The notes under the pieces are model-generated. The model was given only the letters and a program-made list of their open reading frames with translations, did no database searches and had not been told where the DNA came from. A program made the translations under genes and the position numbers. A DNA stretch of 64,000 bases from Streptomyces parvus (GTDB taxonomy: Bacteria; Actinomycetota; Actinomycetes; Streptomycetales; Streptomycetaceae). How positions within the stretch are numbered: position 1 is the stretch's first letter; every line of letters begins with the position of its first letter. This document shows positions 1-64,000 of the stretch, piece after piece. The stretch is from NCBI RefSeq assembly GCF_014648875.1, contig NZ_BMRY01000007.1, positions 124,001-188,000 on the forward strand, in the 5' to 3' direction.

Positions 1-192
1 TAGCCGGTGGAGGACGGCGCGGTCGTTCGCGGCATCCTGGTACCGGCTGACGACGTAGGCACCGATGCCACCGGACGCTACGGCGAACAGAGCGACGCTG
101 CAGACGGCGTAGTTGTCCTGGACAGCGGCGACGATGGCGGTGACCGCCCCGGCAGCGCTGAGCAGTGCCGAGCCTATGAACAGCCTGGTCAT
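1..192 (-). CDS. Small membrane protein (partial, runs off window)
   Basis: An ATG at 190-192 opens a minus-strand frame that leaves the window at its left edge (64 codons visible). The visible part has two hydrophobic stretches, roughly residues 3-25 and 32-47, joined by a short polar segment, then a charged region. This suggests a two-helix inner-membrane protein. It is the last visible gene of the long minus-strand series. No family is recognised and the C-terminus is not in the window. Confidence 0.5.
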   Translation of the reverse strand, partial: MTRLFIGSALLSAAGAVTAIVAAVQDNYAVCSVALFAVASGGIGAYVVSRYQDAANDRAVLHRL

Positions 193-435
193 GAGATCCC
201 TCGTGCGAGAGACGGTGTTGAGCCAGAGGGAGACAGGCTGCCCAGGCTGTTCCGGTTCCGGGCGGTGCGGACGCTGATGCCCCGGTGGGCAGCGCCGCCT
301 CGATATCCCCAGAGCCGCATTTCGTCGGACATCGGATCCTCCATGTCGGTCAGGACGAGAGTACGCATCAGGTGGCTGGGCGTACGGCAAGGCCGCCCCT
401 GCCTGATCGGCGTGGGGCGGCCTTCTGCGGTTCGG

Positions 436-765
436 TCAGACGTGGGCGAGGCGGTGCGAGAGGTCGAGGGCGGCGGTCGCGACCGAGAGGGCGGCGCAGA
501 GGCCGAGCACCTCGTGGAGGGTGGGGCGGACCAGGTGCGGCCAGTCGTCCGGGGCGGCGGGCCAGGAAGCGAGGTGCACCTCGGTGGTGGCCAGGCCCAG
601 GTGGGCGGTGACGTCCCAACCTGTGTGGGAGGCGGGCTCCCAGTGCAGGCGCACGCGGCCCTGAGGGAGTCTCGGGGTACCAGCGGCGAGCCAGGAGATG
701 TCGAGTGGCCCGTCGGGCAGGCCGGAGACGCGTTGGACGAGCGCACCGCGCACGTCGTCTGGCAT
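436..765 (-). CDS. Hypothetical protein of the conjugative element
   Basis: About 109 residues, predicted soluble, rich in Trp, Pro and His, with no recognised domain. The reading frame is open well upstream of the chosen ATG. A strong SD-like GGAGG lies five bases before an in-frame ATC at 823-825, so the protein may be about 20 residues longer and start at a rare codon. It lies about 90 bp after the small gene at 855 on the same strand. Codon use fits the minus strand. Start uncertain, function unknown. Confidence 0.5.
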   Translation of the reverse strand: MPDDVRGALVQRVSGLPDGPLDISWLAAGTPRLPQGRVRLHWEPASHTGWDVTAHLGLATTEVHLASWPAAPDDWPHLVRPTLHEVLGLCAALSVATAALDLSHRLAHV

Positions 766-854
766 CGGGCGTACGGCAAGGCGGTGCAGCGGAAGGGTCT
801 GCGGTGAGCGGGATCGCGACGGGATATGAGCCTCCGAGGTGGTTCGTGTAACGG

Positions 855-1067
855 TCAGGCCCAGGCCAGGGCATCGCTGACGGAGGGCGGGAGGTAGTCC
901 TCTTGGCCGTCGTCGGCGATGAACGCTTTGCCGTCCCGGACGACGATCTCGGCTCCCAGGTAGTGGGTGAAGGGAAAGTCGGGGTTGATGGCGAGGCGGA
1001 TCGGCAGGCCGGGGTCCAGGTCTTGGAGCTGGCGAAGCAGGTGTCCGACGGTCAGGTAGTGGGGCAA
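855..1067 (-). CDS. Small hypothetical protein, TTG start
   Basis: Seventy residues. The TTG start at 1065-1067 is chosen because GGAGG lies exactly five bases upstream; no ATG or GTG in this frame has such a site. The gene overlaps the end of the upstream zinc-ribbon-like gene by 16 bp, which suggests translational coupling. The sequence is acidic, predicted soluble, with a beta-rich centre. No family recognised. Confidence 0.55.
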   Translation of the reverse strand: MPHYLTVGHLLRQLQDLDPGLPIRLAINPDFPFTHYLGAEIVVRDGKAFIADDGQEDYLPPSVSDALAWA

Positions 1068-1339
1068 GAGGACCTCCGAGAGCGGTACGGGATGAGGGGT
1101 CGGGATGCCGAGGGGGCGTTCTGCCCCTCGGCGTGGCTGGCGAGGTGCCGCTTGCGGCACTCGTTGACGTAGCCCTTGCCGGACTCCTCCTTCTTCCAGC
1201 CGCAGGAGCAGACGGCACGGGTGTACGCGCGGCCGGGGCAGTCGGTGTGGAGCGGCTTGCCGGAGCTGGTGTGCTTGTGGTCCGCCGGGCAGAGAGTCCC
1301 GTCGGCGTGATGGTTGGTGAGCGGGGCGCGGAAGGTCAT
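1052..1339 (-). CDS. Small Cys/His-rich protein, possible zinc-binding
   Basis: Ninety-five residues with ATG at 1337-1339 and GGAG upstream. Five cysteines and several histidines are spread over the first 65 residues (CPADH, DCPGR, VCSCGW, NECRKRH), as in small zinc-binding proteins of actinobacterial mobile elements. The last 25 residues are basic and probably unstructured. Its 3' end overlaps the start of the next gene. Metal binding is inferred from residue spacing only. Confidence 0.55.
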   Translation of the reverse strand: MTFRAPLTNHHADGTLCPADHKHTSSGKPLHTDCPGRAYTRAVCSCGWKKEESGKGYVNECRKRHLASHAEGQNAPSASRPLIPYRSRRSSCPTT

Positions 1340-1471
1340 GGTGAGGCGGCTCCTCGTGGGAGGGGTAGACGGGCATCCGGAGCGACAGGTGTGGGAAGCG
1401 TGCCGTCATGCGAAGGCGTCGCGCCGCCGCTGGCGTGCCACGGCGCGACGGGCGGCCCGGTGACGGAGGAG

Positions 1472-1840
1472 TCAGTGGGCCAGCCGGTAGAGCCGGGCCG
1501 GAGCGGAGGGTCCGGTCTCCGCTATGACCAGGCCGTCGGTGATCAGGCGCTGAAGCGAGCTGGCGACGCGATCGTGGTTCAGCCCAGTAGCGGAACTGAT
1601 CTTGGAGAGGGGTGCGTTGGGGTTCTCGGACAGGCAGGCGACGACACGGGTGTCGCGGCGGCGGAGATAGTCCTGGAAGATCCCGGCGGTGTACAGCAGC
1701 AACACCCCGCAGCAGACCTGAGGGATACCGCGCGAGGCCGTGCCGGAGCCCGCGATGGCGTCGTACGCCGCGAGGACGGCGGTGCCGGAGCCGACGATGT
1801 GGCTCGCGATTCTCACGAGGTCATCGGAGTAGAACGTCAT
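1472..1840 (-). CDS. Membrane-linked winged-helix regulator
   Basis: 122 residues. The N-terminal 50 residues contain hydrophobic stretches around residues 15-25 and 38-52, which may be membrane or hydrophobic-core helices. Residues about 65-120 look like a winged helix: a helix, a turn around PLSKISSATGLNHDRV, a recognition helix ending QRLITDGLV, then a short wing. Such domains bind DNA in MarR/ArsR-like folds. It lies between a DUF317 gene and the zinc-ribbon gene on the same strand. Target unknown. Confidence 0.6.
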   Translation of the reverse strand: MTFYSDDLVRIASHIVGSGTAVLAAYDAIAGSGTASRGIPQVCCGVLLLYTAGIFQDYLRRRDTRVVACLSENPNAPLSKISSATGLNHDRVASSLQRLITDGLVIAETGPSAPARLYRLAH

Positions 1841-1948
1841 TTCAACGCCTTTCGGTCAGGAACAAGAGAGGTTCGGCGGGTCTGCCGGGGTGGGCGGTGC
1901 GGGTGCCGGTGGGCGGGTCGTTGTCGGCTTGCTCTGGTTGTTCGGCGG

Positions 1949-2296
1949 TCAGTGCGAGGAGTGGGCGACGAGGGCGGCGAGGAATCCGGCGACGGCTTCG
2001 GAGGGGGTGTGGATGCCGAACTCCTGAACCCACGGAGCGCCGTCGGCGGGCAGCACCTGGACGCGCCAGACGATGTCGCGCTTCCATGCGGCGGGGTCTT
2101 CGGGGAGCCAGCCGACGTAGACGTGACCGTCTGGGCTGGTTGCGTGGACGTTGGCCTCCGGGGTGTCGACGACGGCCCAGCCGAGGCTGTCGAGGAGGTC
2201 GAGAACAGGACCGGCGCAGTGGTCGGAGGAGAACCAGCAGCGGTCTTCCGGGGCCGGGCGGACGACGGCGGGCAGGAGGGTGGCGGAGGTGGTCAC
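1949..2296 (-). CDS. DUF317 domain protein
   Basis: 115 residues matching the DUF317 pattern of streptomycete mobile elements: a central VYVGWLPEDPAAWKRD segment, then WRVQVLP, then a C-terminal helix FGIHTPSEAVAGFLAAL. One DUF317 unit is present, whereas the gene at 3358 has two. The molecular function of DUF317 is unknown. The start is the ATG facing the divergent gene at 2512. It lacks the AALxRS tail found on many neighbours. Confidence 0.75.
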   Translation of the reverse strand: MTTSATLLPAVVRPAPEDRCWFSSDHCAGPVLDLLDSLGWAVVDTPEANVHATSPDGHVYVGWLPEDPAAWKRDIVWRVQVLPADGAPWVQEFGIHTPSEAVAGFLAALVAHSSH

Positions 2297-2344
2297 GGTT
2301 GAACGATCCCTTCGTTGACCTGCGGTTTTCCCAACACCCGTACG

Positions 2345-2373
2345 TTGACATGGGGTGTGGCGGAGTACGTAGT
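2345..2373 (+). promoter_or_regulatory. Candidate promoter for the divergent gene at 2512
   Basis: TTGACA at 2345-2350 is followed after 17 bp by CGTAGT at 2368-2373, a good -35 with a weak -10. It lies in the gap between the divergent genes starting at 2296 and 2512 and points toward the latter. Inferred from sequence only. Confidence 0.35.
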
Positions 2374-2511
2374 CGATTCCCAGGAAGTGGCGTCTGCCGT
2401 GGGCGAACTGGCCGACGCCATCAGGGCCGTGCGCCGGGAATGGAACGGCGAATGGAGTTGTCGTACTGGGGTTGCGGCAAAGGGCCGCACGGGGCCGAAG
2501 GGGGAGCAGGG

Positions 2512-2802
2512 ATGGCGAAGCCGAGCAGACACGAGGTCGGGACCGGACTGGAGCACAAGGTCCGTGCCGCCGGGCGGCCGTGGACGGTGGGCGACATGGT
2601 GATGGTCGCCGACGGCCAGTGGGCTGTCGGCGTCCAGACCGAGGCGCGGTGGGACGACGGCGAGGTGGTCCTGGACCGCAGCGCTGACGGACATCGCGTC
2701 GAGTTGACGGTGGAGGAGCTGGCCCGCGCGGTGGGCTCCGGCATCTGGATGCGCACGGAGGGCCAGAGCGATCCCGCCCACCGCGACGAGGACCACGACT
2801 GA
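2512..2802 (+). CDS. Small hypothetical protein, divergently transcribed
   Basis: Ninety-six residues on the plus strand, the only convincing plus-strand gene in the first 27 kb. The ATG is preceded by GGGGGAG. Residues 20-75 alternate short beta-like strands (WTVGDMVMVADGQWAVGV) with an acidic loop and a helix (VEELARAVGSGIW), suggesting a small beta-barrel-like fold. It is convergent with the gene ending at 2807, only 4 bp away. No family recognised; it may be regulatory because it stands apart from the operon. Confidence 0.6.
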   Translation: MAKPSRHEVGTGLEHKVRAAGRPWTVGDMVMVADGQWAVGVQTEARWDDGEVVLDRSADGHRVELTVEELARAVGSGIWMRTEGQSDPAHRDEDHD

Positions 2803-2806
2803 TCGA

Positions 2807-3298
2807 TCAGCGACCTGGCCCCGGGCCAGGCGCCAGCGGCCCGACGACGGCCGGAGGAGCGGCCTGGTCCGGTACCTGGCCGAGGACGTGTTGATCGCGC
2901 CCGGAGCGGGCAACAGCGGCCTGCGCCAACCGGGTTGCTGGGGCACGGTCCGCCGTCGCGGCGGTTTCACGCGCCTGGACCACATGGCTGATCGCCTGAA
3001 GGGCCGTACTGCTTTCGGCTTGGGCGACGCGAAGGTCGGCTGCGGAGCTGGTGATCCGTTGCAGGTCGTAGAAGGCCGGTGCGTGGCCGGGACGGGTGAG
3101 GGCGTGCAGGCGCTCCTGGTGCACGGCCACGGAGCTGTCGGCGGTGACCAGGAGGGCCGAGCGGATGTGCATGGCCGAGCGTAGGAGAGGGTCGTCGGTC
3201 GGGCGGCGGAAGGCGATCGACTCCAGAGCTTCGATCGGACCGCCCCAGGCTTCCTCGATCATGGCCGTGGCCTGGTCGAGTGCGGTGGCGTCGGGCAT
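2807..3298 (-). CDS. Helical protein with AALxRS-type C-terminal tail
   Basis: 163 residues. Residues 1-115 are predicted mostly helical with no recognised domain. The C-terminus carries the tail common to this element: a short helix ending AQAAVARS, then 31 residues rich in Ala, Pro, Gly and Val, ending GPGPGR. The same arrangement ends eleven other proteins here, including the relaxase. Possibly cargo of the type IV secretion-like system; this is inference. Confidence 0.65.
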   Translation of the reverse strand: MPDATALDQATAMIEEAWGGPIEALESIAFRRPTDDPLLRSAMHIRSALLVTADSSVAVHQERLHALTRPGHAPAFYDLQRITSSAADLRVAQAESSTALQAISHVVQARETAATADRAPATRLAQAAVARSGRDQHVLGQVPDQAAPPAVVGPLAPGPGPGR

Positions 3299-3357
3299 GG
3301 GGGAACTCCCGGAATTCGAAGGGGGGTGGATGCGGTGCTCCGGAAGAGGAGCAGGGG

Positions 3358-4302
3358 TCAGCGGCTGCGGCGCGGGGTCGACGCGCTGGCCGACGGCCGG
3401 GCCGCGAGAGCAGGCGCGGGACTCCCGGACGGGTTCAGGGCCGAAGCCGACGTGCGGCTTCGGGCGGCCATGACCCGGAGGTCGGCGGCCGTCCGGGGGA
3501 ATCGCGCGGCGCGTTGGACGGCCTGCGTGACAGCCGTGCGGCGTACGTCGAGGGGAGTGGGAGCCCGGGGAACCTGGGGTGTGCTCGGAGTGACAGCGGT
3601 GAGCGAGACCAGGTGTGCCACCTCACGGTGGATCTGGTGGCGCTCGCGTACCACCGGGGCTGGATCGGCCATGACGGCTGCCGTCGCGGCGATCAAGTGG
3701 GTGGGCGTACGGGCCGAGAAGATGGCCTCCGCACGGGTGCCCCAACCGGGTGGACCCGACCAGAGGGTGACGGCTTCGTCATCATGACGGGAGAGACGGT
3801 TGTCGATGAGGACGCCTGCTTGTCCGTCCGGGGCGATGATCTCGACGGTGCCGAGTTCGGCCCCGCCGTGGCGGGGCCAGCCGGCATCGGTCAGCGGTTG
3901 GACGGCGTCGGCCCAGCGGTATGACGGGCTCGCCAGAAAGCGCCCGTTGCCCTCGTACGCATCGGCTTCGGCGTAGTCGTGAGCGAGAGCGGTGGTCAGG
4001 CTGGCGACGATCTCGGCCGGGGTGACATGGTTGAAGGTCGCTGTCCAGCGGGGTGAGGAGACGGCTTCCTCGGATGCGGCGATCTTCCACAGCTCGAAGT
4101 CGTCGCCGAACCAGCCGATGCGGATCCTCTGGTCGGGCGACGTGACGAGGAGCTGGCAGGGACCATCATCGAGGTAGTGGTGCGGCCAGTGAGCGACAGG
4201 GGCGAAGCCGGCGTCTCCGGCTCCGTTGGAACCGGCCAGGTACATCGGGCTGACCAGTACCTCCTGGTACAGATAGTTGTCGGTGGGCTGCTGGACGCTC
4301 AT
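3358..4302 (-). CDS. Tandem DUF317 protein with C-terminal tail
   Basis: 314 residues from the ATG at 4300-4302, which has GGAG nine bases upstream. Two DUF317-like units are visible: residues about 25-115 (IRIGWFGDDFELWKI, then WTATFNHVTPAEIVASL) and about 125-215 (a second beta-rich copy ending in PTHLIAATAAVMADP). The end shows a tail variant, VMAARS followed by 32 Ser/Ala/Pro-rich residues ending PRRSR. DUF317 proteins often accompany Streptomyces conjugative elements; no activity is established. Confidence 0.7.
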   Translation of the reverse strand: MSVQQPTDNYLYQEVLVSPMYLAGSNGAGDAGFAPVAHWPHHYLDDGPCQLLVTSPDQRIRIGWFGDDFELWKIAASEEAVSSPRWTATFNHVTPAEIVASLTTALAHDYAEADAYEGNGRFLASPSYRWADAVQPLTDAGWPRHGGAELGTVEIIAPDGQAGVLIDNRLSRHDDEAVTLWSGPPGWGTRAEAIFSARTPTHLIAATAAVMADPAPVVRERHQIHREVAHLVSLTAVTPSTPQVPRAPTPLDVRRTAVTQAVQRAARFPRTAADLRVMAARSRTSASALNPSGSPAPALAARPSASASTPRRSR

Positions 4303-4426
4303 GGTCGAGACTCCGGGCACGTAGGAGGGGAACGCGCCCGCGTGCGCGGGAGGGTGAAGTGCTGGGGCGCACGCGGACGCGGTAGCAGCGGCGAGCCGGC
4401 ACTGGTTCTCAGCACCGCCACCCGGC

Positions 4427-5266
4427 TCACCGCCCCCGGCCCGGGGCCGACCGGGCGGTGACAGCCGCCGACACCCGGGGCTGGGGCTGCGTCGCGTGGC
4501 TGAACAGGTCATTCGGCGCGGCACTCCGGCGCAGGGCTGCTGCGGTCCGGGCACCGTCCCCCGTCAGCGGGACATTCGTATGGGTCCGCGTTGCCGCCGC
4601 GACGCGAGCGGGGCTCGACGAGGTTTTGAGCGCGGTGAAGGGTTCGCTCCAGTGCTCGATGGTTGCGTAGACGGCCCCCAGCGACTGGCCGGCATCGGTC
4701 AGGACGTAGGGGGCGCCGTGGTGCGAACCGGCGCGTCCGACCAGGCCGTCGGCCTGCATCCGCAGAAGCCGGTGCCGGGCGGAGGGGCGGTCCACGCCGA
4801 TCTCCTCGGCGATGTGACTGAACCGCAGAGGGCCGTTAGTGCCGAGGGCCTGGATAACGCCGGTCGTGTGCCGAAGGTTTAGACGGCCCAGAGCGTCCTC
4901 GACGCGTTCGGCTTCGGCCATCGTCTGGAGCGGCAGGTGGGCCCGGGACCAGTCCGACAAGGTGCGGTGCACGGGGGCGAGCGACTCGCCGAGCGCGCTG
5001 AGCTGGTAGGTGCCCCTACGACGGACATCGGAACGGGTGATCAAGCCGTCGGCCTGCATGTACATCAGCCGCTGGCTTACTGACTGCTCGCCGACGAAGG
5101 GGAGCTGGGCGGAGATCTCGCGCACCCGCATGGGGCGGTTTTCCTGGGCGAGGATCATCGTGGACCAGGTGGTCCACTTCGGCCCGATCCGGGCAATCGC
5201 GTGGTCGATGCGCTGAGGGTCGACCGAGTCGAAGCAGAAGGCGGGGGGCTGCGTGGGGCTGGGCAT
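4427..5266 (-). CDS. Tandem HxlR-type winged-helix protein with tail
   Basis: 279 residues. The start (ATG 5264-5266) has GGAGAGAG upstream. Two HxlR-like winged-helix modules are seen: residues about 15-100 (IGPKWTTWSTMILAQ, then QRLMYMQADGLITRSD) and 120-205 (RHTTGVIQALGTNGPLRFSH, then HRLLRMQADGLVGRAG). HxlR proteins normally have one module and act as dimers, so this may be a built-in pseudo-dimer. The C-terminus ends in the element's tail (AAALRRS plus 31 residues, last RGR). It could regulate the element or act in a recipient if exported; neither is shown. Confidence 0.7.
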   Translation of the reverse strand: MPSPTQPPAFCFDSVDPQRIDHAIARIGPKWTTWSTMILAQENRPMRVREISAQLPFVGEQSVSQRLMYMQADGLITRSDVRRRGTYQLSALGESLAPVHRTLSDWSRAHLPLQTMAEAERVEDALGRLNLRHTTGVIQALGTNGPLRFSHIAEEIGVDRPSARHRLLRMQADGLVGRAGSHHGAPYVLTDAGQSLGAVYATIEHWSEPFTALKTSSSPARVAAATRTHTNVPLTGDGARTAAALRRSAAPNDLFSHATQPQPRVSAAVTARSAPGRGR

Positions 5267-5289
5267 GAGTGCGCTCTCTCCGGTAGGGG

Positions 5290-6114
5290 TCATCGGGAGC
5301 GGGGGTGGGAAGCCGTGCTGGAGATACCGGCGGAGGGGGCTGCATCTGGGTGGACAGGGCGGCCAAGGTTCGCCGGGGCACCGCTGCGGCCGAGGGCAGC
5401 GGCCACACGCGACGTCGCCGTACGAGCCGCACCAAGGGCGGCCTCGCCGCGGGACGTGAGCGAGAGGAGTTGCCCCAGCCGGTACGGGCTCTCGCTGGTG
5501 TCCTGGTGCAGTAGCCCGTCGGCGAACTTCCGCCGGACGGTCGAGGGCAGCACCTGGGGACGTCGGCCCGTCCCGCCAGAGAGGAAGGGCTCCTTGCCGA
5601 GCGCGGTCCGGCACAGGCGTAGATCGCCAAGTTCGACCACTTCGAGAGCCCTGAGCTGGCGCTTCACATCTATCGCCCAGTCGTCGTCCCGGCCGGCACG
5701 CTGTTCCCGGTTCTCCTCGTGGGTCTTCGTCGCCGAGGGCTCGGTATCCGGATCGGGGAGAAGGCGCTGGTACGCGGAGACGGCCTCGATGAGCTGGTCG
5801 TAGGCCCGATCCTGCTTGGTGAGGAGTTCTCCGAGCTTCGGGATCGATGTCCGCAGGAACGCGTACGAAGTGCGGGCCCTGCCGAGTTCGCCGCGCCCGA
5901 TGGATTCGAGGAGCCGGAAGGCATCCCTGGCAGCAACCGTCACCCGGTCGTGCTGCTCGTTCAGCTTGTACGCGGACGTGATCACCCGAGTCGAGACTCG
6001 GTACAGCGGATCGGCAGGACGATACGTGGTGTTGAGCATGTTGACGTTCGAGATACCGAGCGCGTCGGCGACGAAGTGCGTACCGGGCTCGGTGTTCGGG
6101 TCGTAGGGGTTCAC
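5290..6114 (-). CDS. Hypothetical protein with C-terminal tail
   Basis: 274 residues. The N-terminal 150 residues are predicted helical (RVTVAARDAFRLLESIG, FLRTSIPKLGELLTKQDRAY); the later part (residues 150-235, VKRQLRALEVVELGDLRLCR) may be another small wing-like domain. The C-terminus has RVAAALGRS followed by 30 residues ending HPRSR, the shared tail. The ATG at 6112-6114 overlaps the stop of the upstream gene by 4 nt, so translation is probably coupled. No family recognised. Confidence 0.65.
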   Translation of the reverse strand: MNPYDPNTEPGTHFVADALGISNVNMLNTTYRPADPLYRVSTRVITSAYKLNEQHDRVTVAARDAFRLLESIGRGELGRARTSYAFLRTSIPKLGELLTKQDRAYDQLIEAVSAYQRLLPDPDTEPSATKTHEENREQRAGRDDDWAIDVKRQLRALEVVELGDLRLCRTALGKEPFLSGGTGRRPQVLPSTVRRKFADGLLHQDTSESPYRLGQLLSLTSRGEAALGAARTATSRVAAALGRSGAPANLGRPVHPDAAPSAGISSTASHPRSR

Positions 6115-6779
6115 TTGGCCGTCTCCATCCGGGCGAGCAGGGAGCGGACCAGGGTGGGAAGGCTGTCGGGACCGTCGCCGAGCCGGACGTGGTCAGTCAC
6201 CTCGTCGAGGACGTACGTGGCGTCTTCGAGAAGACCGCCGGAGATTTCCATGCAGGCGTCGGTGATCCGGGAGGCAGCGAGCAAGGACTCGGAGAGCACC
6301 TCGACGTAGTCGTCCGGCGCGAGACCGGCGGCGTCGGCCGCAGTACGGATCGCCTCCAACTCCAGCGCGCTGAAACTGAAGTCGAAGTCATGGCCCTGCT
6401 TCATGCTGGCCGGGGCGGAGAAGGCGGAGACCGGTGGTTCCGTGGGTATGCCGACGCGTGTGCAGATCCGGTCGACCGAAGCGGTCAGCTCGGCCAGGGA
6501 CTCGGTGAGCCATCCCAGGGCGGAGGCGTAGGAGGCCAGGGTGAAGAGACCTGCCGGTGTCGCGGGGAGCGGATCGTCGGCCACGAACTCTTCGAGCCGG
6601 TCGTTCAGCTCGCAGATCACCTGGGGCCCGGCGGACAGAGCACCGAGTACGGGATGCAGGTAGGAGCGGCTGGCGGCCGTCGGATAGTCGGCGGTGAGGA
6701 TCCCGGAGACGCGGTGCGCAGCATCGGTGAGCAGGCTCGCCAGTTCGGCACGCGTGAGCGGGGCGTGATCGGGGGTCAT
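6111..6779 (-). CDS. Hypothetical helical protein
   Basis: 222 residues, predicted all-helical and acidic, with no recognised domain. It overlaps both neighbours by 4 nt (6776-6779 and 6111-6114), placing it in a tightly coupled set. It lacks the AALxRS tail and ends LLARMETAK, so it may act together with one of the tailed neighbours, for instance as a chaperone or antitoxin-like partner of the RelE-like protein encoded just upstream. That role is a guess from gene order. Confidence 0.65.
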   Translation of the reverse strand: MTPDHAPLTRAELASLLTDAAHRVSGILTADYPTAASRSYLHPVLGALSAGPQVICELNDRLEEFVADDPLPATPAGLFTLASYASALGWLTESLAELTASVDRICTRVGIPTEPPVSAFSAPASMKQGHDFDFSFSALELEAIRTAADAAGLAPDDYVEVLSESLLAASRITDACMEISGGLLEDATYVLDEVTDHVRLGDGPDSLPTLVRSLLARMETAK

Positions 6780-7246
6780 CGCTGGGGAGCCTTTCGAGAG
6801 GCAGCGGCCGGAGACTGGACTGCTGCTGGAGAGGTCGACGGAGCAGCCGCCGACTGGTTCGCAAGGGGCGAGCGGGCGCGGGCGGCCTGCACCCGGGCCG
6901 CCGTACGGGAGTCCGCCTCGGTACCTCGCTCAGGGCCGGTACGGAGGTGAGCGGAGCGGTAGACCGCGTAGTCCTTCCGGCTTCCGGCGGCAACGAGGTA
7001 GACCTCGCGCTTGTGGTTCGAGTCGGGCGGGGCCGGGCGGAACTGGATGACCATCCGGTAGGCGACGGACGGATCCACGTACACCTTGTGGTATCCGGCG
7101 AGACGCCCCTTCAGGGGTAGGCAGTCGTCGCTTCCGTGGACCAGGTTCTGTAGCTCCAGCAGCGCCAGATCACGGATGCGATCGGGGAGGTTCCGCAGAT
7201 CCTCAATGGCGTCGGGATGCGCCGCGAAGGCGAAGCGTGCGCTCAC
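6776..7246 (-). CDS. RelE/ParE-like toxin-fold protein with C-terminal tail
   Basis: 156 residues. Residues 1-100 resemble the RelE/ParE fold: N-terminal FAAHPDAIEDLRNLP with helices, then PLKGRLAGYHKVYVD, AYRMVIQFR and EVYLVAAGSRKDYAVY. RelE-family proteins are usually 85-100 residues, act as mRNA interferases or gyrase poisons and pair with an antitoxin. Here the domain is followed by a 50-residue tail with AARARS and 30 residues ending APQR. No standard antitoxin gene is adjacent; the coupled 222-residue downstream gene is the only candidate partner. A toxin domain plus the tail shared with the relaxase suggests a delivered effector, which is inference. Confidence 0.65.
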   Translation of the reverse strand: MSARFAFAAHPDAIEDLRNLPDRIRDLALLELQNLVHGSDDCLPLKGRLAGYHKVYVDPSVAYRMVIQFRPAPPDSNHKREVYLVAAGSRKDYAVYRSAHLRTGPERGTEADSRTAARVQAARARSPLANQSAAAPSTSPAAVQSPAAASRKAPQR

Positions 7247-8010
7247 AGCAGCCTCCCCTGTACCGAACGCTGTACCGGTACGGCTGCCGCGGACTGGTGG
7301 GCTCCAGGGGCGGTCTTCGGTATCTCGGAGCTGCCGGCCGAGCGGGCGAGGGCGGCACGGGTCCGGAGGGCGGCAGTTTCACCGAGGTGGTCCGGTGGCT
7401 GCGGCAGCGGGGTGCTGCGGTCGTCCAGCCAGCGGAGAGCGGTCTCCTCATCGGGGAAGGTGCCCTCGCGCAGCGTGTACGTGTGGGCGTTGGAGTCCCC
7501 CTCTTCGAGGAAGAGGCGAACAGGTGCCTGAGCGGCCTGACTGTCACGGGTCAACGTCCATGCTTCGCACGGGTCGTAGTCCGAGGTCTGGCTCTCGATG
7601 ACCTCGTACCGCGTGCCTGACTCCCGGATCTGTGCCTCGATACGAACGGTGAGATCGTCGGCGGGAGTGGAGAATCCGGCACCTACTTCGGTTATCTGCT
7701 CGGGTGGGCAGCCGTGCTCGATCAACCAGTTCTGGGCGAAGGGGACCGTGGCGTGGTAGGCCGTCTCCATGGTGAACGTGTTGAGGCTGAGATCCCGCGC
7801 CACCTTGATCGCGGCTACCTGCGGCTCGCCGGGGACACCCCACGTGACCGACCCGTCGTGAGCGACGACGTAGGAGTGTGAGCCGTGAGGAGCGGTGTGG
7901 TGCTCGGTCAGGACCGTCAGGTCACCGGACCAGAACTGCTGCTCCGCGTACTCCGAGTCAGCGTCGGCGGGTGCAAGATCGTCGAGGTGAAAGTCGAGTT
8001 CCGTGCTCAT
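7243..8010 (-). CDS. Hypothetical protein with AALARS tail
   Basis: 255 residues from ATG 8008-8010, which overlaps the stop of the DUF4913 gene by 4 nt. Residues 45-210 form an alpha/beta sequence with no recognised family (SYVVAHDGSVTWGVPG, QIRESGTRYEVIESQ). The C-terminus is a clear example of the shared tail: RTRAALARS followed by 31 residues. Its stop overlaps the RelE-like start by 4 nt, so DUF4913, this protein and the RelE-like protein are probably made together. Confidence 0.65.
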   Translation of the reverse strand: MSTELDFHLDDLAPADADSEYAEQQFWSGDLTVLTEHHTAPHGSHSYVVAHDGSVTWGVPGEPQVAAIKVARDLSLNTFTMETAYHATVPFAQNWLIEHGCPPEQITEVGAGFSTPADDLTVRIEAQIRESGTRYEVIESQTSDYDPCEAWTLTRDSQAAQAPVRLFLEEGDSNAHTYTLREGTFPDEETALRWLDDRSTPLPQPPDHLGETAALRTRAALARSAGSSEIPKTAPGAHQSAAAVPVQRSVQGRLL

Positions 8011-8606
8011 TCCGTCGCTCCCGACTGTTCGGGCGCCGGGGTGACCAGCACTCGGTGGTTCGGCCGGGTCGGGCTCGTCGTACACGCGGCGAAGGGGCCG
8101 TCGGGGGCCCGGAGGTGGACCAGCGCCTGGTCCAGGTGGTCGCGGTGCCAGGTCGAAGGACCTGACAGGCCGGCCTCGGTATCAGTGAGCTGCTGCCACG
8201 CGAGCCAGAGCGCGTGCAGCCGGGCGACGGCCTCCGGGTGTTCGTCCCACCGCGCGCACCACGGACGGGAGGAGCTGATCTCTCGGCCGTAGACGGGGAG
8301 GAAGAGGTAGTTCACCCAGTCGCTGAGTGCGGTGAGTTCGGCGGCGTACGCTTCCCCGCCCAGGGCGAGGATGAACACCGAGGCGGGGCCCTCCCCCTGC
8401 GCGGCGTCGGCCGCCTCGGCTTCCGGAACGTCATCCGTGTGCTGGCTGGCAACGGGTACGGGGTCGGAGCCGAGGCGGTCGAGGAGGGCGCCGTGCTGCC
8501 TGACCTCGGCCATGGTCTTGGCGAGGGTGCTGGCAAGGTCGTCGAGATCCCCGTCGGGGATGCGGAACGGCTCGGGGTTGGGGGTGGTCGGGCTGGTGTC
8601 GGACAT
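8007..8606 (-). CDS. DUF4913 domain protein
   Basis: 199 residues. The second half (residues about 90-155) carries the DUF4913 pattern: WVNYLFLPVYGRE, RPWCARWDEHPEAVAR, LHALWLAWQQLT. This family is common in actinobacterial plasmids and conjugative elements and has no known activity. The start ATG at 8604-8606 has GGAG nine bases upstream; an ATG 15 bp upstream is possible but lacks one. A copy of the recurrent motif lies at 8645-8694, just before the gene. No shared C-terminal tail. Confidence 0.75.
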   Translation of the reverse strand: MSDTSPTTPNPEPFRIPDGDLDDLASTLAKTMAEVRQHGALLDRLGSDPVPVASQHTDDVPEAEAADAAQGEGPASVFILALGGEAYAAELTALSDWVNYLFLPVYGREISSSRPWCARWDEHPEAVARLHALWLAWQQLTDTEAGLSGPSTWHRDHLDQALVHLRAPDGPFAACTTSPTRPNHRVLVTPAPEQSGATE

Positions 8607-8644
8607 CGGGGCGTGCTCCATCTGTGAGACGGCGACATGCCCGA

Positions 8645-8694
8645 GAGGATCCGGAGAATCCGCGGTTTGGCGCGGCCGGAAAAGTCCGGTAGTG
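8645..8694 (-). promoter_or_regulatory. Recurrent upstream motif, copy 1
   Basis: On the minus strand it reads ACTACC, about 14 bp, GGCCGCGCCAAA, then CGCGGATTCTCCGGATCC. Near-identical blocks lie at 15475-15524 and 18240-18290, and a shorter version at 28934-28951, always in the same orientation and 38-81 bp before a minus-strand start. Here it precedes the DUF4913 gene. Probably a promoter or operator; the bound factor is unknown. Confidence 0.5.
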
Positions 8695-8699
8695 GGGCG

Positions 8700-9900
8700 C
8701 TACCCGCCCGCGCAGCGAGGACAACGAGGGAAGGGCGGTGCCAGCAACTGCAAGGCACGGGCGGCTTGTTGAGGGACGACGCCGTTGCCGAGCGCGGTGA
8801 GCTGCGCCGGTCGTCCGAGTCCCGGCGTGGCGGTGACCCAGCCGTCGTCGAGGCCCTGCATCCATTCCACGAAGTCGGCGCGGAGTCGTCCGGCCGCGTC
8901 GGTGGGCTCGGGGACGGGACGGGTGAGCATCTCCCATCGGGTGATCGCTGCTGCGTACGGCCCCCATCGCCGGTCCGCTCCGCGGACTCCGTCGACTCCT
9001 CCGTCCAGAGCGGCAGGACCACCGCCGACAGGGGAGGACGCCACCCCTTCCCCGGGCGGCGGCCCGGAGTCCCCGTGTCGCTGGCCCTCGGCGTGGGCAG
9101 CAGCGACGCTGCCGCACTGGGCAGGGTCATGTCCCCGTTGCCGTGACGCTGGTTCGGCGAGCCCTTGATCCCGTCCGACGCCTTCGGGGTCGGCAGCAGC
9201 AGCCACTCGACCTCGTCGGCCAGGTTCGGACCGTGCCCCCCGCTCTTCCTCTTCGACGGATGCTGCGAGCCGCCGTTCTTGCCGATGTTGCTGGTCGGCG
9301 TCTTCAGCAGGGTCTCCGGTGGGCCAGGCGGCGAGGAAGGTCCGTTCGCGGCGGTGCGGGGCCCCGACGTCGGAGGCACGAAGCACGAGCCATGTCGCGT
9401 CGTACCCGAGGTCGGCCAGGGATCCGAGTACGGCACCGAGTGCCCGCAGAGCAGGCTGACCTGTGGTGTCTCCCAGACACCACGGGCAGAATTCCACGTC
9501 GCCAGGGGAACCGGCGGGGGAGGTGAGGAGGCCGCGCACATTCTCGATCACAACCAGGCAGGGTCGGAGGGCATCGACCGCACGGGCGACGTGCAGCCAG
9601 AGCCCGGAGCGGGTCTGGGCGTTGAGACCGGCCCGGCGGCCAGCAACGGAGACGTCTTTGACAGGGGAAGCCGGCCGTCAGGACACACACCCGGGGAACG
9701 AGGGACCAGTTGACGGCTGTGATGTCGCCCAGATTCGGGATGCCCGGCCAGTGGCGGGCCAGGATGCGCGAGGCGTTCGGATCAACCTCGGCGTGCCAGG
9801 CCAGCGTCCCGCCAAGGGCGGACTGCACGCCCAGGTCCAGCCCCCCGTACCCCGAGCAGAGCGAGCCGATGAGCGGAGGGCGCACGATGGTGGTCCGCAT
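8700..9900 (-). pseudogene. DNA cytosine-5 methyltransferase with a one-base frameshift
   Basis: Corrected for one extra base this encodes a C5-cytosine methyltransferase of about 399 residues. Motif I is SLCSGYGGLDLG near residue 15, motif IV TAGFPCQ near residue 75 (catalytic Cys), motif VI IENVRGLL, motif VIII HRRERTF, and the C-terminal motif LGNGVVPQQAARAL. The frame breaks at 9657-9659 immediately after PCQ: the coding strand reads TGTCAAAGACG where TGTCAAGACG would keep the frame. As written neither half is active, unless ribosomes shift +1 at the rare AGA codon. An assembly error, decay or programmed shift are all possible. It begins just after the stop at 9902. Likely role: protecting the element's DNA from restriction. 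Confidence 0.8.
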
Positions 9901-9901
9901 G

Positions 9902-10483
9902 TCACCGCCCCCGTGTGGTCCGGCTCGGGGCAACAGCAGCCGGTGGAACGGTGGAGGGCGCTGCGGCGGGAAGCGGGGCTGCGGTTGTGGACCGGCTGAG
10001 GGCGGCCCGGAGCTGCCGGGGCGGAGGCGGCGCCGCTGCTGCCGCAGCGTAAAGGGAGTAGGAGGCGTCCCGGAGGGATGCGTCCGCCAGACCGAGCGCG
10101 TCACCTATCACCAGCGTGGCCGCTTCGCGCGCATCCATCGCGTCGGGCTGGTCGCGCATGTGCTCGGTTCGCTCCAGGAAGGAAAGCTGGTGGGCCACCG
10201 AGCCGAGCGCGGAGGCCACCTCCCCGGCAGGTTCTACAGCGGCGGCGAAGTCGCTGATGACCCTGGCCGTGTGGGCGTCCAGATCCGGAGACACGGTGCG
10301 GATGAGGATCTCGTCGCCCAGGGCGGTGATCCTCTTGCCGAGTTCCGAGATCTGCTTGGCGACCGTCACGCTGTCCGGTCCGCGGTGAGGATCTCCGGGG
10401 ATCGGGAGCTTGCCGCGTAGGGCGTCGAAGTTCTCGGCTGCGGTGCGCAGGGCTCGGGCGTCGGATACGGGGGTGGTGTTCAT
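9902..10483 (-). CDS. Helical protein with AALSRS tail
   Basis: 193 residues, mostly amphipathic helix up to residue 150 (SELGKRITALGDEILIRT, AAAVEPAGEVASALGSVA), then an Ala/Pro run and the shared tail: LRAALSRS plus 28 residues ending RTTRGR. No recognised domain. It lies between the DnaB-like and methyltransferase genes. Possibly a structural or delivered protein of the element; function unknown. Confidence 0.65.
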   Translation of the reverse strand: MNTTPVSDARALRTAAENFDALRGKLPIPGDPHRGPDSVTVAKQISELGKRITALGDEILIRTVSPDLDAHTARVISDFAAAVEPAGEVASALGSVAHQLSFLERTEHMRDQPDAMDAREAATLVIGDALGLADASLRDASYSLYAAAAAAPPPPRQLRAALSRSTTAAPLPAAAPSTVPPAAVAPSRTTRGR

Positions 10484-10521
10484 GGTGAGTCCAGTGGAGA
10501 GGGAGTGGCGTGGGGGAGGCT

Positions 10522-11691
10522 TCAGCTGGGGCCGAGGGACCGTGGTCGTACGGCGGCTGACCTGGGCGCACCTCGGGATAGTGCCGAGGGTGGCGAGGGG
10601 AGGCTCGGTGAGCTGCGGGCGAGGGCCGCCTGCACCTGGGCGGGGCGGGGCACGTTGCCCGAAGAAGCTGGGGTCTTCGGCGCCGGAGGCGGGTCGCCGG
10701 TCGCCAACTGCCAGCGGGTGCGCACCTCGTCGAGCGGACCGAGTACGTAGAGCGCGTGGTTGATCAGTGGCCCGGGGCCCAGGGCCTCGTCCTGGGCCAA
10801 GGCTCGGACGGCGCGCGCGGAAGCGGCTGCGGTGCGGGTCACGGAGGACCGCATGACCCGTTCACCCAGCCATTCCGCGCTGCCGGGGCCTACGCCGTCG
10901 CAGATCGCGGTGAGCTGCTCGCCCGACAGCGTGCCGTCCGCCAGGAGGCCCCGCCGCTGGGCTTCCCAGAGCAGCGTGACCCGGTCGATGGGCTCGCCCC
11001 GGTGGTGCAGGGCACCGAGACACCGGTAGAGCCGCCCATGGCCCGGGTCGGCGAAGTCCCCCGGCCGCAACCAGCCCACCACCTCCTCCATGCCCTTCGG
11101 CTGCTCCGCGAGGACGGCGAGCAGGAAACGCTCGTCCTCGGCAACCTGGTCGGCCTGAACCGTCGGCGTGGTCGGAACGGTGGTCGGCGGGGCTGGCGGC
11201 GCGACCGGACGCGGTTCGGTACCCCAGCGCCGCGCGAGATCGGTGAGCACCCCGGCCAGGACATCCGCCGACCGCAGCGCACCCTCGACCTCTCCCCGCA
11301 GGGCGTCGGTCCGAGCCGCCTGGTGAAGACGGATCGCGTGCTCGGCAACGGTCCGGTGGATCGCCCCCTCCAGCACCATGCGGCCGTACACCGGAGCATG
11401 CTCGGGACGCGGGCAGGCCGAGACCAGAGTGTGGGCGTACACCGCGGTCAGCCCTCGGACGTGACGGTCGGCCTCGACGACGGAGTCGGTCACCCACGAC
11501 AGAGGCACCGGACCATCAGCCGCTGCCGCCGGGTGACCGTCGTGTCGGAGCTTCCGCAGCGCGGTGAACAAGGCCCGGTGAACCGGACGGTCGAAGTGAT
11601 CGGGCGCGAGCCAGTCCAGGTGCGCGAGCTGGTTCGGGTCGAGCAGTACCGAGCCGAGGACTGCCTGCTCCGCCCGCAACAGCGGGTTCAT
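10522..11691 (-). CDS. DnaB helicase N-terminal-like protein without motor domain
   Basis: 389 residues. Two copies of the DnaB N-terminal helical domain are visible: residues about 3-110 (LRAEQAVLGSVLLDP, DHFDRPVHRALFTALRKL) and about 190-300 (DERFLLAVLAEQP, DPGHGRLYRCLGALHHRG, SGEQLTAICDG). No Walker motif or RecA-like ATPase follows; instead the protein ends with the shared tail QVQAALARS plus 29 residues. In DnaB this domain mediates hexamer packing and primase contact. A delivered DnaB-N duplicate might contact recipient replication proteins, but that is speculation. It overlaps the gene upstream by 4 nt. Confidence 0.7.
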   Translation of the reverse strand: MNPLLRAEQAVLGSVLLDPNQLAHLDWLAPDHFDRPVHRALFTALRKLRHDGHPAAAADGPVPLSWVTDSVVEADRHVRGLTAVYAHTLVSACPRPEHAPVYGRMVLEGAIHRTVAEHAIRLHQAARTDALRGEVEGALRSADVLAGVLTDLARRWGTEPRPVAPPAPPTTVPTTPTVQADQVAEDERFLLAVLAEQPKGMEEVVGWLRPGDFADPGHGRLYRCLGALHHRGEPIDRVTLLWEAQRRGLLADGTLSGEQLTAICDGVGPGSAEWLGERVMRSSVTRTAAASARAVRALAQDEALGPGPLINHALYVLGPLDEVRTRWQLATGDPPPAPKTPASSGNVPRPAQVQAALARSSPSLPSPPSALSRGAPRSAAVRPRSLGPS

Positions 11692-11945
11692 CGTCGCCCT
11701 CGGCTACGAGAAGCCAGCGGATCGCCCTGCGCGGTGCGCAGAACGGCGACCGACTGGTCGGCGGCGGCCATCAACGCCGCGAAGCGGTCCAGCTCGCCGG
11801 TGAAGGCCGGATCGGTAGCGATGACCGAACCCGAACCGACGACTAGGCACCACTTGCCGTCACGCCGTACGGCCGGCGACCCGGCGAGCCGTCCGGAGCG
11901 AGGCACGGAGAAGGGCACGGAGGAGGAGTTACTGCGCGGGGACAC
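11688..11945 (-). CDS. Small hypothetical protein, GTG start
   Basis: 85 residues from GTG at 11943-11945 with AGGAG seven bases upstream; the stop overlaps the DnaB-like start by 4 nt. The core has beta strands GKWCLVVGSGSVIATDP and a helix LDRFAALMAAADQSVAVLR, then a basic end (RSRGRR). The frame is open to an ATG at 12174-12176 that overlaps the VirD4 stop, so a 162-residue version is possible, but codon use in the middle of that extension fits a different frame better. Function unknown. Confidence 0.5.
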   Translation of the reverse strand: MSPRSNSSSVPFSVPRSGRLAGSPAVRRDGKWCLVVGSGSVIATDPAFTGELDRFAALMAAADQSVAVLRTAQGDPLASRSRGRR

Positions 11946-12172
11946 GATGGGACTCCTGAACGCGGAGAGGTGGGGGCGCCCGACTGCCTGGACGAGGGCG
12001 CCGGATCGGCAGGGAACAGCGGTCCGGCTTGCCGTTCTCCGGGGTGGCGTCCGCGACGGCGTCGAAGACGTCGACCGTCGCCCCGACCGCTCGTGGACGG
12101 TGCCCCGGTCGATCGGTGCCTGATCCAGAGGCCGCCGGCTGCGATGCAGAAGCGCCTCGGGGGCGGGGGCGA

Positions 12173-13958
12173 TCATGCCGACAGCTCGAAGTCGTCGTGG
12201 CCGATGGTCTTGGCGAGGGCTCGCTCGGTGATCGCCTTCGTGGCACGGGCGGAGGCCGGCCCGACGACCTTGGCGGAGGGCTCCTTGTACCAGGGCTTGA
12301 GGTTGAGCATGGCGACCCGGATCCCGGTGGCCAGCAGCAGCACCTTGCCCTTCGGGAGGGCGCGGATCGCGTCGGGCGGCAGGATCCGCTCGGTACGCAT
12401 GCTCACCGAGGTGGACTTGCCACCCTCGCTGGTCGACACCGAGGTGGTCTGGACGTCGTGGTCACCGACCTGCCGACTGAGACGGTCGGCGAAGTCGGCG
12501 TCATCAATGCCCGAACCGATGATCTTGACGGTGGCGGCGGAGTACAGGGCGTCCATCCCGGCCTCGCCCCAGCACCGCTGGCCCTGCCGATAACTCTGCA
12601 AGATCGTCATCGGGATCACGCCCCGGCTGCCCAAGTGGCTGTAGAGATCGGGGAGATCGGATATGCGGCAGACGTTCGCGGCCTCGTCGAGCACGCACAG
12701 AGCAGGCGGGTCGAGTCGCCCGCCGGAGCGCTCGGCGACGATGACCGCCGCGCGCATGACGGCGTCGGCCGCCGCCGCGATGATCGCGCTCGCGCTGCCG
12801 CCGCCGTCCTTGCTGAGGAGGTACAGCGTGTCGCGAGACGTGGCGAAGGCGAAGGGCTTGAACTCGGGGAGGTCCTCGTTCGGGGTGACCCAGGCGGCGA
12901 CGTCGGGGTCGAGCAGGCAGCTCGCGTACTGCCTCGCGGTCTCAAAGATGCCATCGCGGGTTTCGGTTGCGCCGGAGACGGTGCCCTGGAGCTGGGCGGC
13001 GACCGCGTCGTGGCCGGCGTCGGTGAGCAGGTCCACCGGGGTGCGGTCGGCCGGGGTGGCGAGCCAGGCCAGGACGTCGGTGATCGGCCGCCGGTGGCTG
13101 GCGGCGGCCAGGAACAGCGCGCCGAGGGTGTTGCTCGCGGCGGTGGACCAGAAGTCGGAGCCCGACGACTCGTCCACGCTCGCGGAGACGAAGTGCCCGG
13201 CCAAGCGTTTCGCCCCAGCCAGGTCGCGGGCGTCGGCCAGGATGTCCCACCACATCTCTCGCGGATGGTGAGCGATCTGCTGCGGATCGAGGACCCAGAG
13301 CGTGCCGACCTCGGCGCGGGCGTCCACCGTCGCGGTGAAGGCGTCGTTCGCGGCCTTGTTACTGGTGAGCAGGACCGGGCCGGGAGCCGAGAGAATCGCG
13401 GGGATCGCCAGTCCGGACGTCTTCCCGCTGCGCGGGGCCATGATCGCGACGATCACGTCCTCCCAGGAGGCCCGGACCTCGGCGCGACCGGGGTCGAGGG
13501 TGCCGAGCAGGATGCCGCGGTCGGCGGGCGCGACCTCTTTTACGCTCCCGGTCGCTGAGGGAGGGCCGGAGACTCTTCGCCTTCGTGGTGCTCTCCTTGT
13601 CCAGCAGCGGTGCCAGCTCGCCCTTCCGGGCGAGGCCGGTCCTGGAGCCGGAGCGCCAGCGCATCCACAGCACGAGGCCGGTGGTGGCCAGGGCCAGAGT
13701 GATCAGGCCGGGGACGAAGCGCACGCCGACCAGCAGCGCTGTGGTGCTCAGGGTCGGCCACAGCATCTCGGGGTGCAGTAGGGCGTCCGTCGCGCGGAAC
13801 GGGATCCACGGTCCGCTGCCGACAAGGGAGTTGGTGACGTTGCCGGTCAGCCAGGCGAGGGAGCCGAAGGATATGGCGGCGCCGAGGACGCCGAAGAGGA
13901 GGTAGAGGAGCGCGTCCGACCCGGTGGTGGTCGAGGGCGCACTGGTACGTGGGGGCAC
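12173..13958 (-). pseudogene. VirD4/TraG-like coupling ATPase with a one-base frameshift
   Basis: With one extra base removed this encodes about 594 residues of a type IV coupling protein: two membrane helices (about residues 17-40 and 65-95), Walker A APRSGKTS near residue 175, Walker B-like ALCVLDEAANVC, and the family pattern IPMTILQSYRQGQ. Coupling proteins dock the relaxase-DNA complex and other substrates at the channel and pump DNA. The break is at 13538-13541, where the coding strand reads CGTAAAAGAGG instead of CGTAAAGAGG, between the membrane part and the ATPase. The start is GTG 13956-13958 with AAGGA upstream. An intact ATPase frame from 13456 would lack the membrane anchor. A functional element needs this gene, so an assembly error or a recoding event deserves testing. 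Confidence 0.8.
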
Positions 13959-14053
13959 GGCGGTTCCTTGAGGGTGAGAGCGGGCGACGGCGGGGCGCGC
14001 TCGGCTCTCGTGTCGTTCACGGGTCTGCTCCTTGACGGCCGGAGGGGAACGTT

Positions 14054-14149
14054 TCAGCGCTCGTGGCTGGCAGGCCGGGCCATGGGCGGGGGCGGCGTGG
14101 CGGGCGCCGGAGCACTGATCTCGACGCCGGCCAGGACGACCTGAGTCAC
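14054..14149 (-). CDS. 31-residue peptide coupled to the relaxase
   Basis: A GTG at 14147-14149 overlaps the relaxase stop by 4 nt, the pattern seen for many genes of this operon, and opens a 31-codon frame ending in RPASHER. The first half is hydrophobic (TQVVLAGVEI), the second Pro-rich. It could be a real small protein or a translational link to the VirD4 gene downstream. Evidence is limited to the overlap and codon use. Confidence 0.3.
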   Translation of the reverse strand: MTQVVLAGVEISAPAPATPPPPMARPASHER

Positions 14150-15417
14150 AGTCGAGGGCCTGGCGCGCGCGGCGGGATGCTGGCCGCGCTGGGCTGCGTC
14201 GATCGAGCGTCGGGAGACGCGGAGACCTGAGCCTTGGCCGCTGCAGGTGAAGCGGCGACGGCGGCGCCTCGGAATTGGGGGAGCCATCGAGAGCGCGTCT
14301 GCGCCTGGTCCGAGGGCTGTTGTGGACGGCCGACACCGAGCAACTCGTCGTCTGAATCAACGAGTTCCGACATGGCCGAGTGGACGAAGTCCTCGGCGAA
14401 GCCGAACCGGTCGGCGAGCTGGAACGCCCCATCGTCGAGATCGGTGATCTGCTCCCCTGCCGCCTCCAGCGCCTCCCGGATGCGCTCCAGCGCGCCGTGC
14501 TCGGGATCAAGGAGGTGGTCGAGAGCCTGCTTCAGGTCGGCGCCGGTCTCGGCAGACCTGATCTGTTCGGTGAGCCGGAGGAGTTCCGCCCCGGCGGCGT
14601 AGGGCCCGAGCGGATTCGCAGAGGTGAACGCCTTGGTGGTGTCCAGGGCAGGGTCGAGGTCGACACCGTAGCGAGCGGCGCGGAGCATCTCGGCAGCGTG
14701 GGTGGCGATGGCCGCCCGGTCATCGGTCGGGGTAGTGGTGGGGAGGCGGTGACGTCGGCCGTACCAGTCGTCGATCTGCTGGAAGCCGGCGTGCTTGAGG
14801 AGCGTGGCGGACAGGTCGTCGCTGGCGCCCTTGGCCGAGACGCTGCCGCTGGGCTCGGCGGTGATGGTGATGGAGGGAGAAGGCATGCGGGTCTCCTGGG
14901 TGCGGGGCGTCGATTGCGGAGCGATGGGCAGGTGGCCCAGCTCGGCGAGAAGATGGCACTCGGATTGCAGACGGAAGGCGTCGCGATAGCCGTTGTGCAG
15001 GCTTCCATCCTCGCGAGCGATGGTGGCCACGACGTGCACCTGCCGTGGCCGGTTACGTACGACGATCCACCGACAGGCATCCGGATCACCTTCCGGAGCG
15101 ATCCCGGTGACGTCCACCAAACGCCGGGCGACAGCGGCCCACTGCGCGTCGGTGAGGTCCGGCTGCCGAGGATCGGAGCGAACCGAGCAGATCCACGTCG
15201 GCTGCGCGGGTACACGAGTACCGAGCCGTTCGACGGGTGCGTCGAGGGCGTGCGCCAAGTAGGGCAGCGAGCCGGGCTCGGCAAGCAGTTCGATCGGGGC
15301 TCCGTGACCTTCGCCCGCGATCAGCCGAGGGCTGACGTGGTCGCCACGTTCGCCGGGACCGTACAGGTACGAGAGCAGCCCCATGGTGTTGCTGGCACGC
15401 TGCAGGTGAGCGATCAC
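14146..15417 (-). CDS. Relaxase/mobilisation nuclease
   Basis: 423 residues. The N-terminus has the relaxase pattern of actinobacterial elements: MIAHLQRAS, GLLSYLYGPG, HVSPRLI, then CRWIVVRNRPRQVHVVATI with the metal-binding His near residue 128. It should nick the transfer origin and travel covalently with the strand through the VirD4/VirB machine. Residues about 208-262 form a module (LKHAGFQQ, then RHRLP, then MLRAARYGVDLDPAL) also seen in the proteins at 16146 and 17008. The C-terminus is a tail variant, AAVAAS plus 33 Ser/Ala/Pro-rich residues ending PGPRL. Start GTG with GAGG eight bases upstream; motif copy 2 lies 58 bp before it. Confidence 0.8.
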   Translation of the reverse strand: MIAHLQRASNTMGLLSYLYGPGERGDHVSPRLIAGEGHGAPIELLAEPGSLPYLAHALDAPVERLGTRVPAQPTWICSVRSDPRQPDLTDAQWAAVARRLVDVTGIAPEGDPDACRWIVVRNRPRQVHVVATIAREDGSLHNGYRDAFRLQSECHLLAELGHLPIAPQSTPRTQETRMPSPSITITAEPSGSVSAKGASDDLSATLLKHAGFQQIDDWYGRRHRLPTTTPTDDRAAIATHAAEMLRAARYGVDLDPALDTTKAFTSANPLGPYAAGAELLRLTEQIRSAETGADLKQALDHLLDPEHGALERIREALEAAGEQITDLDDGAFQLADRFGFAEDFVHSAMSELVDSDDELLGVGRPQQPSDQAQTRSRWLPQFRGAAVAASPAAAKAQVSASPDARSTQPSAASIPPRAPGPRL

Positions 15418-15474
15418 GGCGTCTACCTCGAAGGAGTAGTGGACACGAGCCGGGCGTTCGGGCCGTCAGACGGA

Positions 15475-15524
15475 GAGGATCCGCAGAATCCGCGATTTGG
15501 ACCGGCCGGAGTTCGCTGGTAAAT
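15475..15524 (-). promoter_or_regulatory. Recurrent upstream motif, copy 2
   Basis: Second copy of the block described at 8645-8694. The core on the minus strand reads CCAAATCGCGGATTCTGCGG. It lies 58 bp before the relaxase GTG and between that gene and the stop of the gene at 15622, so it probably drives or controls relaxase transcription. Confidence 0.5.
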
Positions 15525-15621
15525 GCCGCCGTCTATCCCGAGGCATCGGGGCCACGTAAGGCGACACGTTCGAGTGCGCCCGGCTTCCGCTGGTACGTGG
15601 CGAGGAGCGGTGGCGGGGCCG

Positions 15622-16119
15622 TCAGAAGTGAGGGTTCTCCGTTGGCCGGTCGGCCTCGCTGGCGGCCTGGAGCAGCTCGGCGAGGTCTCCGGGCTCGGAG
15701 GAGCGCTGGTCGATCCACCAACCGGCGCGAGTGACGAAGCGCGCGGCCTCCTCGATCGCCTCCCACTCCCTCTCATCGGTTTCCCCTTCGAGTACCAGGG
15801 CGGTGTAGGCAGCGGCGAGGACCTGGTGACGACAGCGCACGCCCCAGGCGACGGCCCGCTCGGTCCCCTCCAGCGGAGGCATCCGGTACTGCTCCGACCA
15901 GGCTTCCGACTCGGCCTGCTCTTCGGCTCGCTTGGTCTCCAGCCAGGCCGCCTTGTCCTGCTCGTCCCCCTCCTTGGCGGCCCGCCAGCAGTCCGTGCAC
16001 TCCTGCTTGGCGAGCCATTCGGCGAAGCCCGCGCGGCGATCGGCTGCCCGGCCGGACAGGTCGCGCTCGGTGTGGTGGCCGCACGAGTGGGTGATGGGCC
16101 AGATGGTCTTCACAGCCAT
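15622..16119 (-). CDS. Hypothetical protein with possible zinc site
   Basis: 165 residues. The start (ATG 16117-16119) is followed by HSCGHHTERDLSG and, about 30 residues later, ECTDCWR, a C/H arrangement able to hold one zinc ion. Residues 45-160 are helical and strongly acidic (EGDEQDKAAWLETKRAEEQ). It has no shared tail. It lies just upstream of the relaxase and may help process DNA or the relaxase, but no family is recognised. Confidence 0.6.
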   Translation of the reverse strand: MAVKTIWPITHSCGHHTERDLSGRAADRRAGFAEWLAKQECTDCWRAAKEGDEQDKAAWLETKRAEEQAESEAWSEQYRMPPLEGTERAVAWGVRCRHQVLAAAYTALVLEGETDEREWEAIEEAARFVTRAGWWIDQRSSEPGDLAELLQAASEADRPTENPHF

Positions 16120-16145
16120 GAGAACTGCTCCTTATGGAAGGTGAG

Positions 16146-16913
16146 TTAGCGATTTCGGGAGAACGCGATGCGCGGGTCGACGGGGCGACCCGAAGCCCCG
16201 GAGGCAGCGGCGGCGGGAGTCGGCGCCTTGTCCCGGAGGCCCGAGCGCGCTGGGCTCGCTGCGAGCGCGGCGGCGTTGCGAGATTTGTTGGGCGTGGCGC
16301 CCTGAACGGGGAGGAGGCGCTCGGCGCTCGTGGGCGCGGGAGCGCGGCGCAGCGCCGCGTCGTGGGCGAGGCGGGGATGAACAGCGACCTGGAGACCGGA
16401 CCGCTGCATCGCCACCGTGGCGCTGGCGACCTTCTGCACGGACTCGGTGCGGTCGGCGGTGACGGGCAGCGTGTAAATGTCCAGATTCGGGTCCAGCCGC
16501 CAGCCGTGCTCCTCCAGGATGAGCTGGCCGCCGAGCGCCGAGGATTGGTCGCTGGTGGCCGCAACGATGCCGAGCTGCGGATGCTCGGCGAACGCCACCT
16601 CGGGATCTGTGCGCGGGGCCCGGTCACGGGTGGAATTCGCACGGGAGGCCAGCGAGGGGTCGTACGCGGCGTCCACGTCGACCTGGTAGCTGGCCTCGCG
16701 CAGCAGCGCGACTGCCCGGGAGGTACGCCCCGGTCCGTCACGCTGCTGATCAGCCAGTGCGTACAGCGTCGGCTGGTCCGGTACGGGGTGGAAGTCGAGC
16801 CGAGCCAACATCCACGCGGTGGAGACGAGTTGCTTCGGGTTCGCGGCGACGATGCCGTGGTCAGGGTGGTGACCGAAGGCGACATCGGGAAGTGATTGGT
16901 AATGGGTGGGCAT
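16146..16913 (-). CDS. Tandem-repeat protein with C-terminal tail
   Basis: 255 residues made of two related modules of about 75 residues: the first starts DVAFGHHPDHGIVAAN, the second EVAFAEHPQLGIVAAT, each followed by a beta-helix-beta pattern (LARLDFHPVPDQ..YAL; LEEHGWRLDPNL..YTLP) and a helix ending V-x-V. The second halves resemble the module in the relaxase and the 17008 protein. The C-terminus has AALAAS plus 35 residues ending FSRNR. The ATG at 16911-16913 lacks a strong SD, so the start is approximate. Unknown function, probably linked to the relaxase. Confidence 0.65.
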   Translation of the reverse strand: MPTHYQSLPDVAFGHHPDHGIVAANPKQLVSTAWMLARLDFHPVPDQPTLYALADQQRDGPGRTSRAVALLREASYQVDVDAAYDPSLASRANSTRDRAPRTDPEVAFAEHPQLGIVAATSDQSSALGGQLILEEHGWRLDPNLDIYTLPVTADRTESVQKVASATVAMQRSGLQVAVHPRLAHDAALRRAPAPTSAERLLPVQGATPNKSRNAAALAASPARSGLRDKAPTPAAAASGASGRPVDPRIAFSRNR

Positions 16914-17007
16914 GGCTGATCCATCCGGTGTGGGCGTGCAGGGCAGGGGCCAGGTCCGGGATGGTTCTGGTGGTACGAGGCACGGAGGACTCCGAGAAGG
17001 GGGGCGG

Positions 17008-18159
17008 TCAGCGACCGGGGGCGGACGAGGGGCGGGCCGGAGGTACGGGACGAACGCCCGCCGCTGTGGCAGGGAGCGCCGGGGAAGCACAACGCTGCGC
17101 AGCCGTCGGCGAGGGGGCGAGAGCAGCACGTACCCGTGGTGGCGCAGGCGTCGACGCAGCGACCTGGTTCTCGCGGACCCGGTTCTTCCTGGGGTGCACG
17201 GCATGGCGGTCGGCCAGATCGCCGCGTATCGCGCGCAGCTCGATCGCGTAGGAGTCGAGGCTCTCAGCGATGGTACGCAGACGCTGTGCGTAGCGGTGAT
17301 CGGCTGGTTCGCCGAACCCTTCCCACCACTCGGCCGTCGTGTCGAGGATCTCCACGACCCGCTGAAGAACGCCGTCGCCCGGGGCGGTCACTTCGCTCAG
17401 GTTGGCGACCATGTCGCGCGTATGCGTCGACGCCTGGATGTGTTTGGCCAGAAACCCGAGGCGGTCGCCGAGGCTCGTCTCCGGGATCCAGGGGGGAGGC
17501 ATGTCGTGTTCCAGCAGGTCAGGGTCGCACGAGACATCGAAGCCGTCGGCCCGCAGCATGTCGAAGGCCCGGGTCACCACCAGCCGCTGCTCCTCCGGGT
17601 CGGTCATGGCCGAGGGCAGCCGGTGGTAGTGCTCACCGCCGAACTCGACGGCGGGGACAAAGCCCGTGCGGTGGAGAACCGCGTCGGCGGCGACGTCGTG
17701 AGCGAACCGTTTCGGCTCCGGTCGTGGAGGTACGCCGAGCTGATCCAGACGGGTGTCGACGGCGGCCAGCAACCTTGTGACGTCGCCGCGGTGCTGGGCG
17801 TGCGGGCCGTCCGGCTCCGAGTCGTAGATCACTTCGTAGGCTGCCGGCTCATCGCTGCGGTGGCGGGTGACGAGCCAGCTCTCGGGATACCCGGGTGGGT
17901 GCTCGCTGGACGGTTCCTGCGGCGGCGAGATGATCACGTCGCTGCCGTCTGGAAGCGAGGCATGGACGAAGTAGTCGCTGAGGCCGTACTCGACGGTGCA
18001 GACCAGGCCGCGTTGCCGAAGGGGGGAGGTGAGGTGCCCGTACCCGCGTTCGTGCTCCGGATCGCTGTCCGGCGCCCGTGAGGCAGCGGCCCCGCTTGCA
18101 CGCGCGGTGATACGCGCGCCCTCCCGTTGGAGGGTAACCAGGGGCTGATCGGGGGGCAT
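17008..18159 (-). CDS. Relaxase-module protein with C-terminal tail
   Basis: 383 residues. Residues about 30-145 hold a beta-rich segment (CTVEYGLSDYFVHASLPDG, ESWLVTRHRSDEPAAYEV). Residues 155-210 carry the module shared with the relaxase (LHRTGFVPAVEFG, HYHRLP, MLRADGFDVSCDPDL). Residues 230-320 are long helices. The end has RVRAALAPS and 33 Pro/Ala-rich residues ending APGR. It follows motif copy 3 at 18240. Sharing a module with the relaxase suggests a role at the transfer complex; no activity can be assigned. Confidence 0.65.
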   Translation of the reverse strand: MPPDQPLVTLQREGARITARASGAAASRAPDSDPEHERGYGHLTSPLRQRGLVCTVEYGLSDYFVHASLPDGSDVIISPPQEPSSEHPPGYPESWLVTRHRSDEPAAYEVIYDSEPDGPHAQHRGDVTRLLAAVDTRLDQLGVPPRPEPKRFAHDVAADAVLHRTGFVPAVEFGGEHYHRLPSAMTDPEEQRLVVTRAFDMLRADGFDVSCDPDLLEHDMPPPWIPETSLGDRLGFLAKHIQASTHTRDMVANLSEVTAPGDGVLQRVVEILDTTAEWWEGFGEPADHRYAQRLRTIAESLDSYAIELRAIRGDLADRHAVHPRKNRVRENQVAASTPAPPRVRAALAPSPTAAQRCASPALPATAAGVRPVPPARPSSAPGR

Positions 18160-18239
18160 TGGTGGTCTCCGTGGTCGAGCGCCCCATGGTCGACGACACG
18201 GGTCAACGTGAGGGGCGCGTGTATGGGTACCGGTGTTAT

Positions 18240-18290
18240 GAGGATCCGGAGATCGGCAGGTTTGGCCGAGCCGGAATGCGGTGGTAGTGG
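18240..18290 (-). promoter_or_regulatory. Recurrent upstream motif, copy 3
   Basis: Third copy of the block at 8645-8694. On the minus strand it reads ACTACCACCGCATTCCGG, then GGCCAAACCTGCCGATCTCC. It lies 81 bp before the gene starting at 18159 and directly after the stop of the gene at 18293. Confidence 0.5.
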
Positions 18291-18292
18291 CG

Positions 18293-18988
18293 TCAGCGGG
18301 ACCGATGGGGCGGCGTCGGCGACGCCGGAGGTACAGGGGGCGGGGTTGGTGGAGCTGTGCTGGTGCCGGAGGCGGATCGCTTGAGAGCCACTCGCGCCCG
18401 CTCGGTCTGCGAGGGCTGCTCGGATTCGGGCCGGTTGGTCACGTATTCAGCGGCCCGTACCAGCGCCGGACCGTGGAGCGACAGCTCGTGCGCGTCGTGC
18501 CAGCCCTCGGCGTTGCGGATTTCCTGGGCCCGGCTCTCGTAGAGCGCCCGGGTGCCGGGGAGGGAGCCGTCCATGATCGTCATGACGTCATCCCACTCGC
18601 GCTGGATCTGTCCGGCTCGTTTCAGGGCGGCATCGATGCTGCTCAGGCGCCGGAGATCCTCGCTGATCGGCCCCCCGAGGTAATCGGCACCGGTGGCTGC
18701 GGCGCGGACCCCGGCCAATACGTCGGGGCCGTGAGCGAGGAAGACCTCGACGTGTTTCCACGCCTGGGCGTCGCGTACGACCTTGCCGTCCGCGTAGCCC
18801 TTCTCGTCCACCGGCCAACCGTCGTGGTCGCAGAAGTAGTCCGAGACGGCGTCCCAGGCGTCTTCTGCCTGCCTGATGCCGGCAGAAGCGGAGGCCAGTG
18901 CCGGGACGTGTTGCCGCCACGCCATGTGGTCGTTGCCTGCCGGTGACTGATCTTCGTTGGGTGAGGGAGAGCTGGACGAAGTGGGCAC
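18293..18988 (-). CDS. Hypothetical protein with VALKRS tail
   Basis: 231 residues from GTG 18986-18988, chosen for AAGGA six bases upstream. Residues 35-195 are helical (AWRQHVPALASASAGIRQ, DAWDAVSDYFCDHDGWPVD, AQAWKHVEVFLAHGP). The C-terminus is the shared tail ARVALKRS plus 26 residues ending HRSR. The frame is open to 19243 and the extra 85 codons have good codon use, so either the protein is longer or a separate small gene sits there. No family recognised. Confidence 0.6.
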   Translation of the reverse strand: MPTSSSSPSPNEDQSPAGNDHMAWRQHVPALASASAGIRQAEDAWDAVSDYFCDHDGWPVDEKGYADGKVVRDAQAWKHVEVFLAHGPDVLAGVRAAATGADYLGGPISEDLRRLSSIDAALKRAGQIQREWDDVMTIMDGSLPGTRALYESRAQEIRNAEGWHDAHELSLHGPALVRAAEYVTNRPESEQPSQTERARVALKRSASGTSTAPPTPPPVPPASPTPPHRSR

Positions 18989-19263
18989 GTTAAGTCCTTG
19001 GTTCCGGTGGCGGCGCCACCGCGAAGGCGGCAGCGAAGGGGGTTGGCGGCGGGTGGACGCCGACGGGTTCCTCTGCGGGCCGGCGGAACCGCGTCCGAAC
19101 GCGAGCTTCGGCACGGCGGCCCGGAGGTGAGCTGGGATGGGCCGCCCTTTCCAGTTGTCCGGCGGTTCGCCGACCCTGAGAATCGCCGCAGGGGTGCAGC
19201 CCGCCTCGGGAAGGGGGCGATCCGTGGAGGTCAGCAACTCCACTGCGGCCAGCAGCGGTTGAT

Positions 19264-20769
19264 CTATCCCGTCATGCGTGCGTCAGTGTCGAAGAGTTCG
19301 CGTTCGGAAGGGTGGAGGAGGTGTTGGGTGACGAAGCTTCGTCCGGCGACCTTCCACAGGCCCCTGCCCTTGGTAAGGGAGGAGACGGCCTGGGTCTCCA
19401 CTCCGGTCAGCCCCAGCAGCGATGCCGCTGCCGCCAGTTGATCGCTCTCCTGCCGGTAGATGATGCGTGTGCTGCAGTCCGCGAGGAGCCCCTCGGCCAG
19501 TACCCGGCCGCGCGATCCGGCGTCGCCCGCGCTGAGCAGGTCGGAAAGCCTGTGGATGACCAGCAAGTTCGCGATGCCGAGCCCTCGGCTGAGCTTCCAC
19601 TGGCTCTGCATCCGTTCCAGCAGCGCGATGTGCTTCAGGACGCGCCATCCTTCGTCGTAGATCACCCAGCGTCGTCCGCCGGCAGGGTCTGCGAGAGCGG
19701 ACTCCATCCATGCGCTGGCGCAGGTCATCGCCAGCACCAGGCCGGTGTCGTCGCCTGAGTTACCGAGCCGGGAGAGGTCGATCGAGAGCATCGGCGTCGT
19801 CGGGTCGAAGGCGACGGTCGAGGGGGCGTCGAACATCCCGCTGAGGTCGCCGTGCACGAGCCGACGCAGGGCGTGGGCAAGGTCCTGAGCTGCGTGACCC
19901 ATCCCGCCGGCGGGGCTGCCGAAGCCGCGGTCGAGGCGGTCCGGCGAGCCCATGACATCGGCGATGTCGCCGAGGAGCGGCACCGTGCCGCGGACCTTGG
20001 CCTCGGCGACGACCAGGTCCAGGCCGAGGTCGAGAGCCGTGTGCTCCATCGGCAGCAGATCGCGGTTCAGCACGGTGCGGGCAAGACTGGCCAGCAGCGC
20101 GAGACGCCGTTTGCGTACTTCGACGGACCAGTCCTCTTCGGTCACCGACGCGGGCCGCGCCGGGGCATCCAGAGGATTAAGACGTCCGGGGAGCCCCGGT
20201 CCCAGGGCGATGGTGTGGCCGCCGAGAGCCTGCGCCACGTTCGACCATTCACCCTTCGGGTCGCTGGGCACATAGATCTTGTACCCGTGGGCGACGGCCC
20301 GCGTCGCGATCGACTTCGCCAGCGCCGACTTTCCCATGCCGATGATTCCCGCGAGCACGGCGTTGGGGTTGGTGAAGCCCTCGATCCGCCCGCTGGTGTA
20401 CAGGGCGAAAGGGTCGTAGCAGAAGGCGGCCTCCGCGTGCACGTCCCTGCCGATGAAGATCCCGGACGAGCCGAGACCACCCTCGGCAAGGAACGGATAG
20501 GCCCCGCTGACCGTGGCGGTCGTCATCCGGTGAGCGGGTAGCCGCAGCTTGCTGCCGCGCGCCGAGGCAGGTCCGGGGCGTCCGGACGCCGGGTAGACCG
20601 GTCGCAGCTCCGGGTCGAGGGCGGCCTCCTTGCGGTGCTTGGGCGGTGCCCCGGCCAGTTGTGCCTGGCGGCGGGCGGCGGCGAACCCGGCGCGGGCTGC
20701 GCGCTGTTGGGCGCGGGATGCCTTGCGGGGGACGAACAGGTGGGAGGCGCTGGCGCGGGTCCTAGGCAT
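19264..20769 (-). CDS. VirB4-like conjugation ATPase
   Basis: 501 residues. Walker A is GIIGMGKSAL at 141-150 and Walker B RRWVIYDEGW near residue 365, followed by the VirB4 pattern SRGLGIANLLVIHRLSDL and a C-terminal IIYRQESDQLAAAASLLG. The N-terminal 80 residues are basic and the N-terminal VirB4 domain is missing; it probably corresponds to part of the protein encoded just upstream at 21285, so the classical VirB4 seems to be split between two genes. It powers assembly of the secretion channel on the cytoplasmic face. No shared tail. Confidence 0.85.
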   Translation of the reverse strand: MPRTRASASHLFVPRKASRAQQRAARAGFAAARRQAQLAGAPPKHRKEAALDPELRPVYPASGRPGPASARGSKLRLPAHRMTTATVSGAYPFLAEGGLGSSGIFIGRDVHAEAAFCYDPFALYTSGRIEGFTNPNAVLAGIIGMGKSALAKSIATRAVAHGYKIYVPSDPKGEWSNVAQALGGHTIALGPGLPGRLNPLDAPARPASVTEEDWSVEVRKRRLALLASLARTVLNRDLLPMEHTALDLGLDLVVAEAKVRGTVPLLGDIADVMGSPDRLDRGFGSPAGGMGHAAQDLAHALRRLVHGDLSGMFDAPSTVAFDPTTPMLSIDLSRLGNSGDDTGLVLAMTCASAWMESALADPAGGRRWVIYDEGWRVLKHIALLERMQSQWKLSRGLGIANLLVIHRLSDLLSAGDAGSRGRVLAEGLLADCSTRIIYRQESDQLAAAASLLGLTGVETQAVSSLTKGRGLWKVAGRSFVTQHLLHPSERELFDTDARMTG

Positions 20770-20794
20770 GAACGTTTCTCCAGAGGGTGAGTGG

Positions 20795-21247
20795 TCAGTG
20801 GCGGATCAGGCCGGTGAACGGCGCGCGCAGGTCAGCGGGGGTGGAGTGGCGCCGTACCAGGCGGGCGGTGCGCTGGTGGCGTTGGCAGATGGTGAGTTCC
20901 GGAGCGCCTTCGGGCAGGCCGGGGCGGCACGCTTCCCGGGTGGGAAGGTCGCCGGAGCCGGGCCGGGGGGAAGCGTGGTAGGCGCGGTGGATTTGGTCGG
21001 CGGCCTGCCAGATTCGGGTGCGCGCACCGTGGAGGTGATCGCCTTCGACCTGTACGAGGGGACCGGTGCGTGAGGTGTGCGCGTCGAGCAGCCCGTGCAG
21101 GGAGACGAGGTGGGCGTGCAGGGCGTCCAACTCCTCCCGGGACGCGACGAGCGGGCCGGCGGGGAGGTTGAGCGCTCGGTGGAAGTCGAGCGCGGCGGTC
21201 GCGAAGGGAACGAAGTCCTGCGCGGACGGGGAAGTGGTGCGGGACAT
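20795..21247 (-). CDS. Hypothetical protein between VirB4 and VirB3/4-like genes
   Basis: 150 residues from ATG 21245-21247 (GGAAAG upstream). Residues 8-80 are helical (DFVPFATAALDFHRALN, REELDALHAHLVSLHG). The second half is basic and rich in Arg and His. No recognised family and no shared tail. Its conserved-looking place between two core transfer genes suggests an accessory subunit of the channel. Confidence 0.6.
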   Translation of the reverse strand: MSRTTSPSAQDFVPFATAALDFHRALNLPAGPLVASREELDALHAHLVSLHGLLDAHTSRTGPLVQVEGDHLHGARTRIWQAADQIHRAYHASPRPGSGDLPTREACRPGLPEGAPELTICQRHQRTARLVRRHSTPADLRAPFTGLIRH

Positions 21248-21284
21248 GTGGGTGCTCTTTCCGGACGCGGTGAAGGTGCGGGCG

Positions 21285-22757
21285 TCAGGCCGCGAGCGCG
21301 AGCGGCATCGCAGCAGCGGTGAAGGCGCTGGCCTGCTGCCAGGTGAGCGGACGCAGGTCGAGTCCGGCACCGACCGCCGCGGTTTCCACCACCGCGCAGT
21401 CGGTACGCAGCTCCTCTTCGGAGTCGGCGGATACGGTCAGCAGACCCGTCAGAGCCACATCCGCATGACCGGCGATGAGCTGACGCTCACGCGCCTGGAT
21501 GTCCTGGTACTCGATCGCGTCCGCCTCGGATTCCACCTGGCCACGCCGCGCGCGCTCGGCGGCGTCCGCGACCACGCTCGCCTTCTTGCGCTGGATATCG
21601 CGCAGGGCAGCGTCCACGCTCACCGGCTCGTAGGCGAGCGAGAGAGTGCGGCGCACGCCTGCCGTGAACAGGAGCTGGTGGAGGAATCCGGCTCCGACTG
21701 TGGTGCGGGGCCAGTTCTCCACCCAGTAGGTGGAGTGGAACGCGGAGTCGGAGACGATGTGGTTGCCCTTCTCCACGACCACGACGGGGCCGGCGGCAGC
21801 GGGCTCGGCCTCGGGCCGGCCGGAGGCGGACCAGCGGTCCAGCGCGGGCAGGGCCTTGGGGTCGTACGCCGTGCGCACGACGGCCGCTATCTCGCGAGCA
21901 GTGAGCCAGCCGGTGGGGTTGAGCCCGGCGGTCCGCGCGGCCTGCTCGAAGGTCGACGTCAGTTGGGCCAGAACGCTGAAGCTGCCGGTGAGGCCGCCGC
22001 CCGCCCGGTTGATCAGCCGCTGCGCGGCCTTGGCGTCCAGGCTGATGGCGACGTACGCCTCGTGCGGCGCGGCGGCGGGGCCCGCGCTCTGGATCAGCTC
22101 CGTGTAGATCGCGCCCGCGAGAGGGGTGTCGGGCCGGCCGTGCTCCTCCCAGTACCGGCGAAGGGCGTCCCCGCTGTCGGGGACCGTACGCTCGACGACC
22201 TGGATGCGGGCGACGTGCCCGGTACGGGCCAGCGCGGCGAGCGCCCGGCCCCACCCGGCGACGTTCGCGCTCTGCGTGCCCGGGTCCAGGAGCGCGTAGG
22301 CGCGGGAGGAGACCTTGACGACGGCGGTCAGCGAACCGGTGTGGGGGTCGTGCACGGCACCGTACCGCCGGTCGGGCGCGGTGACTACACGCAGGCTGGC
22401 GGAGGTGCCCGGCAGATTGAGGTGCCCTTCGCGTACGGGACGTCGGGACGGGCGGGCGAGCCAGATCAACTGGCCCCGCATCCGGCGCAGCGCGTACCGG
22501 AGGACGATCGGCGTCCAGTCGGCCAGGGACCGACCGCGCTTGCGGACGAACACGAGCAGGGCGATGGCGCTCCACAGCGGGATGAGCTGGAGCGCGCCGA
22601 CGACGCCACGGGTCATGATCACGGCGAGTAGCAGCAGCCCGGTGAGCCCGGTGACGATGAGCTGGGGGACGGTCAGGCCGAGCAGTACGCCTCGGCGACT
22701 GCGGTGCGGGAACTTGACGGTGGCCGTGGCGGTTTCGGCCTGGGATCGGGCAGACAT
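21285..22757 (-). CDS. PrgI/VirB3 plus VirB4-N-like membrane protein (SCO6880-type)
   Basis: 490 residues. Two membrane helices at about residues 25-48 and 54-70 with a basic N-terminus match PrgI/VirB3-like subunits. Residues 110-490 form a large cytoplasmic domain (GSLTAVVKVSSRAYALLDP, NHIVSDSAFHSTYWVENWP, GHADVALTGLLTVSADSEEE) like the N-terminal half of VirB4-type ATPases without the Walker motifs. I recall this architecture as the S. coelicolor SCO6880 family. A SD box (AAGGAG) 80 bp upstream serves a short out-of-frame leader at 22822, and the ATG at 22755-22757 has no clear SD of its own, so initiation may be coupled. Confidence 0.75.
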   Translation of the reverse strand: MSARSQAETATATVKFPHRSRRGVLLGLTVPQLIVTGLTGLLLLAVIMTRGVVGALQLIPLWSAIALLVFVRKRGRSLADWTPIVLRYALRRMRGQLIWLARPSRRPVREGHLNLPGTSASLRVVTAPDRRYGAVHDPHTGSLTAVVKVSSRAYALLDPGTQSANVAGWGRALAALARTGHVARIQVVERTVPDSGDALRRYWEEHGRPDTPLAGAIYTELIQSAGPAAAPHEAYVAISLDAKAAQRLINRAGGGLTGSFSVLAQLTSTFEQAARTAGLNPTGWLTAREIAAVVRTAYDPKALPALDRWSASGRPEAEPAAAGPVVVVEKGNHIVSDSAFHSTYWVENWPRTTVGAGFLHQLLFTAGVRRTLSLAYEPVSVDAALRDIQRKKASVVADAAERARRGQVESEADAIEYQDIQARERQLIAGHADVALTGLLTVSADSEEELRTDCAVVETAAVGAGLDLRPLTWQQASAFTAAAMPLALAA

Positions 22758-22901
22758 GGCGGGTCCAGACGGTGGGTGCGAGTGCGGCGGGGCGGAGGGC
22801 GCGGCGCTCTTCTGGAGGACATGGCAGGGCTCCTTCGCTGGTGATCGGGGGAGGCGGGGGCGGACTGCTGGGTGGCAGCCCGCCCCCGTACTTGTGGCGG
22901 G

Positions 22902-24284
22902 TCAGGATCCGGACGGTGGACGGGTCGGGAAGACCCAGTTCGTGTCGGACCCGGTGGGCGATGGACCGGCGCCGGTCGGAGGCGGAGACCCGGGGCCGCC
23001 CGGGGACGCCGAGCCGACGCGTGGCATGCTCCCGCCCGGAATTGACACCGCAGCGGGCTGGGCTGCGGAGCCGTCCTCGCCTTCGGCGGCTTCGGTGCCG
23101 CCGGGCCGGTTGATCAGCGGTGGGATGCCGGGCCGCTGGATGAGGGCTCGTCCCTTGTCACCGGTGGCGTCCGGGTCTTCGCCGTACCGGAAGTTCGTCC
23201 GTGCCTTCGGCGGTCCGGAGTCGATGCCCTCCTTGCTCAGGTTCCCGCCGGTGGGGTTGATGCCGGAGGTGACACCGTCGCTCCCCGCGCCGGGAAGCTC
23301 GCTGGGCCCCTGCGGGGCGGGGGTGCCGGTGCCGGCCTGCATCGCGAGGGTGCTGGCCGTCTTCGCGGCGCCTGCGGCAACCGCCACTCCGGCGACGCCG
23401 GTGCGGTGCAGATCGTCGTTGCCGCCGCCGTCGCTGGCCCAGTGAATGAACTTGTACGTCGCGTAGGGGCAGAGCAGCACCAAGATCATGACGACGAGTC
23501 CGGCCAGTGCGTCGGAGAGAGCGGCCATGCCGTCCTGGGAGTCGGCCTTGCCCATCGCCGAGACGCCGATGAGGAAGACCACGGTCATCAGGAGCTTGGA
23601 GACGACGAGCGTTGCGGTGGCCTCGATCCAGCCGCGCCGCCAGCGCTTCGCGACCTCCCAGCCGCCGCCCGCCCCGGCGAAGACTGCCAGGGAGACGAGG
23701 ATGAGCACGCCGACCTTCCGCGCGACCATCACGCACCAGTACATGAACGCGCCGATGGCACAGCCGAAGGCGACCAGGGACGGGACGCCCCAGCCCAGGC
23801 CGTACATCGCTCCGAGTTGCTGCACGTTGATGATGCGGCGGATGGCGTCGTCCACCGAGGTGTTCGCGGCTTGGAACAGGCCGTCGGACAGCACGTCGAC
23901 GACCGTGATCGCGACGGAGGTGAAGGCGACGGCGCAGAAGCTGAACAGGACACCGGTCATCGTGCCGACCGCAGCTTGCGCCAGGGCGCGCTCGTCCCGC
24001 CTCCAGGCGGCGGACACCAAGGCGATGCAGAAGAAGCCGACGGTGAGCGCGAGGCCGATCGGAAGCAGCAGCTCGTAGTTGGTCCGGAACCACTGAGCGT
24101 TGAGGTCGATCGCGGTGGTCGAGTTCACGGCGTCGGCGGCGAGATCCGCAGCGCTCGCCGCGAGTTCACCCGCGGACTTCGCGATCCACGCCCCGATGCC
24201 GTCGGTGACGGCCCCGGCCGGGTTGCTGGCGAAATCGACGGCGCCGCAGACCTTGTCCATCAGCGGAAAGTCGCAGACTCCCAT
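22902..24284 (-). CDS. VirB6/TrbL-like polytopic membrane protein (SCO6881-type)
   Basis: 460 residues. About six hydrophobic segments lie between residues 70 and 290 (LLLPIGLALTVGFFCIALV, GVLFSFCAVAFTSVAITVV, SLVAFGCAIGAFMYWCVMV, VGVLILVSLAVFAGAG, LLMTVVFLIGVSAMG, LAGLVVMILVLLCPYATY), followed by a 160-residue Gly/Pro-rich cytoplasmic tail. This is the pattern of VirB6/TrbL channel proteins. The N-terminus (MGVCDFPLMDKVCGAV) resembles what I recall of the SCO6881 family. It should form the inner-membrane pore next to the VirB4-like proteins. Confidence 0.8.
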   Translation of the reverse strand: MGVCDFPLMDKVCGAVDFASNPAGAVTDGIGAWIAKSAGELAASAADLAADAVNSTTAIDLNAQWFRTNYELLLPIGLALTVGFFCIALVSAAWRRDERALAQAAVGTMTGVLFSFCAVAFTSVAITVVDVLSDGLFQAANTSVDDAIRRIINVQQLGAMYGLGWGVPSLVAFGCAIGAFMYWCVMVARKVGVLILVSLAVFAGAGGGWEVAKRWRRGWIEATATLVVSKLLMTVVFLIGVSAMGKADSQDGMAALSDALAGLVVMILVLLCPYATYKFIHWASDGGGNDDLHRTGVAGVAVAAGAAKTASTLAMQAGTGTPAPQGPSELPGAGSDGVTSGINPTGGNLSKEGIDSGPPKARTNFRYGEDPDATGDKGRALIQRPGIPPLINRPGGTEAAEGEDGSAAQPAAVSIPGGSMPRVGSASPGGPGSPPPTGAGPSPTGSDTNWVFPTRPPSGS

Positions 24285-24311
24285 GGCGATACCTCCTTTC
24301 TGAGGGTGGGG

Positions 24312-24998
24312 TCAGGGCGCGACGGCTGGCAGAACACCGGCCAGCGTGCAGGGAGAGGAGGGGCGGCACTGGACCGCGAGGGTGGTGACGCGGCTCTCCG
24401 CGCCTCCGGCCGGGGAGCCCTTCCACGCGATCGACTGCTTGCCGGAGACCGTCACGGCGTACAGGTAGGTCTGCGTGATCGCTCCGGGGTCGTCCTGGAG
24501 AGCCCGGGTGAACGAGTCGGGGAAGTGCCCTTCGTTCACGACTCCCTTGGCGCGCTGACCGTTGTCCGCCATCTGTTTCCAGAGCGCGGGCGACGGGACG
24601 AGCTTGGCGACCGATGCGGTGTCGACGTACTTCTTCTCTCCGGTCATCCACCCGCGCAGCGCGGACAGCAGCGCCTGCTGGGAGTAGGCCCGGGTGTCGT
24701 ATGACCACAGCGCCGCTGCCGCCGCCTTTCCGTAGGCGATCGGGTCGTGCATCTTCGGCGGGTGGGGCAGAGCCCGGTGATTCTCCTGCGGAGGCGGCGA
24801 TGCCGACGGCGCCGCGCTGGAAGGAGGCGGTGTCGCCGAACTGCTATGTGGTGCGGGCGTGGAGGGGCCCCTGGCGTCGCGTGTGAGGAAGGCGAGCAGG
24901 CCGGCGAGGGCGACGAGCACCACCAGGGCGGCGGTGCCGAGCAGCGCCCGGCGGCGCACGCGAGATGCGCCGCCGGGGTTCGAGGAGTGGGCAGGCAT
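24312..24998 (-). CDS. VirB8/TcpC-like transfer protein
   Basis: 228 residues: a basic cytoplasmic N-terminus, one membrane helix at about residues 18-40 (LLGTAALVVLVALAGLLAFL), a Pro/Ser-rich linker, then an external domain (residues 80-225) ending in beta strands (ITQTYLYAVTVSG, SRVTTLAVQCR). This matches bitopic VirB8-like or TcpC-like proteins, which stabilise the channel outside the membrane. Family assignment rests on architecture and position. It overlaps the preceding gene by one base. Confidence 0.65.
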   Translation of the reverse strand: MPAHSSNPGGASRVRRRALLGTAALVVLVALAGLLAFLTRDARGPSTPAPHSSSATPPPSSAAPSASPPPQENHRALPHPPKMHDPIAYGKAAAAALWSYDTRAYSQQALLSALRGWMTGEKKYVDTASVAKLVPSPALWKQMADNGQRAKGVVNEGHFPDSFTRALQDDPGAITQTYLYAVTVSGKQSIAWKGSPAGGAESRVTTLAVQCRPSSPCTLAGVLPAVAP

Positions 24999-25306
24999 CA
25001 GCGGACCTGCGTTCCCAACGTGCTGAAGAAGGCGACGATCCCATTCGCCGCCCCCAACAGGAGGGCCGCTCCAGAGCTGACCAGCACGCCCTTCTTGCCG
25101 TTCGCCTCCGCCTGGTGTCCACCGCTGTGATGGCCCCAGGCCCAGACGCCCGCGCTGACGGCGAGGGCGCCGACGATGGCGACGAGGCCGAAGAGGTTGA
25201 TGGAGCCCATCACCTGCTTGAGGACGGACAGGCCGGGAAGTCCGCCCTCGTTCGGCTTGATGCCGGGGTCGTAGGCGAGCTGGATGACCTTGTCGGCCAG
25301 AAACAT
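24998..25306 (-). CDS. Small two-helix membrane protein of the transfer channel
   Basis: 102 residues. Two membrane helices at about 35-58 (INLFGLVAIVGALAVSAGVW) and 75-97 (VSSGAALLLGAANGIVAFF) flank a short charged loop with His and Lys. Size and topology recall VirB2/TrbC pilin-like subunits, though no cleavable signal is obvious. I recall the family as DUF6112, always beside these transfer genes. It may form or line the channel. Confidence 0.65.
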   Translation of the reverse strand: MFLADKVIQLAYDPGIKPNEGGLPGLSVLKQVMGSINLFGLVAIVGALAVSAGVWAWGHHSGGHQAEANGKKGVLVSSGAALLLGAANGIVAFFSTLGTQVR

Positions 25307-25396
25307 AGCGAACTCCAGTTCGATTTAGTGCACGCCGAAGCCCGAGAGGTGGAGCGACGACGCGAGAGGAGAAGAAGAGGGGAGGGAGAGGCCGGG

Positions 25397-26524
25397 TCAG
25401 ACGACGCGGCGGGCCGCGAGGATCTGCGGCTTCCAGGAGGCGAGGGTCGTGATGCGCACGACGTCACCGGTCTTCGGCGCGTGCACGATCAGCCCGTGAC
25501 CAATCGCCATGCCGACGTGCTCCGGCGTGGCGGCGGACCCCTCGGTGAACAGGAGATCCCCCGCCCGTACGGAGCCGACCTCTACCGGCTTGCCTTCCTT
25601 GACCTGCGAGTAGGTCGTCCGCGTGAGCGAGACCCCGGCGGCCTTGTAGGCGCCCTGCATCAAGGACGAGCAGTCGCACCGGCCCATCGGGTCCTTACCG
25701 TGAGAGTCGGCGCAGCTCCCACCCCACTGGTACGGGGTATCGAGCTGGCCCAGAGCCCAGCGGATCGCCGTCTGGACCTTGGCCGGAGCGTCCGCCGGGA
25801 TCCGGTACTCGTCGGGTACCGACCCGGGCGGGATGGTTCCGAAGTCGGTCCCGTCCGAACCGGTCGTACAGCCCCCCGCAGCAGCCGGAACTCCTCCGGG
25901 GCCGGAGGGAGCGGACGACGCGTCGTCGCCTTTCGTGAGCAGCGGCTCGATCGCGCGCTGCAGAGCGGTCGCCAGCGGCTCCCACTTCGCGTACGCCTCG
26001 GGGTAACCGCTCAGCTGCACTGCCTGGGCGGCCTGGGTCACGGACAGGGATTCCCAGCCCGAGACCTTCTTGAGCCCCTCGTAGAACTTGGTGCTCGCGT
26101 GGACCGGGTCGAGGACCTCGGTCGCCGAGCCCCAGCCCTGGGACGGGCGCTGCTGGAAAAGCCCCAACGAGTCACGGTCGCCGTAGTTCAAGTTCCGCAG
26201 GCCGCTCTCCTGCAGAGCGGTGGCCAGGGCAACGACCTGCCCCCGGGGAGGGACGTTCATCGCGACGCCGGTTGCCTGGATGGTCTTGGCGTGGGGGATC
26301 TGCTCAGCGGGCGCGTCCAGACCCGGCACGGACACCGAGTCCTTTTCGCCCCCGTCCAGAATCGCCTTCACCTGCTTGGCGACGGCCGCACTGTCCACCG
26401 ACTGCTCACCACCGACGGGGCAGGTGGCCGCCGAGGCGTTGCTGGCGGCGTAGCCGAGAAGCGGGAGGGCCAGCAGGGATCCGGTAGCGCAGAGACCGGC
26501 GACGGCTCCCAGGGCCTTCTTCAT
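25397..26524 (-). CDS. Secreted transglycosylase-like and NlpC/P60 cell-wall hydrolase
   Basis: 375 residues. A signal peptide covers about residues 1-33. Residues 75-195 resemble a lytic transglycosylase-like domain (ALATALQESGLRNLNYGDRD, SLGLFQQRPSQGWG). Residues 245-375 are NlpC/P60 with the catalytic Cys in RCDCSSLMQGAY (about 280) and His in TPEHVGMAIGHG. Such two-domain enzymes are VirB1-like: they open peptidoglycan for the transfer machine. It is the first large gene of the transfer operon. Confidence 0.85.
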   Translation of the reverse strand: MKKALGAVAGLCATGSLLALPLLGYAASNASAATCPVGGEQSVDSAAVAKQVKAILDGGEKDSVSVPGLDAPAEQIPHAKTIQATGVAMNVPPRGQVVALATALQESGLRNLNYGDRDSLGLFQQRPSQGWGSATEVLDPVHASTKFYEGLKKVSGWESLSVTQAAQAVQLSGYPEAYAKWEPLATALQRAIEPLLTKGDDASSAPSGPGGVPAAAGGCTTGSDGTDFGTIPPGSVPDEYRIPADAPAKVQTAIRWALGQLDTPYQWGGSCADSHGKDPMGRCDCSSLMQGAYKAAGVSLTRTTYSQVKEGKPVEVGSVRAGDLLFTEGSAATPEHVGMAIGHGLIVHAPKTGDVVRITTLASWKPQILAARRVV

Positions 26525-26607
26525 CGCGACCGCCGGTCAGCAGCGGGGCGGGGCTCGTCGCACGACGTGGGCGTGGAGGGGTGCGGGCGTATCAGGGCAT
26601 GCTGCAT
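26521..26607 (-). CDS. 28-residue leader peptide before the transfer operon
   Basis: ATG at 26605-26607 has GAGGAG eight bases upstream, an excellent SD, and its stop overlaps the start of the cell-wall hydrolase by 4 nt. The peptide is polar (MQHALIRPHPSTPTSC then basic). It probably serves to couple translation rather than as a stable protein. The downstream gene has no equally good SD of its own. Confidence 0.4.
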   Translation of the reverse strand: MQHALIRPHPSTPTSCDEPRPAADRRSR

Positions 26608-27103
26608 CGCAGCGGCTCCTCGTGTTCGTAGGAGGCGCGGTGCCGACCTCTCGTGCAAAGCCGTCGGCACCGCGCCGATGTGCGTCCGCCTACCAGGGCG
26701 GGCCCGGGTCAAGGGAGTTGGTAGCTCCCGGACACCGGTCTCCGGTCAAGCGCGGCAGCGAGCCGCGCTCGTAATCTCAGGCGGTACACCTGGCCTCCTG
26801 ACAGCGAGTGGAACGAGGGGGGAAGCGTGCCGCGCCGGGGTGCTCGATAGGACGAGACAACACGGATAAGCACAGTTCAGCAGGGGTGAAGCGAGGCTTC
26901 GTCCCGGTGACACGGCGAGACAGTAGACCGGGAATCCGGCCGCACCAAACGCCTCCCGGCCCCGGGGCCGCAGCACGGCACACCTCGTTGGGCCCGGCCG
27001 GAGATCACGGCTAACCTCCGGCACAACCCCGCCCGAGATGCACGCTGTTGAGCATGGTCCGGAGCGGGAACAGTCCCGTCATGCCCTGAAAGAGGCCCTC
27101 CAC
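26608..27103. other. Non-coding divergent region, candidate oriT/promoters
   Basis: About 500 bp between the divergent transfer operon and the methyltransferase gene with no convincing gene. Visible structure: ACCGG-TCT-CCGGT at about 26733-26745, and GAAGC-GAG-GCTTC at about 26888-26900. Short frames on both strands here overlap one another and have poor codon use. Promoters for both directions must lie here; I see no strong -35/-10 pair. Confidence 0.35.
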
Positions 27104-27850
27104 ATGAGCTACACGCTGCACCGAGGTGACGCCCTCACCGTGATGAAGACCCTCCCGGACGAGAGCGTCGACGCCGTCATCACAGACCCCCCGTACAACA
27201 GCGGTGGCCGAACCAGCTCCGAGCGCACCGGTCGTACGGCGCGAGCGAAGTACGTCACCAGCAACTCGGCGCACGACCTCGCCACCTTCCCCGGCGAGAA
27301 CCGTGACCAGCGCTCGTACCGCTCCTGGCTGACCGAGCTGCTGACCGAGGCATACCGGGCATCGACCGAGCACGCGGTCGCCGTCGTCTTCTCGGACTGG
27401 CGCCAGGAACCGACGACGTCCGACGCCCTGCAGATGGCGGGGTGGACCTGGAGCGGAACGATCCCGTGGATCAAGCCCGCCAGCCGGCCCCGCAAGGGCG
27501 GGTTCAAGCAGTCCGCCGAATTCATCACCTGGGGAGTCAAGGGCAGTCTCGCCAAGGGCCGGGGCCTGTACCTGCCCGGCCACTTCATCGCGTCCCAGCC
27601 GCGCAAGGGCCGGGTACACATCACCCAGAAGCCGGTCGAGGTCATGCAGCAGCTCGTGCAGATCTGCCGCGAAGGTGGAACGGTGCTCGACCCGTTCGCC
27701 GGCAGCGGCTCCACGGGCGTCGCGGCCCTGCGCGAAGGCCGCCGCTTCGTGGGCGTCGAACTGTCCTCGCACTACGCCGACGTGGCCGAACAGCGGCTGC
27801 GCGCCGAGCTGACGCAGGACGACGTCGCCCTGGCCGGACCGGAGGCATGA
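27104..27850 (+). CDS. DNA methyltransferase (N4-cytosine/N6-adenine, beta class)
   Basis: 248 residues from ATG 27104 with AGAGG upstream. Motif IV DPPY at residues 28-31 comes first, and the AdoMet motif DPFAGSGSTGV near residue 205 last, the order of the beta class (N6_N4_Mtase, PF01555). Between them is the target-recognition part (WTWSGTIPWIKPASR, RVHITQKPVEVMQQL). No restriction endonuclease is adjacent, so it is probably an orphan modification enzyme protecting the element or controlling its genes. Divergent from the transfer operon. Confidence 0.85.
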   Translation: MSYTLHRGDALTVMKTLPDESVDAVITDPPYNSGGRTSSERTGRTARAKYVTSNSAHDLATFPGENRDQRSYRSWLTELLTEAYRASTEHAVAVVFSDWRQEPTTSDALQMAGWTWSGTIPWIKPASRPRKGGFKQSAEFITWGVKGSLAKGRGLYLPGHFIASQPRKGRVHITQKPVEVMQQLVQICREGGTVLDPFAGSGSTGVAALREGRRFVGVELSSHYADVAEQRLRAELTQDDVALAGPEA

Positions 27851-27894
27851 TCATGAGAGCGAAGAGAGCCCGAGGCCAACGGGCCGCAGACGCC

Positions 27895-27939
27895 GAAGGG
27901 CGGCTGGAGCATCGAGAACCGATGCTCCAGCCGCCCTTC
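27895..27939. terminator. Strong bidirectional terminator
   Basis: A perfect 20-bp inverted repeat (27895-27914 with 27920-27939) around a 5-nt loop lies between the convergent genes ending at 27850 and 27948. The arm starts GAAGGGCGGCTGG. Confidence 0.85.
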
Positions 27940-27947
27940 TCGTTACG

Positions 27948-28883
27948 TCAGGCCGCCAGAAATGCCTTCCGGATCAACGGCGTTGCCTTCTCCAGGTCGT
28001 CCGCCGACGCGAGGCGCACCTCCACGTCTCCGGTGCCCAGGTGCCCGATGCCGCGCATGTCCCGGGAGAAGCCCTCCTCCAGCACGACCGAGCCCGGGTC
28101 CAGTCTGAGGTAGACCAGGATCGCCTCGTGCCTCGGACGGAACAGCACCGATGCCACGTTCACCAGCCGCCGGTAGGCGATGTAGTGCCGAAGCGGTGCC
28201 ACCTCGACCTCGCCCCATGCCGTTAGGGCGTCGTCCAGTTCCGCGTACAGGTCCCGCAGGCACTCCGGGACGAAGCCGGCACTTCCCGCCGCTGGACCCG
28301 CCGGCACCGTCGGCGCGCTGACGACTGCGGCGTCCCGCTCCCGGTGCCGCCGGGTCGCAGCGGGGTTCGGGGAGCCGGGCGAGGAGTCGACGAGCAGGAG
28401 GCTCAGCAGGCCGCCGTCGAAGACGCGGTAGCGCACCAGGTCGATCCGCTCGGGCAGTCGCTGCACGGCCACGCGATCGTGGTGGGAGAACCCGGCCGCG
28501 ATGCAGACCATCCGCGGTCGACGCCAGTCAATCGACGCGGCGACCTCCGCACCGAGCACCCTCCGGACGAGCGCCTCGAACTCGTGGTGCGCCGAGTCCA
28601 GCCAGGACAGGTAGGAGACGGCCTGCGACAGCACTCCGCTGTCGGAGCCCTTCTTGAACTCGATAACCACCGGGGCGCCGTTCTCGTCCAGGCCCAGGGT
28701 GTCGATCCGCCCTCGGTGCCACGGACCGGTCGGGTACTCCGACGCCAGGAACCGGATGCCGAGCATCTGCTCCAGACCGGCCTCGACCCGCCGCTGCAGC
28801 TCCACCTCCAGCGCCACCGTCGAACCGGTCAGCTCGACATCCTGCCCGCCCGCGTCTCGCCGGAACAACATCAGCTCCGCCAC
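27948..28883 (-). CDS. PD-(D/E)XK nuclease-like protein with DUF5655-like C-terminus
   Basis: 311 residues from GTG 28881-28883, chosen because GGGAGG lies seven bases upstream; an earlier GTG at 28928 is in frame but has no SD. Residues 30-130 show the nuclease-like pattern RIDTLGLDENGAPVVIEFK followed by SQAVSYLSWL, where D, E and K would hold the metal. Residues 210-305 (ECLRDLYAELDDALTAWG, YRRLVNVASVLFRPRHEAI) match what I recall as DUF5655. Family members are thought to be DNA-acting defence or repair proteins; no substrate is known. The short motif copy at 28934 lies 51 bp upstream. Confidence 0.7.
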   Translation of the reverse strand: MAELMLFRRDAGGQDVELTGSTVALEVELQRRVEAGLEQMLGIRFLASEYPTGPWHRGRIDTLGLDENGAPVVIEFKKGSDSGVLSQAVSYLSWLDSAHHEFEALVRRVLGAEVAASIDWRRPRMVCIAAGFSHHDRVAVQRLPERIDLVRYRVFDGGLLSLLLVDSSPGSPNPAATRRHRERDAAVVSAPTVPAGPAAGSAGFVPECLRDLYAELDDALTAWGEVEVAPLRHYIAYRRLVNVASVLFRPRHEAILVYLRLDPGSVVLEEGFSRDMRGIGHLGTGDVEVRLASADDLEKATPLIRKAFLAA

Positions 28884-28933
28884 CAGCGCCCCTCCCATGA
28901 TCTCCGCAAAGAGGCCAATCGAACGCACGCGCT

Positions 28934-28951
28934 GGATATTCCGCGTTTGGG
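28934..28951 (-). promoter_or_regulatory. Recurrent upstream motif, short copy 4
   Basis: On the minus strand ACCCAAACGCGGAATATCC matches the core of copies 1-3 (CCAAA then CGCGGATTCTCC) with small changes, in the same orientation, 51 bp before the nuclease-like gene. The flanking ACTACC part is not conserved. Confidence 0.3.
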
Positions 28952-29249
28952 TAGCCTGCCCGATTAGCTAGGCGGCGCTAGAGGGATGGATGTATGCGGA
29001 TGGGGGCGTCTTCACAAAAGCGCACCGCAGCCACTGACCTGGCGGGCTGCGCATGGCGCCAGCCCTCGTCTACCCACCGGCTCGCGCGAGGCGTGCAGAC
29101 CGGAAACGAGGCGACTGCGCGGGCGGCGGGACGTGGTGGGGTGGAGCCCGTGTCTATCCCATATCAACGTCCGTTATTTTGTTGAGATGGCTTTGCGTCC
29201 CGTGCGGGGGCCGGGGGCTGTCCGCTGCCTGTTTCCTCTTGATCGCCGG
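28952..29249. other. Intergenic region before the redox cassette
   Basis: About 300 bp with no supported gene. It contains an A/T-rich patch near 29157-29190 with imperfect arms TCAAC...GTTGA, which may hold the promoter or operator of the cassette. GC content drops here relative to both sides. Confidence 0.3.
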
Positions 29250-29924
29250 ATGGACATGACGAAGAACCTGAAGATTTCTCTGGGGCTGGTCGCGATTGTG
29301 CTGGCCGTGGTCGCCGCGCTACTGGCGGCCAACCGTGCGCCGGACGCGTCGCCGGCGGAGGACGGGGCGGATGCCTCGGGGTCCGCACCCTCCTCGGCGC
29401 TGGTGCGTGAGGACAGTCACCGGCTGTCGACGGCCAAGGACGGCAAGGTCACTGTGGTGGAGTTCCTGGACCTGGAGTGCGAGTCGTGCCGGGCGGCGTT
29501 CCCGCATGTGGAGCGGCTGCGCAAGGAGTTCGAGGGGCGGGTCACGTTCGTGATCCGCTACTTCCCGATCCCCAGCCACCGCAACGCCGAGCGTGCCGCG
29601 ACCGCGGTAGAGGCGGCTGCGGCGCAGGGGAAGCTGGAGGAGATGTACACGAAGATGTACGAGACCCAGGAGAGCTGGGGGGACCAGCAGGTCTCGCACG
29701 AGGAGACGTTCCGGGGGTTCGCCCAGGAGCTGGGGCTGGACATGCCGAAGTTCGAGAAGGCGTGGAAGGACCCGGCGACCGCTGAGCGGGTGCAGAAGGA
29801 CCGCACGGACGGGATCAGCCTCGGTGTCCAGGGCACGCCGACGTTCTTCATCAACGGCAAGCGCCCGCAGATCACCGATTACGACAGCTTCAAGGCCGCG
29901 ATCGAGGCGGAGCTGAACAAGTGA
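29250..29924 (+). CDS. DsbA-like thiol oxidoreductase, membrane-anchored
   Basis: 224 residues. One N-terminal hydrophobic segment (about residues 7-27) anchors or exports it. The thioredoxin-like domain starts VVEFLDLECESCRAAFP, with active site CESC, and contains the cis-Pro loop GVQGTPTFFING near residue 195, as in DsbA/BdbD-type oxidases. It should form disulfides in exported proteins. It is followed with a 4-nt overlap by a VKOR-like gene that would re-oxidise it. ATG at 29250 or 29256; neither has a clear SD. Confidence 0.85.
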   Translation: MDMTKNLKISLGLVAIVLAVVAALLAANRAPDASPAEDGADASGSAPSSALVREDSHRLSTAKDGKVTVVEFLDLECESCRAAFPHVERLRKEFEGRVTFVIRYFPIPSHRNAERAATAVEAAAAQGKLEEMYTKMYETQESWGDQQVSHEETFRGFAQELGLDMPKFEKAWKDPATAERVQKDRTDGISLGVQGTPTFFINGKRPQITDYDSFKAAIEAELNK

Positions 29925-30574
29925 CCGCGACCGCACAGCGCCCCGCACCAGATCCGGGTGGTGCGGCCGGTCCTGCCGGTGCGGGGGGAGGGCCGGGAGT
30001 CCGGCTGCTCGCCCTGGTCCTCACCGTCGGCGGGGCTATCGGCTTGATCGCGGCGTTCGCGCTGACGGTCGAGAAGATCGCGCTGCTGAAGGACCCCTCC
30101 TACAAGCCGTCGTGCAGCATCAACCCGGTGCTGTCGTGCGGGTCGGTGATGACCACCGAGCAGGCGGAAGCCTTCGGCTTCCCCAATCCGCTGCTGGGGA
30201 TCGCCGGGTTCGCCGTGGTCACCGCCCTGGGGGTCGTGCTGCTGACCGGGGCGCTGCTGCCCCGGTGGATGTGGCTGTCCATGCAGGCCGGGGTCACCTT
30301 CGGCGTGGTGTTCGTGCACTGGCTGATCTTCCAGAGCCTGTACCGGATCGACGCCCTGTGCCCGTACTGCATGGCCGTGTGGGCGGTCATGATCCCGATC
30401 TTCTGGTACACGACGCTGCACGGTCTGAGCCGCGGTCTGCTGCCGGTACCCGAGCAACTGCGCGGCGGGGTGCGGGCCGTTGCCTCCCTGCACGGGGTGG
30501 TGCCCACGGCCTGGTACCTGCTGATCGGGGTCCTGATCCTTCAGCGGTTCTGGCTGTACTGGACCAGTCTGTGA
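29921..30574 (+). CDS. VKOR-family quinone-linked thiol oxidase
   Basis: 217 residues with four to five membrane helices. The VKOR cysteines are present: CSINPVLSCGSV (about residues 65-76) and the catalytic CPYC near residue 148. Bacterial VKOR proteins replace DsbB, passing electrons from DsbA-like partners to quinones. GTG start overlaps the DsbA-like stop by 4 nt, and its own stop overlaps the next start by 4 nt, so the three are one operon. Confidence 0.85.
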   Translation: MTATAQRPAPDPGGAAGPAGAGGGPGVRLLALVLTVGGAIGLIAAFALTVEKIALLKDPSYKPSCSINPVLSCGSVMTTEQAEAFGFPNPLLGIAGFAVVTALGVVLLTGALLPRWMWLSMQAGVTFGVVFVHWLIFQSLYRIDALCPYCMAVWAVMIPIFWYTTLHGLSRGLLPVPEQLRGGVRAVASLHGVVPTAWYLLIGVLILQRFWLYWTSL

Positions 30575-31145
30575 GCCCGCACGTGCGCGGGGCCCGCCCG
30601 GCAGCGGTGGCCGTCACCGTGCTGGCGGTGGCGCTCGGCGCTGCGGGCTGCGGCTCGGACGCAGAGCCGCAGCCCGCAGCGGCGAAGGCCGCCGCGCAGA
30701 CGATCGTGCGGATACCGGTGGCCGACCGGGAGCAGGCGCCCGATCTGGAGGGCGAGAGCCTGAACGGGAAGCCGCTGCGGCTGGCCGACCACCGGGGCAA
30801 GGTGGGGTCCTCAACGTCTGGGGATCGTGGTGCGCGCCGTGCCGGGCCGAGGCCCCGAACCTGCAGAAGGTGTACGAGGACACCCGCGAGCAAGGGGTGG
30901 CCTTCCTCGGGATCAACACCCGCGACGCCACCCAGTCCAACGCGCTCGCCTTCGAGGGGACGTATCCCAGCTTCTGGGACCGGGCGGGCAAGCTGCTGCT
31001 GAAGTTCCGGGGCACCATCTCGCCCTCGGCGATCCCGAGCACCCTGGTCATCGACCGGCAGGGCCGTATCGCGGCCAGCGTCATGAAGGCCCTCTCCGAG
31101 CGGGAACTGCGCTCGATGGTCGACCCCGTGCTCAAGGAGGGCTGA
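30571..31145 (+). pseudogene. TlpA-like thioredoxin lipoprotein with a one-base frameshift
   Basis: After adding one base this is a 191-residue lipoprotein: signal with lipobox LGAAGC near residue 25, then a TlpA/ResA domain with WCAPC (about residue 95), GINTRDATQSNALAFEG, and SAIPSTLVIDRQGRIAAS. The frame breaks at about 30801-30805, where a run of four G (AAGGTGGGGTCC) would need five. The break precedes the active site, so as written the protein is dead. The homopolymer makes an assembly error plausible. It would reduce disulfides or pass electrons from the CcdA-like protein. Confidence 0.8.
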
Positions 31146-31149
31146 GAAG

Positions 31150-31863
31150 GTGGTCCTCGCCGCCGAGTTCGACACGACCGTGCTGACCGGGTCGGTCCTG
31201 CTCGCCATCCCCGTCGCCGCGCTCGCAGGGCTGGTGTCCTTCTTCTCCCCGTGCGTGCTGCCCCTGGTGCCCGGATACCTCTCCTACGTCACCGGGGTAA
31301 GCGGCGCGGACCTGGCCTATGTCCGCCGAGGCCGCATCGTCGCGGGCACGCTGCTGTTCCTCGCCGGATTCACAGCCGTGTTCGTCTCCTTCGGCGCCGC
31401 GTTCGGCTACGCGGGCAACACGCTGCTGGCCCACCAGGACCTGCTGATCAGGGTGCTGGGGGCGCTAACCATCGTGATGGGCCTGTCGTTCATGGGCGTG
31501 CTGCCCGGTGTGCAGCGGGAGTGGCGCCTGCACCGGCGGCCCGCCGCCGGGCTGGCCGGGGCCCCGATGCTCGGGGTGCTGTTCGGCCTGGGCTGGACGC
31601 CGTGCATCGGGCCGACCCTCGCCGCGGTCCAGGCGTTCGCATTCAGCGAGGCCAGCGCCGGGCGCGGGGCGCTGCTGACCGTGGCCTACTGCCTCGGCCT
31701 GGGCATCCGGCACAGAAAAACCGGCCCACCGGGGCCCCTGCGCCTCGAACTGCGCGGCCAGCACAAGCCCGGGCGGGCATGTCACGAGGTGCGCCCGCAC
31801 CGAGCCCCTCGGACGCGCGGCGACGGCCAGCTGGTGGGCCAGGGCTTGGCCCTAAGTCACTAA
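31150..31863 (+). pseudogene. CcdA-like membrane protein, C-terminally truncated
   Basis: The first 188 residues match CcdA/DsbD-type electron carriers: [17 protein letters not shown] near residue 35 and [17 protein letters not shown] near residue 155, with five membrane helices. At about 31712, after AYCLGLGI, similarity stops and the frame continues into unrelated basic sequence to 31863. The last helix is lost. On the opposite strand about 31710-31860 has good coding bias, suggesting the gene was joined to a piece of another gene by recombination. Start GTG 31150 with GGAGG upstream. Confidence 0.75.
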
Positions 31864-31873
31864 GTTGATTAGT
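31859..31873. promoter_or_regulatory. Palindrome ACTAA-GTTGA-TTAGT, candidate BlaI operator
   Basis: Perfect 5-bp arms around a 5-bp centre in an A/T-rich patch, 139 bp before the NlpC/P60 gene and near a BlaI-like gene. BlaI-family operators are short A/T-rich dyads, so this is a candidate binding site. Confidence 0.35.
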
Positions 31874-32011
31874 ATGAGTGTCCAGTCTCCGCACGGTCGA
31901 TCACCCGCCCGGGGTGTCGGTGGAGGTGTCGCTGAACTCGCCGCACGCCTGCGGAACTTGACGGTCGACTTCGCCGTCGGGCAGCGGCCGAGGAAGAAGG
32001 AGCTCGCCTCA

Positions 32012-33049
32012 GTGGCGTCCCACCGTCGTCCCAAGCAGCCGAATCACGCGTACACCTCCGTACTGACCGCGACCGCGGCGGTCACGGTCGCGATGTCCGC
32101 GCAGTCAGCCTCGGCGGACCCGCTGCCTGACCCGAACAAGAAGGGCGTGCAGGCCCAGATCGACCGCCTGTACGAGGAAGCCACTCAGGCCACGGAGAAG
32201 TACAACGGAGCGAAGGAATCGGCCGACAAGCTTCAGGAGGAGGCCGACAACCTGCAAGAAGCGGTCGCCCGCAAGCAGAGCGCCCTCAACGAACTGCGCC
32301 AGCAGCTCGGCTCCGTGGCCACCGCCCAGTACCGCAGCGGCGGCCTCGACCCCTCCCTTCAACTCCTTCTTTCGGCCGACCCCGACGCTTACCTGGAGAA
32401 GGCGTCCGGCCTCGACCGCCTCAGCGCGCGCCAGTCCGACACCCTCCAACGCTTCCTCTCCCAGCAGCGCGCCCTGCAACAGCAGCGCACCCAGGCCGGC
32501 GAGAAGCTCACCAACCTCCAGGACACCCGGAAGGAACTGGGCAGCAAGAAGAAGGAGATCCAGGGCAAGCTAGCCCAGGCACAGAAGCTCCTCAACACGC
32601 TGACCGCGAAGGAGCGGGCCGCGATCGCCGAGAAGGAGGAGCGTGCCAATCGCTCCAGCGAACGGGTCGACCTCGGCAACGAAACCAGCGCGTCCGGAAT
32701 CACGGCTGCGGCCTTCAACGCCGCCAAGAGCCGGGTCGGTATGCCCTACGTGTGGGGAGCGGCCGGCCCCGGCTCCTTCGACTGCTCCGGCCTGACCTCC
32801 TGGGCGTTCCGGCAGGCCGGCGTGTCCCTGCCTCGTACCTCCCAGGCCCAGGCCAACGCGGGCACCCGGATCAACTCTCTGAGCGCGCTGAGGCCCGGCG
32901 ACCTCATCATCATGCGCACCGACCTGAGCCACGTCGGCTTCTACGCCGGAAACGGGCAGATCCTCCACTCGCCCAAGCCCGGAGCCCAGGTCCGCTACGA
33001 GTCGATCGCCCGCAGCGGCATGCCCTTCATGTGGGGCGTACGCATCTGA
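32012..33049 (+). CDS. RipA-like NlpC/P60 endopeptidase with coiled coil
   Basis: 345 residues. GTG at 32012 has AAGGAG nine bases upstream. A signal peptide covers about residues 1-38, then a coiled coil (residues 45-215, IDRLYEEATQATEKYNGAK and further heptads), then the NlpC/P60 domain 230-345 with catalytic Cys in SFDCSGLTSW and His in DLSHVGFYAG. Such enzymes cut peptidoglycan stem peptides; the coiled coil is usually autoinhibitory. Several in-frame upstream starts exist but lack an SD. Confidence 0.85.
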   Translation: MASHRRPKQPNHAYTSVLTATAAVTVAMSAQSASADPLPDPNKKGVQAQIDRLYEEATQATEKYNGAKESADKLQEEADNLQEAVARKQSALNELRQQLGSVATAQYRSGGLDPSLQLLLSADPDAYLEKASGLDRLSARQSDTLQRFLSQQRALQQQRTQAGEKLTNLQDTRKELGSKKKEIQGKLAQAQKLLNTLTAKERAAIAEKEERANRSSERVDLGNETSASGITAAAFNAAKSRVGMPYVWGAAGPGSFDCSGLTSWAFRQAGVSLPRTSQAQANAGTRINSLSALRPGDLIIMRTDLSHVGFYAGNGQILHSPKPGAQVRYESIARSGMPFMWGVRI

Positions 33050-33121
33050 CAGGCCCGCACTACGCAGTTGGCTGGTTCAGCTGGGACGGACGGCGGCCCC
33101 GAGGTGTGGCCTGGTCGGGGA

Positions 33122-34021
33122 CTATCCCAGGCCGGCAGGGCATGCCAGCAGCACCGGCAGGAGCGGCGCCACAAGGGCGCCCACACCGACACAGCAGCGC
33201 AGCATCGGATGCGCGGCGCGCGCCGGCCCCAGAACCCTTTTGAGGCGGACCAGTACCGTCTGCCCTCCGGCCGCCAGAGCGCCCTGGGGTGCTTCGCCCG
33301 AGGCCATGGTGAACATCGCCGTGGCCAGCGTGGTGCGCGGAAAGCGCCGCAGCGCGTGGTCGTCGGCGACCATTTCGAGCAGGAGCGGGGCCTGCTTCCG
33401 TAGCTGGCGGGCCAGCGGCAACCCCGGGAAGGCCCAGCTCAGGGCATGCGCCAGCGACAGAACCAGATGATGGCGGCCCAGGACGTGGGCCCGCTCGTGC
33501 TCGACGACAGCTTCGAGCTCGGCACCGGTCAGGAGATCCACTGCACCCGTGCTCAGGACGATCCGGGGACGGTGGCCCGGGAGGCAGTACGCCGCAGGGA
33601 CCGCATGGTCCACCACGGTAGCGTCCAGGTCGGCCGAGCGGCGGCCGACCTTGTCCAGCACCTCGCGGTGCTCGCGCCGAGCGGCACGGGCCTGTACGGC
33701 GTGGAAGGCGAAGCTGCCCAGCTGAGCGACGACCAGGGCCACGGCGAACGCGACTCCCGCACGGGCGAGAGTATCGTCCGCAGAGGGACCAAGCCCCAGT
33801 GCCGCCCGACACGAGTAGACCAGCCCATGCAAATGCGCACCGGGCTCGGCGAGATTCAGCGCACCCAGCGACAGGCTGAGCGAGAAGGTCACCGCGAGAG
33901 CGAACCAGACCCCAATCGCCAGCGAGGGCGAACGCTGCGTCCATCGACTGCGGACCAGCACCCCCGGCGCCAACGTACCCACCACGGCCGCGTACCCGAA
34001 CAGGGCAGGAGCGGCGTTCAC
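33122..34021 (-). CDS. M56-family (BlaR1/MecR1-like) membrane protease
   Basis: 299 residues with four to five membrane helices and the zinc motif HERAH in VVEHERAHVLGRHH near residue 178. M56 proteins sense a signal at the membrane and cut or inactivate a BlaI/MecI repressor. There is no external sensor (penicillin-binding) domain, so the signal is unknown. It overlaps the BlaI-like gene by 4 nt. Confidence 0.85.
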   Translation of the reverse strand: MNAAPALFGYAAVVGTLAPGVLVRSRWTQRSPSLAIGVWFALAVTFSLSLSLGALNLAEPGAHLHGLVYSCRAALGLGPSADDTLARAGVAFAVALVVAQLGSFAFHAVQARAARREHREVLDKVGRRSADLDATVVDHAVPAAYCLPGHRPRIVLSTGAVDLLTGAELEAVVEHERAHVLGRHHLVLSLAHALSWAFPGLPLARQLRKQAPLLLEMVADDHALRRFPRTTLATAMFTMASGEAPQGALAAGGQTVLVRLKRVLGPARAAHPMLRCCVGVGALVAPLLPVLLACPAGLG

Positions 34022-34383
34022 AGCTCACCACGGCCAGTGGACCGCAGCGCCTCGCGCAACGCGGCGACCTCATCGTCCGTCATCCGCTCAACGAAGTGGA
34101 CCAGCGCCGCGGAGCGGTCCTGACTCGCACCCAGCGCGTCCTCCATCAGGGCCGCCGAATACGCCGCGCGGCTGCGCACCGGGGTGTAGAGCCACGCTTG
34201 CCCCCGCTTCTCCCGGGTCAGCCAGCCCTTGTTGTAGAGGATCGTGGCCACCGTCATCACGGTCGTGTACGCCACCGGACGACGGTGGTTGATGTCGTCG
34301 ACCACCTCACGGACCGTCGCGGGCCTGCCCCACTTCCACAAGCAGTCCATGATCTCGGCTTCGAGCTCCCCGAGCCGCCGCAT
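34018..34383 (-). CDS. BlaI/MecI/CopY-family repressor
   Basis: 121 residues. Residues 1-80 form the winged helix typical of BlaI (MRRLGELEAEIMDCLWKWG, YTTVMTVATILYNKGWL, REKRGQAWLYTP), followed by a dimerising helix. The start ATG 34381-34383 has AAGGGG upstream. It pairs with the M56 protease encoded downstream and probably controls this pair and perhaps the neighbouring cell-wall and redox genes. Confidence 0.85.
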   Translation of the reverse strand: MRRLGELEAEIMDCLWKWGRPATVREVVDDINHRRPVAYTTVMTVATILYNKGWLTREKRGQAWLYTPVRSRAAYSAALMEDALGASQDRSAALVHFVERMTDDEVAALREALRSTGRGEL

Positions 34384-35102
34384 GCCCGACCCCTTCACAC
34401 TCGCACCCAAGCCCACATCATAGGTCGATGCGGAAGCCGTTGGAGCCTCCCGAAGGTGCATGGGCCATACCTGGAACCGTCCACGAAGTTCGGGGGAGCA
34501 CCTCCGTGAGACTGACGCGATCGGTACGTGGCGGTTGTGAGACTCCGACTGCCGCTCCAGCCGCGCAAGCAGGCGGTCACTGCGACCTGCGAGGAAATGT
34601 ACTCCGGTGGACAGCCGGTGGACAGACGCCTTGGGGCGAGCCAGTACGAGGCTACATAAGGGAAACTGCCGCACATGGCCTGTTCGGAGATAACGTCACC
34701 GGGAAGCGCCACGCCGCACCATCCGAAATGAACTCCCTCGGTCTCGTAATGCATAGGTCTCGTGACATGGCTGCGTGCCCCGCGACGAGTCGGCACTGCA
34801 ATTCGGAGGCGACGGCGCAAAGCATCTCAAGACCGAAGCGCGGCGGGGACATCTCAGGGACTTTGCGCCGAATAAGCAGGGAGGCCTGACAGCACTGAAA
34901 GGTGCGAATGCGCTGTTCCGCGCTCGTCCGCCTAGTACTCGATGATGTTCACCGCGAGCCCCCCCCGGGGCCGTCTCCTTCTTCTCAGGTGGGGTCGAAT
35001 TTTCGTACGGGTAATACGACTCCGATGTGTAGTGCGCACGAAGAAAGTCTGGCGCCAATCTCATTGGAGGGGTATTGGCGAGCGCTGAGCACGGCGAAGG
35101 CG
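34384..35102. other. 720-bp region without a supported gene
   Basis: Short open frames on both strands overlap each other and lack SD boxes and codon bias. Base composition is less GC-rich than on either side, especially 34650-35100. The promoter of the BlaI-like gene should lie near 34390-34450. Probably decayed or recently acquired DNA. Confidence 0.4.
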
Positions 35103-35360
35103 TTAGTGAATTTTCTGCTGCTCCAGCCATTTGAAGACCTCGGCCTTCTTGTACAGCACCTTGGCATTCCTGCCTCGGCCGAGTTTGTAGCCCTTCAGGC
35201 CCAGTTTTGACGCCTCCCTGTACACCCAGCTTGTGGACATGCTGAGCATTGTGGCGACTTCGGCGGTGTCTACGAGGACAGGCTCGACGGACTGGTGCCT
35301 GCGCGACAGGCTGTTGTCGGTGCAGCTTCCGTTGGAGTGCGACTGCGGTTCCATGGGCAC
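35103..35360 (-). CDS. Excisionase-like helix-turn-helix protein
   Basis: 85 residues from GTG 35358-35360, placed five bases after AGGAG. Residues 30-82 form a MerR/AlpA-type HTH: VLVDTAEVATMLSMSTSW, then VYREASKLGL, then a beta hairpin GYKLGRGRNAKVLYKKAEV and a final helix. Similar proteins are Xis factors or plasmid copy regulators. It lies just before unmistakable chromosomal genes and may mark the edge of the acquired DNA, though no integrase is next to it. Confidence 0.7.
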   Translation of the reverse strand: MPMEPQSHSNGSCTDNSLSRRHQSVEPVLVDTAEVATMLSMSTSWVYREASKLGLKGYKLGRGRNAKVLYKKAEVFKWLEQQKIH

Positions 35361-35849
35361 AATGGCTCCTTGAGGCTGGGTCGAGGCTGACCGCTGTATC
35401 AGGTCGCATTCGGGTCCAGCCGGATCTCGAAGGTTCATGGCGCCCGCTCCGTGCTGCTCCAGAGAGTTGTCGGGCGGGTGGTGGCCATGGTCCTCAGGGT
35501 CGGCGGCTTTGCTGGCCCGGCGTTCGCTGCTAGGTTGCCCCGCCGCATAGTGCTCCCGTGTGCTCGCAAGTCCCTGCCAGGGGGCGTGGAGGCGTGCAAC
35601 CACTCTCGACTGATCGGAGTGATGGTGATCACGGATACATGCGGGGGAGGGGTCGCGGTGGAGCTCGCGAGGGTGAGTGGTCCTCCCCCGATCTCATCTG
35701 ATGAACCGTCAGAAAAGTCAGCAAGTGGTCAGCATGAGTCCTGAAAAACCTGGGGAACGCCGCCCGAACATGCGACTCGTTGTAGAGTGAGGAAACAGCC
35801 CTTGACCTGCAAATACACAGGCAGGGAGCCTATGACCAGGAGTACCTCG
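35361..35849. other. Intergenic region between HTH gene and panD
   Basis: About 490 bp. The first 250 bp hold only poor frames on both strands. The last 150 bp should contain the panD promoter. A perfect small dyad GGTGATCACGG-type (GTGATCAC) is near 35625. No tRNA gene or obvious attachment repeat seen. Confidence 0.35.
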
Positions 35850-36278
35850 ATGATGCGTACAATATTCAAGTCCAAGATCCACCGGGCCACCGTCACCCAG
35901 GCCGACCTGCACTACGTCGGATCCGTGACGATCGACGCCGCTCTGATGGAGGCCGCCGACCTGCTGCCCGGCGAGCTGGTCCATATCGTTGACATCGACA
36001 ACGGCGCCCGCCTGGAGACGTACGTCATCGAGGGCGAGCGCGGCTCCGGCGTCATCGGGATCAACGGCGCCGCCGCTCACCTCGTGCACCCCGGTGACCT
36101 GGTCATCCTGATCAGTTACGCACAGGTCGACGATGCGGAGGCCCGTGCTCTCGTGCCGCGGGTCGTGCACGTGGACGCGGACAACCGGATCGTGGAGCTC
36201 GGCACCGACGCCTCGGCGCCGGTCCCCGGGAGCGGTACGGAGCGGAGCCCGCAGGCCGTCGTCGCGGGCGGCCGATAG
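35850..36278 (+). CDS. panD: Aspartate 1-decarboxylase
   Basis: 142 residues. ATG 35850 has AGGAG seven bases upstream. The family start [20 protein letters not shown] and the self-cleavage site YVGSVTID (Gly-Ser, giving the pyruvoyl group) are present, as are [17 protein letters not shown] and [13 protein letters not shown]. It makes beta-alanine from aspartate for pantothenate and CoA. The C-terminal 25 residues are a poorly conserved extension. First clearly chromosomal gene right of the acquired DNA. Confidence 0.95.
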
Positions 36279-36316
36279 CGCCGTCCGGGTCCAGGACCAG
36301 GAGAGGGCGGAAGCCG

Positions 36317-36670
36317 ATGGCGGAGAACGCTGCTGTGGAGATCAGGGACGACCGGGAGCACGGCAACCTCGTGGCGTACGAGGGCGGTGAGTCGGCCGGG
36401 ATCATCGCGTACTTCGTCACGGCCCCGGCTCCCGGCGCGCTCGTGGCCGTCCACACCGTCGTCCGGCCCGAGCACGAGGGCAAGGGCATCGCGGGCGCGC
36501 TCGTGCGGGAGTTCTACGCGATGGCCGCCCGTGAGGGCGTGCCCGTCGTCCCGCTGTGCCCGTACGCGGCGAAGTGGGCGAAGCGTCACCCCGACGAGGC
36601 ATCCGAGACGTCGGCCGAGCTCGTCCGGGAGGCGGAGCGGCAGCTCGGGCATCACCCCGAGCTGTTCTGA
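36317..36670 (+). CDS. Small GNAT N-acetyltransferase (YjdJ type)
   Basis: 117 residues. VAVHTVVRPEHEGKGIAGALV holds the acetyl-CoA loop (R/Q-x-x-G-x-G/A form EGKGIA), followed by VPLCPYAAKWAKRHPD near the end, typical of the short YjdJ-like GNAT group (PF14542). Substrate unknown. It follows panD by 38 bp and is probably cotranscribed. Confidence 0.85.
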   Translation: MAENAAVEIRDDREHGNLVAYEGGESAGIIAYFVTAPAPGALVAVHTVVRPEHEGKGIAGALVREFYAMAAREGVPVVPLCPYAAKWAKRHPDEASETSAELVREAERQLGHHPELF

Positions 36671-36708
36671 CCGTCCCGGGCGGAGCGCCCGGCGGCAGCC
36701 CGGGACGG
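36671..36708. terminator. Terminator between convergent genes
   Basis: Arms CCGTCCCGGGC (36671-36681) and GCCCGGGACGG (36698-36708) pair perfectly, directly after the GNAT stop and before the 3' end of the PIG-L gene. Confidence 0.7.
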
Positions 36709-36722
36709 CGGCCCGGGGCGGA

Positions 36723-37493
36723 TCACGCGCTCAGTTCCGTGGCCGATCCGCCCCGGCGCCCCAGGTCCTCCCGGATGTACCACTCGGTGCCCAGCACCTC
36801 GCGCTGAACGGCCGGCGGCAGAGCGGCGATCCGGCCGGGTACCGCCCCTCGTTCCACCTCGCTGCGGTGCGCGAGGATCGCGGCCAGCTTCTGCGGCAAC
36901 CAGGGGCGGACGTCGACGGTCGTCGTGATCCAGGCGTCCTCCGAGCAGTACAGCGCCTCGGCCGGGGTGCCCGACCTGGCCAGCCGTCGGCCCAGCGCGA
37001 CGGCCGCCGAGCGGGGGTGCGTGGCCAGGTGAAGGGCGCTCGGCTGCCAGGGGCTGCCCGCGCCCGGACAGAACCCGGGTAGTCCGGCGGACCGCACCGC
37101 CAGCGCGGTGACCCGGTGGGCGTGGACGTGGTCCGGGTGGCCGGTCATGCCCCCGTAGGCGTCCGTCGTGATCACGATCTCCGGGCGTACGTCCCGGATG
37201 TGGCCGACCAGGGCCGCCACGGCTTCGTCCAGCGGCGCGTCCAGGAATCGGGCCCGGCCCGGGGCCGACTCCGGTACGCGGGCGTCCGCGTAGCCGAGCA
37301 GCCGCGGTGGGCCCGCGCCCAGGACGTCCAGGGCCCGGGCGAGCTCGGCGGCCCTGTGCGTGCCCTTGGCCCAGGTCGCGGTGACCACCGCCGTACGGGC
37401 CCCGGACGCCGCGTGCTGGGCCAGGACACCGCCGCAGAACAGGGCCTCGTCGTCCGGATGGGCGTGGACGGCGAGAACACTCGGCAGGGGCAT
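36723..37493 (-). CDS. PIG-L family deacetylase
   Basis: 256 residues from ATG 37491-37493. The zinc motif AVHAHPDDEALFCGG near residue 10 and the second motif GHPDHVHAHRV near residue 130 define the PIG-L/LmbE family. Members remove acetyl groups from GlcNAc-linked substrates such as mycothiol precursors and antibiotics. Gene context gives no clear substrate. Confidence 0.9.
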   Translation of the reverse strand: MPLPSVLAVHAHPDDEALFCGGVLAQHAASGARTAVVTATWAKGTHRAAELARALDVLGAGPPRLLGYADARVPESAPGRARFLDAPLDEAVAALVGHIRDVRPEIVITTDAYGGMTGHPDHVHAHRVTALAVRSAGLPGFCPGAGSPWQPSALHLATHPRSAAVALGRRLARSGTPAEALYCSEDAWITTTVDVRPWLPQKLAAILAHRSEVERGAVPGRIAALPPAVQREVLGTEWYIREDLGRRGGSATELSA

Positions 37494-37708
37494 GGCGGAA
37501 CCTTTCGCGGCAGTGGCGACGGTCCCGGATCCGGGCGGGCCCGGGTGTCGTGCCCGGAGCCTGCCCACTCCGGACCGCCTCGCACCTGGGCCCGTACGTG
37601 CCGTGGTCACCGGGCGCATGTGTGGACTCGGCAGGCGCGGGCAGCCGCACCGGGAGACGGTGGAGGAAAGCTCCATCTGTCCTTTTCGTGCCGTTGTGGA
37701 GGATCGCG

Positions 37709-37921
37709 ATGACCCACCCGTACCCCGACCCCGTACCGCCCTCGCCGACCCCTCCGCCCGTGCCGGGACCGCCCACGCCGGTGCCCAGCCCGCCTCCCGT
37801 GCCGCCGGGGCCCGGTCCGATGCCGCCCGGTCCGGCACCGGACCCGATCCCGCAGCCGCCGGGGCCCAGCCCCGACCCCGTACCGGATCCGGAACCGGAG
37901 CCTCAGCCGGCCGGGACCTGA
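37709..37921 (+). CDS. Short proline-rich protein
   Basis: Seventy residues; ATG 37709 has GGAGG six bases upstream. More than half the residues are Pro, in PxP runs, with Asp and Glu near the end and no hydrophobic segment. Streptomycete genomes often encode such peptides. Function unknown; the strong SD is the main support. Confidence 0.5.
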   Translation: MTHPYPDPVPPSPTPPPVPGPPTPVPSPPPVPPGPGPMPPGPAPDPIPQPPGPSPDPVPDPEPEPQPAGT

Positions 37922-38020
37922 GGATCAGGAACCGGAGCCTCAGTCGGCCGGGACGTGACCGGGGAGCCCTCGGGCGGCGATGAGCGTCGTCCGGGGGCTC
38001 CTCGGCGTCGGACGAGGGCC

Positions 38021-39385
38021 TCAGCCGTCCCGCTCGATCAGGGCGTCCACGTGCGCCAGCCCGCTCTCCGCCGCGATCGAGTCCAGCGACTGCGGCTCCC
38101 GTACCGTCGCGAACGTCACCGCCCCCGTGGGCCCCGCCACCCGGAATCCGTACACCGCCGGGCGGGGCAGGCTGTTGTAGGCCCACGGGGTGGAGAAGTA
38201 GTACGCCCCCGTGTCGTACAGCACGACCACGTCGTCCTCGGCCAGCTCCGGCAGCTCCCTCCCGTACGCCACCACGTCCCCCGCGAAGCAGCACGGACCC
38301 GCGATGTCCTGCGCCAGCACCGGGCCGCCCTTGGGGACGCCGTCCGGGCCGAACGCACCGATCCGCAGCGGCCAGGCGTCCGGCATCAGGGCGGTACGGG
38401 TGGCGGTCTGCGCCCCCGCGTGGGTGAGGGCGATCCGGCGGCCTCCGGCGTCCTTCGTGTACTCCACCCGGGCCCCGATGAACCCGTTCTTCGCCAGTAG
38501 CGACCGGCCGAACTCCGTGACCAGCGCGTAGTGCCCGGAGAAGAGGCCGGGGGCGGCCGCCGTCAGGGCCGCCACGTAGTCCGCGTAGGTGGGGCGCACG
38601 GTCTCGTCCGCGAAGTTGACCGGGAGCCCGCCGCCGATGTCCAGGCTCGTGATCTGCCGGACGCCCAGCGTGCCGTTGATCTCCTCGGCCAGCTCGTACG
38701 TTTGGGCCACCCCGGCCGCGATCAGCTCCAACGGGCAGCCCTGGGAACCCACATGGGCGTGCAGCCGGGTCAGCCACGGCCGCTCCCGGAAGGCCTCCAC
38801 GATCGCCTCGCGGGCCCCCGGGTCGCGCAGGGCCACCCCGAACTTCGACGTGTCCGTCGCCGTGCTCATCGGCCCGATCGAGCCACCGCCCACCTGAGGG
38901 TTGATCCGCAGCCCGAGCACGGAGGTCGTGCTCGGGTTCCGCAACGCGTCGATGCGGCGCAGTTCAGCGAGGCTGTCGGCGTTGACGGCCACGCCGAGGG
39001 CGAGCGCCAGCCGGATCTCCTCGCGGGTCTTGGCGGGGGAGTCCAGGACGATGCGGGACGCGGGGAACCCGGCATCCAGGGCGAGGCGCAGCTCACCGGG
39101 GCTCGCCACCTCGCACCCCATGCCGGAGTCGGCCAGCAGCCTCAGCACCGGGATGAGGGAGCAGGCCTTGGCCGCGAAGGTGTGCAGCACCCCGGGCGTG
39201 GCGGCGAAGGCGTCGTGCAGAGCCCCGACGGAGGCGCGTACCCCCTCCGTGTCGATGAACCCGGCGACCGGATCGCCCTCGTCCAGCAGCCCTTGCTGGA
39301 CGGCCGCTTCGACGACGGCGTCGAAGCGGGCGGCGGGCGGTGCAGTGCCGTGCTCGTGATGTGGTGCGGAAGTCGTCTGCGTCAT
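38021..39385 (-). CDS. PLP-dependent decarboxylase of the Orn/DAP/Arg family
   Basis: 454 residues. The PLP lysine lies in HTFAAKACS near residue 72 (usual form YAxKA). Later motifs are LHAHVGSQG, the phosphate-binding DIGGGLPV, TEFGRSLLAKNG, and the C-terminal catalytic Cys in GPCCFAGD. The fold is that of diaminopimelate and ornithine decarboxylases (type III). The chromosome should also have an essential lysA, so this is likely a paralogue with a different amino-acid substrate, perhaps linked to secondary metabolism. Confidence 0.85.
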   Translation of the reverse strand: MTQTTSAPHHEHGTAPPAARFDAVVEAAVQQGLLDEGDPVAGFIDTEGVRASVGALHDAFAATPGVLHTFAAKACSLIPVLRLLADSGMGCEVASPGELRLALDAGFPASRIVLDSPAKTREEIRLALALGVAVNADSLAELRRIDALRNPSTTSVLGLRINPQVGGGSIGPMSTATDTSKFGVALRDPGAREAIVEAFRERPWLTRLHAHVGSQGCPLELIAAGVAQTYELAEEINGTLGVRQITSLDIGGGLPVNFADETVRPTYADYVAALTAAAPGLFSGHYALVTEFGRSLLAKNGFIGARVEYTKDAGGRRIALTHAGAQTATRTALMPDAWPLRIGAFGPDGVPKGGPVLAQDIAGPCCFAGDVVAYGRELPELAEDDVVVLYDTGAYYFSTPWAYNSLPRPAVYGFRVAGPTGAVTFATVREPQSLDSIAAESGLAHVDALIERDG

Positions 39386-39443
39386 ACGGCCAGAGTCCCT
39401 GATGGCTGCCCCCAGGTCTTCGGCTCGGCCCGACCGGAAGCGG

Positions 39444-40241
39444 TCAGGCGATCAGGCCGACGACGGCCTCCGGTGTCAGCATCCGGAAGGTGAACGCCTG
39501 ATGGAAGTAGAGATGGATGCTGGTGGCGTCGTGGTCCGCGTAACCGATCGACAGGTCCTGCCCCAGGCAGAGTTCGAAGTCGCCGCCCCGCGTCGACAGC
39601 AGCACCCCGCCCTTGACCGCGGGCGCCCACAGGATCTCGTCGTCCACCAGCCGGCTCAGATGCGTCTTGACCGGATACCCGTGGTCCGAGGTCTCGGCCG
39701 CCTCGGTGAAAGCGTCCGCGCCGAGCAGCAGCCGGTACGGTCCGTCGACACCGGCCAGCCGCAGGCGCGTCACTGCCTGGCTGACCGCCACCGGATAGTC
39801 CCGCGCGTCGGCGGGCAGCGGCAGCGGTTCGTGCGAGGAGCCGTCCCGCAGCCCGGTGATCCCGGCCGCCCCGTACCCGTCGATGATCGCCATGTCCTCG
39901 GCGAAGGCACAGGTGCGTGCCGCGTCCTTGACCGGCTGCCAGTCGCTGTCGGCGGAGCCGCGCTCCACGTCGTCCACGGCCTGGCGGCTCACCGTGAACG
40001 GAACCCGCCACTCGACGACCGGCATCGACGTGCGGGCCCGGGCCAGCACGTCAGGGGTGGGCGGATCGATGTCGCGCAGATGGCCGTCGCCCACGGCGGC
40101 CAGCGTCGGACCGTCCGGATCGGACACGTCGACGACCCGGCGGCCGGCCACATGCCGGCGGAAGGTGCGCCGGGCCTCCTCCTCGATCTCGTCCCATGCG
40201 GACGGGGTGACCGGTGCGAGTTCGCGGTGCAGATTGTTCAT
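39444..40241 (-). CDS. Encapsulin shell protein (family 1)
   Basis: 265 residues with the linocin-M18/encapsulin pattern: NLHRELAPVTPSAWDEIEEE at the N-terminus, GRRVVDVSDPDG, WRVPFTVSRQAVDDVERG, EDMAIIDGYGAAGITGL, and a C-terminal FHQAFTFRML. These HK97-fold proteins assemble 24-32 nm compartments. The start overlaps the stop of the DyP gene, whose product carries the cargo signal. Confidence 0.95.
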   Translation of the reverse strand: MNNLHRELAPVTPSAWDEIEEEARRTFRRHVAGRRVVDVSDPDGPTLAAVGDGHLRDIDPPTPDVLARARTSMPVVEWRVPFTVSRQAVDDVERGSADSDWQPVKDAARTCAFAEDMAIIDGYGAAGITGLRDGSSHEPLPLPADARDYPVAVSQAVTRLRLAGVDGPYRLLLGADAFTEAAETSDHGYPVKTHLSRLVDDEILWAPAVKGGVLLSTRGGDFELCLGQDLSIGYADHDATSIHLYFHQAFTFRMLTPEAVVGLIA

Positions 40242-41341
40242 CACTGGGCACTTTCTTGCAGGCTGCCGATGCGCAGCGAACCGTGGTCGGATGCGGCCGG
40301 GACCGGCTCCTGCCGGATGGGGTCAGGCGCCGGTTCCGGGCTGACCGGTGCGGCGACCGGTTCCGGCCGGTTCCCGGAGCGGGCCAGGGAGGGCAGGGGC
40401 GGCGGGGCGTCCAGGAAGTCGGCGCGCGGAGCGAAGAAGAGGGAGCCGGTGACCGCCGTGGAGAAGTCGAGGATGCGGTCGTGTGTCCCGGGGGGATCGC
40501 CGAGGAACATGTTGCGGAGCATGCGCTCGGTGACGTCGGGATCGGCGGCGTACCCGATGAAGTACGTACCGAACTCGCCCTTCCCGAAGCTCCCGAACGG
40601 CATGTTCGCCCGCAGGATGTCGCGTTCGGTGCCGCCCGGGTCGGTGATGGTGTTGAGGGCGAGGTGGGAGTCGGCGGGCTTGTCCTCGTCGGGGAACTCC
40701 ACGTCGTCGAGCTTGGTGCGGCCGATGACGCGTTCCTGCTCCTCGACGGTGAGAGCGTTCCAGGACGTCAGGTCGTGCAGATACTTCTGTACGACGACGT
40801 AGCTGCCGCCCTCGAAGTCCGGGTCGTCGTCCGCGCCGACCAGCGCCGCCGCACGGGCGTCGTCGCCGACCGGGTTCTCCGTACCGTCCACGAAACCGAG
40901 CAGGTCCCGGTGGTCGAGGTAGCGGAAGCCGTGCGTCTCGTCCACGATCCGCAGGGCTCCGCCGAGCTTGTCGAGCAGCTGGGCCGCCCACGCGTAGCAG
41001 ACGTCCATCCGCTCGGCCCGGATGTGCAGCAGGACGTCGCCCGGCGTCGCGGGCGCGTGGTGGAGCGGCCCCCGCAACTCCGGGAACGGGTGCAGGTGTG
41101 CGGGGCGGGGCCCGGTGAACAGGCGGTCCCAGGCGCTGGAGCCGAACCCCGCCACACAGGCGAGATTGGCATCCGGGAAGCGGAAGCCGAGCGACCGGGC
41201 CACGGCCGCGAGATCCGGCAGCACATCCCGTACCGCGCTCTCGCCGCCCGGCTCGATCGTGCCGACCAGGATCAGCGCCGCGTTCGTCAACGGCGCCACG
41301 ACGGGCTGTACGGCGACGGGATCGGGGACGGCGTCGGACAC
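40241..41341 (-). CDS. DyP-type peroxidase, encapsulin cargo
   Basis: 366 residues from GTG 41339-41341 (GGAG seven bases upstream). The DyP signature GFVDGTENP (near residue 155) and a heme-ligand region around HLALNTI are present. The last residues, HGSLRIGSLQESAQ, match the encapsulin cargo-loading peptide (SLxIGSL type). A 40-residue Pro/Ala-rich linker precedes it. It uses peroxide to oxidise dyes or phenolics inside the compartment encoded next door. Confidence 0.95.
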   Translation of the reverse strand: MSDAVPDPVAVQPVVAPLTNAALILVGTIEPGGESAVRDVLPDLAAVARSLGFRFPDANLACVAGFGSSAWDRLFTGPRPAHLHPFPELRGPLHHAPATPGDVLLHIRAERMDVCYAWAAQLLDKLGGALRIVDETHGFRYLDHRDLLGFVDGTENPVGDDARAAALVGADDDPDFEGGSYVVVQKYLHDLTSWNALTVEEQERVIGRTKLDDVEFPDEDKPADSHLALNTITDPGGTERDILRANMPFGSFGKGEFGTYFIGYAADPDVTERMLRNMFLGDPPGTHDRILDFSTAVTGSLFFAPRADFLDAPPPLPSLARSGNRPEPVAAPVSPEPAPDPIRQEPVPAASDHGSLRIGSLQESAQ

Positions 41342-41508
41342 GCGCGCACTCCAGGACGAAGGTGACAGGAGAACAGGACTCGCAGCCACTAAGCCACGTC
41401 CCACAGCCCCCCGCACCCGCAGTGGTCCGGCCGGGTCAGCCCGGATGGCCCCGCCCCCGCCCGCACGCCGGGAGCGCCCTGCCGGGTCAGCCCGCCTCGG
41501 GCCGCACA

Positions 41509-41615
41509 CCGGTCGTGTCGGGGCAGCCCGCCTCGATCCCCGGACCGGTCGTGTCGGGGCAGCCCGCCTCGACCCCCGGACCGGTCGTTCCGGGTCAGCT
41601 CGCCCCGACCTCGGA
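41509..41615. repeat. Three 36-bp tandem repeats
   Basis: Units 41509-41544 and 41545-41580 differ at two positions; the third (41581-41615) is diverged. Each starts CCGGTCGTGTCGGGGCAGCC. They lie between the DyP start and the 3' end of gnd, which the last unit overlaps. A plus-strand frame here would encode Pro-rich repeats but runs antisense into gnd. Confidence 0.7.
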
Positions 41616-43037
41616 CCGGTCGCCGCCCCAGAGCGTGTGGAACGAACCCTCCCGGTCCGTACGCCGGTACGTGTGTGCCCCGAAGAAGTCCCGCTGGCCC
41701 TGCGTGAGCGCCGCGGGCAGCCGTTCCGCGCGCAACCCGTCGTAGTACGCGAGCGCGGCGGCGAAGCCCGGCGTCGGCACTCCCTGGCGCACGGCCTCGG
41801 CCACCACCGCCCGCCAGTCCTCCTGCGCCGCGCCGATCTCCTGCCCGAACTCCTTGTCGGAGAGCAGACTGACCAGGTCGGGCCGGCTGTCGTAAGCGGC
41901 GCGGATACGGTCGAGGAACGCCGCCCGGATGATGCACCCCGCCCGCCAGATCGCCGCCACGGACCCGAGGTCGATGTCCCAGTCGTAGGCTTCGCTGCCC
42001 GCCCTGATCTGGTGGAAGCCCTGCGTGTAGGAGACGATCTTGGAGGCGTACAGGGCCTGCTCCACCTTGTCCGCGAAGGCCGCCGCTCCCGCCTCGTCGA
42101 GCGGCTCGGGTGTGGGCCCCGGCAGGCCGCACGCCGCCTCCCGCAGATCGGCGTGGCCCGAGAGCGACCGGGCGAAGACCGCCTCGGCGATCCCCGACAC
42201 CGGGACCCCGAGATCGAGCGCGATCTGTACGGTCCAGCGCCCGGTGCCCTTCTGCTCGGCCCGGTCCTGCACGATGTCGACGAACGGCTTCCCGGTCGCC
42301 GCGTCCGTGTGGGCGAGGACCTCCGCCGTGATCTCGATCAGGTACGAGTCGAGCCGGCCGGTGTTCCACGTACGGAAGACGTCGGCGATCTGTGCGGGGG
42401 AGTACCCGGCGACGGAGCGCAGCAGGTCGTACGCCTCGGCGATCAGCTGCATGTCCGCGTACTCGATGCCGTTGTGGACCATCTTCACGAAGTGACCCGC
42501 GCCGTCCGGGCCGATGTGCGCGGTGCACGGCGTGCCGTCCTTCGCCTGCGCGGCGATCCTCTCCAGCATCGGGCCCAGCGACGCGTAGGACTCCGTCGAA
42601 CCGCCCGGCATGATGCTGGGCCCGTTCAGCGCGCCCTCCTCGCCGCCGGAGATCCCCACCCCGACGAAATGGATCCCGCGCTCGCGCAACTCCCTCTCGC
42701 GGCGGCGGGTGTCCTCGAAGTGGGCGTTGCCGCCGTCGATGATGACGTCGCCCTCCTCCAGCAGCGGCGCGAACTCCTGGATCACCGCGTCGGTGGGTTC
42801 CCCCGCCTTCACCATGATCACCAGACGCCGGGGGCGTTCCAGCGCGGCGACGAACTCCTCGGGCGTGTGCGCGGCGACGAACGTGCCCTCGTCGCCGAAC
42901 TGCTCGACCAGGGCGTCGGTGCGGGACGCGGTGCGGTTGTGCAGGGCGACGGTGAAGCCGTTGCGGGCGAAGTTCCGGGCGAGGTTGCGGCCCATGACCG
43001 CGAGTCCGGTGACGCCGATCCGAGCAGTGCCGCTCAT
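41595..43037 (-). CDS. gnd: 6-phosphogluconate dehydrogenase (decarboxylating)
   Basis: 480 residues. NADP-binding IGVTGLAVMGRNLARN, the signature VGVGISGGEEGALNGPSIMPGG (in two parts), HFVKMVHNGIEYADMQ with catalytic Lys and Asn, and QDRAEQKGTGRWT are all present at the usual places. It oxidises 6-phosphogluconate to ribulose 5-phosphate, yielding NADPH. Length is normal for the long form. Confidence 0.95.
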   Translation of the reverse strand: MSGTARIGVTGLAVMGRNLARNFARNGFTVALHNRTASRTDALVEQFGDEGTFVAAHTPEEFVAALERPRRLVIMVKAGEPTDAVIQEFAPLLEEGDVIIDGGNAHFEDTRRRERELRERGIHFVGVGISGGEEGALNGPSIMPGGSTESYASLGPMLERIAAQAKDGTPCTAHIGPDGAGHFVKMVHNGIEYADMQLIAEAYDLLRSVAGYSPAQIADVFRTWNTGRLDSYLIEITAEVLAHTDAATGKPFVDIVQDRAEQKGTGRWTVQIALDLGVPVSGIAEAVFARSLSGHADLREAACGLPGPTPEPLDEAGAAAFADKVEQALYASKIVSYTQGFHQIRAGSEAYDWDIDLGSVAAIWRAGCIIRAAFLDRIRAAYDSRPDLVSLLSDKEFGQEIGAAQEDWRAVVAEAVRQGVPTPGFAAALAYYDGLRAERLPAALTQGQRDFFGAHTYRRTDREGSFHTLWGGDRSEVGAS

Positions 43038-43188
43038 GTGTGTGCTCCTGGGGATGCGAGTGCGTGGGGTGCGGTGGGCGCCGCTCTTCGGGGGCTGTGG
43101 TGCGGCCGCAGGAGTACGGGTCCGGGGACAGCCGTGTTCAGGTGCGGGCGCTCACGGCGGCCCGCTCAGGGGCCCAGGCGCGGCCCGC

Positions 43189-43731
43189 TCAGGGCGAGGG
43201 CGGGGCGGTCGTGCCACCGGTGGCGGTATCGGACCCGGGAGTGCCCGGGACCGGCGAGGGCTCCAGGAGCGCGTCGTCGTCCCCCGGCTCGGGGATCACG
43301 TGCATCGCGGCCTCCTCGGCCGACGCCGCCGCTCCGTCGATGCCCACGTCGCTGGCGGTGAGGGTGGCCGGGACCGTCCCGTCCGCCTGCTGGGTCAGCC
43401 GCCCGGCACGGGCGACGCCCACCTCGTCGTCCCAGGGCTCGCCGTCGCCGTCCACGAGATCGCCCACACCGTCGCCGAGCGAGCCGTCCGGCTCGGGAAC
43501 CTCCCTCGTGAGGCGGGTTTCGAGGGACTCGCCGGTGTGTCGCTCGTTGGCCGTGGTGCCGAGTCCCTCGACCACCCACGGGCGGTCCGGGGGCGCGTAG
43601 CCCTCGTCCAGCGGATCGCCGGTGCCGGAGGGGTCCATGAGCGTGTCCTCCGCCCCGAGCTGCTCGGCGGGGTCGGAAGCCTCGGGTTCCTGGGGCTGGT
43701 AGACGTCGTCCCCCCAGTCGCTGTCGCTCAT
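43189..43731 (-). CDS. DUF5709 protein
   Basis: 180 residues, very acidic and low in hydrophobics. The N-terminus DWGDDVYQPQEPE, then LDEGYAPPDRPW, TANERHTGESLETRL and the C-terminal EEAAMHVI match what I recall as DUF5709 of actinobacteria. No known function; probably a soluble, partly disordered protein. Confidence 0.75.
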   Translation of the reverse strand: MSDSDWGDDVYQPQEPEASDPAEQLGAEDTLMDPSGTGDPLDEGYAPPDRPWVVEGLGTTANERHTGESLETRLTREVPEPDGSLGDGVGDLVDGDGEPWDDEVGVARAGRLTQQADGTVPATLTASDVGIDGAAASAEEAAMHVIPEPGDDDALLEPSPVPGTPGSDTATGGTTAPPSP

Positions 43732-43962
43732 GGCGCGTCCTTTCCTCCGGGGATCTCCGGGAGTACCGAATTCCACTGTCCCCTGTACGCAATTCCACTC
43801 CGGTCCTGCTCCGGCCGCAAAGGGAAGATCGGATTCGGGTGCCCCGCACGGGTGGCGTGAAACGGTCCGTACGCAGGTCGCGCCCGGTTCCCCGGCGCAC
43901 GGAGACTCCTGGGACGCCGGGCCTTTCGAATCGTCGAACAGCTCGGCATAGGGTGGCCCTCC

Positions 43963-44949
43963 ATGGGGTACGGACAGCAGTCGCCCGGGGGCGATCACCA
44001 CCAGCAGGGACCATGGCCGCCGCACACGGGACAGCCGCCGGCTCCCGGGGGCGCGCCGACCGGCCCCTGGAACGCGCCCACCGAGCCGGCCGGGCGGTCC
44101 GTCGGGGCCTCCGGCCCCTGGAGCGGGCACACCGGCCCGCCCCCTTCCCCGTCCGGCGGCGGCCGTCGCCGCAGCTCGGTCATCGCCGTCGTCGCGGCCA
44201 CCGCAGTCGTGCTGGCCGCCGGAATCACCGGATTCCTGGTGCTCGGCGACGACGGGGACGACGGGAAGCCCGACGCGGGACCCACCGGAGCGGACGTCGT
44301 CCCGCCGTCCGCGTCCCCGGGGGAGCCCCGGGGCGGAGCCGGGGACGGCACGGCGCCCCTCGTGCCCGGCTGGAAGACGGTGATCAACCCCAAGCGCGGC
44401 ATCGCCTTCGACGTACCGGTGGACTGGGCGGTGAAGTCGTCCGGATGGGTGACGTACGTCGCGGAGAACGGCGACCCCGACGAGACCCCGCTCGTCGGGT
44501 TCGCCGCCCCGGCGATCCTCAAGGAGAAGTGGTGCCGGTCCGACGACGACGGCAACGGCACCCAGGAGGACACCCCGCTGGCCTCCGTGGGCTCCCGGGC
44601 CGAGCCCGACGCCCGCGACACCACCGAAGCGGCCCGGGAGAACGCCCGCCTCTGGGTCTACGGCAGCTACGCCCAGCCGGCGAAGGAGAAGGTCACCACC
44701 GGGGCCGCGAAGCCGTTCACCACGAAGTCCGGCCTCACCGGGAAGGTGGCGACGGCCACCTCGACCGGAGTCGACGGGACGGGCCGCTGCGCCCACGACG
44801 GCAAGGCGACCGCTTTCGCCTTCGAGAACCCGGCGGGGGAGACCCTCTCCTGGACGTTCGTCGGTGTCCGCGGCGTCGACGACGAGGTGCCCGAGCCGAC
44901 CGTGCGGAAGATCCTGGGTACGGTCCGGCTCGTCGACAGCACCCCCTGA
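43963..44949 (+). CDS. Membrane-anchored hypothetical protein
   Basis: 328 residues: a Gly/Pro/His-rich cytoplasmic N-terminus (1-65), one membrane helix (about 73-93, SVIAVVAATAVVLAAGITGF), a linker, then an external beta-rich domain (140-325; IAFDVPVDWAVKSSGW, LSWTFVGVRGVDDEVPEP). Common in streptomycetes; the external domain resembles lipoproteins of unknown role. Confidence 0.75.
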   Translation: MGYGQQSPGGDHHQQGPWPPHTGQPPAPGGAPTGPWNAPTEPAGRSVGASGPWSGHTGPPPSPSGGGRRRSSVIAVVAATAVVLAAGITGFLVLGDDGDDGKPDAGPTGADVVPPSASPGEPRGGAGDGTAPLVPGWKTVINPKRGIAFDVPVDWAVKSSGWVTYVAENGDPDETPLVGFAAPAILKEKWCRSDDDGNGTQEDTPLASVGSRAEPDARDTTEAARENARLWVYGSYAQPAKEKVTTGAAKPFTTKSGLTGKVATATSTGVDGTGRCAHDGKATAFAFENPAGETLSWTFVGVRGVDDEVPEPTVRKILGTVRLVDSTP

Positions 44950-45045
44950 CCGCAACCAAGATCAACTCACTGGCGGCGGCACCGGTGACCTGCGATGCTG
45001 ACCCGGCCGCGCCGAACGCCGGACGGGGCAGGAGCGGGGGAACCG

Positions 45046-46587
45046 GTGGCTGAGGACGTCTTCACGACGAAGTCCGGCACGGTACGGGGGCGGCGCGCCG
45101 CCCGGGACCACGGCATCGTCGTCGTACGCGGACTCCCGTACGCGGCCCCGCCGTTCGGTGCCCTCCGGTTCCGGGAGCCGCAGCCGCCGGACCCCTGGGA
45201 CGGCGTGCGCGACTGCGCCGCATTCGGCCCGGTGGCCCCGCAGTCGGCCGAACTGCCGGGCGCGCCGGTCTGGTCACCCGGTGATGAGGACATCCTCACG
45301 CTGAACATCTGGACGCCCGCCGACGGACCGGGCGATCTGCCCGTGCTGGTCTGGATCCATGGCGGCGCGTACGTCTTCGGCTCCTCGGCCCAGCCCGACT
45401 TCGACGGCACCGCGCTGGCGGGCGAAGGGCTCGTCGTCGTCACGCTCAACAGCCGTCTCGGCTTCGAGGGATTCGGCCATGTGCCCGACGGCTGCGACCG
45501 TGCGGTCTTTCCCGACAACCGGGGGCTTCTCGACCAGATCGCCGCCCTGCGATGGGTCCGCGACAACATCGCCGCGTTCGGCGGTTCGCCCGACCGGGTC
45601 ACCCTGGCCGGGCAGTCGTCGGGTGCGACCTCCGTGGCCTGCCTGGCGGTGGCCGACCGGGCGCGTGGCCTGTTCCGGCGCGCCGTGCTGCACAGCGCCG
45701 TCAACGCCTTCGCCACGCAGGAGCAGGCGGCCCGCACCACGGCCGAGGTCGCGGCGGAGGCCGGGGTGCCCGCCACCCGCGCCGGGCTGCTCGCCACCCC
45801 GCCCGAGGCCCTCGTGGCCGCCACGGACCGGGTGTGCGCGCGGTACGCCCAGGACCCCGCAGCCGGGCAGCGCCACTACGACCCGGCGATCTACGGCCCG
45901 GTCGCCGACGGCGTCCTCCTGACCGCCGATCCGCTGGAGGCGCTGGCGGTCGGCGCGGGGGGCGCGGTGGAGCTGTTGGTCTGTCACACCACCGAGGAGT
46001 ACTGGCTCCTGGACGCGGTCGGCAGCAGCGCGAAGATCACGACAGAGGAACAACTGGCCGTATTCGCCGCCGACTTCGGGCTCCCGGTTTCGCTGGTCGA
46101 AGGTCACCGCGAACGCCTGCCGGACGCCCCGGTGCCCGACGTCCACCTGGCTCTCCATTCCGGCCTTCTCTTCGCCGAGTACAGCGCCCGCCTCGCCGAG
46201 GCCCACGCCCGGGCGGGCGGCCGGGCCTTCCTCGCCCGCTTCGACCGCCGCCGGGACCGGACGGGACGACGGGTCCGCGCCTGGCACTGCGCGGACATCC
46301 CGTTCGCCTTCGGCAACCTGCATGAGGAGAGCGTCCAGTTCCTCGTCGGCGGCCCGCCCGGCGAGGCCGACGAGGAGCTTTCCCGGCGTATGACCGGTGC
46401 GTGGGCCGAGTTCGCCGCCCACGGGGACCCGGGCTGGGAGCCGCTCGACGGATCTGCCCGGAGCGGAGGGGCGGTACGGGTCTGGCGCACGGCGGCGGAA
46501 GGACCGGCCGGGGGCGCCGCCTCCGGGGTGCGGGACGGCTTCCGTGATCTGTGGCGTACCGCGGGACTGCCGCTGCTGGCTCCCTGA
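45046..46587 (+). CDS. Type B carboxylesterase
   Basis: 513 residues from GTG 45046. The oxyanion segment WIHGGAYVFGSS, the nucleophile in TLAGQSSGATSVACL (GxSxG near residue 185) and a late His (AWHCADIPFAFGN) give the alpha/beta-hydrolase triad. It hydrolyses carboxylic esters, substrate unknown, no signal peptide. Confidence 0.9.
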   Translation: MAEDVFTTKSGTVRGRRAARDHGIVVVRGLPYAAPPFGALRFREPQPPDPWDGVRDCAAFGPVAPQSAELPGAPVWSPGDEDILTLNIWTPADGPGDLPVLVWIHGGAYVFGSSAQPDFDGTALAGEGLVVVTLNSRLGFEGFGHVPDGCDRAVFPDNRGLLDQIAALRWVRDNIAAFGGSPDRVTLAGQSSGATSVACLAVADRARGLFRRAVLHSAVNAFATQEQAARTTAEVAAEAGVPATRAGLLATPPEALVAATDRVCARYAQDPAAGQRHYDPAIYGPVADGVLLTADPLEALAVGAGGAVELLVCHTTEEYWLLDAVGSSAKITTEEQLAVFAADFGLPVSLVEGHRERLPDAPVPDVHLALHSGLLFAEYSARLAEAHARAGGRAFLARFDRRRDRTGRRVRAWHCADIPFAFGNLHEESVQFLVGGPPGEADEELSRRMTGAWAEFAAHGDPGWEPLDGSARSGGAVRVWRTAAEGPAGGAASGVRDGFRDLWRTAGLPLLAP

Positions 46588-46613
46588 GCCGGACGACCGC
46601 GCTCGGGCCCTGC

Positions 46614-47432
46614 CTACGCGTTGCCGTCGGCGCGCGCCAGCCAGCGGCCGGCGTGCCGGGTCACCTCGATGGGGCGGCCGAAGCAGGCGGTCATGAGCTC
46701 GGCCGTGATGACGCCCTTGATCGCGCCGCGGGCCAGAACGCGCCCCTCACGCAGGAGCAGAGCGTGGCCGATCGCCGGAGAGAGCTCCTCCAGGTGGTGC
46801 GTGACGGTCACCGTCGACAACTCGGGCCGGGCCGAGGCGAGATGGTGCATGGTGTCGATGAGGTCCTCGCGCGAGGGCAGGTCGAGCGCGTTGAACGGCT
46901 CGTCGAGCAGCAGGAGCGCCGGGTCCGCCATGAGGGCGCGGGCGATGAGGATCCGGGCGCGCTGGCCACCCGAGCAGACGCCGTACTCACGGTCGGCGAG
47001 GTCCTTGATCCGGAGTTCCGCGAGCAGCGCGTGGGCCCGCTCGCGCACCTCGTCGTCGTACTTCCGCCACAGCGGCTGGACCGTGCCGGTGTGGCCGGTG
47101 AGGACGACGGCGTGGCCGGTCAGGTCGCCCGGGACACGCTGGGAGGTCGAGACGTGGCCGATGAGGGCGCGCAGGTCCCGCACGTCGACGTGGCCGAGCC
47201 GGTGGCCGAGAACATCGACCGTGCCGGTCGTCGGGAAGGCGGTGGCGCCGACGAGACGCAGAACGCTGGTCTTTCCCGCCCCGTTGGGTCCGAGCAGTGC
47301 CCAGTGCTCGCCCGCCCGGACGGTCCAGTCGACGGCGTCGAGGATGAACCGGCCGCCGGCGTGGCGGCGCATGCTCACGCCGTCGAGGGCAGCCACCACA
47401 CGCCCGTGGCCGGTGCCGGTGTTCCCGTCCAT
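46614..47432 (-). CDS. ABC transporter ATP-binding protein
   Basis: About 272 residues. Walker A LLGPNGAGKTSVLRL, signature CSGGQRARILIARAL, Walker B PALLLLDEPFNALD and the H-loop TVTHHLEEL are present. The group resembles ATPases of the YlmA/ModF type that sit without a permease gene. Starts at 47432, 47444 and 47492 are all possible; none has an ideal SD. Confidence 0.85.
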   Translation of the reverse strand: MDGNTGTGHGRVVAALDGVSMRRHAGGRFILDAVDWTVRAGEHWALLGPNGAGKTSVLRLVGATAFPTTGTVDVLGHRLGHVDVRDLRALIGHVSTSQRVPGDLTGHAVVLTGHTGTVQPLWRKYDDEVRERAHALLAELRIKDLADREYGVCSGGQRARILIARALMADPALLLLDEPFNALDLPSREDLIDTMHHLASARPELSTVTVTHHLEELSPAIGHALLLREGRVLARGAIKGVITAELMTACFGRPIEVTRHAGRWLARADGNA

Positions 47433-47578
47433 GGAGCAGGCCATCCCCTTCGCATCGGTCAGTGCCGCACGAAGGGTAGCTGTAGAGGGCATTTACCCGC
47501 GTGGGTGACCGCATCGCGGAATCGGGACAGCCGGCGACGCGGCACGGCGAACACACCCCGGACGCGGCACCGCGCGCG

Positions 47579-47962
47579 TCAGCGCCGCGCCAGCGCGAGC
47601 ACGCTCAGTCCGAACATCAGGACGCCCAGGGGGAGATGGACCGACGGTATGTGCGCGATGCCGACCGCCACCTGGATCGAGGCGAGGACCAGGAAGCCGA
47701 CGGCGTGCCCGACGGGCCGGGGCGAGCCGCCGCCCGGCTTCCACGCCAGCACCGCGGCGAGCACGTACAGCATCGACGCCCCGTACATCACGCGCGCCCC
47801 GACGCTGTGCAGGATCTCTCCGTAGGCCGAGGTCATCAGCAGTCCGGAGGAGACCGCCTGGAGGAAGATGGTCAGGGTCTGCAGGGCGATCGCGATCCGC
47901 AGGAACGAGAAGCCGCTCTGCTGTGCCGTCCGCGCCGCTTGCGTCGTCACTCGGGTGGTCAT
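47579..47962 (-). CDS. Four-helix membrane protein next to an ECF41 sigma gene
   Basis: 127 residues from ATG 47960-47962, with helices at about 22-45, 58-72, 85-103 and 107-122. The pattern is of a small DoxX-like or hypothetical integral membrane protein. It is divergent from the sigma factor gene and may be one of its targets. Confidence 0.7.
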   Translation of the reverse strand: MTTRVTTQAARTAQQSGFSFLRIAIALQTLTIFLQAVSSGLLMTSAYGEILHSVGARVMYGASMLYVLAAVLAWKPGGGSPRPVGHAVGFLVLASIQVAVGIAHIPSVHLPLGVLMFGLSVLALARR

Positions 47963-48056
47963 GCCGGGCCCCATTTCCCGCCCGTGGGCGGTAGATCGAT
48001 AAGGTCTCACCAGCCCGACGACGCGGGCCTGCGAAAGGTAAGGCGAGGGGGTGGCC

Positions 48057-49004
48057 GTGAGCGGGGGGACAGCCGGGGCGAGTGCCGACCGGACAGCCGG
48101 TGACGACCGGACAGCCGGTGAGCGGCGCCAACTGATGAATGTCGCCTACCGGTTGCTCGGCTCGGTCGCCGAGTCCGAGGACGCCGTGCAGGAGGCCTAC
48201 ACGCGCTGGTACGCGCTGCCGCCCGGCCGGCAGGACGAGATCGCGTCCCCCGGCGCCTGGCTGACGACCGTCACCGGCCGTATCTGCCTGGACGTGCTCG
48301 GCTCGGCGCGGGCCCGGCGGGAACGCTACGTCGGTGCGTGGCTGCCCGATCCGCTGCCCGACCACTCCGAGTGGCGCCACGGCCCGGGCGCGGACCTCGC
48401 CGACCCCGCCGACCAGATGGTCCAGGACGAGTCGGTGACCATGGCCTTCCTCGTCGTCCTGGAATCGATGACCCCCGCCGAGCGCGTCGCCTTCGTCCTG
48501 CACGACGTCTTCCGCTACCCCTTCGCCGAGATCGCCGCCGTCCTCGGCCGTACCTCCGCGGCCTGCAAACAACTGGCCGCGTCCGCCCGTCGGCGGGTCC
48601 GCGCCGCACGGGCTCCGGTGTCGGTGGCGGCGGCCGGGCGGGCCGACGCGGTGCGGCGGGTCAAAGAGGCGTGGGAGAGCCAGGACATTGCCGCCCTCGT
48701 CGGCCTCCTCGACCCGGCGGCGGTGATGACCGCCGACGGCGGCGGCCTGGCCGGAGCCGCCCTGCGGCCGATCGAGGGCGGCGCGCGCATCGCCCAGTAC
48801 ATGGTCGCCATCGCCGACAAGGCTCCGGGACTCGAACTCCTGGAGCGGTCGGTCAACGGCACGCCGGGCCTGGTGGCCCGGCGCGACGGCGTCGTCATGA
48901 CCGTGGCGTCGTTCGACATCGCCGACGGCCGCGTCACCCGGATCTGGGCGGTCCGCAACCCGGAGAAGCTACGGCCGTGGGCCCGGCATGACGACACCCC
49001 CTAG
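48057..49004 (+). CDS. ECF41-type RNA polymerase sigma factor (SigJ-like)
   Basis: 315 residues. Region 2 (MNVAYRLLGSVAESEDAVQE), region 4 (MTPAERVAFVLHDVFRYPF, EIAAVLGRTSAACKQL) and the linker YVGAWLPDPLPD typical of ECF41 are visible. The C-terminal SnoaL-like domain (residues 200-310) has the family motif TADGGG and VNGTPGLV. This domain both activates and restrains the sigma factor, replacing an anti-sigma protein. GTG 48057 has GAGGGGG upstream; GTG 48051 is possible. The usual COE oxidoreductase partner is not next to it. Confidence 0.85.
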   Translation: MSGGTAGASADRTAGDDRTAGERRQLMNVAYRLLGSVAESEDAVQEAYTRWYALPPGRQDEIASPGAWLTTVTGRICLDVLGSARARRERYVGAWLPDPLPDHSEWRHGPGADLADPADQMVQDESVTMAFLVVLESMTPAERVAFVLHDVFRYPFAEIAAVLGRTSAACKQLAASARRRVRAARAPVSVAAAGRADAVRRVKEAWESQDIAALVGLLDPAAVMTADGGGLAGAALRPIEGGARIAQYMVAIADKAPGLELLERSVNGTPGLVARRDGVVMTVASFDIADGRVTRIWAVRNPEKLRPWARHDDTP

Positions 49005-49031
49005 CTGTGTTGTTCGGTGAGGGAAGGCTCC

Positions 49032-49691
49032 TTACTCGTACCGGTACTTCAGCGATTCCGCCTCGCGCTGCTCGATGTCGGCGATCGTCAGCTCCGGCAT
49101 CCGCAGCTGCGCCAGGGTCACCTCGGCCGAGGTCGGCTGGGCGTCCACCGGCAACCACTGCTCCGGCTTCCAGGCCCCGCTGCGCAGCAGCGACTTCGGG
49201 CAGTGCGGGTAGACCTCCTCGATCCCGATCACCAGGGCGCTGGCCGGCGGCTTGCCCACGGCGGTGAGCTGCGCCAGCAGCTCCGGACGAGTGGAGACAC
49301 ACGCCCGGCCGTTCACCCGGAGCGTCGTGGTGCGCCCCGGTACGAAGAACAGCAGCCCGGCCCGTCCGGTGGCGATGACGTTCTGCAGGGTGTCCAGCCG
49401 CTTGTTGCCGGTCGCGTCCGGTATGGCCACCGTCCGTGCGTCCAGGACGGAGACGAATCCGGCCGGGCCGCCACGCGGCGAGACGTCGCAGTTGCCCTCG
49501 GCGTCCGCGCTGGCGACCAGGACCAGTGACGAGCATCCGATCAACCGCTGTGTCTGCTCGGTGAGTTCGGTCATCTGCTTGCGGATGGCCGCGGCTCCGG
49601 GCAGTTCGTAGGCCCGGCGCAGCGCCTCCTGGTCGGTCACGGCGTCGAGGCGGAGCGAGTCGAAAGCGCTGCCTGCAAGGGGTGTCGTCAT
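49032..49691 (-). CDS. PPOX-family FMN-dependent flavoprotein
   Basis: 219 residues. The split-barrel pattern SSLVLVASADAEGNCDVSPRG, then IPDATGNKRLDTLQNVIA, GLLFFVPGRTTTLRVNGRA and a Cys-containing YPHCPKSLLRSGAW match the MSMEG_1061-like group of pyridoxamine-phosphate-oxidase-like proteins. Probably an FMN- or F420-dependent reductase; substrate unknown. Confidence 0.85.
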   Translation of the reverse strand: MTTPLAGSAFDSLRLDAVTDQEALRRAYELPGAAAIRKQMTELTEQTQRLIGCSSLVLVASADAEGNCDVSPRGGPAGFVSVLDARTVAIPDATGNKRLDTLQNVIATGRAGLLFFVPGRTTTLRVNGRACVSTRPELLAQLTAVGKPPASALVIGIEEVYPHCPKSLLRSGAWKPEQWLPVDAQPTSAEVTLAQLRMPELTIADIEQREAESLKYRYE

Positions 49692-49760
49692 GCCTGTGAC
49701 CCTAGCGAGCCGGTCCGGTGCCGATCCCGACCGGTGTGGGGGAGGGGCACGGCCGGTCCG

Positions 49761-50801
49761 TCAGTACGGTGGCAGCCGCAGCGCCCCCGTGCCCTCGCGG
49801 ACGTCGTGGACGAGGCGGATCTTCCCCACCGGATTGCCGCGCCCGTCCGTGGTCACCAGGGCCGCGTCGTCGGGGTTGACGCACTGCCCGCGCGCCCCCG
49901 GCTCGGGGCAGAACAGGACGTAGCCGGTCTGCCGGTCCACGCGACCCGGCTCCAGCTGCCAGATCCACTGGAAGGTGGTCATGACCACCCGGGGGTAGGT
50001 GGCCCGCAGTTGCTCCTTCACCGCGTTCTGCACCGTTTCGCCGAACTTCTCGCGCTCCCGGAACGGGCGGACCACCCGGGCGCGGCCCGTCGTGTCGACC
50101 CGGCCCGCCTCGATCTCGTAACTCGTCGAGACGTAGGCGTGCTTGTTGAGTGAGGCCAGCAGGTCCGACCGGGTCAGCCGCATCACCGTGGGCCAGGAGT
50201 CCTTCCCCCGGTCGCGGCGGTCCGCGACCGACGGGGTGACCACGTTCACGTGCGAGGCCTGAGCCTTCGCCAACGCGCTGCCGGCCCCGCTCGCCGTGAC
50301 CCACCGCTGGACGCACTCCCCGATCTCGCCGAGCACGTTCGTCACGGTGGCGTTCGTCAGCTCGGCGACCACGTAGGGCGAAGTGCCGGTGGTGCCCAGG
50401 GCGACGACCTCGTAGCCGCAGGCGTCGAAGGCGCCCCGGAGCGTACGGAACTCCTTGGCCTGCTGCCGCCCGCGCTGCACGGCCTCGGCCAGCACGCCCG
50501 CGCATTCCTTCCGGTCGCACATGGGCCCGTCCGCGGCGTCCGTGTCGATGCGGAGCCGGACCACGGCGTCGCGGTCGTCGGTCACCGCGAACGTGACCTC
50601 CGAGCCGCCGGAACCCGGGAAGAGCGTGCGCGCCTCGACCGCCTTGAGCTGCCCGGGGAAGTGCTTCTCGGCCAGCTCCTCCGCAGCCCTGCGGTCGTCC
50701 TTCGTGTCCACGACGCCGCACGCGCCCAGCGCCACGACCAGCGAACCCGCCAGCGCGCCGGTGAGCGCGGCTCTCCACCGTCTACGGCGTGATCCGGCCA
50801 T
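49761..50801 (-). CDS. Secreted lipoprotein, unknown function
   Basis: 346 residues. The signal ends in VVALGACG with lipobox Cys near residue 28. The external part contains CDRKECAGVL and ACGYEVVALG, Cys residues that may form disulfides, and a beta-rich C-terminal half. ATG 50799-50801 has GGAGGAG upstream. I recall relatives as the SCO7460 lipoprotein family; no function is known. Confidence 0.75.
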   Translation of the reverse strand: MAGSRRRRWRAALTGALAGSLVVALGACGVVDTKDDRRAAEELAEKHFPGQLKAVEARTLFPGSGGSEVTFAVTDDRDAVVRLRIDTDAADGPMCDRKECAGVLAEAVQRGRQQAKEFRTLRGAFDACGYEVVALGTTGTSPYVVAELTNATVTNVLGEIGECVQRWVTASGAGSALAKAQASHVNVVTPSVADRRDRGKDSWPTVMRLTRSDLLASLNKHAYVSTSYEIEAGRVDTTGRARVVRPFREREKFGETVQNAVKEQLRATYPRVVMTTFQWIWQLEPGRVDRQTGYVLFCPEPGARGQCVNPDDAALVTTDGRGNPVGKIRLVHDVREGTGALRLPPY

Positions 50802-50963
50802 GATCTGCTCCTCCACCTGGTCCTGCCATCCGGTCCTGCCACCTGCTTCTGCCCGTGTTCCTGTGACCGTAGGACCAGTCTCGGCGGGCCGGATGAGTAC
50901 GCCTACTCAACCCCGGTGCGCACAGCGCCCCGAACACCTCCGACGCACCTACCGTCATTGGCA

Positions 50964-50992
50964 TGGACCTGACTCTGCAACTCCGCTACAGT
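50964..50992 (+). promoter_or_regulatory. Promoter of the S1 protease gene
   Basis: TGGACC at 50964-50969, 17-bp spacer, TACAGT at 50987-50992. The palindrome at 51009 lies just downstream, where a repressor would block transcription. Confidence 0.5.
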
Positions 50993-51008
50993 CCGGGAAC
51001 GGCACATC

Positions 51009-51022
51009 TGAGAGCGCTCTCA
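51009..51022. promoter_or_regulatory. Palindromic operator, copy 1
   Basis: TGAGAGCGCTCTCA, a perfect 14-bp palindrome 80 bp before the protease start. It resembles the CebR (LacI family) operator TGGGAGCGCTCCCA known in Streptomyces. Further copies at 52425 and 53738. Confidence 0.7.
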
Positions 51023-51101
51023 ATCGGCACGATCGGATCGCGCTCCCGGACGCCTCCCGTTCCACCCCCACGTCGTTGGAACAACAGGAAGGGTCACTCC
51101 C

Positions 51102-52244
51102 TTGAGACACGCAACCCTGCTGCGGACCGGTCTGTCCGCGCTCCTGGTAGTCGGAGCCTGGACCGCCGCCGGTCCGGTGTCCGCCTCCGCCGCGCCCGCC
51201 CCCGCCGAACCCGCCGCCTCCGCCGCCCTGCTCTCCGCGATGCAGCGCGACCTCGGCCTCACCGAGAAGCAGGCCCTCACCCGGCTCGCCGACGAGAAGG
51301 ACGCCACCGCCCTGGAGGAGAAGGCGCAGCGCGCCGCCGGCTCCGCCTTCGGGGGCTCCTGGCTCGACGCGAAGACCGGCAAGCTCACCATCGCGGTCAC
51401 CACCGCCGAGAAGGCCGAAGCCGTACGGGCGACCGGTGCCGACACCCGGCTCGTCGAGCACTCGGCCAAGAGCCTCGACGCGGCCAAGGCGCGGATCGAC
51501 AGCCTGAAAGCCCCGTCCGGCGTGAGCAGCTGGCACGTCGACCCGGCCACCAGCCGCGTCGTCGTGAACGTCGTCGCAGCAGAGCAGACTGACAACGATG
51601 TCCGCGCCTTCGTCGCCAAGGCTCGCAAGGCCGGTCCCGTCACGGTGAAGACCACCGCCCAGGCTCCGCAGACCTTCGCAGCCGGAACGGTCGGCGGCGA
51701 CCCGTACTACACGGGCAACGTCCGCTGCTCCATCGGCTTCTCCGTGCACGGCGGCTTCGTGACCGCCGGGCACTGCGGCGGCACCGGCCAGCAGGTCCGC
51801 GGCTGGGACAACTCCTACATCGGCAACTTCCAGGGCTCGTCCTTCCCCGGTGACGACTACGCCTGGGTGAACGTCGGCAGCGGCTGGTGGACCGTCCCGG
51901 TCGTGCTCGGCTGGGGCACCGTCCCGGACCAGCTCGTCCGTGGCTCGAACGAGGCCCCGATCGGCGCCTCGATCTGCCGCTCCGGCTCCACCACGCGCTG
52001 GCACTGCGGCCGCGTCCTCGCCAAGAACGAGACCGTCAACTACAGCCAGGGCGCCGTGCACCAGATGACCAAGACGAGCGTCTGCGCCCAGGGCGGCGAC
52101 TCCGGTGGCTCGTTCATCAGCGGCGACCAGGCCCAGGGTGTCACCTCCGGCGGCTGGGGCAACTGCACCAGCGGCGGCGAGACCTGGTATCAGCCGATCA
52201 ACGAGATCCTCAACCGGTACGGACTGAGGCTGCACACCGCCTGA
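51102..52244 (+). CDS. Secreted S1 (alpha-lytic type) serine protease
   Basis: 380 residues, TTG start after GGAAGGG. Signal peptide about 1-32, an alpha-lytic-type pro-domain about 40-185 (SWLDAKTGKLTIAVTT, VSSWHVDPATSRVVV), then the mature protease with His in FVTAGHCGG (about 225), Asp in PGDDYAWV (about 255) and Ser in QGGDSGGSFIS (about 330). The pro-domain folds the enzyme and is cut off. Family: SprA/B/D-like streptogrisins. Cys pairs CSIGF/GHC and CRSG/HC are conserved. Confidence 0.92.
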   Translation: MRHATLLRTGLSALLVVGAWTAAGPVSASAAPAPAEPAASAALLSAMQRDLGLTEKQALTRLADEKDATALEEKAQRAAGSAFGGSWLDAKTGKLTIAVTTAEKAEAVRATGADTRLVEHSAKSLDAAKARIDSLKAPSGVSSWHVDPATSRVVVNVVAAEQTDNDVRAFVAKARKAGPVTVKTTAQAPQTFAAGTVGGDPYYTGNVRCSIGFSVHGGFVTAGHCGGTGQQVRGWDNSYIGNFQGSSFPGDDYAWVNVGSGWWTVPVVLGWGTVPDQLVRGSNEAPIGASICRSGSTTRWHCGRVLAKNETVNYSQGAVHQMTKTSVCAQGGDSGGSFISGDQAQGVTSGGWGNCTSGGETWYQPINEILNRYGLRLHTA

Positions 52245-52311
52245 TCCGGGGGAGCCGTCCCGCCGTCCTCCCCGGCGGAGCGGCTCCCGGCAGTGCGACG
52301 CAAGACCATTG

Positions 52312-52339
52312 AGCGGCCCCGCCGGTGTGCGGGGCCGCT
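52312..52339 (+). terminator. Terminator after the S1 protease
   Basis: Arms AGCGGCCCCGC and GCGGGGCCGCT around a 6-nt loop, followed by TCGTT, 68 bp after the stop. Confidence 0.75.
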
Positions 52340-52424
52340 TCGTTGTCCCAACAGCCTTTGGGCAGCGCATCGTTCACAAGCTATTGACACCCTCTCAGCC
52401 TCGGCGCAACACTGACACCGCTTT

Positions 52425-52438
52425 GGAGAGCGCTCTCC
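52425..52438. promoter_or_regulatory. Palindromic operator, copy 2
   Basis: GGAGAGCGCTCTCC, perfect 14-bp palindrome, 133 bp before the DUF1996 gene. A -35-like TTGACA lies at 52384-52389 with a weak -10 at about 52407, placing the operator at the start of the transcript. Confidence 0.7.
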
Positions 52439-52570
52439 CGGAGGGATCCCGCGGTCCGCCGGCCTCGTGACGCGCAGGGTGGAGTCTCTTCCCGGCTGCA
52501 CCGTCCAGTTCACCCTTTCCCCCCACCGTGCACCCGAAGTGCAGGGATGAAGAGCGGCATGGAGGTCCCT

Positions 52571-53692
52571 ATGGTGACAAGACTCAACCGATCAACCCTG
52601 GTGTCCGCGCTCGTCGTGGCCACCGCCCTGGCGCTGGTCGCGCTCGGGCTGTCCGTGATCGCGAACGCCGGACCGGCCGCCGCAGGTGCGGCCCCGAAGG
52701 CGGCCGGCGAGCCCGCCGCGGCCTCGCACGCCATGCAGGGGCACAAGATGGCGCCGGCCAAACCCGTGGCCTTCGGGGACGACCCCGACGGTGACGGCTA
52801 CATACCCGCTGACCCGCCGGTCACGGGCGTGGAGCCGTCCGACGAGATCCCGCCGCACCGCTACTTCCACGAGTTCCAGGCCAACTGCTCGGTCAACCAC
52901 ACCGCTCCGGACGACCCGATCGTCTATCCGGGGCAGGCCGGGGCCTCACACGACCACACGTTCATGGGCAACGACACCACGGACGCGAACAGCACCACCG
53001 CATCCCTGAGCGCGGGCGGCACGAAGTGCCTGGCACCCGGCGACCTGTCCGCGTACTGGATGCCGACCCTCTACGACGGCGACGAGGAGGTCCGCCCGAT
53101 CGGTCCCCAGACCACCTACTACAAGGCCGGAGTCACGGACTACCGCACCGTCCGGCCCTTCCCCAAGGGGCTGCGGTTCGTCGTCGGCAGCCCCACGCAG
53201 ACCGCCGAGGAGTTCCGCGACCACCCCGGCATGGTCGAGGGGTACGAGTGCGGCGAGAGCTACCACAACTACGACTTCCCGGCCGTCTGCCCGACCAGCC
53301 AGGACACCCAGCTCAACCTGCGTATGCAGGCGCCCAGTTGCTGGGACGGCAAGTATCTGGACACCCCCGACCACAAGGCCCACATGGCCTACCCGGTCGT
53401 GATGGGGGCCAACCAGGACGTCTGCCCGCCGAGCCACCCGGTCGCCCTGCCGATGATCGAGTTCAAGATGGCGTGGCCGGTCAACGGTGACATGTCGCAG
53501 GTGAGGCTGGCCAGCGGCACCGGCCACTCCTTCCACTACGACTTCTTCAACGCCTGGGACAACGCAACGCTCGACGCCCTGGTCGACCACTGCATCGTCG
53601 GTGCTCTCCAGTGCAACGCCCGTGGCTACGACGAGAACAACCCGGGCGAGGGCGCGGCCCTGGACGAGAACTACGAACTGCCCCGGCCCTGA
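52571..53692 (+). CDS. Secreted DUF1996 protein
   Basis: 373 residues; ATG 52571 follows GGAGG by five bases. Signal about 1-38. The DUF1996 pattern runs from residue 95: PHRYFHEFQANCSVNHTAP, DPIVYPGQAGASHDHTFMG, SAYWMPTLYDG, and SCWDGKYLDTPDHKAHMAYP. The domain is widespread in fungi and actinomycetes, often near polysaccharide-degrading enzymes, function unknown. His and Cys residues are many and may bind metal. Confidence 0.85.
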   Translation: MVTRLNRSTLVSALVVATALALVALGLSVIANAGPAAAGAAPKAAGEPAAASHAMQGHKMAPAKPVAFGDDPDGDGYIPADPPVTGVEPSDEIPPHRYFHEFQANCSVNHTAPDDPIVYPGQAGASHDHTFMGNDTTDANSTTASLSAGGTKCLAPGDLSAYWMPTLYDGDEEVRPIGPQTTYYKAGVTDYRTVRPFPKGLRFVVGSPTQTAEEFRDHPGMVEGYECGESYHNYDFPAVCPTSQDTQLNLRMQAPSCWDGKYLDTPDHKAHMAYPVVMGANQDVCPPSHPVALPMIEFKMAWPVNGDMSQVRLASGTGHSFHYDFFNAWDNATLDALVDHCIVGALQCNARGYDENNPGEGAALDENYELPRP

Positions 53693-53708
53693 CCCCTCCC
53701 CGTCGCGT

Positions 53709-53741
53709 CTCCCTCATGGACGCACCGCGCCCATGAGGGAG
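53709..53741 (+). terminator. Terminator after the DUF1996 gene
   Basis: CTCCCTCATGG and CCATGAGGGAG form a perfect 11-bp stem with an 11-nt loop. Its right arm overlaps the operator at 53738, so repressor binding and termination may interact. Confidence 0.65.
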
Positions 53742-53751
53742 AGCGCTCTCC
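53738..53751. promoter_or_regulatory. Palindromic operator, copy 3
   Basis: GGAGAGCGCTCTCC, identical to copy 2, 64 bp before the glycoside hydrolase start. Confidence 0.7.
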
Positions 53752-53814
53752 AAGTTTTCCCGTACCTCGGCACCCCCACCCGCACCCCGACTCCCGTGAG
53801 GAGCTTCTCCCCCC

Positions 53815-55581
53815 ATGATCACGTCCCGTTCTCGACGACCGGCCCGCCCCCGTGGCCGTACCACCGCACGCCTCGCCGTCGCCGGGCTCCTGGCCGCCAC
53901 GGCCGCCGCCCTTCCGGTCCCGACCGCCCAGGCCGCCGGAAGTGTGGTCAAAGTGACCGGCTCCCAGGGCGCCTGGCAGCTGACCGTGGACGGCGCCCCG
54001 TACACCGTGAAGGGCCTGACCTGGGGTCCGTCCGTCGCGGACGCCGGGCAGTACATGCCCGACGTGAAGTCTATGGGCGTCAACACGATCCGTACGTGGG
54101 GCACCGACGCCACCACGAAGCCCCTGCTGGACAGCGCGGCCGAGAACGGCATCAAGGTGATCGCCGGGTTCTGGCTCCAGCCGGGCGGCGGTCCCGGCAG
54201 CGGCGGCTGTGTGAACTACCTGACGGACACCGCGTACAAGAACGACATGCTCGCCGAGTTCCCGAAGTGGGTGGAGGCCTACAAGGACCATGAGGGCGTC
54301 CTCATGTGGAACGTCGGCAACGAGTCGGTGCTCGGTCTGCAGAACTGCTACAGCGGCGACGAGCTGGAGCGGCAGCGCGACGCGTACACCAACTTCGTCA
54401 ACGAGATCGCCAAGAAGATCCACGCGGTCGACCCGAACCACCCGGTCACCTCGACCGACGCCTGGACCGGTGCCTGGCCGTACTACAAGAAGAACGCGCC
54501 CGACCTCGACCTGTACGCCGTCAACTCCTACGACGCCGTCTGCGACATCCGCGCCACCTGGGAGAGCGGCGGCTACGACAAGCCCTACATCGTCACCGAG
54601 GGCGGGCCCGCCGGCGAGTGGGAGGTCCCGGACGACGCCAACGGCATCCCGGACGAACCCACGGACGTGGCAAAGGCGGAGGGCTACCAGCGGGCCTGGG
54701 ACTGCGTCAACGGGCATCAGGGGGTGTCGCTCGGGGCCACGTTGTTCCACTACGGCACCGAGTACGACTTCGGCGGCGTCTGGTTCAACCTGCTTCCGGC
54801 GGGCCAGAAGCGGCTCTCGTACTACGCGGTGAAGGAGGCGTACGGGGCGGACACCTCCGGCGACAACACTCCGCCGGTCATCAGCGGCATGACCGTCGAC
54901 AACGCCTCCGCCGTCGAGGCGGGCAAGCCGTTCACGTTCAGGGCGTCCGTCTCCGACCCAGACGGCGACGCGCTCACCCACCAGGTGCTGGTCAACTCCA
55001 AGTACATCGACGACAGCGGCCAGTTGACGGACGCCGACTTCACCGACCGCGGTGACGGCACCTTCGAGGTCACCGCGCCGGACAAGCTCGGCGTCTGGAA
55101 GGTCTACCTCAAGTCGACCGACGGGAAGGGCAACGTCGGCATCGAGACGAAGTCCTTCACGGTGGTTCCGCCGAAGGTCGACGGGGTGAACCTGGCCTCC
55201 GGCAAGCCCGCCGAGGCCTCGTCCTTCCAGCCGGACAGCGTCGGCTGCCCCTGCCCGCCGGCCGGCGCCGTCGACGGCTCCTTCGACACGCGCTGGGCCA
55301 GCGAGTGGGCCGACCAGCAGTGGATCCAGGTCGACCTGGGCGCGACCACCTCCTTCGACCACGTCCAACTGGCCTGGGAGGCGGCCTACGCCAAGGCGTA
55401 CACCGTCCAGACCTCGGACAACGGGCAGGACTGGAACACCGTCCACACCGAGACGGCGGGCAACGGCGGCATCGACGACATCCAGGTCACCGGCAATGCG
55501 CGCTACGTCCGCGTGAGCGCCTCCGAGCGCGGCACCCCGTGGGGCTACTCGCTCTACGAGTTCGGCGTCTACCGGCGTTGA
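53815..55581 (+). CDS. Secreted glycoside hydrolase with discoidin (CBM32-like) domain
   Basis: 588 residues. Signal peptide about 1-40. Residues 45-345 form a GH2/GH5-like TIM barrel (VKGLTWGPSVADAGQYMPD, MGVNTIRTWGTDATT) with the likely acid/base in LMWNVGNESV and nucleophile in YIVTEGGPAGEW. Residues 360-455 are an Ig-like domain, and 460-588 a discoidin domain (AVDGSFDTRWASEWADQQW, WIQVDLGATTSFDHVQLAW). Probable beta-glucan target, inferred from the operator and neighbours. Confidence 0.8.
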   Translation: MITSRSRRPARPRGRTTARLAVAGLLAATAAALPVPTAQAAGSVVKVTGSQGAWQLTVDGAPYTVKGLTWGPSVADAGQYMPDVKSMGVNTIRTWGTDATTKPLLDSAAENGIKVIAGFWLQPGGGPGSGGCVNYLTDTAYKNDMLAEFPKWVEAYKDHEGVLMWNVGNESVLGLQNCYSGDELERQRDAYTNFVNEIAKKIHAVDPNHPVTSTDAWTGAWPYYKKNAPDLDLYAVNSYDAVCDIRATWESGGYDKPYIVTEGGPAGEWEVPDDANGIPDEPTDVAKAEGYQRAWDCVNGHQGVSLGATLFHYGTEYDFGGVWFNLLPAGQKRLSYYAVKEAYGADTSGDNTPPVISGMTVDNASAVEAGKPFTFRASVSDPDGDALTHQVLVNSKYIDDSGQLTDADFTDRGDGTFEVTAPDKLGVWKVYLKSTDGKGNVGIETKSFTVVPPKVDGVNLASGKPAEASSFQPDSVGCPCPPAGAVDGSFDTRWASEWADQQWIQVDLGATTSFDHVQLAWEAAYAKAYTVQTSDNGQDWNTVHTETAGNGGIDDIQVTGNARYVRVSASERGTPWGYSLYEFGVYRR

Positions 55582-55638
55582 TCCGGCGGGGCCCGCAAGC
55601 CCTCCGCGCCGTCCCATCCCCGCTGTCGGCGCGGCGGG

Positions 55639-55678
55639 AGCCCGCGGCGGCCACGGGCATCCGTGGCCGCCGCGGGCT
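55639..55678 (+). terminator. Terminator after the glycoside hydrolase
   Basis: Perfect 18-bp stem (55639-55656 with 55661-55678) and 4-nt loop, arm starting AGCCCGCGGCGG. Confidence 0.85.
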
Positions 55679-55719
55679 TGCCACGTCGTTCAGGGGCGAT
55701 GCGAGGTAGCGTCGTCGGC

Positions 55720-56481
55720 ATGGACTCTCGAACCACCGTTGAGCGCGCCCAGCGCCTCAAGCAACTGCACGCCGACCACAAGCCGCTCGTGCTGCCCACC
55801 GTATGGGACGTCTGGTCCGCGCGGACCGCGGTCGCCGCGGGCTTCCCCGCGCTGACCATCGGCAGCCACCCCCTCGCCGACTCCCGGGGGGCCGCCGACC
55901 AGGAGGGCCAGACCTTCGAGGAGGTGCTCGCCGCCGTCAGGCCGATCATCGCGGCGGTCGACGTCCCCGTCTCCGTGGACCTGGAGTCCGGCTACGGCCA
56001 GAAGCCCGCGGATCTCGTCGCCGGTCTGATCGAGGCCGGCGGTGTCGGTCTCAACATCGAGGACACCGTCCACTCGGAGGGCGGACGCGTGCGCAGCACG
56101 CAGGAGCACGCGAGCTATGTCGCGGGTCTGCGCGCTGCGGCCGACGACGCGGGCGTCCCGGTCTGGGTCAACGGGCGCACCGACCTCTTCGCGCACGCGG
56201 AGAACCCCTCCGGCGTCCTCGACGAGGTGATCGAGCGACTGCGCGCCCTGGAACAGGCCGGCGCCGACAGCGTCTACCCGGTGAAGATCCAGGACGACGA
56301 CGAGCTGCTCGCGGCGGTGACCGCGGCCGTCGCCGTTCCGGTGAACACCACGGCCCACCCGGTGAAGCACGACCTGGAGCGCTTCCGCCGCCTCGGCGTC
56401 GGCCGGATCACCTACGGTCCGCTGCTGCAGTTCGCGCTGACGGACGCGATGAAGGACATGCTGAAGCCGTGGGCGCCGTAG
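55720..56481 (+). CDS. Isocitrate lyase/PEP mutase family enzyme
   Basis: 253 residues. The pattern VLPTVWDVWSARTAVAAGFP, PVSVDLESGYGQ, GVGLNIEDTVHSEGG and VNGRTDLFA matches the ICL/PEPM superfamily, with the metal-binding Asp/Glu set. Substrate is not determined; many members cleave or rearrange oxaloacetate-like acids. ATG 55720 has no SD at the usual distance, so the mRNA may be leaderless or nearly so. Confidence 0.85.
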   Translation: MDSRTTVERAQRLKQLHADHKPLVLPTVWDVWSARTAVAAGFPALTIGSHPLADSRGAADQEGQTFEEVLAAVRPIIAAVDVPVSVDLESGYGQKPADLVAGLIEAGGVGLNIEDTVHSEGGRVRSTQEHASYVAGLRAAADDAGVPVWVNGRTDLFAHAENPSGVLDEVIERLRALEQAGADSVYPVKIQDDDELLAAVTAAVAVPVNTTAHPVKHDLERFRRLGVGRITYGPLLQFALTDAMKDMLKPWAP

Positions 56482-56501
56482 GCGTGTCCGCGATGTGACC
56501 T

Positions 56502-56533
56502 GCGAGCCGGTGGCCGATCGGCCACCGGCTCGC
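56502..56533. terminator. Perfect palindrome after the PEP-mutase-like gene
   Basis: A 32-bp perfect palindrome starting GCGAGCCGGTGGCCGA, 21 bp after the stop, with no loop bases. Probably a terminator. Confidence 0.6.
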
Positions 56534-56628
56534 CGCGCGAGGCGAAGGCGTTCCCCCCGGCGGGGCGTCGGTACATCGGCCCTGGAATCCCGTTGCCCCG
56601 GCGTCCGTCGAACGGGCACGCTTCCGGC

Positions 56629-57084
56629 ATGCGATTCCCCGCCGAAGCGCGCCGCGACGTCCACGTCCGCTACACCCGGCCAAGCTGTATGGGCGGGTTC
56701 GCCTGGTTCACCGTGGATTTCGAGCCGCTCCCGGACGGGCGCCTCGGCTTCGATTTCGTCAATCCGCTCGGCCCGGAGGACATCGACGCCGAGTGCGCGC
56801 AGGCGGTGAGCGACGGGATACTGCTGTGGCTGGTCGGAGCAGGACGCCGGAACGTCAACTTCGATCGCCCGCCCCTCCCCACGGCGAAGGAGCTCGCGGC
56901 GGGAGTGCCCGTCCGCCCGGACGCCGGGCCGGGGTTCATCGCCCTGCGCGCCGTGCTCCGGCACTCGCGCCTGCACCCCGTCGACTCCCTGCCGTGGACC
57001 CATGCGCGCGCGGGGTGGCGGGCCGCGGACAAGAGCTGGCGGGGCGGGGAAGCGGCCGACGACCCGATGGACCGTGCGCCGTAG
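56629..57084 (+). CDS. Hypothetical protein
   Basis: 151 residues. RRDVHVRYTRPSCMGGFAWF, then a beta strand FTVDFEPLPDGRLGFDFVNP and a helix DAECAQAVSDGILLWLVGAG. The pattern of an exposed beta sheet with one helix distantly recalls EF-G domain IV, but this is weak. Convergent with the gene at 57141. Confidence 0.6.
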   Translation: MRFPAEARRDVHVRYTRPSCMGGFAWFTVDFEPLPDGRLGFDFVNPLGPEDIDAECAQAVSDGILLWLVGAGRRNVNFDRPPLPTAKELAAGVPVRPDAGPGFIALRAVLRHSRLHPVDSLPWTHARAGWRAADKSWRGGEAADDPMDRAP

Positions 57085-57140
57085 AGACGTGTGGTCGCCG
57101 GGAGACGACCGGCGCGGACCGGTCTTTCCCTTGCCCGCTG

Positions 57141-58028
57141 TCAGCTGCTGAGGTCGAAGACGCCCCAATCGATGAAAGGTTCGGCCTGGACGTAGATCCT
57201 GCTGCCCCGGCCGACGACCCGTCGTCGGCCGACGACGGATCCGTCGGGCATGGTGAGCAGGCCGACGTCGGTCTGCTCGACGGATGTCCCGACAATTTCC
57301 CCATGGGCGAGTCGGTCCTGCTCTTCGCCGTAGCCGCCGTAGAAGGCCACTCGATCACCGTGGACGGCCACCGCCTTTGCTCCCCGCACCTGGTTCTCCC
57401 ACACTCGCACGGGCCGTTCACGACGGTCGGGACGTATCTCGACGAGGGGGAAGTCCGTGTACGGGCAAGCCCAGGCGGCGGTGCCCGACACGTTCAGGGC
57501 GTAGCAGTCGAAGAGACCGGGGATGTGGGCGTCGTCCGACATCCAGGTGGGCCGGCCCGCGGCGCTCCAGCGGCGGATTCCGATCGGGTTCTCGTCGAAG
57601 TGCCCCACCCAGATCTGGCCGGCCTCGTCCACGAGCAGATGCTCGATGGCGTCACCGACGGAGAAGGACAAGATCTCGCGGCCGTGCGCGCCGAAGACCT
57701 GGACCTGGTTCGCGTCCTCGTATCGCCGGGCGCGAGGCGCGGCGACGACGAACCCGCCGTCGGGCAGGCGGTCCAGGTGCGGCCGGCGGGCCCGCACGGC
57801 GCTCAGCTCGGTGCGTTCGATGCTGCCACCCGGGTGGACGGAGGCGACAAGGGCGTCGAAGGGCGGGACATCGCCGCCGGGCTGAGGAGCGTGTTCGCCG
57901 AGCAGCCAGTGGGTCGCGCCGAAGACATCGACGGTACTGGTCAGGACGTGGAGGCTGTGGTGCGCTCGGGGGAGGCGGGCGTAGGGCATGAGGGCGGCCC
58001 GGACGCCATGGCTCTTTCTTGTCGTCAC
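57141..58028 (-). CDS. Beta-propeller-like hypothetical protein
   Basis: 295 residues from GTG 58026-58028 with GGAGG nine bases upstream. Repeated short strands such as HLLVDEAGQIWVGHFDENP, GLFDCYALNVSGTAAWACP and AVAVHGDRVAFYGGYG suggest a six- or seven-bladed propeller without signal peptide. No enzyme motif seen. Confidence 0.65.
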   Translation of the reverse strand: MTTRKSHGVRAALMPYARLPRAHHSLHVLTSTVDVFGATHWLLGEHAPQPGGDVPPFDALVASVHPGGSIERTELSAVRARRPHLDRLPDGGFVVAAPRARRYEDANQVQVFGAHGREILSFSVGDAIEHLLVDEAGQIWVGHFDENPIGIRRWSAAGRPTWMSDDAHIPGLFDCYALNVSGTAAWACPYTDFPLVEIRPDRRERPVRVWENQVRGAKAVAVHGDRVAFYGGYGEEQDRLAHGEIVGTSVEQTDVGLLTMPDGSVVGRRRVVGRGSRIYVQAEPFIDWGVFDLSS

Positions 58029-58205
58029 GGGGTGGATCCTCCCCGACGTCCGAAACGGGCGACAACCCGTTTCGGTGCGCCCCGTGCGGCGGCGACCCAC
58101 CGTACGCCCCCGTGCGTTCGGTGCGGGATCAGTCAGCGGTACGCATCCGGCCGCGGCGGGGGATTCGCCGCGGCCGGATGGGCCGGCAGTGCTGGTGGGG
58201 GAGGA

Positions 58206-58715
58206 TCAGGCGGCCGACCGGCCGGCGCGCCGCGCCGCGTGTTCCCGGATCAGCTCCGCGTACCGGAGCCCGCTGCTCTTGACCGTACGGCGCTGGGTCG
58301 CGTAGTCCACGTGGACCAGGCCGAACCGCTTGTCGTAGCCGTACGCCCACTCGAAGTTGTCCATCAGGGACCAGGCGAAGTACCCGGCCAGGGGAGCGCC
58401 CCCGGCGACCGCGCGGGCGCAGGCGGCCAGGTGCTCCTCCAGATAGCGGACGCGCTCCGGGTCGTGCACCGAGCCGTCCGCCGCGACGACGTCCTCGTAC
58501 GCCGAACCGCTCTCGGTGACGTAGATCCGCTGCACGCCGTACTCCTCGGTCAGCCGCAGCAGCAGCTGCTCCAGGCCCTCCGCGTGGACCTCCCAGTCCA
58601 TGTGGGTGAGCCGGGCGCCGGGGACGGAGACCTGCCGGGCGTGCGGTGCGGTTCCATCCGGGTCCGCGGTGACGATCTGCCGGAAGTAGTAGTTGAGTAA
58701 CCCCACACGGTCCAC
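58206..58715 (-). pseudogene. GH1 beta-glucosidase, 5' part missing
   Basis: Only the last 169 codons are present. [14 protein letters not shown], the nucleophile motif [13 protein letters not shown] and the end [22 protein letters not shown] are clear GH1 features, but the normal enzyme has about 450 residues. Similarity starts at about 58705, 27 bp from the end of the integrase gene. The missing 5' part is probably on the far side of the inserted element. Confidence 0.85.
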
Positions 58716-58741
58716 ACCTGCTCTGACCTGCTAAGGAAGAG
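58700..58741. other. Probable attachment junction of the right-hand element
   Basis: The GH1 coding sequence ends here and the integrase stop codon lies at 58742. The core site should lie inside this stretch, near TCAACTACTACTTCCGG on the minus strand. The exact core cannot be found without the other end. Confidence 0.5.
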
Positions 58742-60136
58742 TCAAGCGGCCTGTCCGTCAGGCCCCTGGGGAGAATCTGGGGAGAACGCCAGAGGGCCGG
58801 TTTCGGAGTCCACACGAGCCGCGCTCACAGGCGCAACGCCCTCCATCGCAGTATGCAGCAGACGCCCCAGAGCCGCCACGGCCCGCTTCCCGGAACGCGG
58901 CATGAAGTGCACGTAGGTCCGCAGCGTGAACGCCGGATCCGCATGCCCAAGCCACTCGGCGAGACGCCCCACTGTCTCCCCCTCGTGCAGCACCACGCTC
59001 GCGAACGTATGCCGCAGCACGTGGAAGCCGTCCTCGCGGCCCATCTCCCACTTCGTGCGACGCCACGGACGATCGGTCTTCCCGGCGACGAGCTCCACCA
59101 CCGGCTGCGGGATCAGGCCCGCATCGGCCAGTGCCGGCTTCCAGAAGAAGTCGTTGAACGTGTCCCGCTTGAGGGCCTTCTTTGAGTGCGAGGTTGCCAC
59201 GTAGAGCCTGACCGTCCTCAGGGGCCGCTCCTCCCAGGCCAGGTTCGGCCTGTCGGGGTCGATCCACGGGAGCGTGACCTCAACGGGCGGGAACTGCTTC
59301 TCGTGCTGCTGCAGTGCCCGTCCCAGTTCGGGTGGGCATGGCGCTTCACGGGTCTTGTTCCCCTTGGGTGGGGCGAAGGCCAGCCCCTGGTTGAGCTTCA
59401 CGATCTGCCTCTGGACCTGGATCACATCGTCCTCGGAGCCGGTGATCTCCACGTCGTCCGGGGACAGGGCGAAAGCCTCACCCTGACGGAGCCCGGCGCA
59501 GAAGGCCACATCCAGGAGGATGCGGTAGCGGGCGTCGAGGTGTTTGCGGACCAGGGCTACGGTCTCTACCGGCCAGGCCTTGGCGCGGGACTTCGGCTGG
59601 ACCGGAGCTTTCAAGTCCTGGTCGCGGAAGGGGTTTTCGGGGATGCGTTTGGCCTTGTGGGCTGCCTGGAGGATTGTGGAGAAGTGGGCCCACGTCGCCC
59701 GCATGGTGGTGGGATCCAGCCCCTTCTTCTCCGCGAGGGTGACCCAGTGCTTGATCTCGTCGTGGCCGATCCTGTTGAGCGGCATGGAGCCCATGAACGG
59801 CAGGATGTGGTTGAAGACCCTGCGCTGCATCGCCTCTTTGGTGCTCGGTGACCGGCGAAGGTTCGGCCACCAGTGCTCGCGCACGTACTGATCGAGGGTG
59901 ATCTCCCCGTTGCGGGGGTCGTAGAAGGCGCCGCGGGTGGTGTCGGTGGCGGCTTCCTTGAGCCAGGCCTTGGCCCCGCCGGGTCCTTCGAGGTTCTTGA
60001 ACGACCTGTCGCGGACGCCGGGTACCCCTGCGACGCGCCATCGCTTGCCCTGCCCGTGGCGGGCCGTCTCGCGCCGTTTGCCGGTCGCAGGGTCGGGCCG
60101 CTTGGTGTACCAGCGGTCCTCGATGTATCCCGGCAT
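58742..60136 (-). CDS. int: Tyrosine site-specific integrase
   Basis: 464 residues from ATG 60134-60136 after AGGAGG. An N-terminal AP2-like arm-binding part (residues 1-70), a core-binding helical domain (LDQYVREHWWPNLRRSPSTK), and the catalytic domain with Arg in FCAGLRQGEAFAL (about 245), HVLRHTFASVVLHEG and GHADPAFTLRTYVHFMP holding the His and Tyr. It inserts the element at the GH1 gene. The long insert before HxxR is typical of actinophage integrases. Confidence 0.92.
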   Translation of the reverse strand: MPGYIEDRWYTKRPDPATGKRRETARHGQGKRWRVAGVPGVRDRSFKNLEGPGGAKAWLKEAATDTTRGAFYDPRNGEITLDQYVREHWWPNLRRSPSTKEAMQRRVFNHILPFMGSMPLNRIGHDEIKHWVTLAEKKGLDPTTMRATWAHFSTILQAAHKAKRIPENPFRDQDLKAPVQPKSRAKAWPVETVALVRKHLDARYRILLDVAFCAGLRQGEAFALSPDDVEITGSEDDVIQVQRQIVKLNQGLAFAPPKGNKTREAPCPPELGRALQQHEKQFPPVEVTLPWIDPDRPNLAWEERPLRTVRLYVATSHSKKALKRDTFNDFFWKPALADAGLIPQPVVELVAGKTDRPWRRTKWEMGREDGFHVLRHTFASVVLHEGETVGRLAEWLGHADPAFTLRTYVHFMPRSGKRAVAALGRLLHTAMEGVAPVSAARVDSETGPLAFSPDSPQGPDGQAA

Positions 60137-60156
60137 CCTGTGGCCTCCTGGGCCGT

Positions 60157-60600
60157 CTAGGCGAACGCCACCTCGCTGGCGGTCGCGGTGATGATCTCTC
60201 CCTGCCAGAGCTGGAACCACTGGCCGCCGGCGAGGAGTTCCTCCAGTGCGGGGTTGAGGGCGTGGGCGAACTCATCGGCTGTCGCCGTGCGGGAGACGTG
60301 GACGGTGACGAGGCCCTTGCGCTCGCGTATCTGAACCAGGGGGGCCGGGTCGAACTCGGAGACCTCGAAGGTGACGCGCAGGGGGCTGGCAGGGGAGGCG
60401 ACGGAGATGATCTCGCCTCTCCACACCTGGTACCAGTGCGCATGGCTGAGGATGTTCGCGAGGGTGTCGTTGAGTGATCGCGTGAACTGGTGGGGTGTGG
60501 AGTGGCGGGCGACGCTGATCTGCAGGAGACCGCGGTCTTCGCGCCAGGTGGAGATGACCCCGGTGTTGAGGTCGGCAGCTTCGTATACAGCGCGCAGCAT
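60157..60600 (-). CDS. Phage-element protein with two repeats
   Basis: 147 residues from ATG 60598-60600 (GGAGG seven bases upstream). Two similar units: LQISVARHSTPHQFTRSLND ... HWYQVWRGEIISV and VTVHVSRTATADEFAHALNP ... QWFQLWQGEIITA. Function unknown. It ends 21 bp before the integrase and is probably cotranscribed with it. Confidence 0.65.
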   Translation of the reverse strand: MLRAVYEAADLNTGVISTWREDRGLLQISVARHSTPHQFTRSLNDTLANILSHAHWYQVWRGEIISVASPASPLRVTFEVSEFDPAPLVQIRERKGLVTVHVSRTATADEFAHALNPALEELLAGGQWFQLWQGEIITATASEVAFA

Positions 60601-60756
60601 AGAGCGCCCTCCCGTTGGTCGGTGCACATGTGACGGGTTAGTCGGATGCGCACGTTGTGGAAGGGTACGACTAGTTACGGGTGGTCGACAATAAGTTCAG
60701 AAAAGGTCTACTTGTTGCGCCATTCGATCTGCTGCGGACCGGCGGGTGCGGGTGTG

Positions 60757-61185
60757 CTAGGAGTCCTCGCGCTTGGTGCGTTCGTCGGCCTCGATCATCG
60801 CTCGCCAACGGCGTTGCTCCTGGGGGGACATGCCGCCCAGGTGGCCGAGGATGATGCGGACTTCGTCGCCGTAGCCGGCGAGTTCGGTGGCCTGGTATCC
60901 GAGCCACTGTTCGGCGGCTGCCTCGGCGATGCGCCGGAGGGGTAGTCCTGTGCCGTTGGCGATGGCGCGCAGCTGTGGCGGGAGCGGCGGGTTTACGGGG
61001 GGTGTCTTGACGAGCTTCTGGAGGGCTTGCTTGACCAGGCGGGTGTCGGTTTCGGGGTCCACGGCTTTGTTCGCCATCTCCTGGTAGGAGACGCCGCTCT
61101 CCTGGACTTCTTGGATGAGCCGCGACAGTGCGCCCATGGGTGGAGCCTCGGTGGGGCGGGTCTCCTCGGCGGTTGTTGCGGGCAT
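60757..61185 (-). CDS. Phage repressor-like HTH protein
   Basis: 142 residues from ATG 61183-61185 (AAGGA upstream). Residues 25-100 contain a probable HTH (SGVSYQEMANKAVD, then LPPQLRAIANGTGLPLRRIA) as in Streptomyces phage regulators. It is divergent from the Cro-like gene at 61435 with operators between, so it is the likely lysogeny repressor. Confidence 0.7.
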   Translation of the reverse strand: MPATTAEETRPTEAPPMGALSRLIQEVQESGVSYQEMANKAVDPETDTRLVKQALQKLVKTPPVNPPLPPQLRAIANGTGLPLRRIAEAAAEQWLGYQATELAGYGDEVRIILGHLGGMSPQEQRRWRAMIEADERTKREDS

Positions 61186-61290
61186 CGTGTCGTTTTCCTT
61201 TCGTGTCATGTCAGGCACCAACTGTCTCTCCAGGTTGCGTGGGGCTCCGAGAAAATTGCAGGTCAGTCAGCACAACCATCCTGGATCTGG

Positions 61291-61302
61291 GACGGATCGT
61301 CC
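61291..61302. promoter_or_regulatory. Phage operator copy 1
   Basis: GACGGATCGTCC, near-palindrome, between the divergent repressor-like and Cro-like genes. Related copies at 61368 and 61679. Confidence 0.6.
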
Positions 61303-61367
61303 ATAGATCAATGCTATCCAGCCACGCGCGAGGCTGATAGTCGGGGCTAGGGTGTCCCTGAAATGTT

Positions 61368-61379
61368 GACGAATCGTCC
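61368..61379. promoter_or_regulatory. Phage operator copy 2
   Basis: GACGAATCGTCC, 56 bp before the Cro-like TTG start. Confidence 0.65.
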
Positions 61380-61434
61380 CTGAGACGCTTAACTCAAGGG
61401 CAGTGAAGGGCACCGCCGTAACACTGGAGATCCA

Positions 61435-61677
61435 TTGAGCGTGCGCTACGAACTCAGAGACCTTGCAGTCCTCAAATGGGTCATGGAACACCCTGGTCGC
61501 GGGGCTCCGTACTCCGTGCGAACCCTCGCCGAAGCCAGTGACGTATCCCGATCCCAGGTGGGCCGCCTCGTTAGTGGGGAGCTGCCTGACCTGCCCGTCC
61601 ATGAAGCGCACCGCATATCGGAGGCCCTCGGGGTCGCCGTGCTGGTTCTCTTCATGCCCCCGTCGTCCCCGAACTAG
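61435..61677 (+). CDS. Cro/XRE-like HTH protein
   Basis: 80 residues, TTG start five bases after GGAG. RTLAEASDVSRSQVGRLVSG is a standard XRE helix-turn-helix, followed by EAHRISEALGVAVLVLFMP. First rightward gene after the switch region; likely the Cro-like antagonist or an early regulator. Confidence 0.75.
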   Translation: MSVRYELRDLAVLKWVMEHPGRGAPYSVRTLAEASDVSRSQVGRLVSGELPDLPVHEAHRISEALGVAVLVLFMPPSSPN

Positions 61678-61678
61678 G

Positions 61679-61689
61679 GACGATTCGTC
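61679..61689. promoter_or_regulatory. Phage operator copy 3
   Basis: GACGATTCGTC, the exact inverse of copy 2's core, between the Cro-like stop and the MerR-like gene. Confidence 0.6.
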
Positions 61690-61722
61690 AATGAGGTAAC
61701 CCTTATCGGAAGGAGAAATCGA

Positions 61723-62037
61723 GTGCCCAGGTCCAGCCCTACCCCACAGGACGCGCCGCCCGGATGCGTCTGGATCGCGGAGGCGTCCCGGCTCACCGGG
61801 CTGAGCGTGAAGACGCTCTACAACTACCGGCACCAGGACAAGGGGCCGAAGTCCTTCGAGATCGGCCGCAAGATCGCCTACGAGCTGGACGTCGTCAACG
61901 CCTGGGTGGCCGCGCAGCGGAACCCGGCCCCCGACGCGACCGCTGAACACGACAGCCGGCCTCCGGAGCCCCGCAAGCTGCCCCGCGCCTCGACGAGGGC
62001 GCACGGCCGGCGCGAGCTCGACCCCGCCGCTGCCTGA
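61723..62037 (+). CDS. MerR/AlpA-type HTH, excisionase-like
   Basis: 104 residues, GTG after AAGGAG. WIAEASRLTGLSVKTLYNYR, then GPKSFEIGRKIAYELDVVNAW gives the winged HTH of excisionases. The C-terminal 40 residues are basic and disordered. Probably the Xis partner of the integrase at 58742. Confidence 0.75.
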   Translation: MPRSSPTPQDAPPGCVWIAEASRLTGLSVKTLYNYRHQDKGPKSFEIGRKIAYELDVVNAWVAAQRNPAPDATAEHDSRPPEPRKLPRASTRAHGRRELDPAAA

Positions 62038-62124
62038 CGGCAGCAAGTGAGGCCGCCCCGAAACGCCAGCCCCGAGGCGACCTCTGAGACCCACCCTCAC
62101 CGTTCATGACGAAAGGCGGGCCCT

Positions 62125-62577
62125 GTGCCCCAGAATCCCACACCTGCTGCTGCGGGTGACACGAACCCCACGACGAACCTGACACCGGAGATCGGCCCCC
62201 TGGAGCACCTCGCGTTCATGTCGCCGGATGAGCGCTTCAGTACGGCCTGGGTTTGGGCCAAGTACGCCGAGTCGGCGGTGAACTTCACCCCTGCTGACTC
62301 GTTCAAGGGCACGCTCGTGCACCTTCAGTGGGCTGTCGCGGAGATCGAGCGCCTCCGCGCCGAGCTCGACAAGGTGGCCGCGTTCGCCGCCCAGCGCGCC
62401 GAGTACGTGACCAGCATCCTGAACTGCCACCCGGACAACAAGCACGACTACTACCGGTGGCAGGGGCACGCGGAGTCCCGTCGGCAGCTGTCTGAACGCC
62501 TCGGTCTGCCGGTCGCGTGGCCCGCCGAGACGGAGCCGCGTACCGCCCCGTCGCAGCGTGAGGCAGGTGCCCTGTGA
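62125..62577 (+). CDS. Phage early protein, unknown
   Basis: 150 residues, GTG start. LEHLAFMSPDERFSTAWVWA and a helix VAEIERLRAELDKVAAFAAQ are visible. Resembles hypothetical proteins of Streptomyces phages. Overlaps the next gene by 4 nt. Confidence 0.65.
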   Translation: MPQNPTPAAAGDTNPTTNLTPEIGPLEHLAFMSPDERFSTAWVWAKYAESAVNFTPADSFKGTLVHLQWAVAEIERLRAELDKVAAFAAQRAEYVTSILNCHPDNKHDYYRWQGHAESRRQLSERLGLPVAWPAETEPRTAPSQREAGAL

Positions 62578-63119
62578 GCGCCGCCGCCCGCATCGACCGG
62601 GAGACCGCCGAACACCTGGCCGCGCTGGCCGCCGCCCCGTACATCCCCGAGCTCCACGCCGACGGCTGCGACGACAAGACCTGTGTTCGCTGCTGGGTCC
62701 TGACCCCGTCGAATCTGTACAGCGTCGACACGTGGCTCGACAACGCTGGTGTCTTCGCCAAGCAGTTCTGGGAGTACGTCGACGGCGAGAACATCGTCAC
62801 CGGCCTCCGGATCGGTCAGGACGCGAGTCGGGTTGTCGCGAAGTTCGGCAACACGATCGTCCGCCACTTCGGCGGCAAGCACTCCGTCCGTCCCACGCAG
62901 GAGCCGACGGGTGAGCTGACGGCCGCCGAGTGGAACGCCAAGTACCCGGCTGGTACGCGGGTGACCGCGTACCCAGGAGTGCACGGCGAGGACGGGTTCA
63001 CGACGTGGACGACGAGCCGGGCGTGGACGGTCCACGGCCACACCCCTGTCGCCCGGGTCGAGAACGAATCCAGCTACATCAAGCTCACGCACCTGGACCC
63101 GATCGAGGTGACGTCGTGA
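62574..63119 (+). CDS. Phage early protein, unknown
   Basis: 181 residues. HADGCDDKTCVRCWVLTP contains three Cys and one His that may bind zinc; the C-terminal half is beta-rich (GTRVTAYPGVHGEDGFTTWT). ATGA- and GTGA-type overlaps with both neighbours indicate one operon. Confidence 0.65.
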   Translation: MSAAARIDRETAEHLAALAAAPYIPELHADGCDDKTCVRCWVLTPSNLYSVDTWLDNAGVFAKQFWEYVDGENIVTGLRIGQDASRVVAKFGNTIVRHFGGKHSVRPTQEPTGELTAAEWNAKYPAGTRVTAYPGVHGEDGFTTWTTSRAWTVHGHTPVARVENESSYIKLTHLDPIEVTS

Positions 63120-63361
63120 CTGCCGCCGACTTGTCCCGCCTGGACGTCCCGCTCGCCGACGTGGAACTCCAGATCGTGTGCGAGACGACCCGCAAGGCCA
63201 TGGCGAGGACGAGCTCCCCGTCGGACCGGATCGCCTACGCCCACGACCTGTTCCTGCTGACCCACCGCGGACTGTGCTCCACCGGAGCCGACTACCCCGG
63301 CTTCGACGCCTGGATCGCCCAGCAGCAGAACCTCAACACCGCAGCCCGGAGGAACCGATGA
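63116..63361 (+). CDS. Small phage protein, unknown
   Basis: 81 residues, GTG overlapping the previous stop. Helical (LADVELQIVCETTRKAMART, RIAYAHDLFLLTHRGL). No known family. Confidence 0.6.
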   Translation: MTAADLSRLDVPLADVELQIVCETTRKAMARTSSPSDRIAYAHDLFLLTHRGLCSTGADYPGFDAWIAQQQNLNTAARRNR

Positions 63362-63657
63362 GCCGCGTAACTGGAGTCGTGGCCGTCAGCATTGACGCCG
63401 ACGACGAGATCGAAACCGCGTACCGCACCGGCTACCGGGGCCGCCAGTTCGCCACCCTCCGGGTCGGGAACGCCCTCGGTATCGACGTGGTCGACGCGTC
63501 CCCGGAGGTCCTGCGGAAGCTCGCGGCTGGGTTCGAAGAGCTCGCCGAGTGGGCCGAGGCCCGCGACGCCTCCGCCGACGTCGCCGACGAGGTCGCGGCC
63601 GAGGACGGGGTCCGCAGCATTGGCGTCCCCTTCAAGCGTGGGCCGGTGGCGGCATGA
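63358..63657 (+). CDS. Small phage protein, unknown
   Basis: 99 residues, ATG overlapping the previous stop by 4 nt. Beta strands VVAVSIDADDEIETAY, then a helix ASPEVLRKLAAGFEELAEW. No known family. Confidence 0.6.
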   Translation: MSRVTGVVAVSIDADDEIETAYRTGYRGRQFATLRVGNALGIDVVDASPEVLRKLAAGFEELAEWAEARDASADVADEVAAEDGVRSIGVPFKRGPVAA

Positions 63658-64000
63658 GCACCTACCTGCACGACGGCATCGAGTTCGACCTGACTCGCTC
63701 GTTCGTCGACGTGGTCGGCGTCGAGTGGGAATGGCGCGGCCAGCGGAACGTGGCCGGTGAGCCGCTCCTCGTCTCCCCGGGCCTGCCCGACTCCCCGGTG
63801 CCGCTCCCGGACGTGTACCGGGACCACGGGCCGCTCATCCCGATCAGCCCCCGCCCCACGGCCGCCCAGTACCGGGCCGCGGTCGACGTCGACTACGCGG
63901 CGACCGTGGCTGCCGGGTACGTCGAGACGCCGGCCGAGTTCGGGGCTCGCATCACCCCGGCCCCGGCGCTGACCGCCCACCACCTGAACCCCAGCCCCAT
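63654..64000 (+). CDS. Phage protein (phiSA1p31-like), partial
   Basis: 115 codons visible, running off the right edge. MSTYLHDGIEFDLTRSFVDV and VGVEWEWRGQRNVAGEPLL resemble what I recall as phiSA1p31-related proteins of Streptomyces phages. Overlaps the previous gene by 4 nt. Function unknown. Confidence 0.6.
   Translation, partial: MSTYLHDGIEFDLTRSFVDVVGVEWEWRGQRNVAGEPLLVSPGLPDSPVPLPDVYRDHGPLIPISPRPTAAQYRAAVDVDYAATVAAGYVETPAEFGARITPAPALTAHHLNPSP

Follow-up and report, generated by a model that had tools for sequence, protein, structure and literature searches.

A shared C-terminal tail on proteins of a Streptomyces conjugative element, a predicted tag for its type IV secretion system

Eleven of the twelve proteins named in the original prediction for this Streptomyces parvus element end in the same C-terminal module, a helix motif of the form R-x-x-A-A-L/R-x-R-S/T followed by 26–35 Ala/Pro/Ser/Arg-rich residues. 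All lie within the window, the whole 64,000-nucleotide stretch analyzed, close to the genes of a type IV secretion system (T4SS) (Table 1). We propose, with a probability of about 0.6, that this tail is a lineage-specific tag for recruitment to and export by the element's own T4SS. The helix would dock onto VirD4, or else onto an accessory subunit, and threading into the ATPase would begin with the basic, disordered end. Tagged proteins would then arrive in the recipient together with the DNA or before it, and aid establishment of the element.

Table 1. Tailed genes, untailed neighbors and T4SS genes of the window (family data in the remarks are from related loci)
Position (strand)	Product	Tail: position, motif + residues after it	Remarks
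2807..3298 (-)	163-aa tailed protein	2810-2929: LAQAAVARS + 31 aa	
3358..4302 (-)	DUF317 (SPDY) protein	3361-3477: RVMAARSRT + 30 aa	PF03771 E 1e-20
4427..5266 (-)	Tandem HxlR-type winged-helix protein	4430-4549: RTAAALRRS + 31 aa	PF01638 E 4e-19
5290..6114 (-)	274-aa tailed protein	5293-5409: RVAAALGRS + 30 aa	
6111..6779 (-)	Untailed; gene overlaps RelE-like gene 6776		Family n=61, zero profile matches
6776..7246 (-)	RelE/ParE-fold protein (model)	6779-6895: RVQAARARS + 30 aa	
7243..8010 (-)	255-aa tailed protein, alpha/beta fold	7246-7365: RTRAALARS + 31 aa	
9902..10483 (-)	193-aa tailed helical protein	9905-10015: QLRAALSRS + 28 aa	
10522..11691 (-)	Protein with two DnaB N-terminal domains	10525-10638: QVQAALARS + 29 aa	PF00772 E 3e-26
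12173..13952 (-)	VirD4-like coupling protein, predicted receptor		PF12696, PF02534
14146..15417 (-)	Relaxase-like paralogue, degenerate HUH motif	14149-14274: FRGAAVAAS + 33 aa (weak)	
16146..16913 (-)	Tailed repeat protein	16149-16280: RNAAALAAS + 35 aa	
17008..18159 (-)	Tailed protein	17011-17136: RVRAALAPS + 33 aa	
18293..18925 (-)	210-aa tailed helical protein	18296-18400: RARVALKRS + 26 aa	
19264..20769 (-)	VirB4-like ATPase (ATPase part), untailed		NF045971 E 1e-18
21285..22757 (-)	SCO6880 family T4SS protein, untailed		NF042935 E 3e-133
22902..24284 (-)	VirB6/TrbL-like protein, untailed		PF04610 E 0.0016
24312..24959 (-)	Putative VirB8-like protein, untailed		First reading plus gene order/position, cf. 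relative L085

Motif, composition and predicted structure of the tail

All twelve open reading frames exist, with ends as originally described. A position-specific profile, with its threshold at the 99.5th percentile of shuffled tails, recovers eleven; 14146 (FRGAAVAAS) falls below threshold here, whereas its orthologues carry clear copies (RAALATSPA or the canonical RTRAALARS). Across 80 related Streptomycetaceae loci, the profile assigns tails to 525 of 1424 same-strand genes versus 2 of the 330 opposite-strand genes; among control tails, 9 of 1754 shuffled ones and 21 reversed ones pass the threshold. The tailed genes belong to about 14 non-homologous families. As originally observed, the VirB4, VirD4, VirB6, VirB8 and DUF4913 families are untailed, with zero profile matches in these loci, as is the SCO6880 family. 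This division between many unrelated tailed families and T4SS core families that never bear the tail argues for an export tag.

Within the related loci the tail is found in 60/61 members of the 6776 family, 41/42 of the DUF317 family (3358), 36/37 of the 5290 family, 34/36 of the 9902 family, 71/77 of the DnaB-N family (10522), 37/45 of the HxlR-type family (4427) and 37/47 of the 18293 family. Motif residues rank among the most conserved positions in ortholog alignments of tailed families, and account for 4 of the 14 invariant columns in an alignment of 21 orthologues of 5290. The distance from motif to C terminus is near-constant (median 31 residues, 5–95% range 27–35). Tails comprise 21% Ala, 21% Pro, 11% Arg, 11% Ser and 9% Thr, with Asp and Glu together at 2.4%, and end mostly in Arg as first noted (9 of 12 in the window, about 75% overall). 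The invariant motif serine is encoded by AGC in 146 cases and by TCN in 298, a split indicating conservation at the protein rather than the DNA level. Such protein-level conservation of the motif, fixed spacing and paucity of acidic residues also favor an export tag, as does the arrangement predicted by AF2, in which the motif lies within a helix and disorder follows. In the 7243 model, for example, the motif falls in a helix at residues 206–225, and residues 226–255 have pLDDT under 50.

Distribution in Streptomyces and a second tail class

Genome-wide specificity was assessed by a six-frame profile search and a reading of the matches. In the element's own 8-Mb genome, all ten in-gene matches fall in one 16-kb block. 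In the 16 Streptomyces genomes without VirD4, matches form no multi-gene cluster, and inspection of 20 matches from 10 of these genomes showed no real C-terminal tail. Of 82 loci whose VirD4 is at least 80% identical, 72 have three or more AALxRS tails, versus 0 of 65 loci with a more distant VirD4, so the tail class tracks VirD4 lineage. Tails are confined to SCO6880/VirB4/VirD4-type loci, as anticipated from the original prediction; absence elsewhere in the genome and the link to VirD4 lineage add to the case for an export tag. Two deposited plasmids with VirD4 at 56–64% (L086 and L087) have no tails near VirD4, and such tailless conjugative elements in some Streptomyces and other relatives indicate that the tag is unnecessary for transfer as such. 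A Streptomyces lineage with VirD4 at 70% (L146–L149) has A/P-rich tails that end in Arg and lack a clear motif, which, like the tailless elements, counts against an export tag.

Other actinobacterial SCO6880/VirD4 elements have a different common tail, in which (A)[FY]P precedes a disordered, basic end; its bearers are ArdC-N/DnaG-type primases, Zeta toxin, AbiEii, Fic (in Leifsonia) and GT4-conflict+NUDIX proteins. This tail occurs on 27 of 188 genes in loci partly selected for showing such tails. In 20 loci fetched before inspection, the enrichment is weaker but persists: 10 of 289 genes, in five loci, versus 12 of 1595 genes in Streptomyces loci (p = 7e-4). The polyvalent-protein study (Iyer et al., 2017, PMC5512222) proposes early co-delivery with DNA for T4SS-element enzymes of the ArdC-N, primase and conflict types. 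That the second tail lies on these same classes supports an export tag, and its bearers are likely to be co-delivered with DNA. The docking motif would then have diverged by lineage: Streptomycetaceae have AALxRS, and several further actinobacterial families (A)[FY]P.

Relaxase, cargo and alternative roles of the tail

The relaxase had been listed among the tailed proteins, a claim that does not survive. The HUH motif of 14146 reads RNRPRQVHVVAT, versus RHAADHIHIVAT in the true relaxase, and is degenerate also in the listed 14146 orthologues. Loss of the metal-binding histidines rules out 14146 as a working relaxase; judged by its sequence, it is a catalytically dead relaxase paralogue. The true relaxase is encoded 1 kb upstream of the window (G000:C7:121261-123033), and has a basic, disordered C terminus (PRNRPPRR) without the AALxRS motif, which is also absent from true relaxase tails in L002, L032, L066, L079 and L084. 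This counts against an export tag and makes another route of relaxase recruitment probable, perhaps via MobC-like partners or via the tailed paralogue 14146 as an adaptor. Protein effectors of other systems do not require a signal on the cognate catalytic relaxase. The original reading of the tail as a translocation signal is therefore strengthened by its confinement to genes beside the SCO6880/VirB4/VirD4 T4SS and weakened by the untagged relaxase.

The same observation bears on a second reading, which we consider unlikely, that the tail serves for docking inside the donor cell, gathering proteins on one partner they share (the relaxosome, replication complex, VirD4 or membrane) without export. 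The untagged catalytic relaxase fits such a role, as do tailed proteins resembling DNA or replication factors (tandem DnaB-N, tandem HxlR winged helix and the relaxase paralogue). However, tails on toxin-antitoxin (TA)-type toxins, RelE-fold, GT4-conflict/NUDIX and ArdC/primase proteins suit delivered effectors better than a donor scaffold, and a basic disordered end of fixed length suits threading. The RelE-fold case is 6776: its AF2 model matches RelE toxins in Foldseek, best M. tuberculosis RelE1 (9g12; E 1.6e-5, TM (target) 0.75), and its sequence has no Pfam match. By the fold of this model it is a member of the RelE/ParE superfamily and a candidate toxin, with the 6111 protein a possible antitoxin or partner. 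The 7243 model has no Foldseek match under 0.001. Most of the window's cargo gains no annotation from Pfam, NCBIfam, PADLOC or PDB sequence search, and this lack of recognized function counts against the export tag.

A stability or regulatory degron common to the operon's proteins, with no role in transfer, is very improbable: a protease tag could take the form of such a motif, short, C-terminal and present on many co-encoded proteins, but the tail tracks VirD4 lineage, other genes within the block (DUF4913 and 6111, for example) do not carry it, and we know of no degron of this form. Bias in composition at high-GC gene ends, or a DNA repeat dispersed among them, can be set aside, since, although the motif leucine codons are skewed (CTC in 215 of 296) and hint at some copying of tails between genes, shuffled and reversed tails almost never match, matches are strand-specific, the rest of this equally high-GC genome has no in-gene tails, and the divided serine codons led us to reject a repeat origin.

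Comparison with known secretion systems

Streptomyces is best known for TraB-type double-stranded DNA transfer; if the tail is an export tag, VirD4-type elements that supply proteins of their own are also widespread in the genus. Whether Gram-positive T4SSs deliver effectors is a long-standing question, nearly all their known functions being DNA transfer (2025 review, PMC12857230), and a portable tag of 40 residues shared by a dozen proteins of a single element, together with a second tag class in other families, opens it to a direct reporter experiment and provides a means of listing candidate cargo across Actinobacteria. Delivery of plasmid proteins has been demonstrated for the F-plasmid T4SS (PMC8406263). 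More tentatively, actinobacterial conjugative T4SSs may be general protein-delivery machines, with interchangeable C-terminal tags for each lineage on cargo (anti-restriction/primase proteins, TA-type toxins, conflict enzymes and dead relaxases) read by the coupling protein, whose synthesis in Streptomyces would be controlled by +1 frameshifting at a rare AGA codon.

The XVIPCD is a far larger domain than the tail. In Xanthomonas/Stenotrophomonas X-Tfes it similarly recurs as one module at the C termini of many unrelated proteins whose genes accompany a single T4SS, and some of its effectors have an untagged immunity partner (PMC6536674, PMC8262851). Unlike the XVIPCD, the tail is about 40 residues long, has no Pfam domain match and occurs on conjugative elements of monoderm Actinobacteria. 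Pfam searches of the window's tailed proteins and the FP-tailed relatives found neither XVIPCD nor BID domains. In Bartonella Beps and VbhT, a BID domain plus basic tail forms a C-terminal signal with a basic end, as here. VbhT is a TA-type Fic toxin carried as cargo on a conjugative plasmid, comparable to the FP-tailed Leifsonia Fic protein, and such toxins lie at the origin of Bartonella interbacterial T4SS effectors (PMC5675462). The present tail, in contrast, lacks a BID domain, consists of a short helix and disordered segment, and occurs on many cargo families within a single element. In Agrobacterium VirE2/VirF, as in conjugative relaxases, the C-terminal signals are basic, disordered and contain Arg. 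The element's tail shares the disordered Arg-containing end but adds a helix motif at a fixed place, about 31 residues before the terminus, and is missing from the catalytic relaxase. Polyvalent proteins include similar enzymes from T4SS elements (ArdC-N, primase and conflict types), and the part of that work used here (PMC5512222) names no common C-terminal export tag, whereas unrelated single-domain proteins have one here.

The VirD4 gene itself occupies two reading frames, which meet at a conserved AAA-AGA site near 13540; among 80 related loci, 51 have the gene split in this way. Both VirD4 and a methyltransferase gene contain conserved +1 frameshift sites, located at AGA codons.

Distribution and anatomy of the tail

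The twelve C-terminal ends listed in the original prediction match translated minus-strand ORFs, and by a simple regular expression the tight motif is confined to the element. Tails share the consensus R-[VAT]-x-A-A-[LR]-x-R-[ST], followed by 31 residues (5–95% range, 27–35), in which Ala, Pro, Arg, Ser, and Thr are abundant, acidic residues account for 2.4%, and Arg is the last residue of most tails. AlphaFold2 models of two tailed proteins place the motif within a helix, followed by 25–30 residues at very low confidence. In alignments, the few invariant or near-invariant columns of the 5290, 6776, 9902, and 7243 families (named by window start) include motif residues, and the invariant motif Ser uses both AGC and TCN codons. 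The motif Leu is CTC in 215/296 cases, versus ∼40% CTC over the rest of the genes concerned (loci L005–L084, fetched around VirD4 genes), a skew that may reflect tail copying between genes.

We collected 80 Streptomycetaceae loci with the VirD4-like protein as query. A strict regular expression matches 190 same-strand ORFs in these loci and 0 on the opposite strand. An iterated profile, with its threshold set from shuffled tails, finds tails in 525/1424 same-strand genes compared with 2/330 opposite-strand genes; 9/1754 shuffled and 21/1754 reversed tails pass. Matches are entirely lacking from the VirD4, SCO6880, VirB4, DUF4913, 6111, VirB6, and VirB8 families of the 80 loci, in agreement with the predicted absence of the tail from VirD4-, VirB4-, VirB6-, and VirB8-like proteins and DUF4913.

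Features and tailed families. Tailed members were counted with the iterated profile.
Feature	Position	Tailed	Remarks
Catalytic relaxase	G000:C7:121261-123033 (own genome) = L002 17261-19033		590 aa; PF03432; convergent with tail block
Short relaxase-like family	L025 4181; L031 6461; L061 6423; L064 6439		∼165–180 aa
VirD4 split site	window 13536-13545 (−)		CGT-AAA-AGA-GGT
Dcm-type methyltransferase	window about 8700-9900		
Methyltransferase split site	window 9655-9662 (−)		TGT-CAA-AGA-CGT
Match cluster, genome G294	C8:71-85 kb		
Match cluster, genome G057	C1:3032-3053 kb		
DnaB-N family		71/77	
RelE-like family		60/61	
DUF317 family		41/42	
5290 family		36/37	
9902 family		34/36	
HxlR family		37/45	
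18293 family		37/47	
7243 family		43/62	

In the window's own genome the motif profile gives 31 six-frame matches: tails of one 16-kb block account for 10, another match is found at a distance of about 3 kb, and the remaining 20 are scattered. None of the scattered matches, read in 19 regions, is the C-terminal tail of a predicted gene; they sit in other frames, at the end of a tail-less gene, or within unrelated proteins. Clusters recur in two further genomes with VirD4 of 81–95% identity. No multi-gene cluster occurs in 16 Streptomyces genomes lacking VirD4, and of 20 matches inspected in ten of these none is a tail. In these genomes the profile bears out the expected association with type IV secretion system (T4SS) loci and absence elsewhere. 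At least three strong AALxRS tails are present in 72/82 loci with VirD4 of ≥80% identity, and not a single such tail is present in 65 loci with more distant VirD4.

The relaxase-like protein

The N terminus of 14146 is relaxase-like, with an HUH motif (H-x-x-D-H-x-H in the true relaxase) that is degenerate, also in the listed orthologues. Orthologues from several Kitasatospora-type loci have canonical RTRAALARS in their tails. The catalytic relaxase is encoded 1 kb outside the window, upstream, and AALxRS was not found at the basic, disordered C termini of this protein and its homologues. The proposal that the tail is a relaxase signal therefore fails. As a tagged, dead relaxase paralogue, 14146 could act as an adaptor. 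Putative WhiB-like and DUF2637-like genes lie near the catalytic relaxase. A second, short relaxase-like family adjoins 14146 orthologues, its HUH motif decayed to LDIVAT/LDLVAT and the tail absent.

Putative cargo, other lineages, and a candidate T4SS tag

Protein 6776 has a RelE fold (Foldseek match to M. tuberculosis RelE1, E 1.6e-5), and its gene overlaps the untailed gene 6111. Together with DUF317, tandem HxlR, and tandem DnaB-N proteins, it belongs to a recognized minority of the tailed window proteins.

Loci with a more distantly related VirD4 were also collected. Here (A)[FY]P with a Pro/Ala-rich, basic, disordered end forms a second class of shared tail, carried by a plasmid of Micromonospora (L088) and by chromosomes from three additional families. 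Among actinobacterial T4SS elements, this FP class occurs in loci L088, L129, L157, L160, L164, L184, L185, L190, and L203. At least six non-core proteins of L088 carry the FP tail and core T4SS proteins lack it. FP-tailed proteins include ArdC-N/DnaG-type primases (L129, L160, and L184), other primases (L157, L164, and L088), a Zeta (PF06414, E 6e-64) and an AbiEii toxin, a Fic protein, and a GT4-conflict and NUDIX protein of 1777 aa. The Zeta and Fic genes adjoin short untailed genes without a Pfam match, which could encode antitoxins. In unselected loci FP enrichment is moderate (10/289 genes versus 12/1595 in Streptomyces loci, p = 7e-4). Streptomyces loci L146–L149 (VirD4 ∼70% identical) have many Arg-ended, A/P-rich tails without AALxRS, possibly a third class.

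The most economical reading is that the tail is a T4SS recruitment or export tag, because it is shared, exclusive to T4SS loci, conserved at the protein level, and predicted to form a helix with a disordered basic end, and because of its lineage coupling to VirD4 and the cargo-like functions in sister lineages. The tail would dock on VirD4, and the tailed proteins would be threaded and delivered to recipients. Precedents include plasmid proteins delivered by the F-plasmid T4SS (PMC8406263), polyvalent proteins (PMC5512222), the Fic origin of Bartonella effectors (PMC5675462), and T4SS effectors that kill bacteria (PMC6536674). A 2025 review calls effector delivery by Gram-positive T4SSs a long-standing open question (PMC12857230), and our search of literature available without subscription found no description of the tail.

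Split genes at AGA codons

The VirD4 gene breaks into two frames in the window and in 51/80 loci, always at or near CGT-AAA-AGA-GGT, and a +1 shift there brings the two parts back into frame; in the other 29/80 it is in frame and the extra base is absent. The methyltransferase gene is split in 66/67 places (window and related loci), also +1 at AGA. This codon is rare (282/436,188 codons in the loci examined), and the coding strand of the 27-kb region contains AAAGA three times, twice at the split sites. From sequence, both splits look like candidate programmed frameshifting on AGA.

What the first reader, a model, noticed from the sequence alone, without database searches (positions are those of the whole stretch)
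6776..7246. RelE/ParE-like toxin fold fused to the export-like tail
A toxin-fold domain of normal size is followed by a 50-residue tail that ordinary RelE proteins lack, and no classic antitoxin is adjacent. It resembles a toxin converted into a delivered effector that might act in recipients. Its coupled downstream neighbour (6111) has no tail and could be a cognate immunity or antitoxin protein kept in the donor.
Basis: partly seen in the sequence, partly recalled or inferred. Interest (0 to 1): 0.72.

Follow-up and report, generated by a model that had tools for sequence, protein, structure and literature searches.

The report
RelE toxin bearing shared conjugation-element tail
A gene in a Streptomyces conjugative element encodes a RelE-type mRNA-cutting toxin that carries a short C-terminal tag shared with about a dozen unrelated proteins of the same element, which suggests (not yet proven) that the toxin is passed to the partner cell during mating.

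Summary
The 156-aa product of 6776-7246 (minus strand) is a genuine RelE homologue: profile E=1.6e-5 to E. coli RelE, model Z=12.3 to ribosome-bound RelE. RelE's K52, R61, R81 and Y87 positions are conserved. It is followed by a 52-aa tail. The tail is not random: its core (AA[R/L]xRS, 34-42 residues from the C-terminus) is better conserved (0.87) than the toxin domain (0.64). The same motif, at the same distance, ends 10-12 mostly unrelated proteins of this element and none of 348 control genes. The element encodes VirD4, VirB4, TrbL/VirB6, a pilin-like protein, NlpC/P60 and, just outside the window, a MobA/VirD2-type relaxase. The RelE gene (86 genomes) and this T4SS type (90) co-occur in 82 of 295 genomes. 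Distant relatives outside the element lack the motif; two of the four sit beside Phd/YefM antitoxins. Best reading: a TA-type toxin recruited as conjugative cargo, in the manner of VbhT (FIC-BID), but RelE-type, in an actinobacterium, with an undescribed short signal. Translocation and toxicity are inferred. 6111 as immunity protein is only weakly supported: it is absent from compact elements, whereas DUF4913 (8007) is the constant neighbour. New variant of a known kind.

The parts
6776..7246 (-). RelE-superfamily toxin with C-terminal tail (156 aa, GTG start)
6935..7246 (-). RelE domain, residues 1-104; K54, R64, R90, Y96 align with RelE K52, R61, R81, Y87
   Evidence: profile match to 4v7k/2kc8/4fxe; conservation; fold
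6779..6934 (-). C-terminal tail, residues 105-156: predicted helix 110-124 then disorder ending in a basic residue
6863..6898 (-). tail motif ARVQAARARSPL, residues 117-128, starting 40 residues from the C-terminus
   Evidence: core residues 121-126 mean conservation 0.87; shared motif
8007..8621 (-). DUF4913 protein, no tail; the constant upstream neighbour of RelE, candidate partner or antitoxin
   Evidence: Pfam PF16259 2e-28; neighbour count
7243..8085 (-). unknown protein, tail motif RTRAALARSAG; overlaps the RelE start by 4 bp (likely start at 8010)
   Evidence: 0/61 with motif; NikA E=0.11; 7/25 members match NikA-like; model
5290..6114 (-). tailed protein (RVAAALGRSG)
4427..5614 (-). 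HxlR-type winged-helix protein with tail (RTAAALRRSA)
   Evidence: Pfam PF01638
3358..4554 (-). DUF317 protein with tail (RVMAARSRTS)
   Evidence: Pfam PF03771
1949..2296 (-). tailless DUF317 paralogue, an internal contrast to 3358
   Evidence: Pfam PF03771; 0/61 with motif
2807..3298 (-). tailed protein (RLAQAAVARSG)
9902..10483 (-). tailed protein (RQLRAALSRST)
10522..11691 (-). protein with DnaB-helicase N-terminal domain and tail (AQVQAALARSS)
   Evidence: Pfam PF00772
12173..13456 (-). VirD4/TraG coupling ATPase (no tail)
   Evidence: Pfam PF12696 4.8e-34, PF02534
14146..15417 (-). relaxase-like protein with weaker tail motif (AAVAASP)
   Evidence: N-terminus resembles the main relaxase; in G091 the relaxase query hits its orthologue; tail
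16146..17204 (-). tailed protein (NAAALAASPA)
17008..18159 (-). tailed protein (RVRAALAPSP)
18293..19243 (-). tailed protein (RARVALKRSA), borderline in the leave-one-out test
19264..20769 (-). VirB4-like ATPase
   Evidence: NCBIfam NF045971 1.3e-18, below its curated cut-off
21285..22757 (-). T4SS component (EccE/PrgI-like regions), marker used for co-occurrence
   Evidence: Pfam
22902..24284 (-). TrbL/VirB6-like membrane protein
   Evidence: Pfam PF04610 0.0016, below cut-off
24998..25306 (-). small membrane protein, DUF6112 / TrbC-VirB2 pilin-like
25397..26524 (-). NlpC/P60 wall hydrolase (VirB1-like role inferred)

Best explanation
The gene is cargo of a T4SS-type conjugative element of Streptomyces. 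It encodes a RelE-type ribosome-dependent mRNA endonuclease fused to a bipartite C-terminal signal: a short helix carrying R-V-x-A-A-[R/L]-[A/S]-R-S-[P/A] about 40 residues from the end, then a Pro/Ala-rich stretch ending in a basic residue. About a dozen other cargo proteins carry the same signal. The likely mechanism is that the VirD4 coupling ATPase (12173) recognises the signal and passes the tailed proteins through the VirB4/TrbL channel with or beside the relaxase-DNA complex into the recipient hypha, where the RelE domain cuts ribosome-bound mRNA; this could briefly arrest the recipient (favouring establishment) or punish cells that receive protein but not DNA. In the donor it must be held in check, with DUF4913 (8007) the best candidate partner and 6111 the second. 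Shown: RelE homology, conserved active-site positions, shared conserved motif, gene-T4SS linkage, relaxase plus coupling protein plus VirB4 in one element. Inferred: recognition by VirD4, translocation, toxicity, partner and biological purpose.
For: RelE: profile hit over the full domain, Z 12.3 to 4v7j, R64 and Y96 invariant and K54, R90 at 90% or more of 37 homologues. Tail: leave-one-out scoring puts 10 of 12 tailed window proteins above all 321 control genes, with the motif 38-45 residues from the end (34 in the borderline 18293). Strict AA[LRV]xR[ST] at -32..-42: 8 of 27 element genes against 0 of 348 controls. A matrix built without RelE ranks 37 of 43 RelE homologues above every one of 309 controls. 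In 80 further loci twelve families carry the motif (most members of the well-sampled ones) while 6111, DUF4913, VirD4, VirB4, Dcm and the tailless DUF317 paralogue do not. Core motif conserved 0.87 against 0.64 for the domain and 0.40 for the spacer. Linkage: RelE in 86 and the T4SS marker in 90 of 295 genomes, both in 82; 87 of the 88 same-contig copies within 50 kb. Conjugation set: Relaxase PF03432, NikA/MobC, VirD4, VirB4-like, NlpC/P60 and TrbL-like; VirD4 and relaxase homologues in all 30 genomes tested, mostly within tens of kb of the RelE gene. Contrast: four distant relatives lack the motif; two have a Phd/YefM antitoxin directly upstream. Precedent: VbhT (FIC-BID) is translocated during conjugation and a PezT-BID fusion is proposed (PMC5675462); pKM101 moves CcdB and SrnB (PMC11288057).
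Against: No translocation, toxicity or partner test exists. The main relaxase has a basic end but not a clear motif (7 of 36 weak). In the compact elements the RelE is nearly the only gene with a clear motif. Unsupervised motif search on the 27 window genes recovers AALARS but with a total score no better than random gene sets. A few homologues have degenerate motifs (L031, L033, L042, L050; L038 is fused to the next gene). No integrase was assigned to the element. No C-terminal T4SS signal of this form was found in the papers searched, so VirD4 recognition is analogy.
Confidence: 0.5

Rival explanations
1. The protein acts only inside the cell that makes it: a TA-type addiction or stress toxin of the element, neutralised by DUF4913 or 6111, and the tail is an internal docking tag that tethers element proteins to the coupling ATPase, relaxosome or membrane.
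For: The gene sits in a tight, translationally coupled operon with DUF4913, 7243 and 6111. 6111 has a weak ribbon-helix-helix-like stretch, a fold used by antitoxins such as ParD and RelB but also by relaxosome proteins such as NikA. The motif also sits on likely DNA-binding or replication proteins (HxlR, DnaB-N).
Against: 6111 is missing where RelE persists. Tagging a dozen proteins of unlike types next to a VirD4/VirB4 set is what a substrate signal would look like.
Confidence: 0.27
2. The RelE fold has been repurposed as a non-toxic ribosome- or RNA-binding regulator of element gene expression, delivered or not.
For: No named antitoxin is adjacent; RelE K54, a catalytic lysine, is not conserved (Y56).
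Against: Positions of K52, R61, R81 and Y87 are kept across homologues down to 34% identity.
Confidence: 0.15
3. The tail is neutral low-complexity sequence from high G+C drift.
For: The spacer between motif and end is Pro/Ala-rich and poorly conserved (0.40).
Against: Motif better conserved than the toxin domain, fixed distance, absent from 348 control genes of the same genome.
Confidence: 0.03

Closest known systems
VbhT / VbhTA of Bartonella schoenbuchensis pVbh and the PezT-BID fusion (PMC5675462)
   Same: A toxin of TA ancestry fused at its C-terminus to a signal on an element that encodes its own conjugative T4SS; VbhT transfer during conjugation was measured there
   Different: FIC AMP-transferase or PezT rather than RelE; the signal is the BID domain shared with the relaxase, not a short motif on a dozen proteins; Gram-negative host; VbhT has a recognisable antitoxin
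E. coli RelE / RelBE and M. tuberculosis RelBE
   Same: Fold and four active-site positions
   Different: No tail, paired with RelB antitoxin; here no RelB, Phd or YefM neighbour was found
F-plasmid conjutome and pKM101 transfer of CcdB and SrnB (PMC8406263, PMC11288057)
   Same: Conjugation systems co-deliver many plasmid proteins, toxins included
   Different: No shared short C-terminal motif reported in the parts read; Gram-negative
VirB/VirD4 C-terminal signals (positively charged, Agrobacterium) and XVIPCD of Xanthomonas killing T4SS effectors (from established knowledge)
   Same: C-terminal placement; basic end
   Different: Different sequence and length; XVIPCD is a longer domain, paired with immunity genes
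T4SS-type ICEs of actinobacteria (PMC3218068, PMC9513070)
   Same: VirD4, VirB4 and relaxase on integrated elements in actinobacteria, Streptomyces included
   Different: The passages read mention neither a tailed RelE nor a shared tail

Membership tests
RelE toxin superfamily | RelE/ParE fold | tested here: met
   Z 12.3, 93 aligned, 2.2 A to 4v7j; Foldseek E 1.8e-5 to Mtb RelE1
RelE toxin superfamily | sequence homology to RelE | tested here: met
   profile E 1.6e-5 to E. coli RelE, positions 5-104
RelE toxin superfamily | RelE catalytic residues K52, K54, R61, R81, Y87 | tested here: inconclusive
   four of five positions conserved; K54 equivalent is Y56 and varies
RelE toxin superfamily | ribosome-dependent mRNA cleavage | not testable with these tools
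   needs expression or in vitro assay
type II TA module (RelBE-like) | adjacent antitoxin of a known family | tested here: inconclusive
   none found in neighbours; weak RHH/NikA-like stretch in 6111; DUF4913 role unknown
VbhT-like conjugative toxin effectors | toxin domain plus separate C-terminal module on an element with its own T4SS | tested here: met
VbhT-like conjugative toxin effectors | C-terminal module shared with the element's relaxase | tested here: inconclusive
   relaxase-like 14146 carries a weaker form; main relaxase mostly lacks the motif but has a basic end
VbhT-like conjugative toxin effectors | BID domain as the signal | tested here: not met
   tail is about 52 aa with one predicted helix and disorder, too short for a BID bundle
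VbhT-like conjugative toxin effectors | translocation into recipients | not testable with these tools
   needs CRAfT-type mating assay
T4SS-type integrative conjugative element | relaxase, VirD4 coupling protein and VirB4 | tested here: met
T4SS-type integrative conjugative element | own integrase and attachment sites | tested here: inconclusive
   tyrosine recombinases on this contig only at C7:53374 and C7:182907, neither clearly part of the element

The most novel reading that the evidence does not exclude
A short C-terminal code (R-V-x-A-A-[R/L]-[A/S]-R-S about 40 residues from the end plus a basic terminus) is the substrate signal of an actinobacterial conjugative T4SS, so that these elements inject a fixed set of about a dozen proteins, including a RelE mRNA endonuclease, into the recipient together with their DNA.
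Probability: 0.45. Interest if true: 0.82.

Novelty: new variant of a known kind. Interest (0 to 1): 0.66.

Why it matters
Protein substrates of Gram-positive conjugation machines other than relaxases are little known. A portable tag seen on a dozen families would let the injected set of a whole group of Streptomyces elements be read straight from sequence and tested with one tail-fusion experiment. A RelE family member would extend the known kinds of toxin recruited to conjugation, after FIC and PezT, and would bear on why mating systems send toxins at all.

Tried and rejected
Single-sequence searches of Pfam, NCBIfam, PDB and PADLOC gave nothing for the RelE protein; the profile was needed. 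Chance or composition as the cause of the tail: rejected by controls and conservation. An uncorrected motif matrix was discarded because control genes scored up to 19.6; the composition-corrected one is used. Unsupervised motif search on the 27 window genes was not significant by total score. 6111 as universal immunity protein: not upheld, since no 6111 match was found in compact elements; its fold search gave no meaningful hit. A reading that compact elements lack DNA transfer genes was dropped: VirD4 and a relaxase lie within tens of kb in most genomes tested. Search for tRNA attachment sites and repeats near the element's left part was uninformative. DUF4913 is not mentioned in the open papers held, nor are the S. 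coelicolor SCO6880-type genes beyond one differentiation paper.

Full report
Setting. The window is part of a high-G+C genome of 8.03 Mb in 57 contigs (G000, contig C7:124001-188000). Close relatives of the RelE gene are nearly all in named Streptomyces genomes, with a few in Actinacidiphila, Streptacidiphilus and Streptantibioticus. The minus-strand genes from about 1.4 to 26.5 kb include a VirD4/TraG coupling ATPase (12173), a VirB4-like ATPase (19264), a T4SS component with EccE/PrgI-like parts (21285), a TrbL/VirB6-like membrane protein (22902), an NlpC/P60 hydrolase (25397) and a pilin-like membrane protein (24998). Just left of the window lie a MobA/VirD2-type relaxase (C7:121261-123033, Pfam 9.5e-8), a NikA/MobC-like protein, a WhiB protein and a DUF2637 protein. 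The finding therefore sits in a T4SS-type conjugative element. No integrase was assigned to it.

The protein. 6776-7246 (minus) encodes 156 residues and overlaps both neighbouring genes by 4 bp. The single sequence matches no Pfam, NCBIfam or PDB entry. A profile of 37 homologues matches E. coli RelE over its full length at E=1.6e-5. The AlphaFold2 model has pLDDT above 90 through most of residues 1-104; it aligns to ribosome-bound RelE 4v7j with Z 12.3 (93 residues, 2.2 A) and to M. tuberculosis RelE proteins. In the profile alignment K54, R64, R90 and Y96 fall on RelE K52, R61, R81 and Y87; R64 and Y96 are invariant, K54 and R90 at least 90% conserved. RelE K54 is replaced by a variable residue (Y56). 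An active nuclease is likely but not shown.

The tail. Residues 105-156 form a predicted helix (110-124) followed by a disordered stretch. In 37 homologues the core residues 121-126 average 0.87 conservation against 0.64 for the RelE domain, 0.30 for the linker and 0.40 for the spacer after the motif; the last residue is arginine in at least 90%. Homologues at 34-40% identity keep ...HAARSRSPQL... and a Pro-rich end.

The tail is shared. Ten to twelve proteins of the window end in the same way: 2807, 3358 (DUF317), 4427 (HxlR), 5290, 6776 (RelE), 7243, 9902, 10522 (DnaB N-terminal domain), 14146 (relaxase-like), 16146, 17008 and 18293. Apart from their tails they show almost no mutual similarity; the best pair, 14146 and 17008, has E=0.002. 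Leave-one-out scoring with background taken from control genes puts 10 of 12 above all 321 control genes; 18293 and 14146 fall short. The strict pattern AA[LRV]xR[ST] at 32-42 residues from the end is in 8 of 27 element genes and 0 of 348 control genes; a looser pattern gives 11 of 27 against 0. The pattern was chosen after seeing the sequences, so the independent checks matter more. First, a matrix built from the other eleven proteins ranks 37 of 43 RelE homologues, nearly all from other genomes, above the best of 309 controls. Second, in 80 further loci most members of the well-sampled tailed families carry the motif at about -34 to -45, while 6111 (0/61), the DUF317 paralogue 1949 (0/61), DUF4913 (1/80), Dcm (0/80), VirD4 (3/72) and 15622 (0/28) do not. 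An unsupervised motif search on the 27 window genes finds AALARS in the right places, but its total score does not exceed random gene sets, so that test alone proves nothing.

Linkage to the secretion system. The RelE gene is in 86 of 295 same-genus genomes, the T4SS marker 21285 (strong hits) in 90, both in 82; of 88 RelE copies on the same contig as the marker, 87 lie within 50 kb. Some genomes hold several copies (G057 three, G110 four), which fits mobility. Across 236 genera of the phylum the protein query found homologues only in this genus. Two layouts exist: the window type, and a compact type in which the T4SS operon is followed by a divergent DUF4913-RelE pair. VirD4 and relaxase homologues are present in all 30 genomes tested, in most cases on the RelE contig within tens of kb.

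Neighbours and the antitoxin question. In 77 loci with RelE, DUF4913 is one or two genes upstream in 73; 6111 follows in 60. In the compact elements DUF4913 is directly upstream of RelE and no 6111 match was found. DUF4913 is thus the better candidate partner. 6111 is an all-helical protein with a weak NikA-like ribbon-helix-helix stretch; this fold is used both by antitoxins and by relaxosome proteins, so it decides nothing. The distant relatives are instructive: L201 and L202 carry the RelE domain next to a Phd/YefM antitoxin (E 8.8e-6 and 3.3e-6, just under the curated cut-off), without the tail motif and with none of the window's T4SS genes recognised in the fetched stretch; L203 and L204 also lack the motif.

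Interpretation. The simplest reading is that the tail is a substrate signal for the element's own T4SS and that RelE is one of a set of co-delivered proteins. This works like VbhT, a FIC toxin with a BID signal translocated during conjugation, and the proposed PezT-BID fusion (PMC5675462), and fits reports that conjugation systems carry many proteins, toxins included (PMC8406263; PMC11288057). It is not a VbhT-family member, since the signal is not a BID domain. Shown here: RelE homology, conserved active-site positions, a conserved and shared C-terminal module, and linkage to a conjugative T4SS. Inferred: recognition by VirD4, translocation, activity in recipients and the identity of the protecting partner. 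The main alternative is an internal docking tag on a conventional intracellular toxin.

Verdict. Observation confirmed; interpretation partly supported; new variant of a known kind; interest 0.66.

Noticed in passing
window 1949-2296 and 3358-4554 (-): Two DUF317 proteins in the same element, one without and one with the tail, with the difference kept across orthologues: a natural control for testing what the tail does.
   Followed up: partly
window 14146-15417 (-): A second relaxase-like protein beside VirD4, with a weaker form of the tail; in G091 an additional short relaxase-like fragment lies next to it.
   Followed up: partly
window 8700-10104 (-): C5-cytosine methyltransferase appears split over two frames (9304-10104 and 8700-9551), suggesting a frameshift in this copy.
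   Followed up: no
L038:8471-9667: In G079 the RelE ORF reads through its tail into the next gene, giving a 399-aa fusion with the motif now internal.
   Followed up: no
window 58742-60220 (-): Tyrosine integrase (PF00589 hit at C7:182907-183545) near the right end, probably of a separate integrated element.
   Followed up: no
L034-L055 (compact elements): Several neighbours of RelE in compact elements lack the AA[R/L]xRS motif but end in Pro-rich stretches closing with GRSR or GRTR, perhaps a second flavour of signal.
   Followed up: no
window 10522-11691 (-): Protein with a DnaB-helicase N-terminal domain plus the tail; a replication factor as possible cargo, reminiscent of primases carried by Gram-negative plasmids.
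   Followed up: no

What the first reader, a model, noticed from the sequence alone, without database searches (positions are those of the whole stretch)
14146..18159. A relaxase C-terminal module is duplicated in two neighbouring proteins
The relaxase (about residues 208-262), the 17008 protein (about 155-210) and both halves of the 16146 protein share a pattern L-x5-F, then H/Y-x-L-P, then a helix ending in V-x-x-D/H-P-x-L. No named domain comes to mind. The module may bind DNA near the nick site or hold the transfer complex together.
Basis: seen in the sequence. Interest (0 to 1): 0.52.

Follow-up and report, generated by a model that had tools for sequence, protein, structure and literature searches.

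The report
Dead relaxase shares duplicated cargo unit
In a Streptomyces DNA-transfer element, a protein that looks like the DNA-nicking enzyme but has lost part of its active site shares a repeated small domain, and an address-like tail, with neighbouring proteins, which suggests a set of proteins sent or docked together to the transfer channel.

Summary
Four homologous ~80-residue units lie in three neighbouring proteins: one in the relaxase-like protein, one in the 17008 protein, two in the 16146 protein. Profile-profile comparison supports this, and two predicted models show the same fold order. In the relaxase and 17008 protein the homology continues into a helical part. The unit matches no Pfam domain, but is a remote relative of the unnamed N-terminal domain of plasmid DUF3560 proteins.

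Three findings change the reading. (1) The "relaxase" keeps the relaxase fold but lacks the HUH histidine pair, in 32 of 32 full-length relatives; 20 of 52 relatives have no nuclease domain at all. (2) An in-frame start codon, usually with a Shine-Dalgarno sequence six bases upstream, sits just before the unit in 30 of 32, so the C-terminal part is probably also made alone. (3) These three proteins and seven neighbours with unrelated bodies share a C-terminal tail: an AALxRS-like motif 24-33 residues from the end, then a basic terminus. The tail is rare in control genes.

The units are acidic, which argues against simple oriT binding. I favour a relaxase-derived accessory family that the shared tail addresses to the element's type IV secretion channel. 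Transport itself is inferred, not shown.

The parts
14146..15417 (-). relaxase-like protein (423 aa), degenerate HUH domain + unit + helical part + tail
14923..15417 (-). N-terminal relaxase fold, residues 1-165
   Evidence: VIA-align: top 26 rows are relaxases, MobM 4lvk Z 9.3, rmsd 3.5, 145 aligned
15031..15057 (-). degenerate motif RNRPRQVHV where canonical relaxases read RHAADHIHI
14884..14886 (-). conserved internal in-frame start codon (M178)
14893..14897 (-). AGGAG, 6 nt before the internal start
14614..14874 (-). unit in the relaxase-like protein (residues 182-268)
14362..14607 (-). helical part shared with 17008 (residues 271-352)
   Evidence: homology over unit plus helices
14242..14271 (-). 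tail motif RGAAVAASPA (not significant on its own, p 0.37; conserved among relatives)
16146..16913 (-). two-unit protein (255 aa), likely true start 16913
16644..16898 (-). unit 1 of the 16146 protein
16350..16604 (-). unit 2 of the 16146 protein
16248..16277 (-). tail motif NAAALAASPA
17008..18159 (-). 17008 protein (383 aa): N-terminal domain + unit + helical part + tail
17485..17727 (-). unit in the 17008 protein (residues 145-225)
17170..17463 (-). part of 17008 homologous to the helical part of the relaxase-like protein
   Evidence: Rx vs Kx hhalign 98.1%, E 6.6e-14, 155 columns
17104..17133 (-). tail motif VRAALAPSPT
18368..18397 (-). tail motif ARVALKRSAS of the 18293 protein
10606..10635 (-). 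tail motif VQAALARSSP of the double DnaB-N protein
9983..10012 (-). tail motif LRAALSRSTT
7333..7362 (-). tail motif TRAALARSAG
6863..6892 (-). tail motif VQAARARSPL
4517..4546 (-). tail motif TAAALRRSAA of the double HxlR protein
3451..3480 (-). tail motif LRVMAARSRT of the DUF317 protein (not significant on its own, p 0.33)
12173..13456 (-). VirD4/TraG-type coupling ATPase
   Evidence: TraG-D_C 4.8e-34
19264..20769 (-). VirB4-type ATPase
   Evidence: NCBIfam CD1110-family VirB4-like 1.3e-18, below its cut-off

Best explanation
The three proteins belong to a family of element-encoded accessory proteins built from one alpha/beta unit (strand-strand-helix-strand-strand-helix-strand). One member is fused behind a relaxase domain that has lost its HUH metal site and probably no longer nicks DNA. 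Its C-terminal part (unit, helices, tail) can be made alone from an internal start and in many relatives is a separate gene. The three proteins and seven neighbours with unrelated bodies end in one kind of tail: an AALxRS-like motif, 24-33 residues of flexible chain, and a basic terminus. I think the tail is the address that brings these proteins to the coupling ATPase of the element's type IV secretion channel, so that they dock there or cross with the DNA, while the unit serves protein-protein contacts. Shown here: homology of the units, loss of HUH, the conserved internal start site, the shared tail and its rarity in control genes. Inferred: loss of nicking, use of the internal start, docking or transport, and what the unit binds.
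For: Units homologous. Fold order. Relaxase fold, top 26 rows relaxases. HUH pair absent in 32 of 32 module-fused proteins, against 3 of 3 canonical relaxases that keep it. C-terminal part without N domain in 20 of 52 rows, none of whose loci is among the N-domain hits. Internal start in 30 of 32, with GGAG at 6 nt in 23; 16 of 17 valine codons there are GTG against 212 of 748 in the genes. Tail: leave-one-out finds the same site in 10 of 10 tails, 24-33 residues from the end, p<0.05 in 8 of 10 and in 0 of 34 other genes. In 79 loci 192 of 200 motif hits lie 20-40 residues from the end, against 1 such hit in 183 control genes. Motif conservation 0.84/0.81/0.82 against 0.64/0.52/0.61 for the rest of the tail. 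A monoderm-type channel lies beside them; VirB4 is in 60 of 65 full-size loci. Precedents: BID domain plus basic tail as a signal shared by relaxases, toxins and effectors (PMC6509941, passages); [quoted passage not shown]
Against: No transport data. The tail motif of the relaxase-like protein itself is not significant in the single-sequence test (p 0.37), nor is that of 3358 (p 0.33). The ten tails were picked by eye among 25 element genes, and 189 of the 192 hits in relatives belong to the same families, so the independent evidence is about 10-13 families. In 15 more distant loci the motif is mostly absent (2 of 5 hits >=11 bits lie at 20-40), although the general Pro/Ala/Ser-rich, Arg-ending tail is common there (66 of 271). 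In the window only 5 of 30 genes meet that general-tail criterion. In 4 of 65 full-size loci neither VirD4 nor VirB4 was found. Basic flexible tails can also bind nucleic acid. No BID-like match appeared for the helical part.
Confidence: 0.45

Rival explanations
1. The unit and tail dock these proteins to a shared hub in the donor (relaxosome, replication or partition complex) and nothing but DNA and the true relaxase is exported.
For: Bodies include doubled DnaB N-terminal domains, doubled HxlR winged helices and DUF317. The same unit occurs on DUF3560 proteins and a ParB-family protein of plasmids. Units are acidic, fit for protein contacts.
Against: Does not by itself explain a tail shared by so many unrelated bodies next to a secretion channel, nor the constant distance from the C-terminus.
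Confidence: 0.27
2. One reading: the unit binds DNA at or near oriT and serves the relaxase.
For: The relaxase and 17008 units carry a conserved basic hairpin (GRRHRLP / YHRLP). Weak matches of both 16146 units to XPB/UvsW DNA-recognition domains (Z 5.3-5.6).
Against: All four window units are acidic, mean of 44 units -2.8. The 16146 units lack the basic hairpin. Z below 8 can be a mere common arrangement (tool note). The C-terminal part persists without a nuclease.
Confidence: 0.1
3. The relaxase-like protein is still an active relaxase that uses other metal ligands.
For: Fold kept; one histidine kept in 30 of 32, and the LLxYLYGP segment with its tyrosines kept in many.
Against: Of the three histidines of the canonical RHxxDHIH stretch, at most one is kept at its place in all 32, none in two of them; the whole nuclease domain is missing in 20 of 52 rows.
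Confidence: 0.1
4. Decayed element: a dead relaxase and low-complexity GC-rich tails with no function.
For: HUH loss; variable gene content between loci.
Against: The internal start site, tail motif and C-terminal residues are conserved better than the chain around them. The channel genes are kept. Tails are rare in 178 control genes (2) against 209 of 1292 in the loci.
Confidence: 0.08

Closest known systems
N-terminal domain of DUF3560 plasmid proteins (region before Pfam PF12083)
   Same: Homologous over 74 columns: hhalign 96.5%, E 8e-10, best of 40 shuffles 1.0%; found on actinobacterial plasmids (164 records match the L165 copy).
   Different: There it is one N-terminal copy before DUF3560; here it is duplicated, C-terminal to a relaxase fold, and followed by helices and the tail.
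BID domain with basic tail (alphaproteobacterial relaxases, toxins, Bartonella effectors)
   Same: Same logic: a relaxase C-terminal domain and basic tail also present on other proteins of the locus (PMC6509941, passages).
   Different: The unit is alpha/beta, not a four-helix bundle with a hook; the tail also occurs on proteins without the unit; no transport shown.
MOBP-type actinobacterial relaxases (PF03432)
   Same: Relaxase fold (Z 9.3 to MobM); N-terminal sequence similar to plasmid 'mobilization protein' hits.
   Different: HUH pair lost; no Pfam relaxase match.
F-type plasmid pED208 co-translocated proteins
   Same: A conjugation channel that also carries plasmid-encoded proteins; C-terminal signals among those found (PMC11288057, passages).
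   Different: Gram-negative system; the passages seen describe no common tail sequence.

Membership tests
Catalytic HUH relaxase (MOBP) | relaxase fold | tested here: met
   VIA-align Z 9.3, rmsd 3.5, 145 residues to MobM 4lvk
Catalytic HUH relaxase (MOBP) | HUH histidine pair | tested here: not met
   0 of 32 module-fused proteins; 3 of 3 canonical relaxases
Catalytic HUH relaxase (MOBP) | nicks oriT | not testable with these tools
   needs protein
DUF3560 N-terminal domain | profile-level homology over the whole unit | tested here: met
   combined unit profile 96.5%; single families: relaxase 86.2%, 16146 unit 2 85.6%, unit 1 47.9%, 17008 25.4%
DUF3560 N-terminal domain | followed by DUF3560 (PF12083) | tested here: not met
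   no DUF3560 in the window proteins; present in L165
BID domain | four-helix bundle topped by a hook | tested here: inconclusive
   unit is alpha/beta; helical part 271-352 matched other helical proteins at Z 5-7
BID domain | positively charged C-terminal tail | tested here: met
   last 40 residues +3, +5, +5
BID domain | mediates transport through VirB/VirD4 | not testable with these tools
   needs a transfer assay

The most novel reading that the evidence does not exclude
Conjugative type IV elements of Streptomycetaceae carry a dedicated set of about ten proteins with unrelated bodies, marked for export by one common C-terminal tag. Part of the set arose by duplicating the C-terminal unit of a relaxase that then lost its nicking site, so protein delivery, not nicking, is what keeps this gene.
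Probability: 0.33. Interest if true: 0.8.

Novelty: new variant of a known kind. Interest (0 to 1): 0.62.

Why it matters
How Gram-positive conjugation channels choose protein substrates is poorly known. A short tail that can be read from sequence, on a relaxase relative and its neighbours, would give a concrete substrate signal to test. A widespread relaxase-like protein without its catalytic pair also warns that relaxase-based typing can count dead enzymes.

Tried and rejected
Unit as a named Pfam/NCBIfam domain: none. Solved relatives by sequence: none convincing, best E 0.1. Foldseek against PDB: no match below E 0.35. Fold names for the unit (Prp/TM1457, aIF1, XPB and UvsW recognition domains) all at Z below 8 and not used as family claims. 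No BID-like chain listed for the helices. Unit in phages: no match for the 16146 protein. Rfam: nothing in 1-27000 at E 0.5. Unbiased motif discovery on tails with a relative-entropy sampler did not recover the tail motif (score 147.1 against a shuffle maximum of 147.0 in 12), I think because it rewards rare residues; it was replaced by the leave-one-out test. Literature: 'DUF3560' gave 3 papers, judged from the listing only; degenerate HUH relaxase with Streptomyces gave 1 unrelated paper; I saw no paper on this unit or tail in the listings, which cover only the held library. Passages were read from PMC6509941, PMC9513070, PMC11288057 and PMC12857230.
Full report
Setting. The window is C7:124001-188000 of an 8.03-Mb genome; close relatives of the locus are all Streptomycetaceae (genus names as listed; the family is my reading). 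Genes at 3-26 kb run on the minus strand. They include a VirD4-type ATPase (12173), a VirB4-like ATPase (19264), PrgI-, TrbL- and pilin-like proteins and an NlpC/P60 hydrolase, that is, a Gram-positive-type conjugation channel. The VirB4, PrgI, TrbL and TrbC-pilin matches are below their cut-offs; TraG-D_C and NlpC/P60 are above.

The observation. HMMs built only from 16146 relatives find the C-terminal region of the relaxase-like proteins at one position in many genomes (window protein 18.5 bits, E 8.5e-4, among the 9036 ORFs). The 17008 protein matches relaxase C-terminal parts directly (E 2.6e-14 and 2.4e-13 for L047 and L035), over the unit and the helical part that follows. With 79 named loci, profiles of the relaxase unit plus helices hit the window's 17008 protein at 4.6e-13, and the reverse at 1.3e-11; reversed ORFs give no hit at 1e-3. 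hhalign joins the units. The direct links of 16146 unit 2 to the relaxase and 17008 units are weak or absent; it joins through unit 1. In the window's genome the combined profile finds these four units and no other at E 0.001.

Fold. AlphaFold2 gives both 16146 units the order E-E-H-E-E-H-E-H (the first helix of unit 2 is broken in two) with block means of 78-93 pLDDT. The relaxase-like unit has the same order, followed by four helices (271-288, 292-303, 309-327, 332-352) and a disordered tail. VIA-align puts relaxase residues 180-256 and the 16146 units on some of the same chains: 1s12 and 4mo0 for unit 1, 4peo and 2idl for unit 2 (Z 4.6-5.9). These Z values show a common arrangement, not a family. 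Foldseek found nothing significant.

What the unit is related to. The best hit outside the window's genus in 246 genomes of the phylum (8 of 246 with a match) lies in front of a DUF3560 domain. A profile of that N-terminal region from 15 sequences (L165) matches the combined unit profile at 96.5% probability, E 8e-10, over 74 columns; 40 shuffles reach at most 1.0%. The single-family profiles are weaker (86.2, 85.6, 47.9 and 25.4%). One of the 15 is annotated as a ParB-family protein. tblastn with the L165 copy hits 164 plasmid records. So the unit is not without relatives, but no library searched here names it.

The relaxase is degenerate. The N-terminal domain has the relaxase fold: the first 26 VIA-align rows are relaxases. 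Canonical relaxases of the same genome (L002, L003) and of L098 read RHAADHIHIVAT or close to it. The window protein reads RNRPRQVHVVAT, and none of 32 full-length module-fused proteins has the H-x-H pair; 30 of 32 keep the last histidine, 2 have tyrosine. Twelve loci also hold a second, N-domain-only paralog with no histidine there. A canonical relaxase that passes the Pfam relaxase cut-off (32.8 against 24.6 bits) is encoded at C7:121258-123033, outside the window, near a DUF2637 gene, both on the other strand; whether it serves this element is unknown. Only 1 of 79 named loci (L098) shows a canonical relaxase in the stretch held.

The C-terminal part stands alone. In 20 of the 52 rows aligned in A3 only the C-terminal part exists, and none of those 20 loci is among the N-domain hits. 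In 30 of 32 full-length genes an in-frame ATG or GTG lies at the same column (M178 here), with GGAG 6 nt upstream in 23 and an AAGGA-type sequence further up in 7. At the 17 genes with valine there, 16 use GTG, against 212 of 748 valine codons in the full-length genes. The stand-alone genes have this start site in 19 of 20. I infer that the C-terminal part is also made from an internal start.

The shared tail. Reading the C-termini of called genes showed ten with a common pattern. They were chosen by eye among 25 element genes. With a position matrix from the other nine, each tail's best site is the hand-picked one, 24-33 residues from the end; p<0.05 against 2000 shuffles in 8 of 10 (relaxase 0.37, 3358 0.33) and in 0 of 34 other genes (15 element, 19 control). 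In 1360 genes of the 79 loci, 192 of 200 hits fall 20-40 residues from the end; among 6117 rejected or shadow ORFs 83 of 203 do, some probably being real genes the simple caller rejected. 189 of the 192 belong to the window's families and 3 to new bodies. In 183 control genes of the same genome there is one hit at 20-40, and 2 of 178 have a Pro/Ala/Ser/Thr-rich, Arg-ending tail, against 209 of 1292 in the 79 loci and 66 of 271 in 15 distant loci; in window 1-27000 only 5 of 30 genes meet that looser criterion. In the distant loci the motif itself is mostly missing. A tail profile finds 8 places in the whole genome at E 10, all in this element and all used to build it. Motif columns are better conserved than the rest of the tail in all three families tested. 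The bodies are unrelated: doubled DnaB N-terminal domains, doubled HxlR winged helices, DUF317, others without a match.

Mechanism. The tail occurs with and without the unit, so the tail does not depend on the unit. The units are acidic, which speaks for protein contacts rather than oriT binding. Relaxases are the normal cargo of such channels (general knowledge), BID domains with basic tails are a known cargo signal shared by relaxases and other proteins (PMC6509941, passages), and a conjugation system is reported to carry at least 16 plasmid proteins (PMC11288057, passages). I therefore favour address to the coupling ATPase, at 0.45. Docking without export is the closest rival.

Spread. 61 of 200 genomes of the family hold a relative of the 16146 protein. 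Plasmids: 4 records; phages: none.

Noticed in passing
window 8641-8700, 15473-15529, 18238-18293 (- strand): A ~55-nt non-coding DNA element with tandem GCGGATTCT GCGGATCCT, upstream of the 8007, relaxase-like and 17008 genes. 148 copies in 74 of 80 sequences; all 145 non-window copies in gene orientation. Perhaps a shared promoter or operator, or a leader.
   Followed up: partly
L183:17258-19030 (C7:121258-123033, ending 0.97 kb left of the window): A canonical HUH relaxase on the other strand near a DUF2637 gene, probably a second mobile element abutting this one.
   Followed up: partly
12 loci, e.g. L149:11280-11858, L092:7638-8156: A second degenerate relaxase-domain protein, N domain only and without any of the histidines, just upstream of the module-fused protein.
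   Followed up: partly
L066, L069, L070, L072, L059: Related elements carry four or more unit-bearing genes close together, most ending in a basic tail.
   Followed up: partly
window 4427-5614 and 10522-11691: Doubled domains with the same tail: two HxlR winged helices, and two DnaB N-terminal domains without the helicase ATPase.
   Followed up: no
window 21285-22757: PrgI-like protein that also matches Pfam EccE of type VII secretion above its cut-off (27.7 against 23.7 bits).
   Followed up: no
L127:8163-9424, L124:9105-9899: The N- and C-terminal halves of the 17008 protein occur as separate frames or the C half alone, as with the relaxase-like protein.
   Followed up: no
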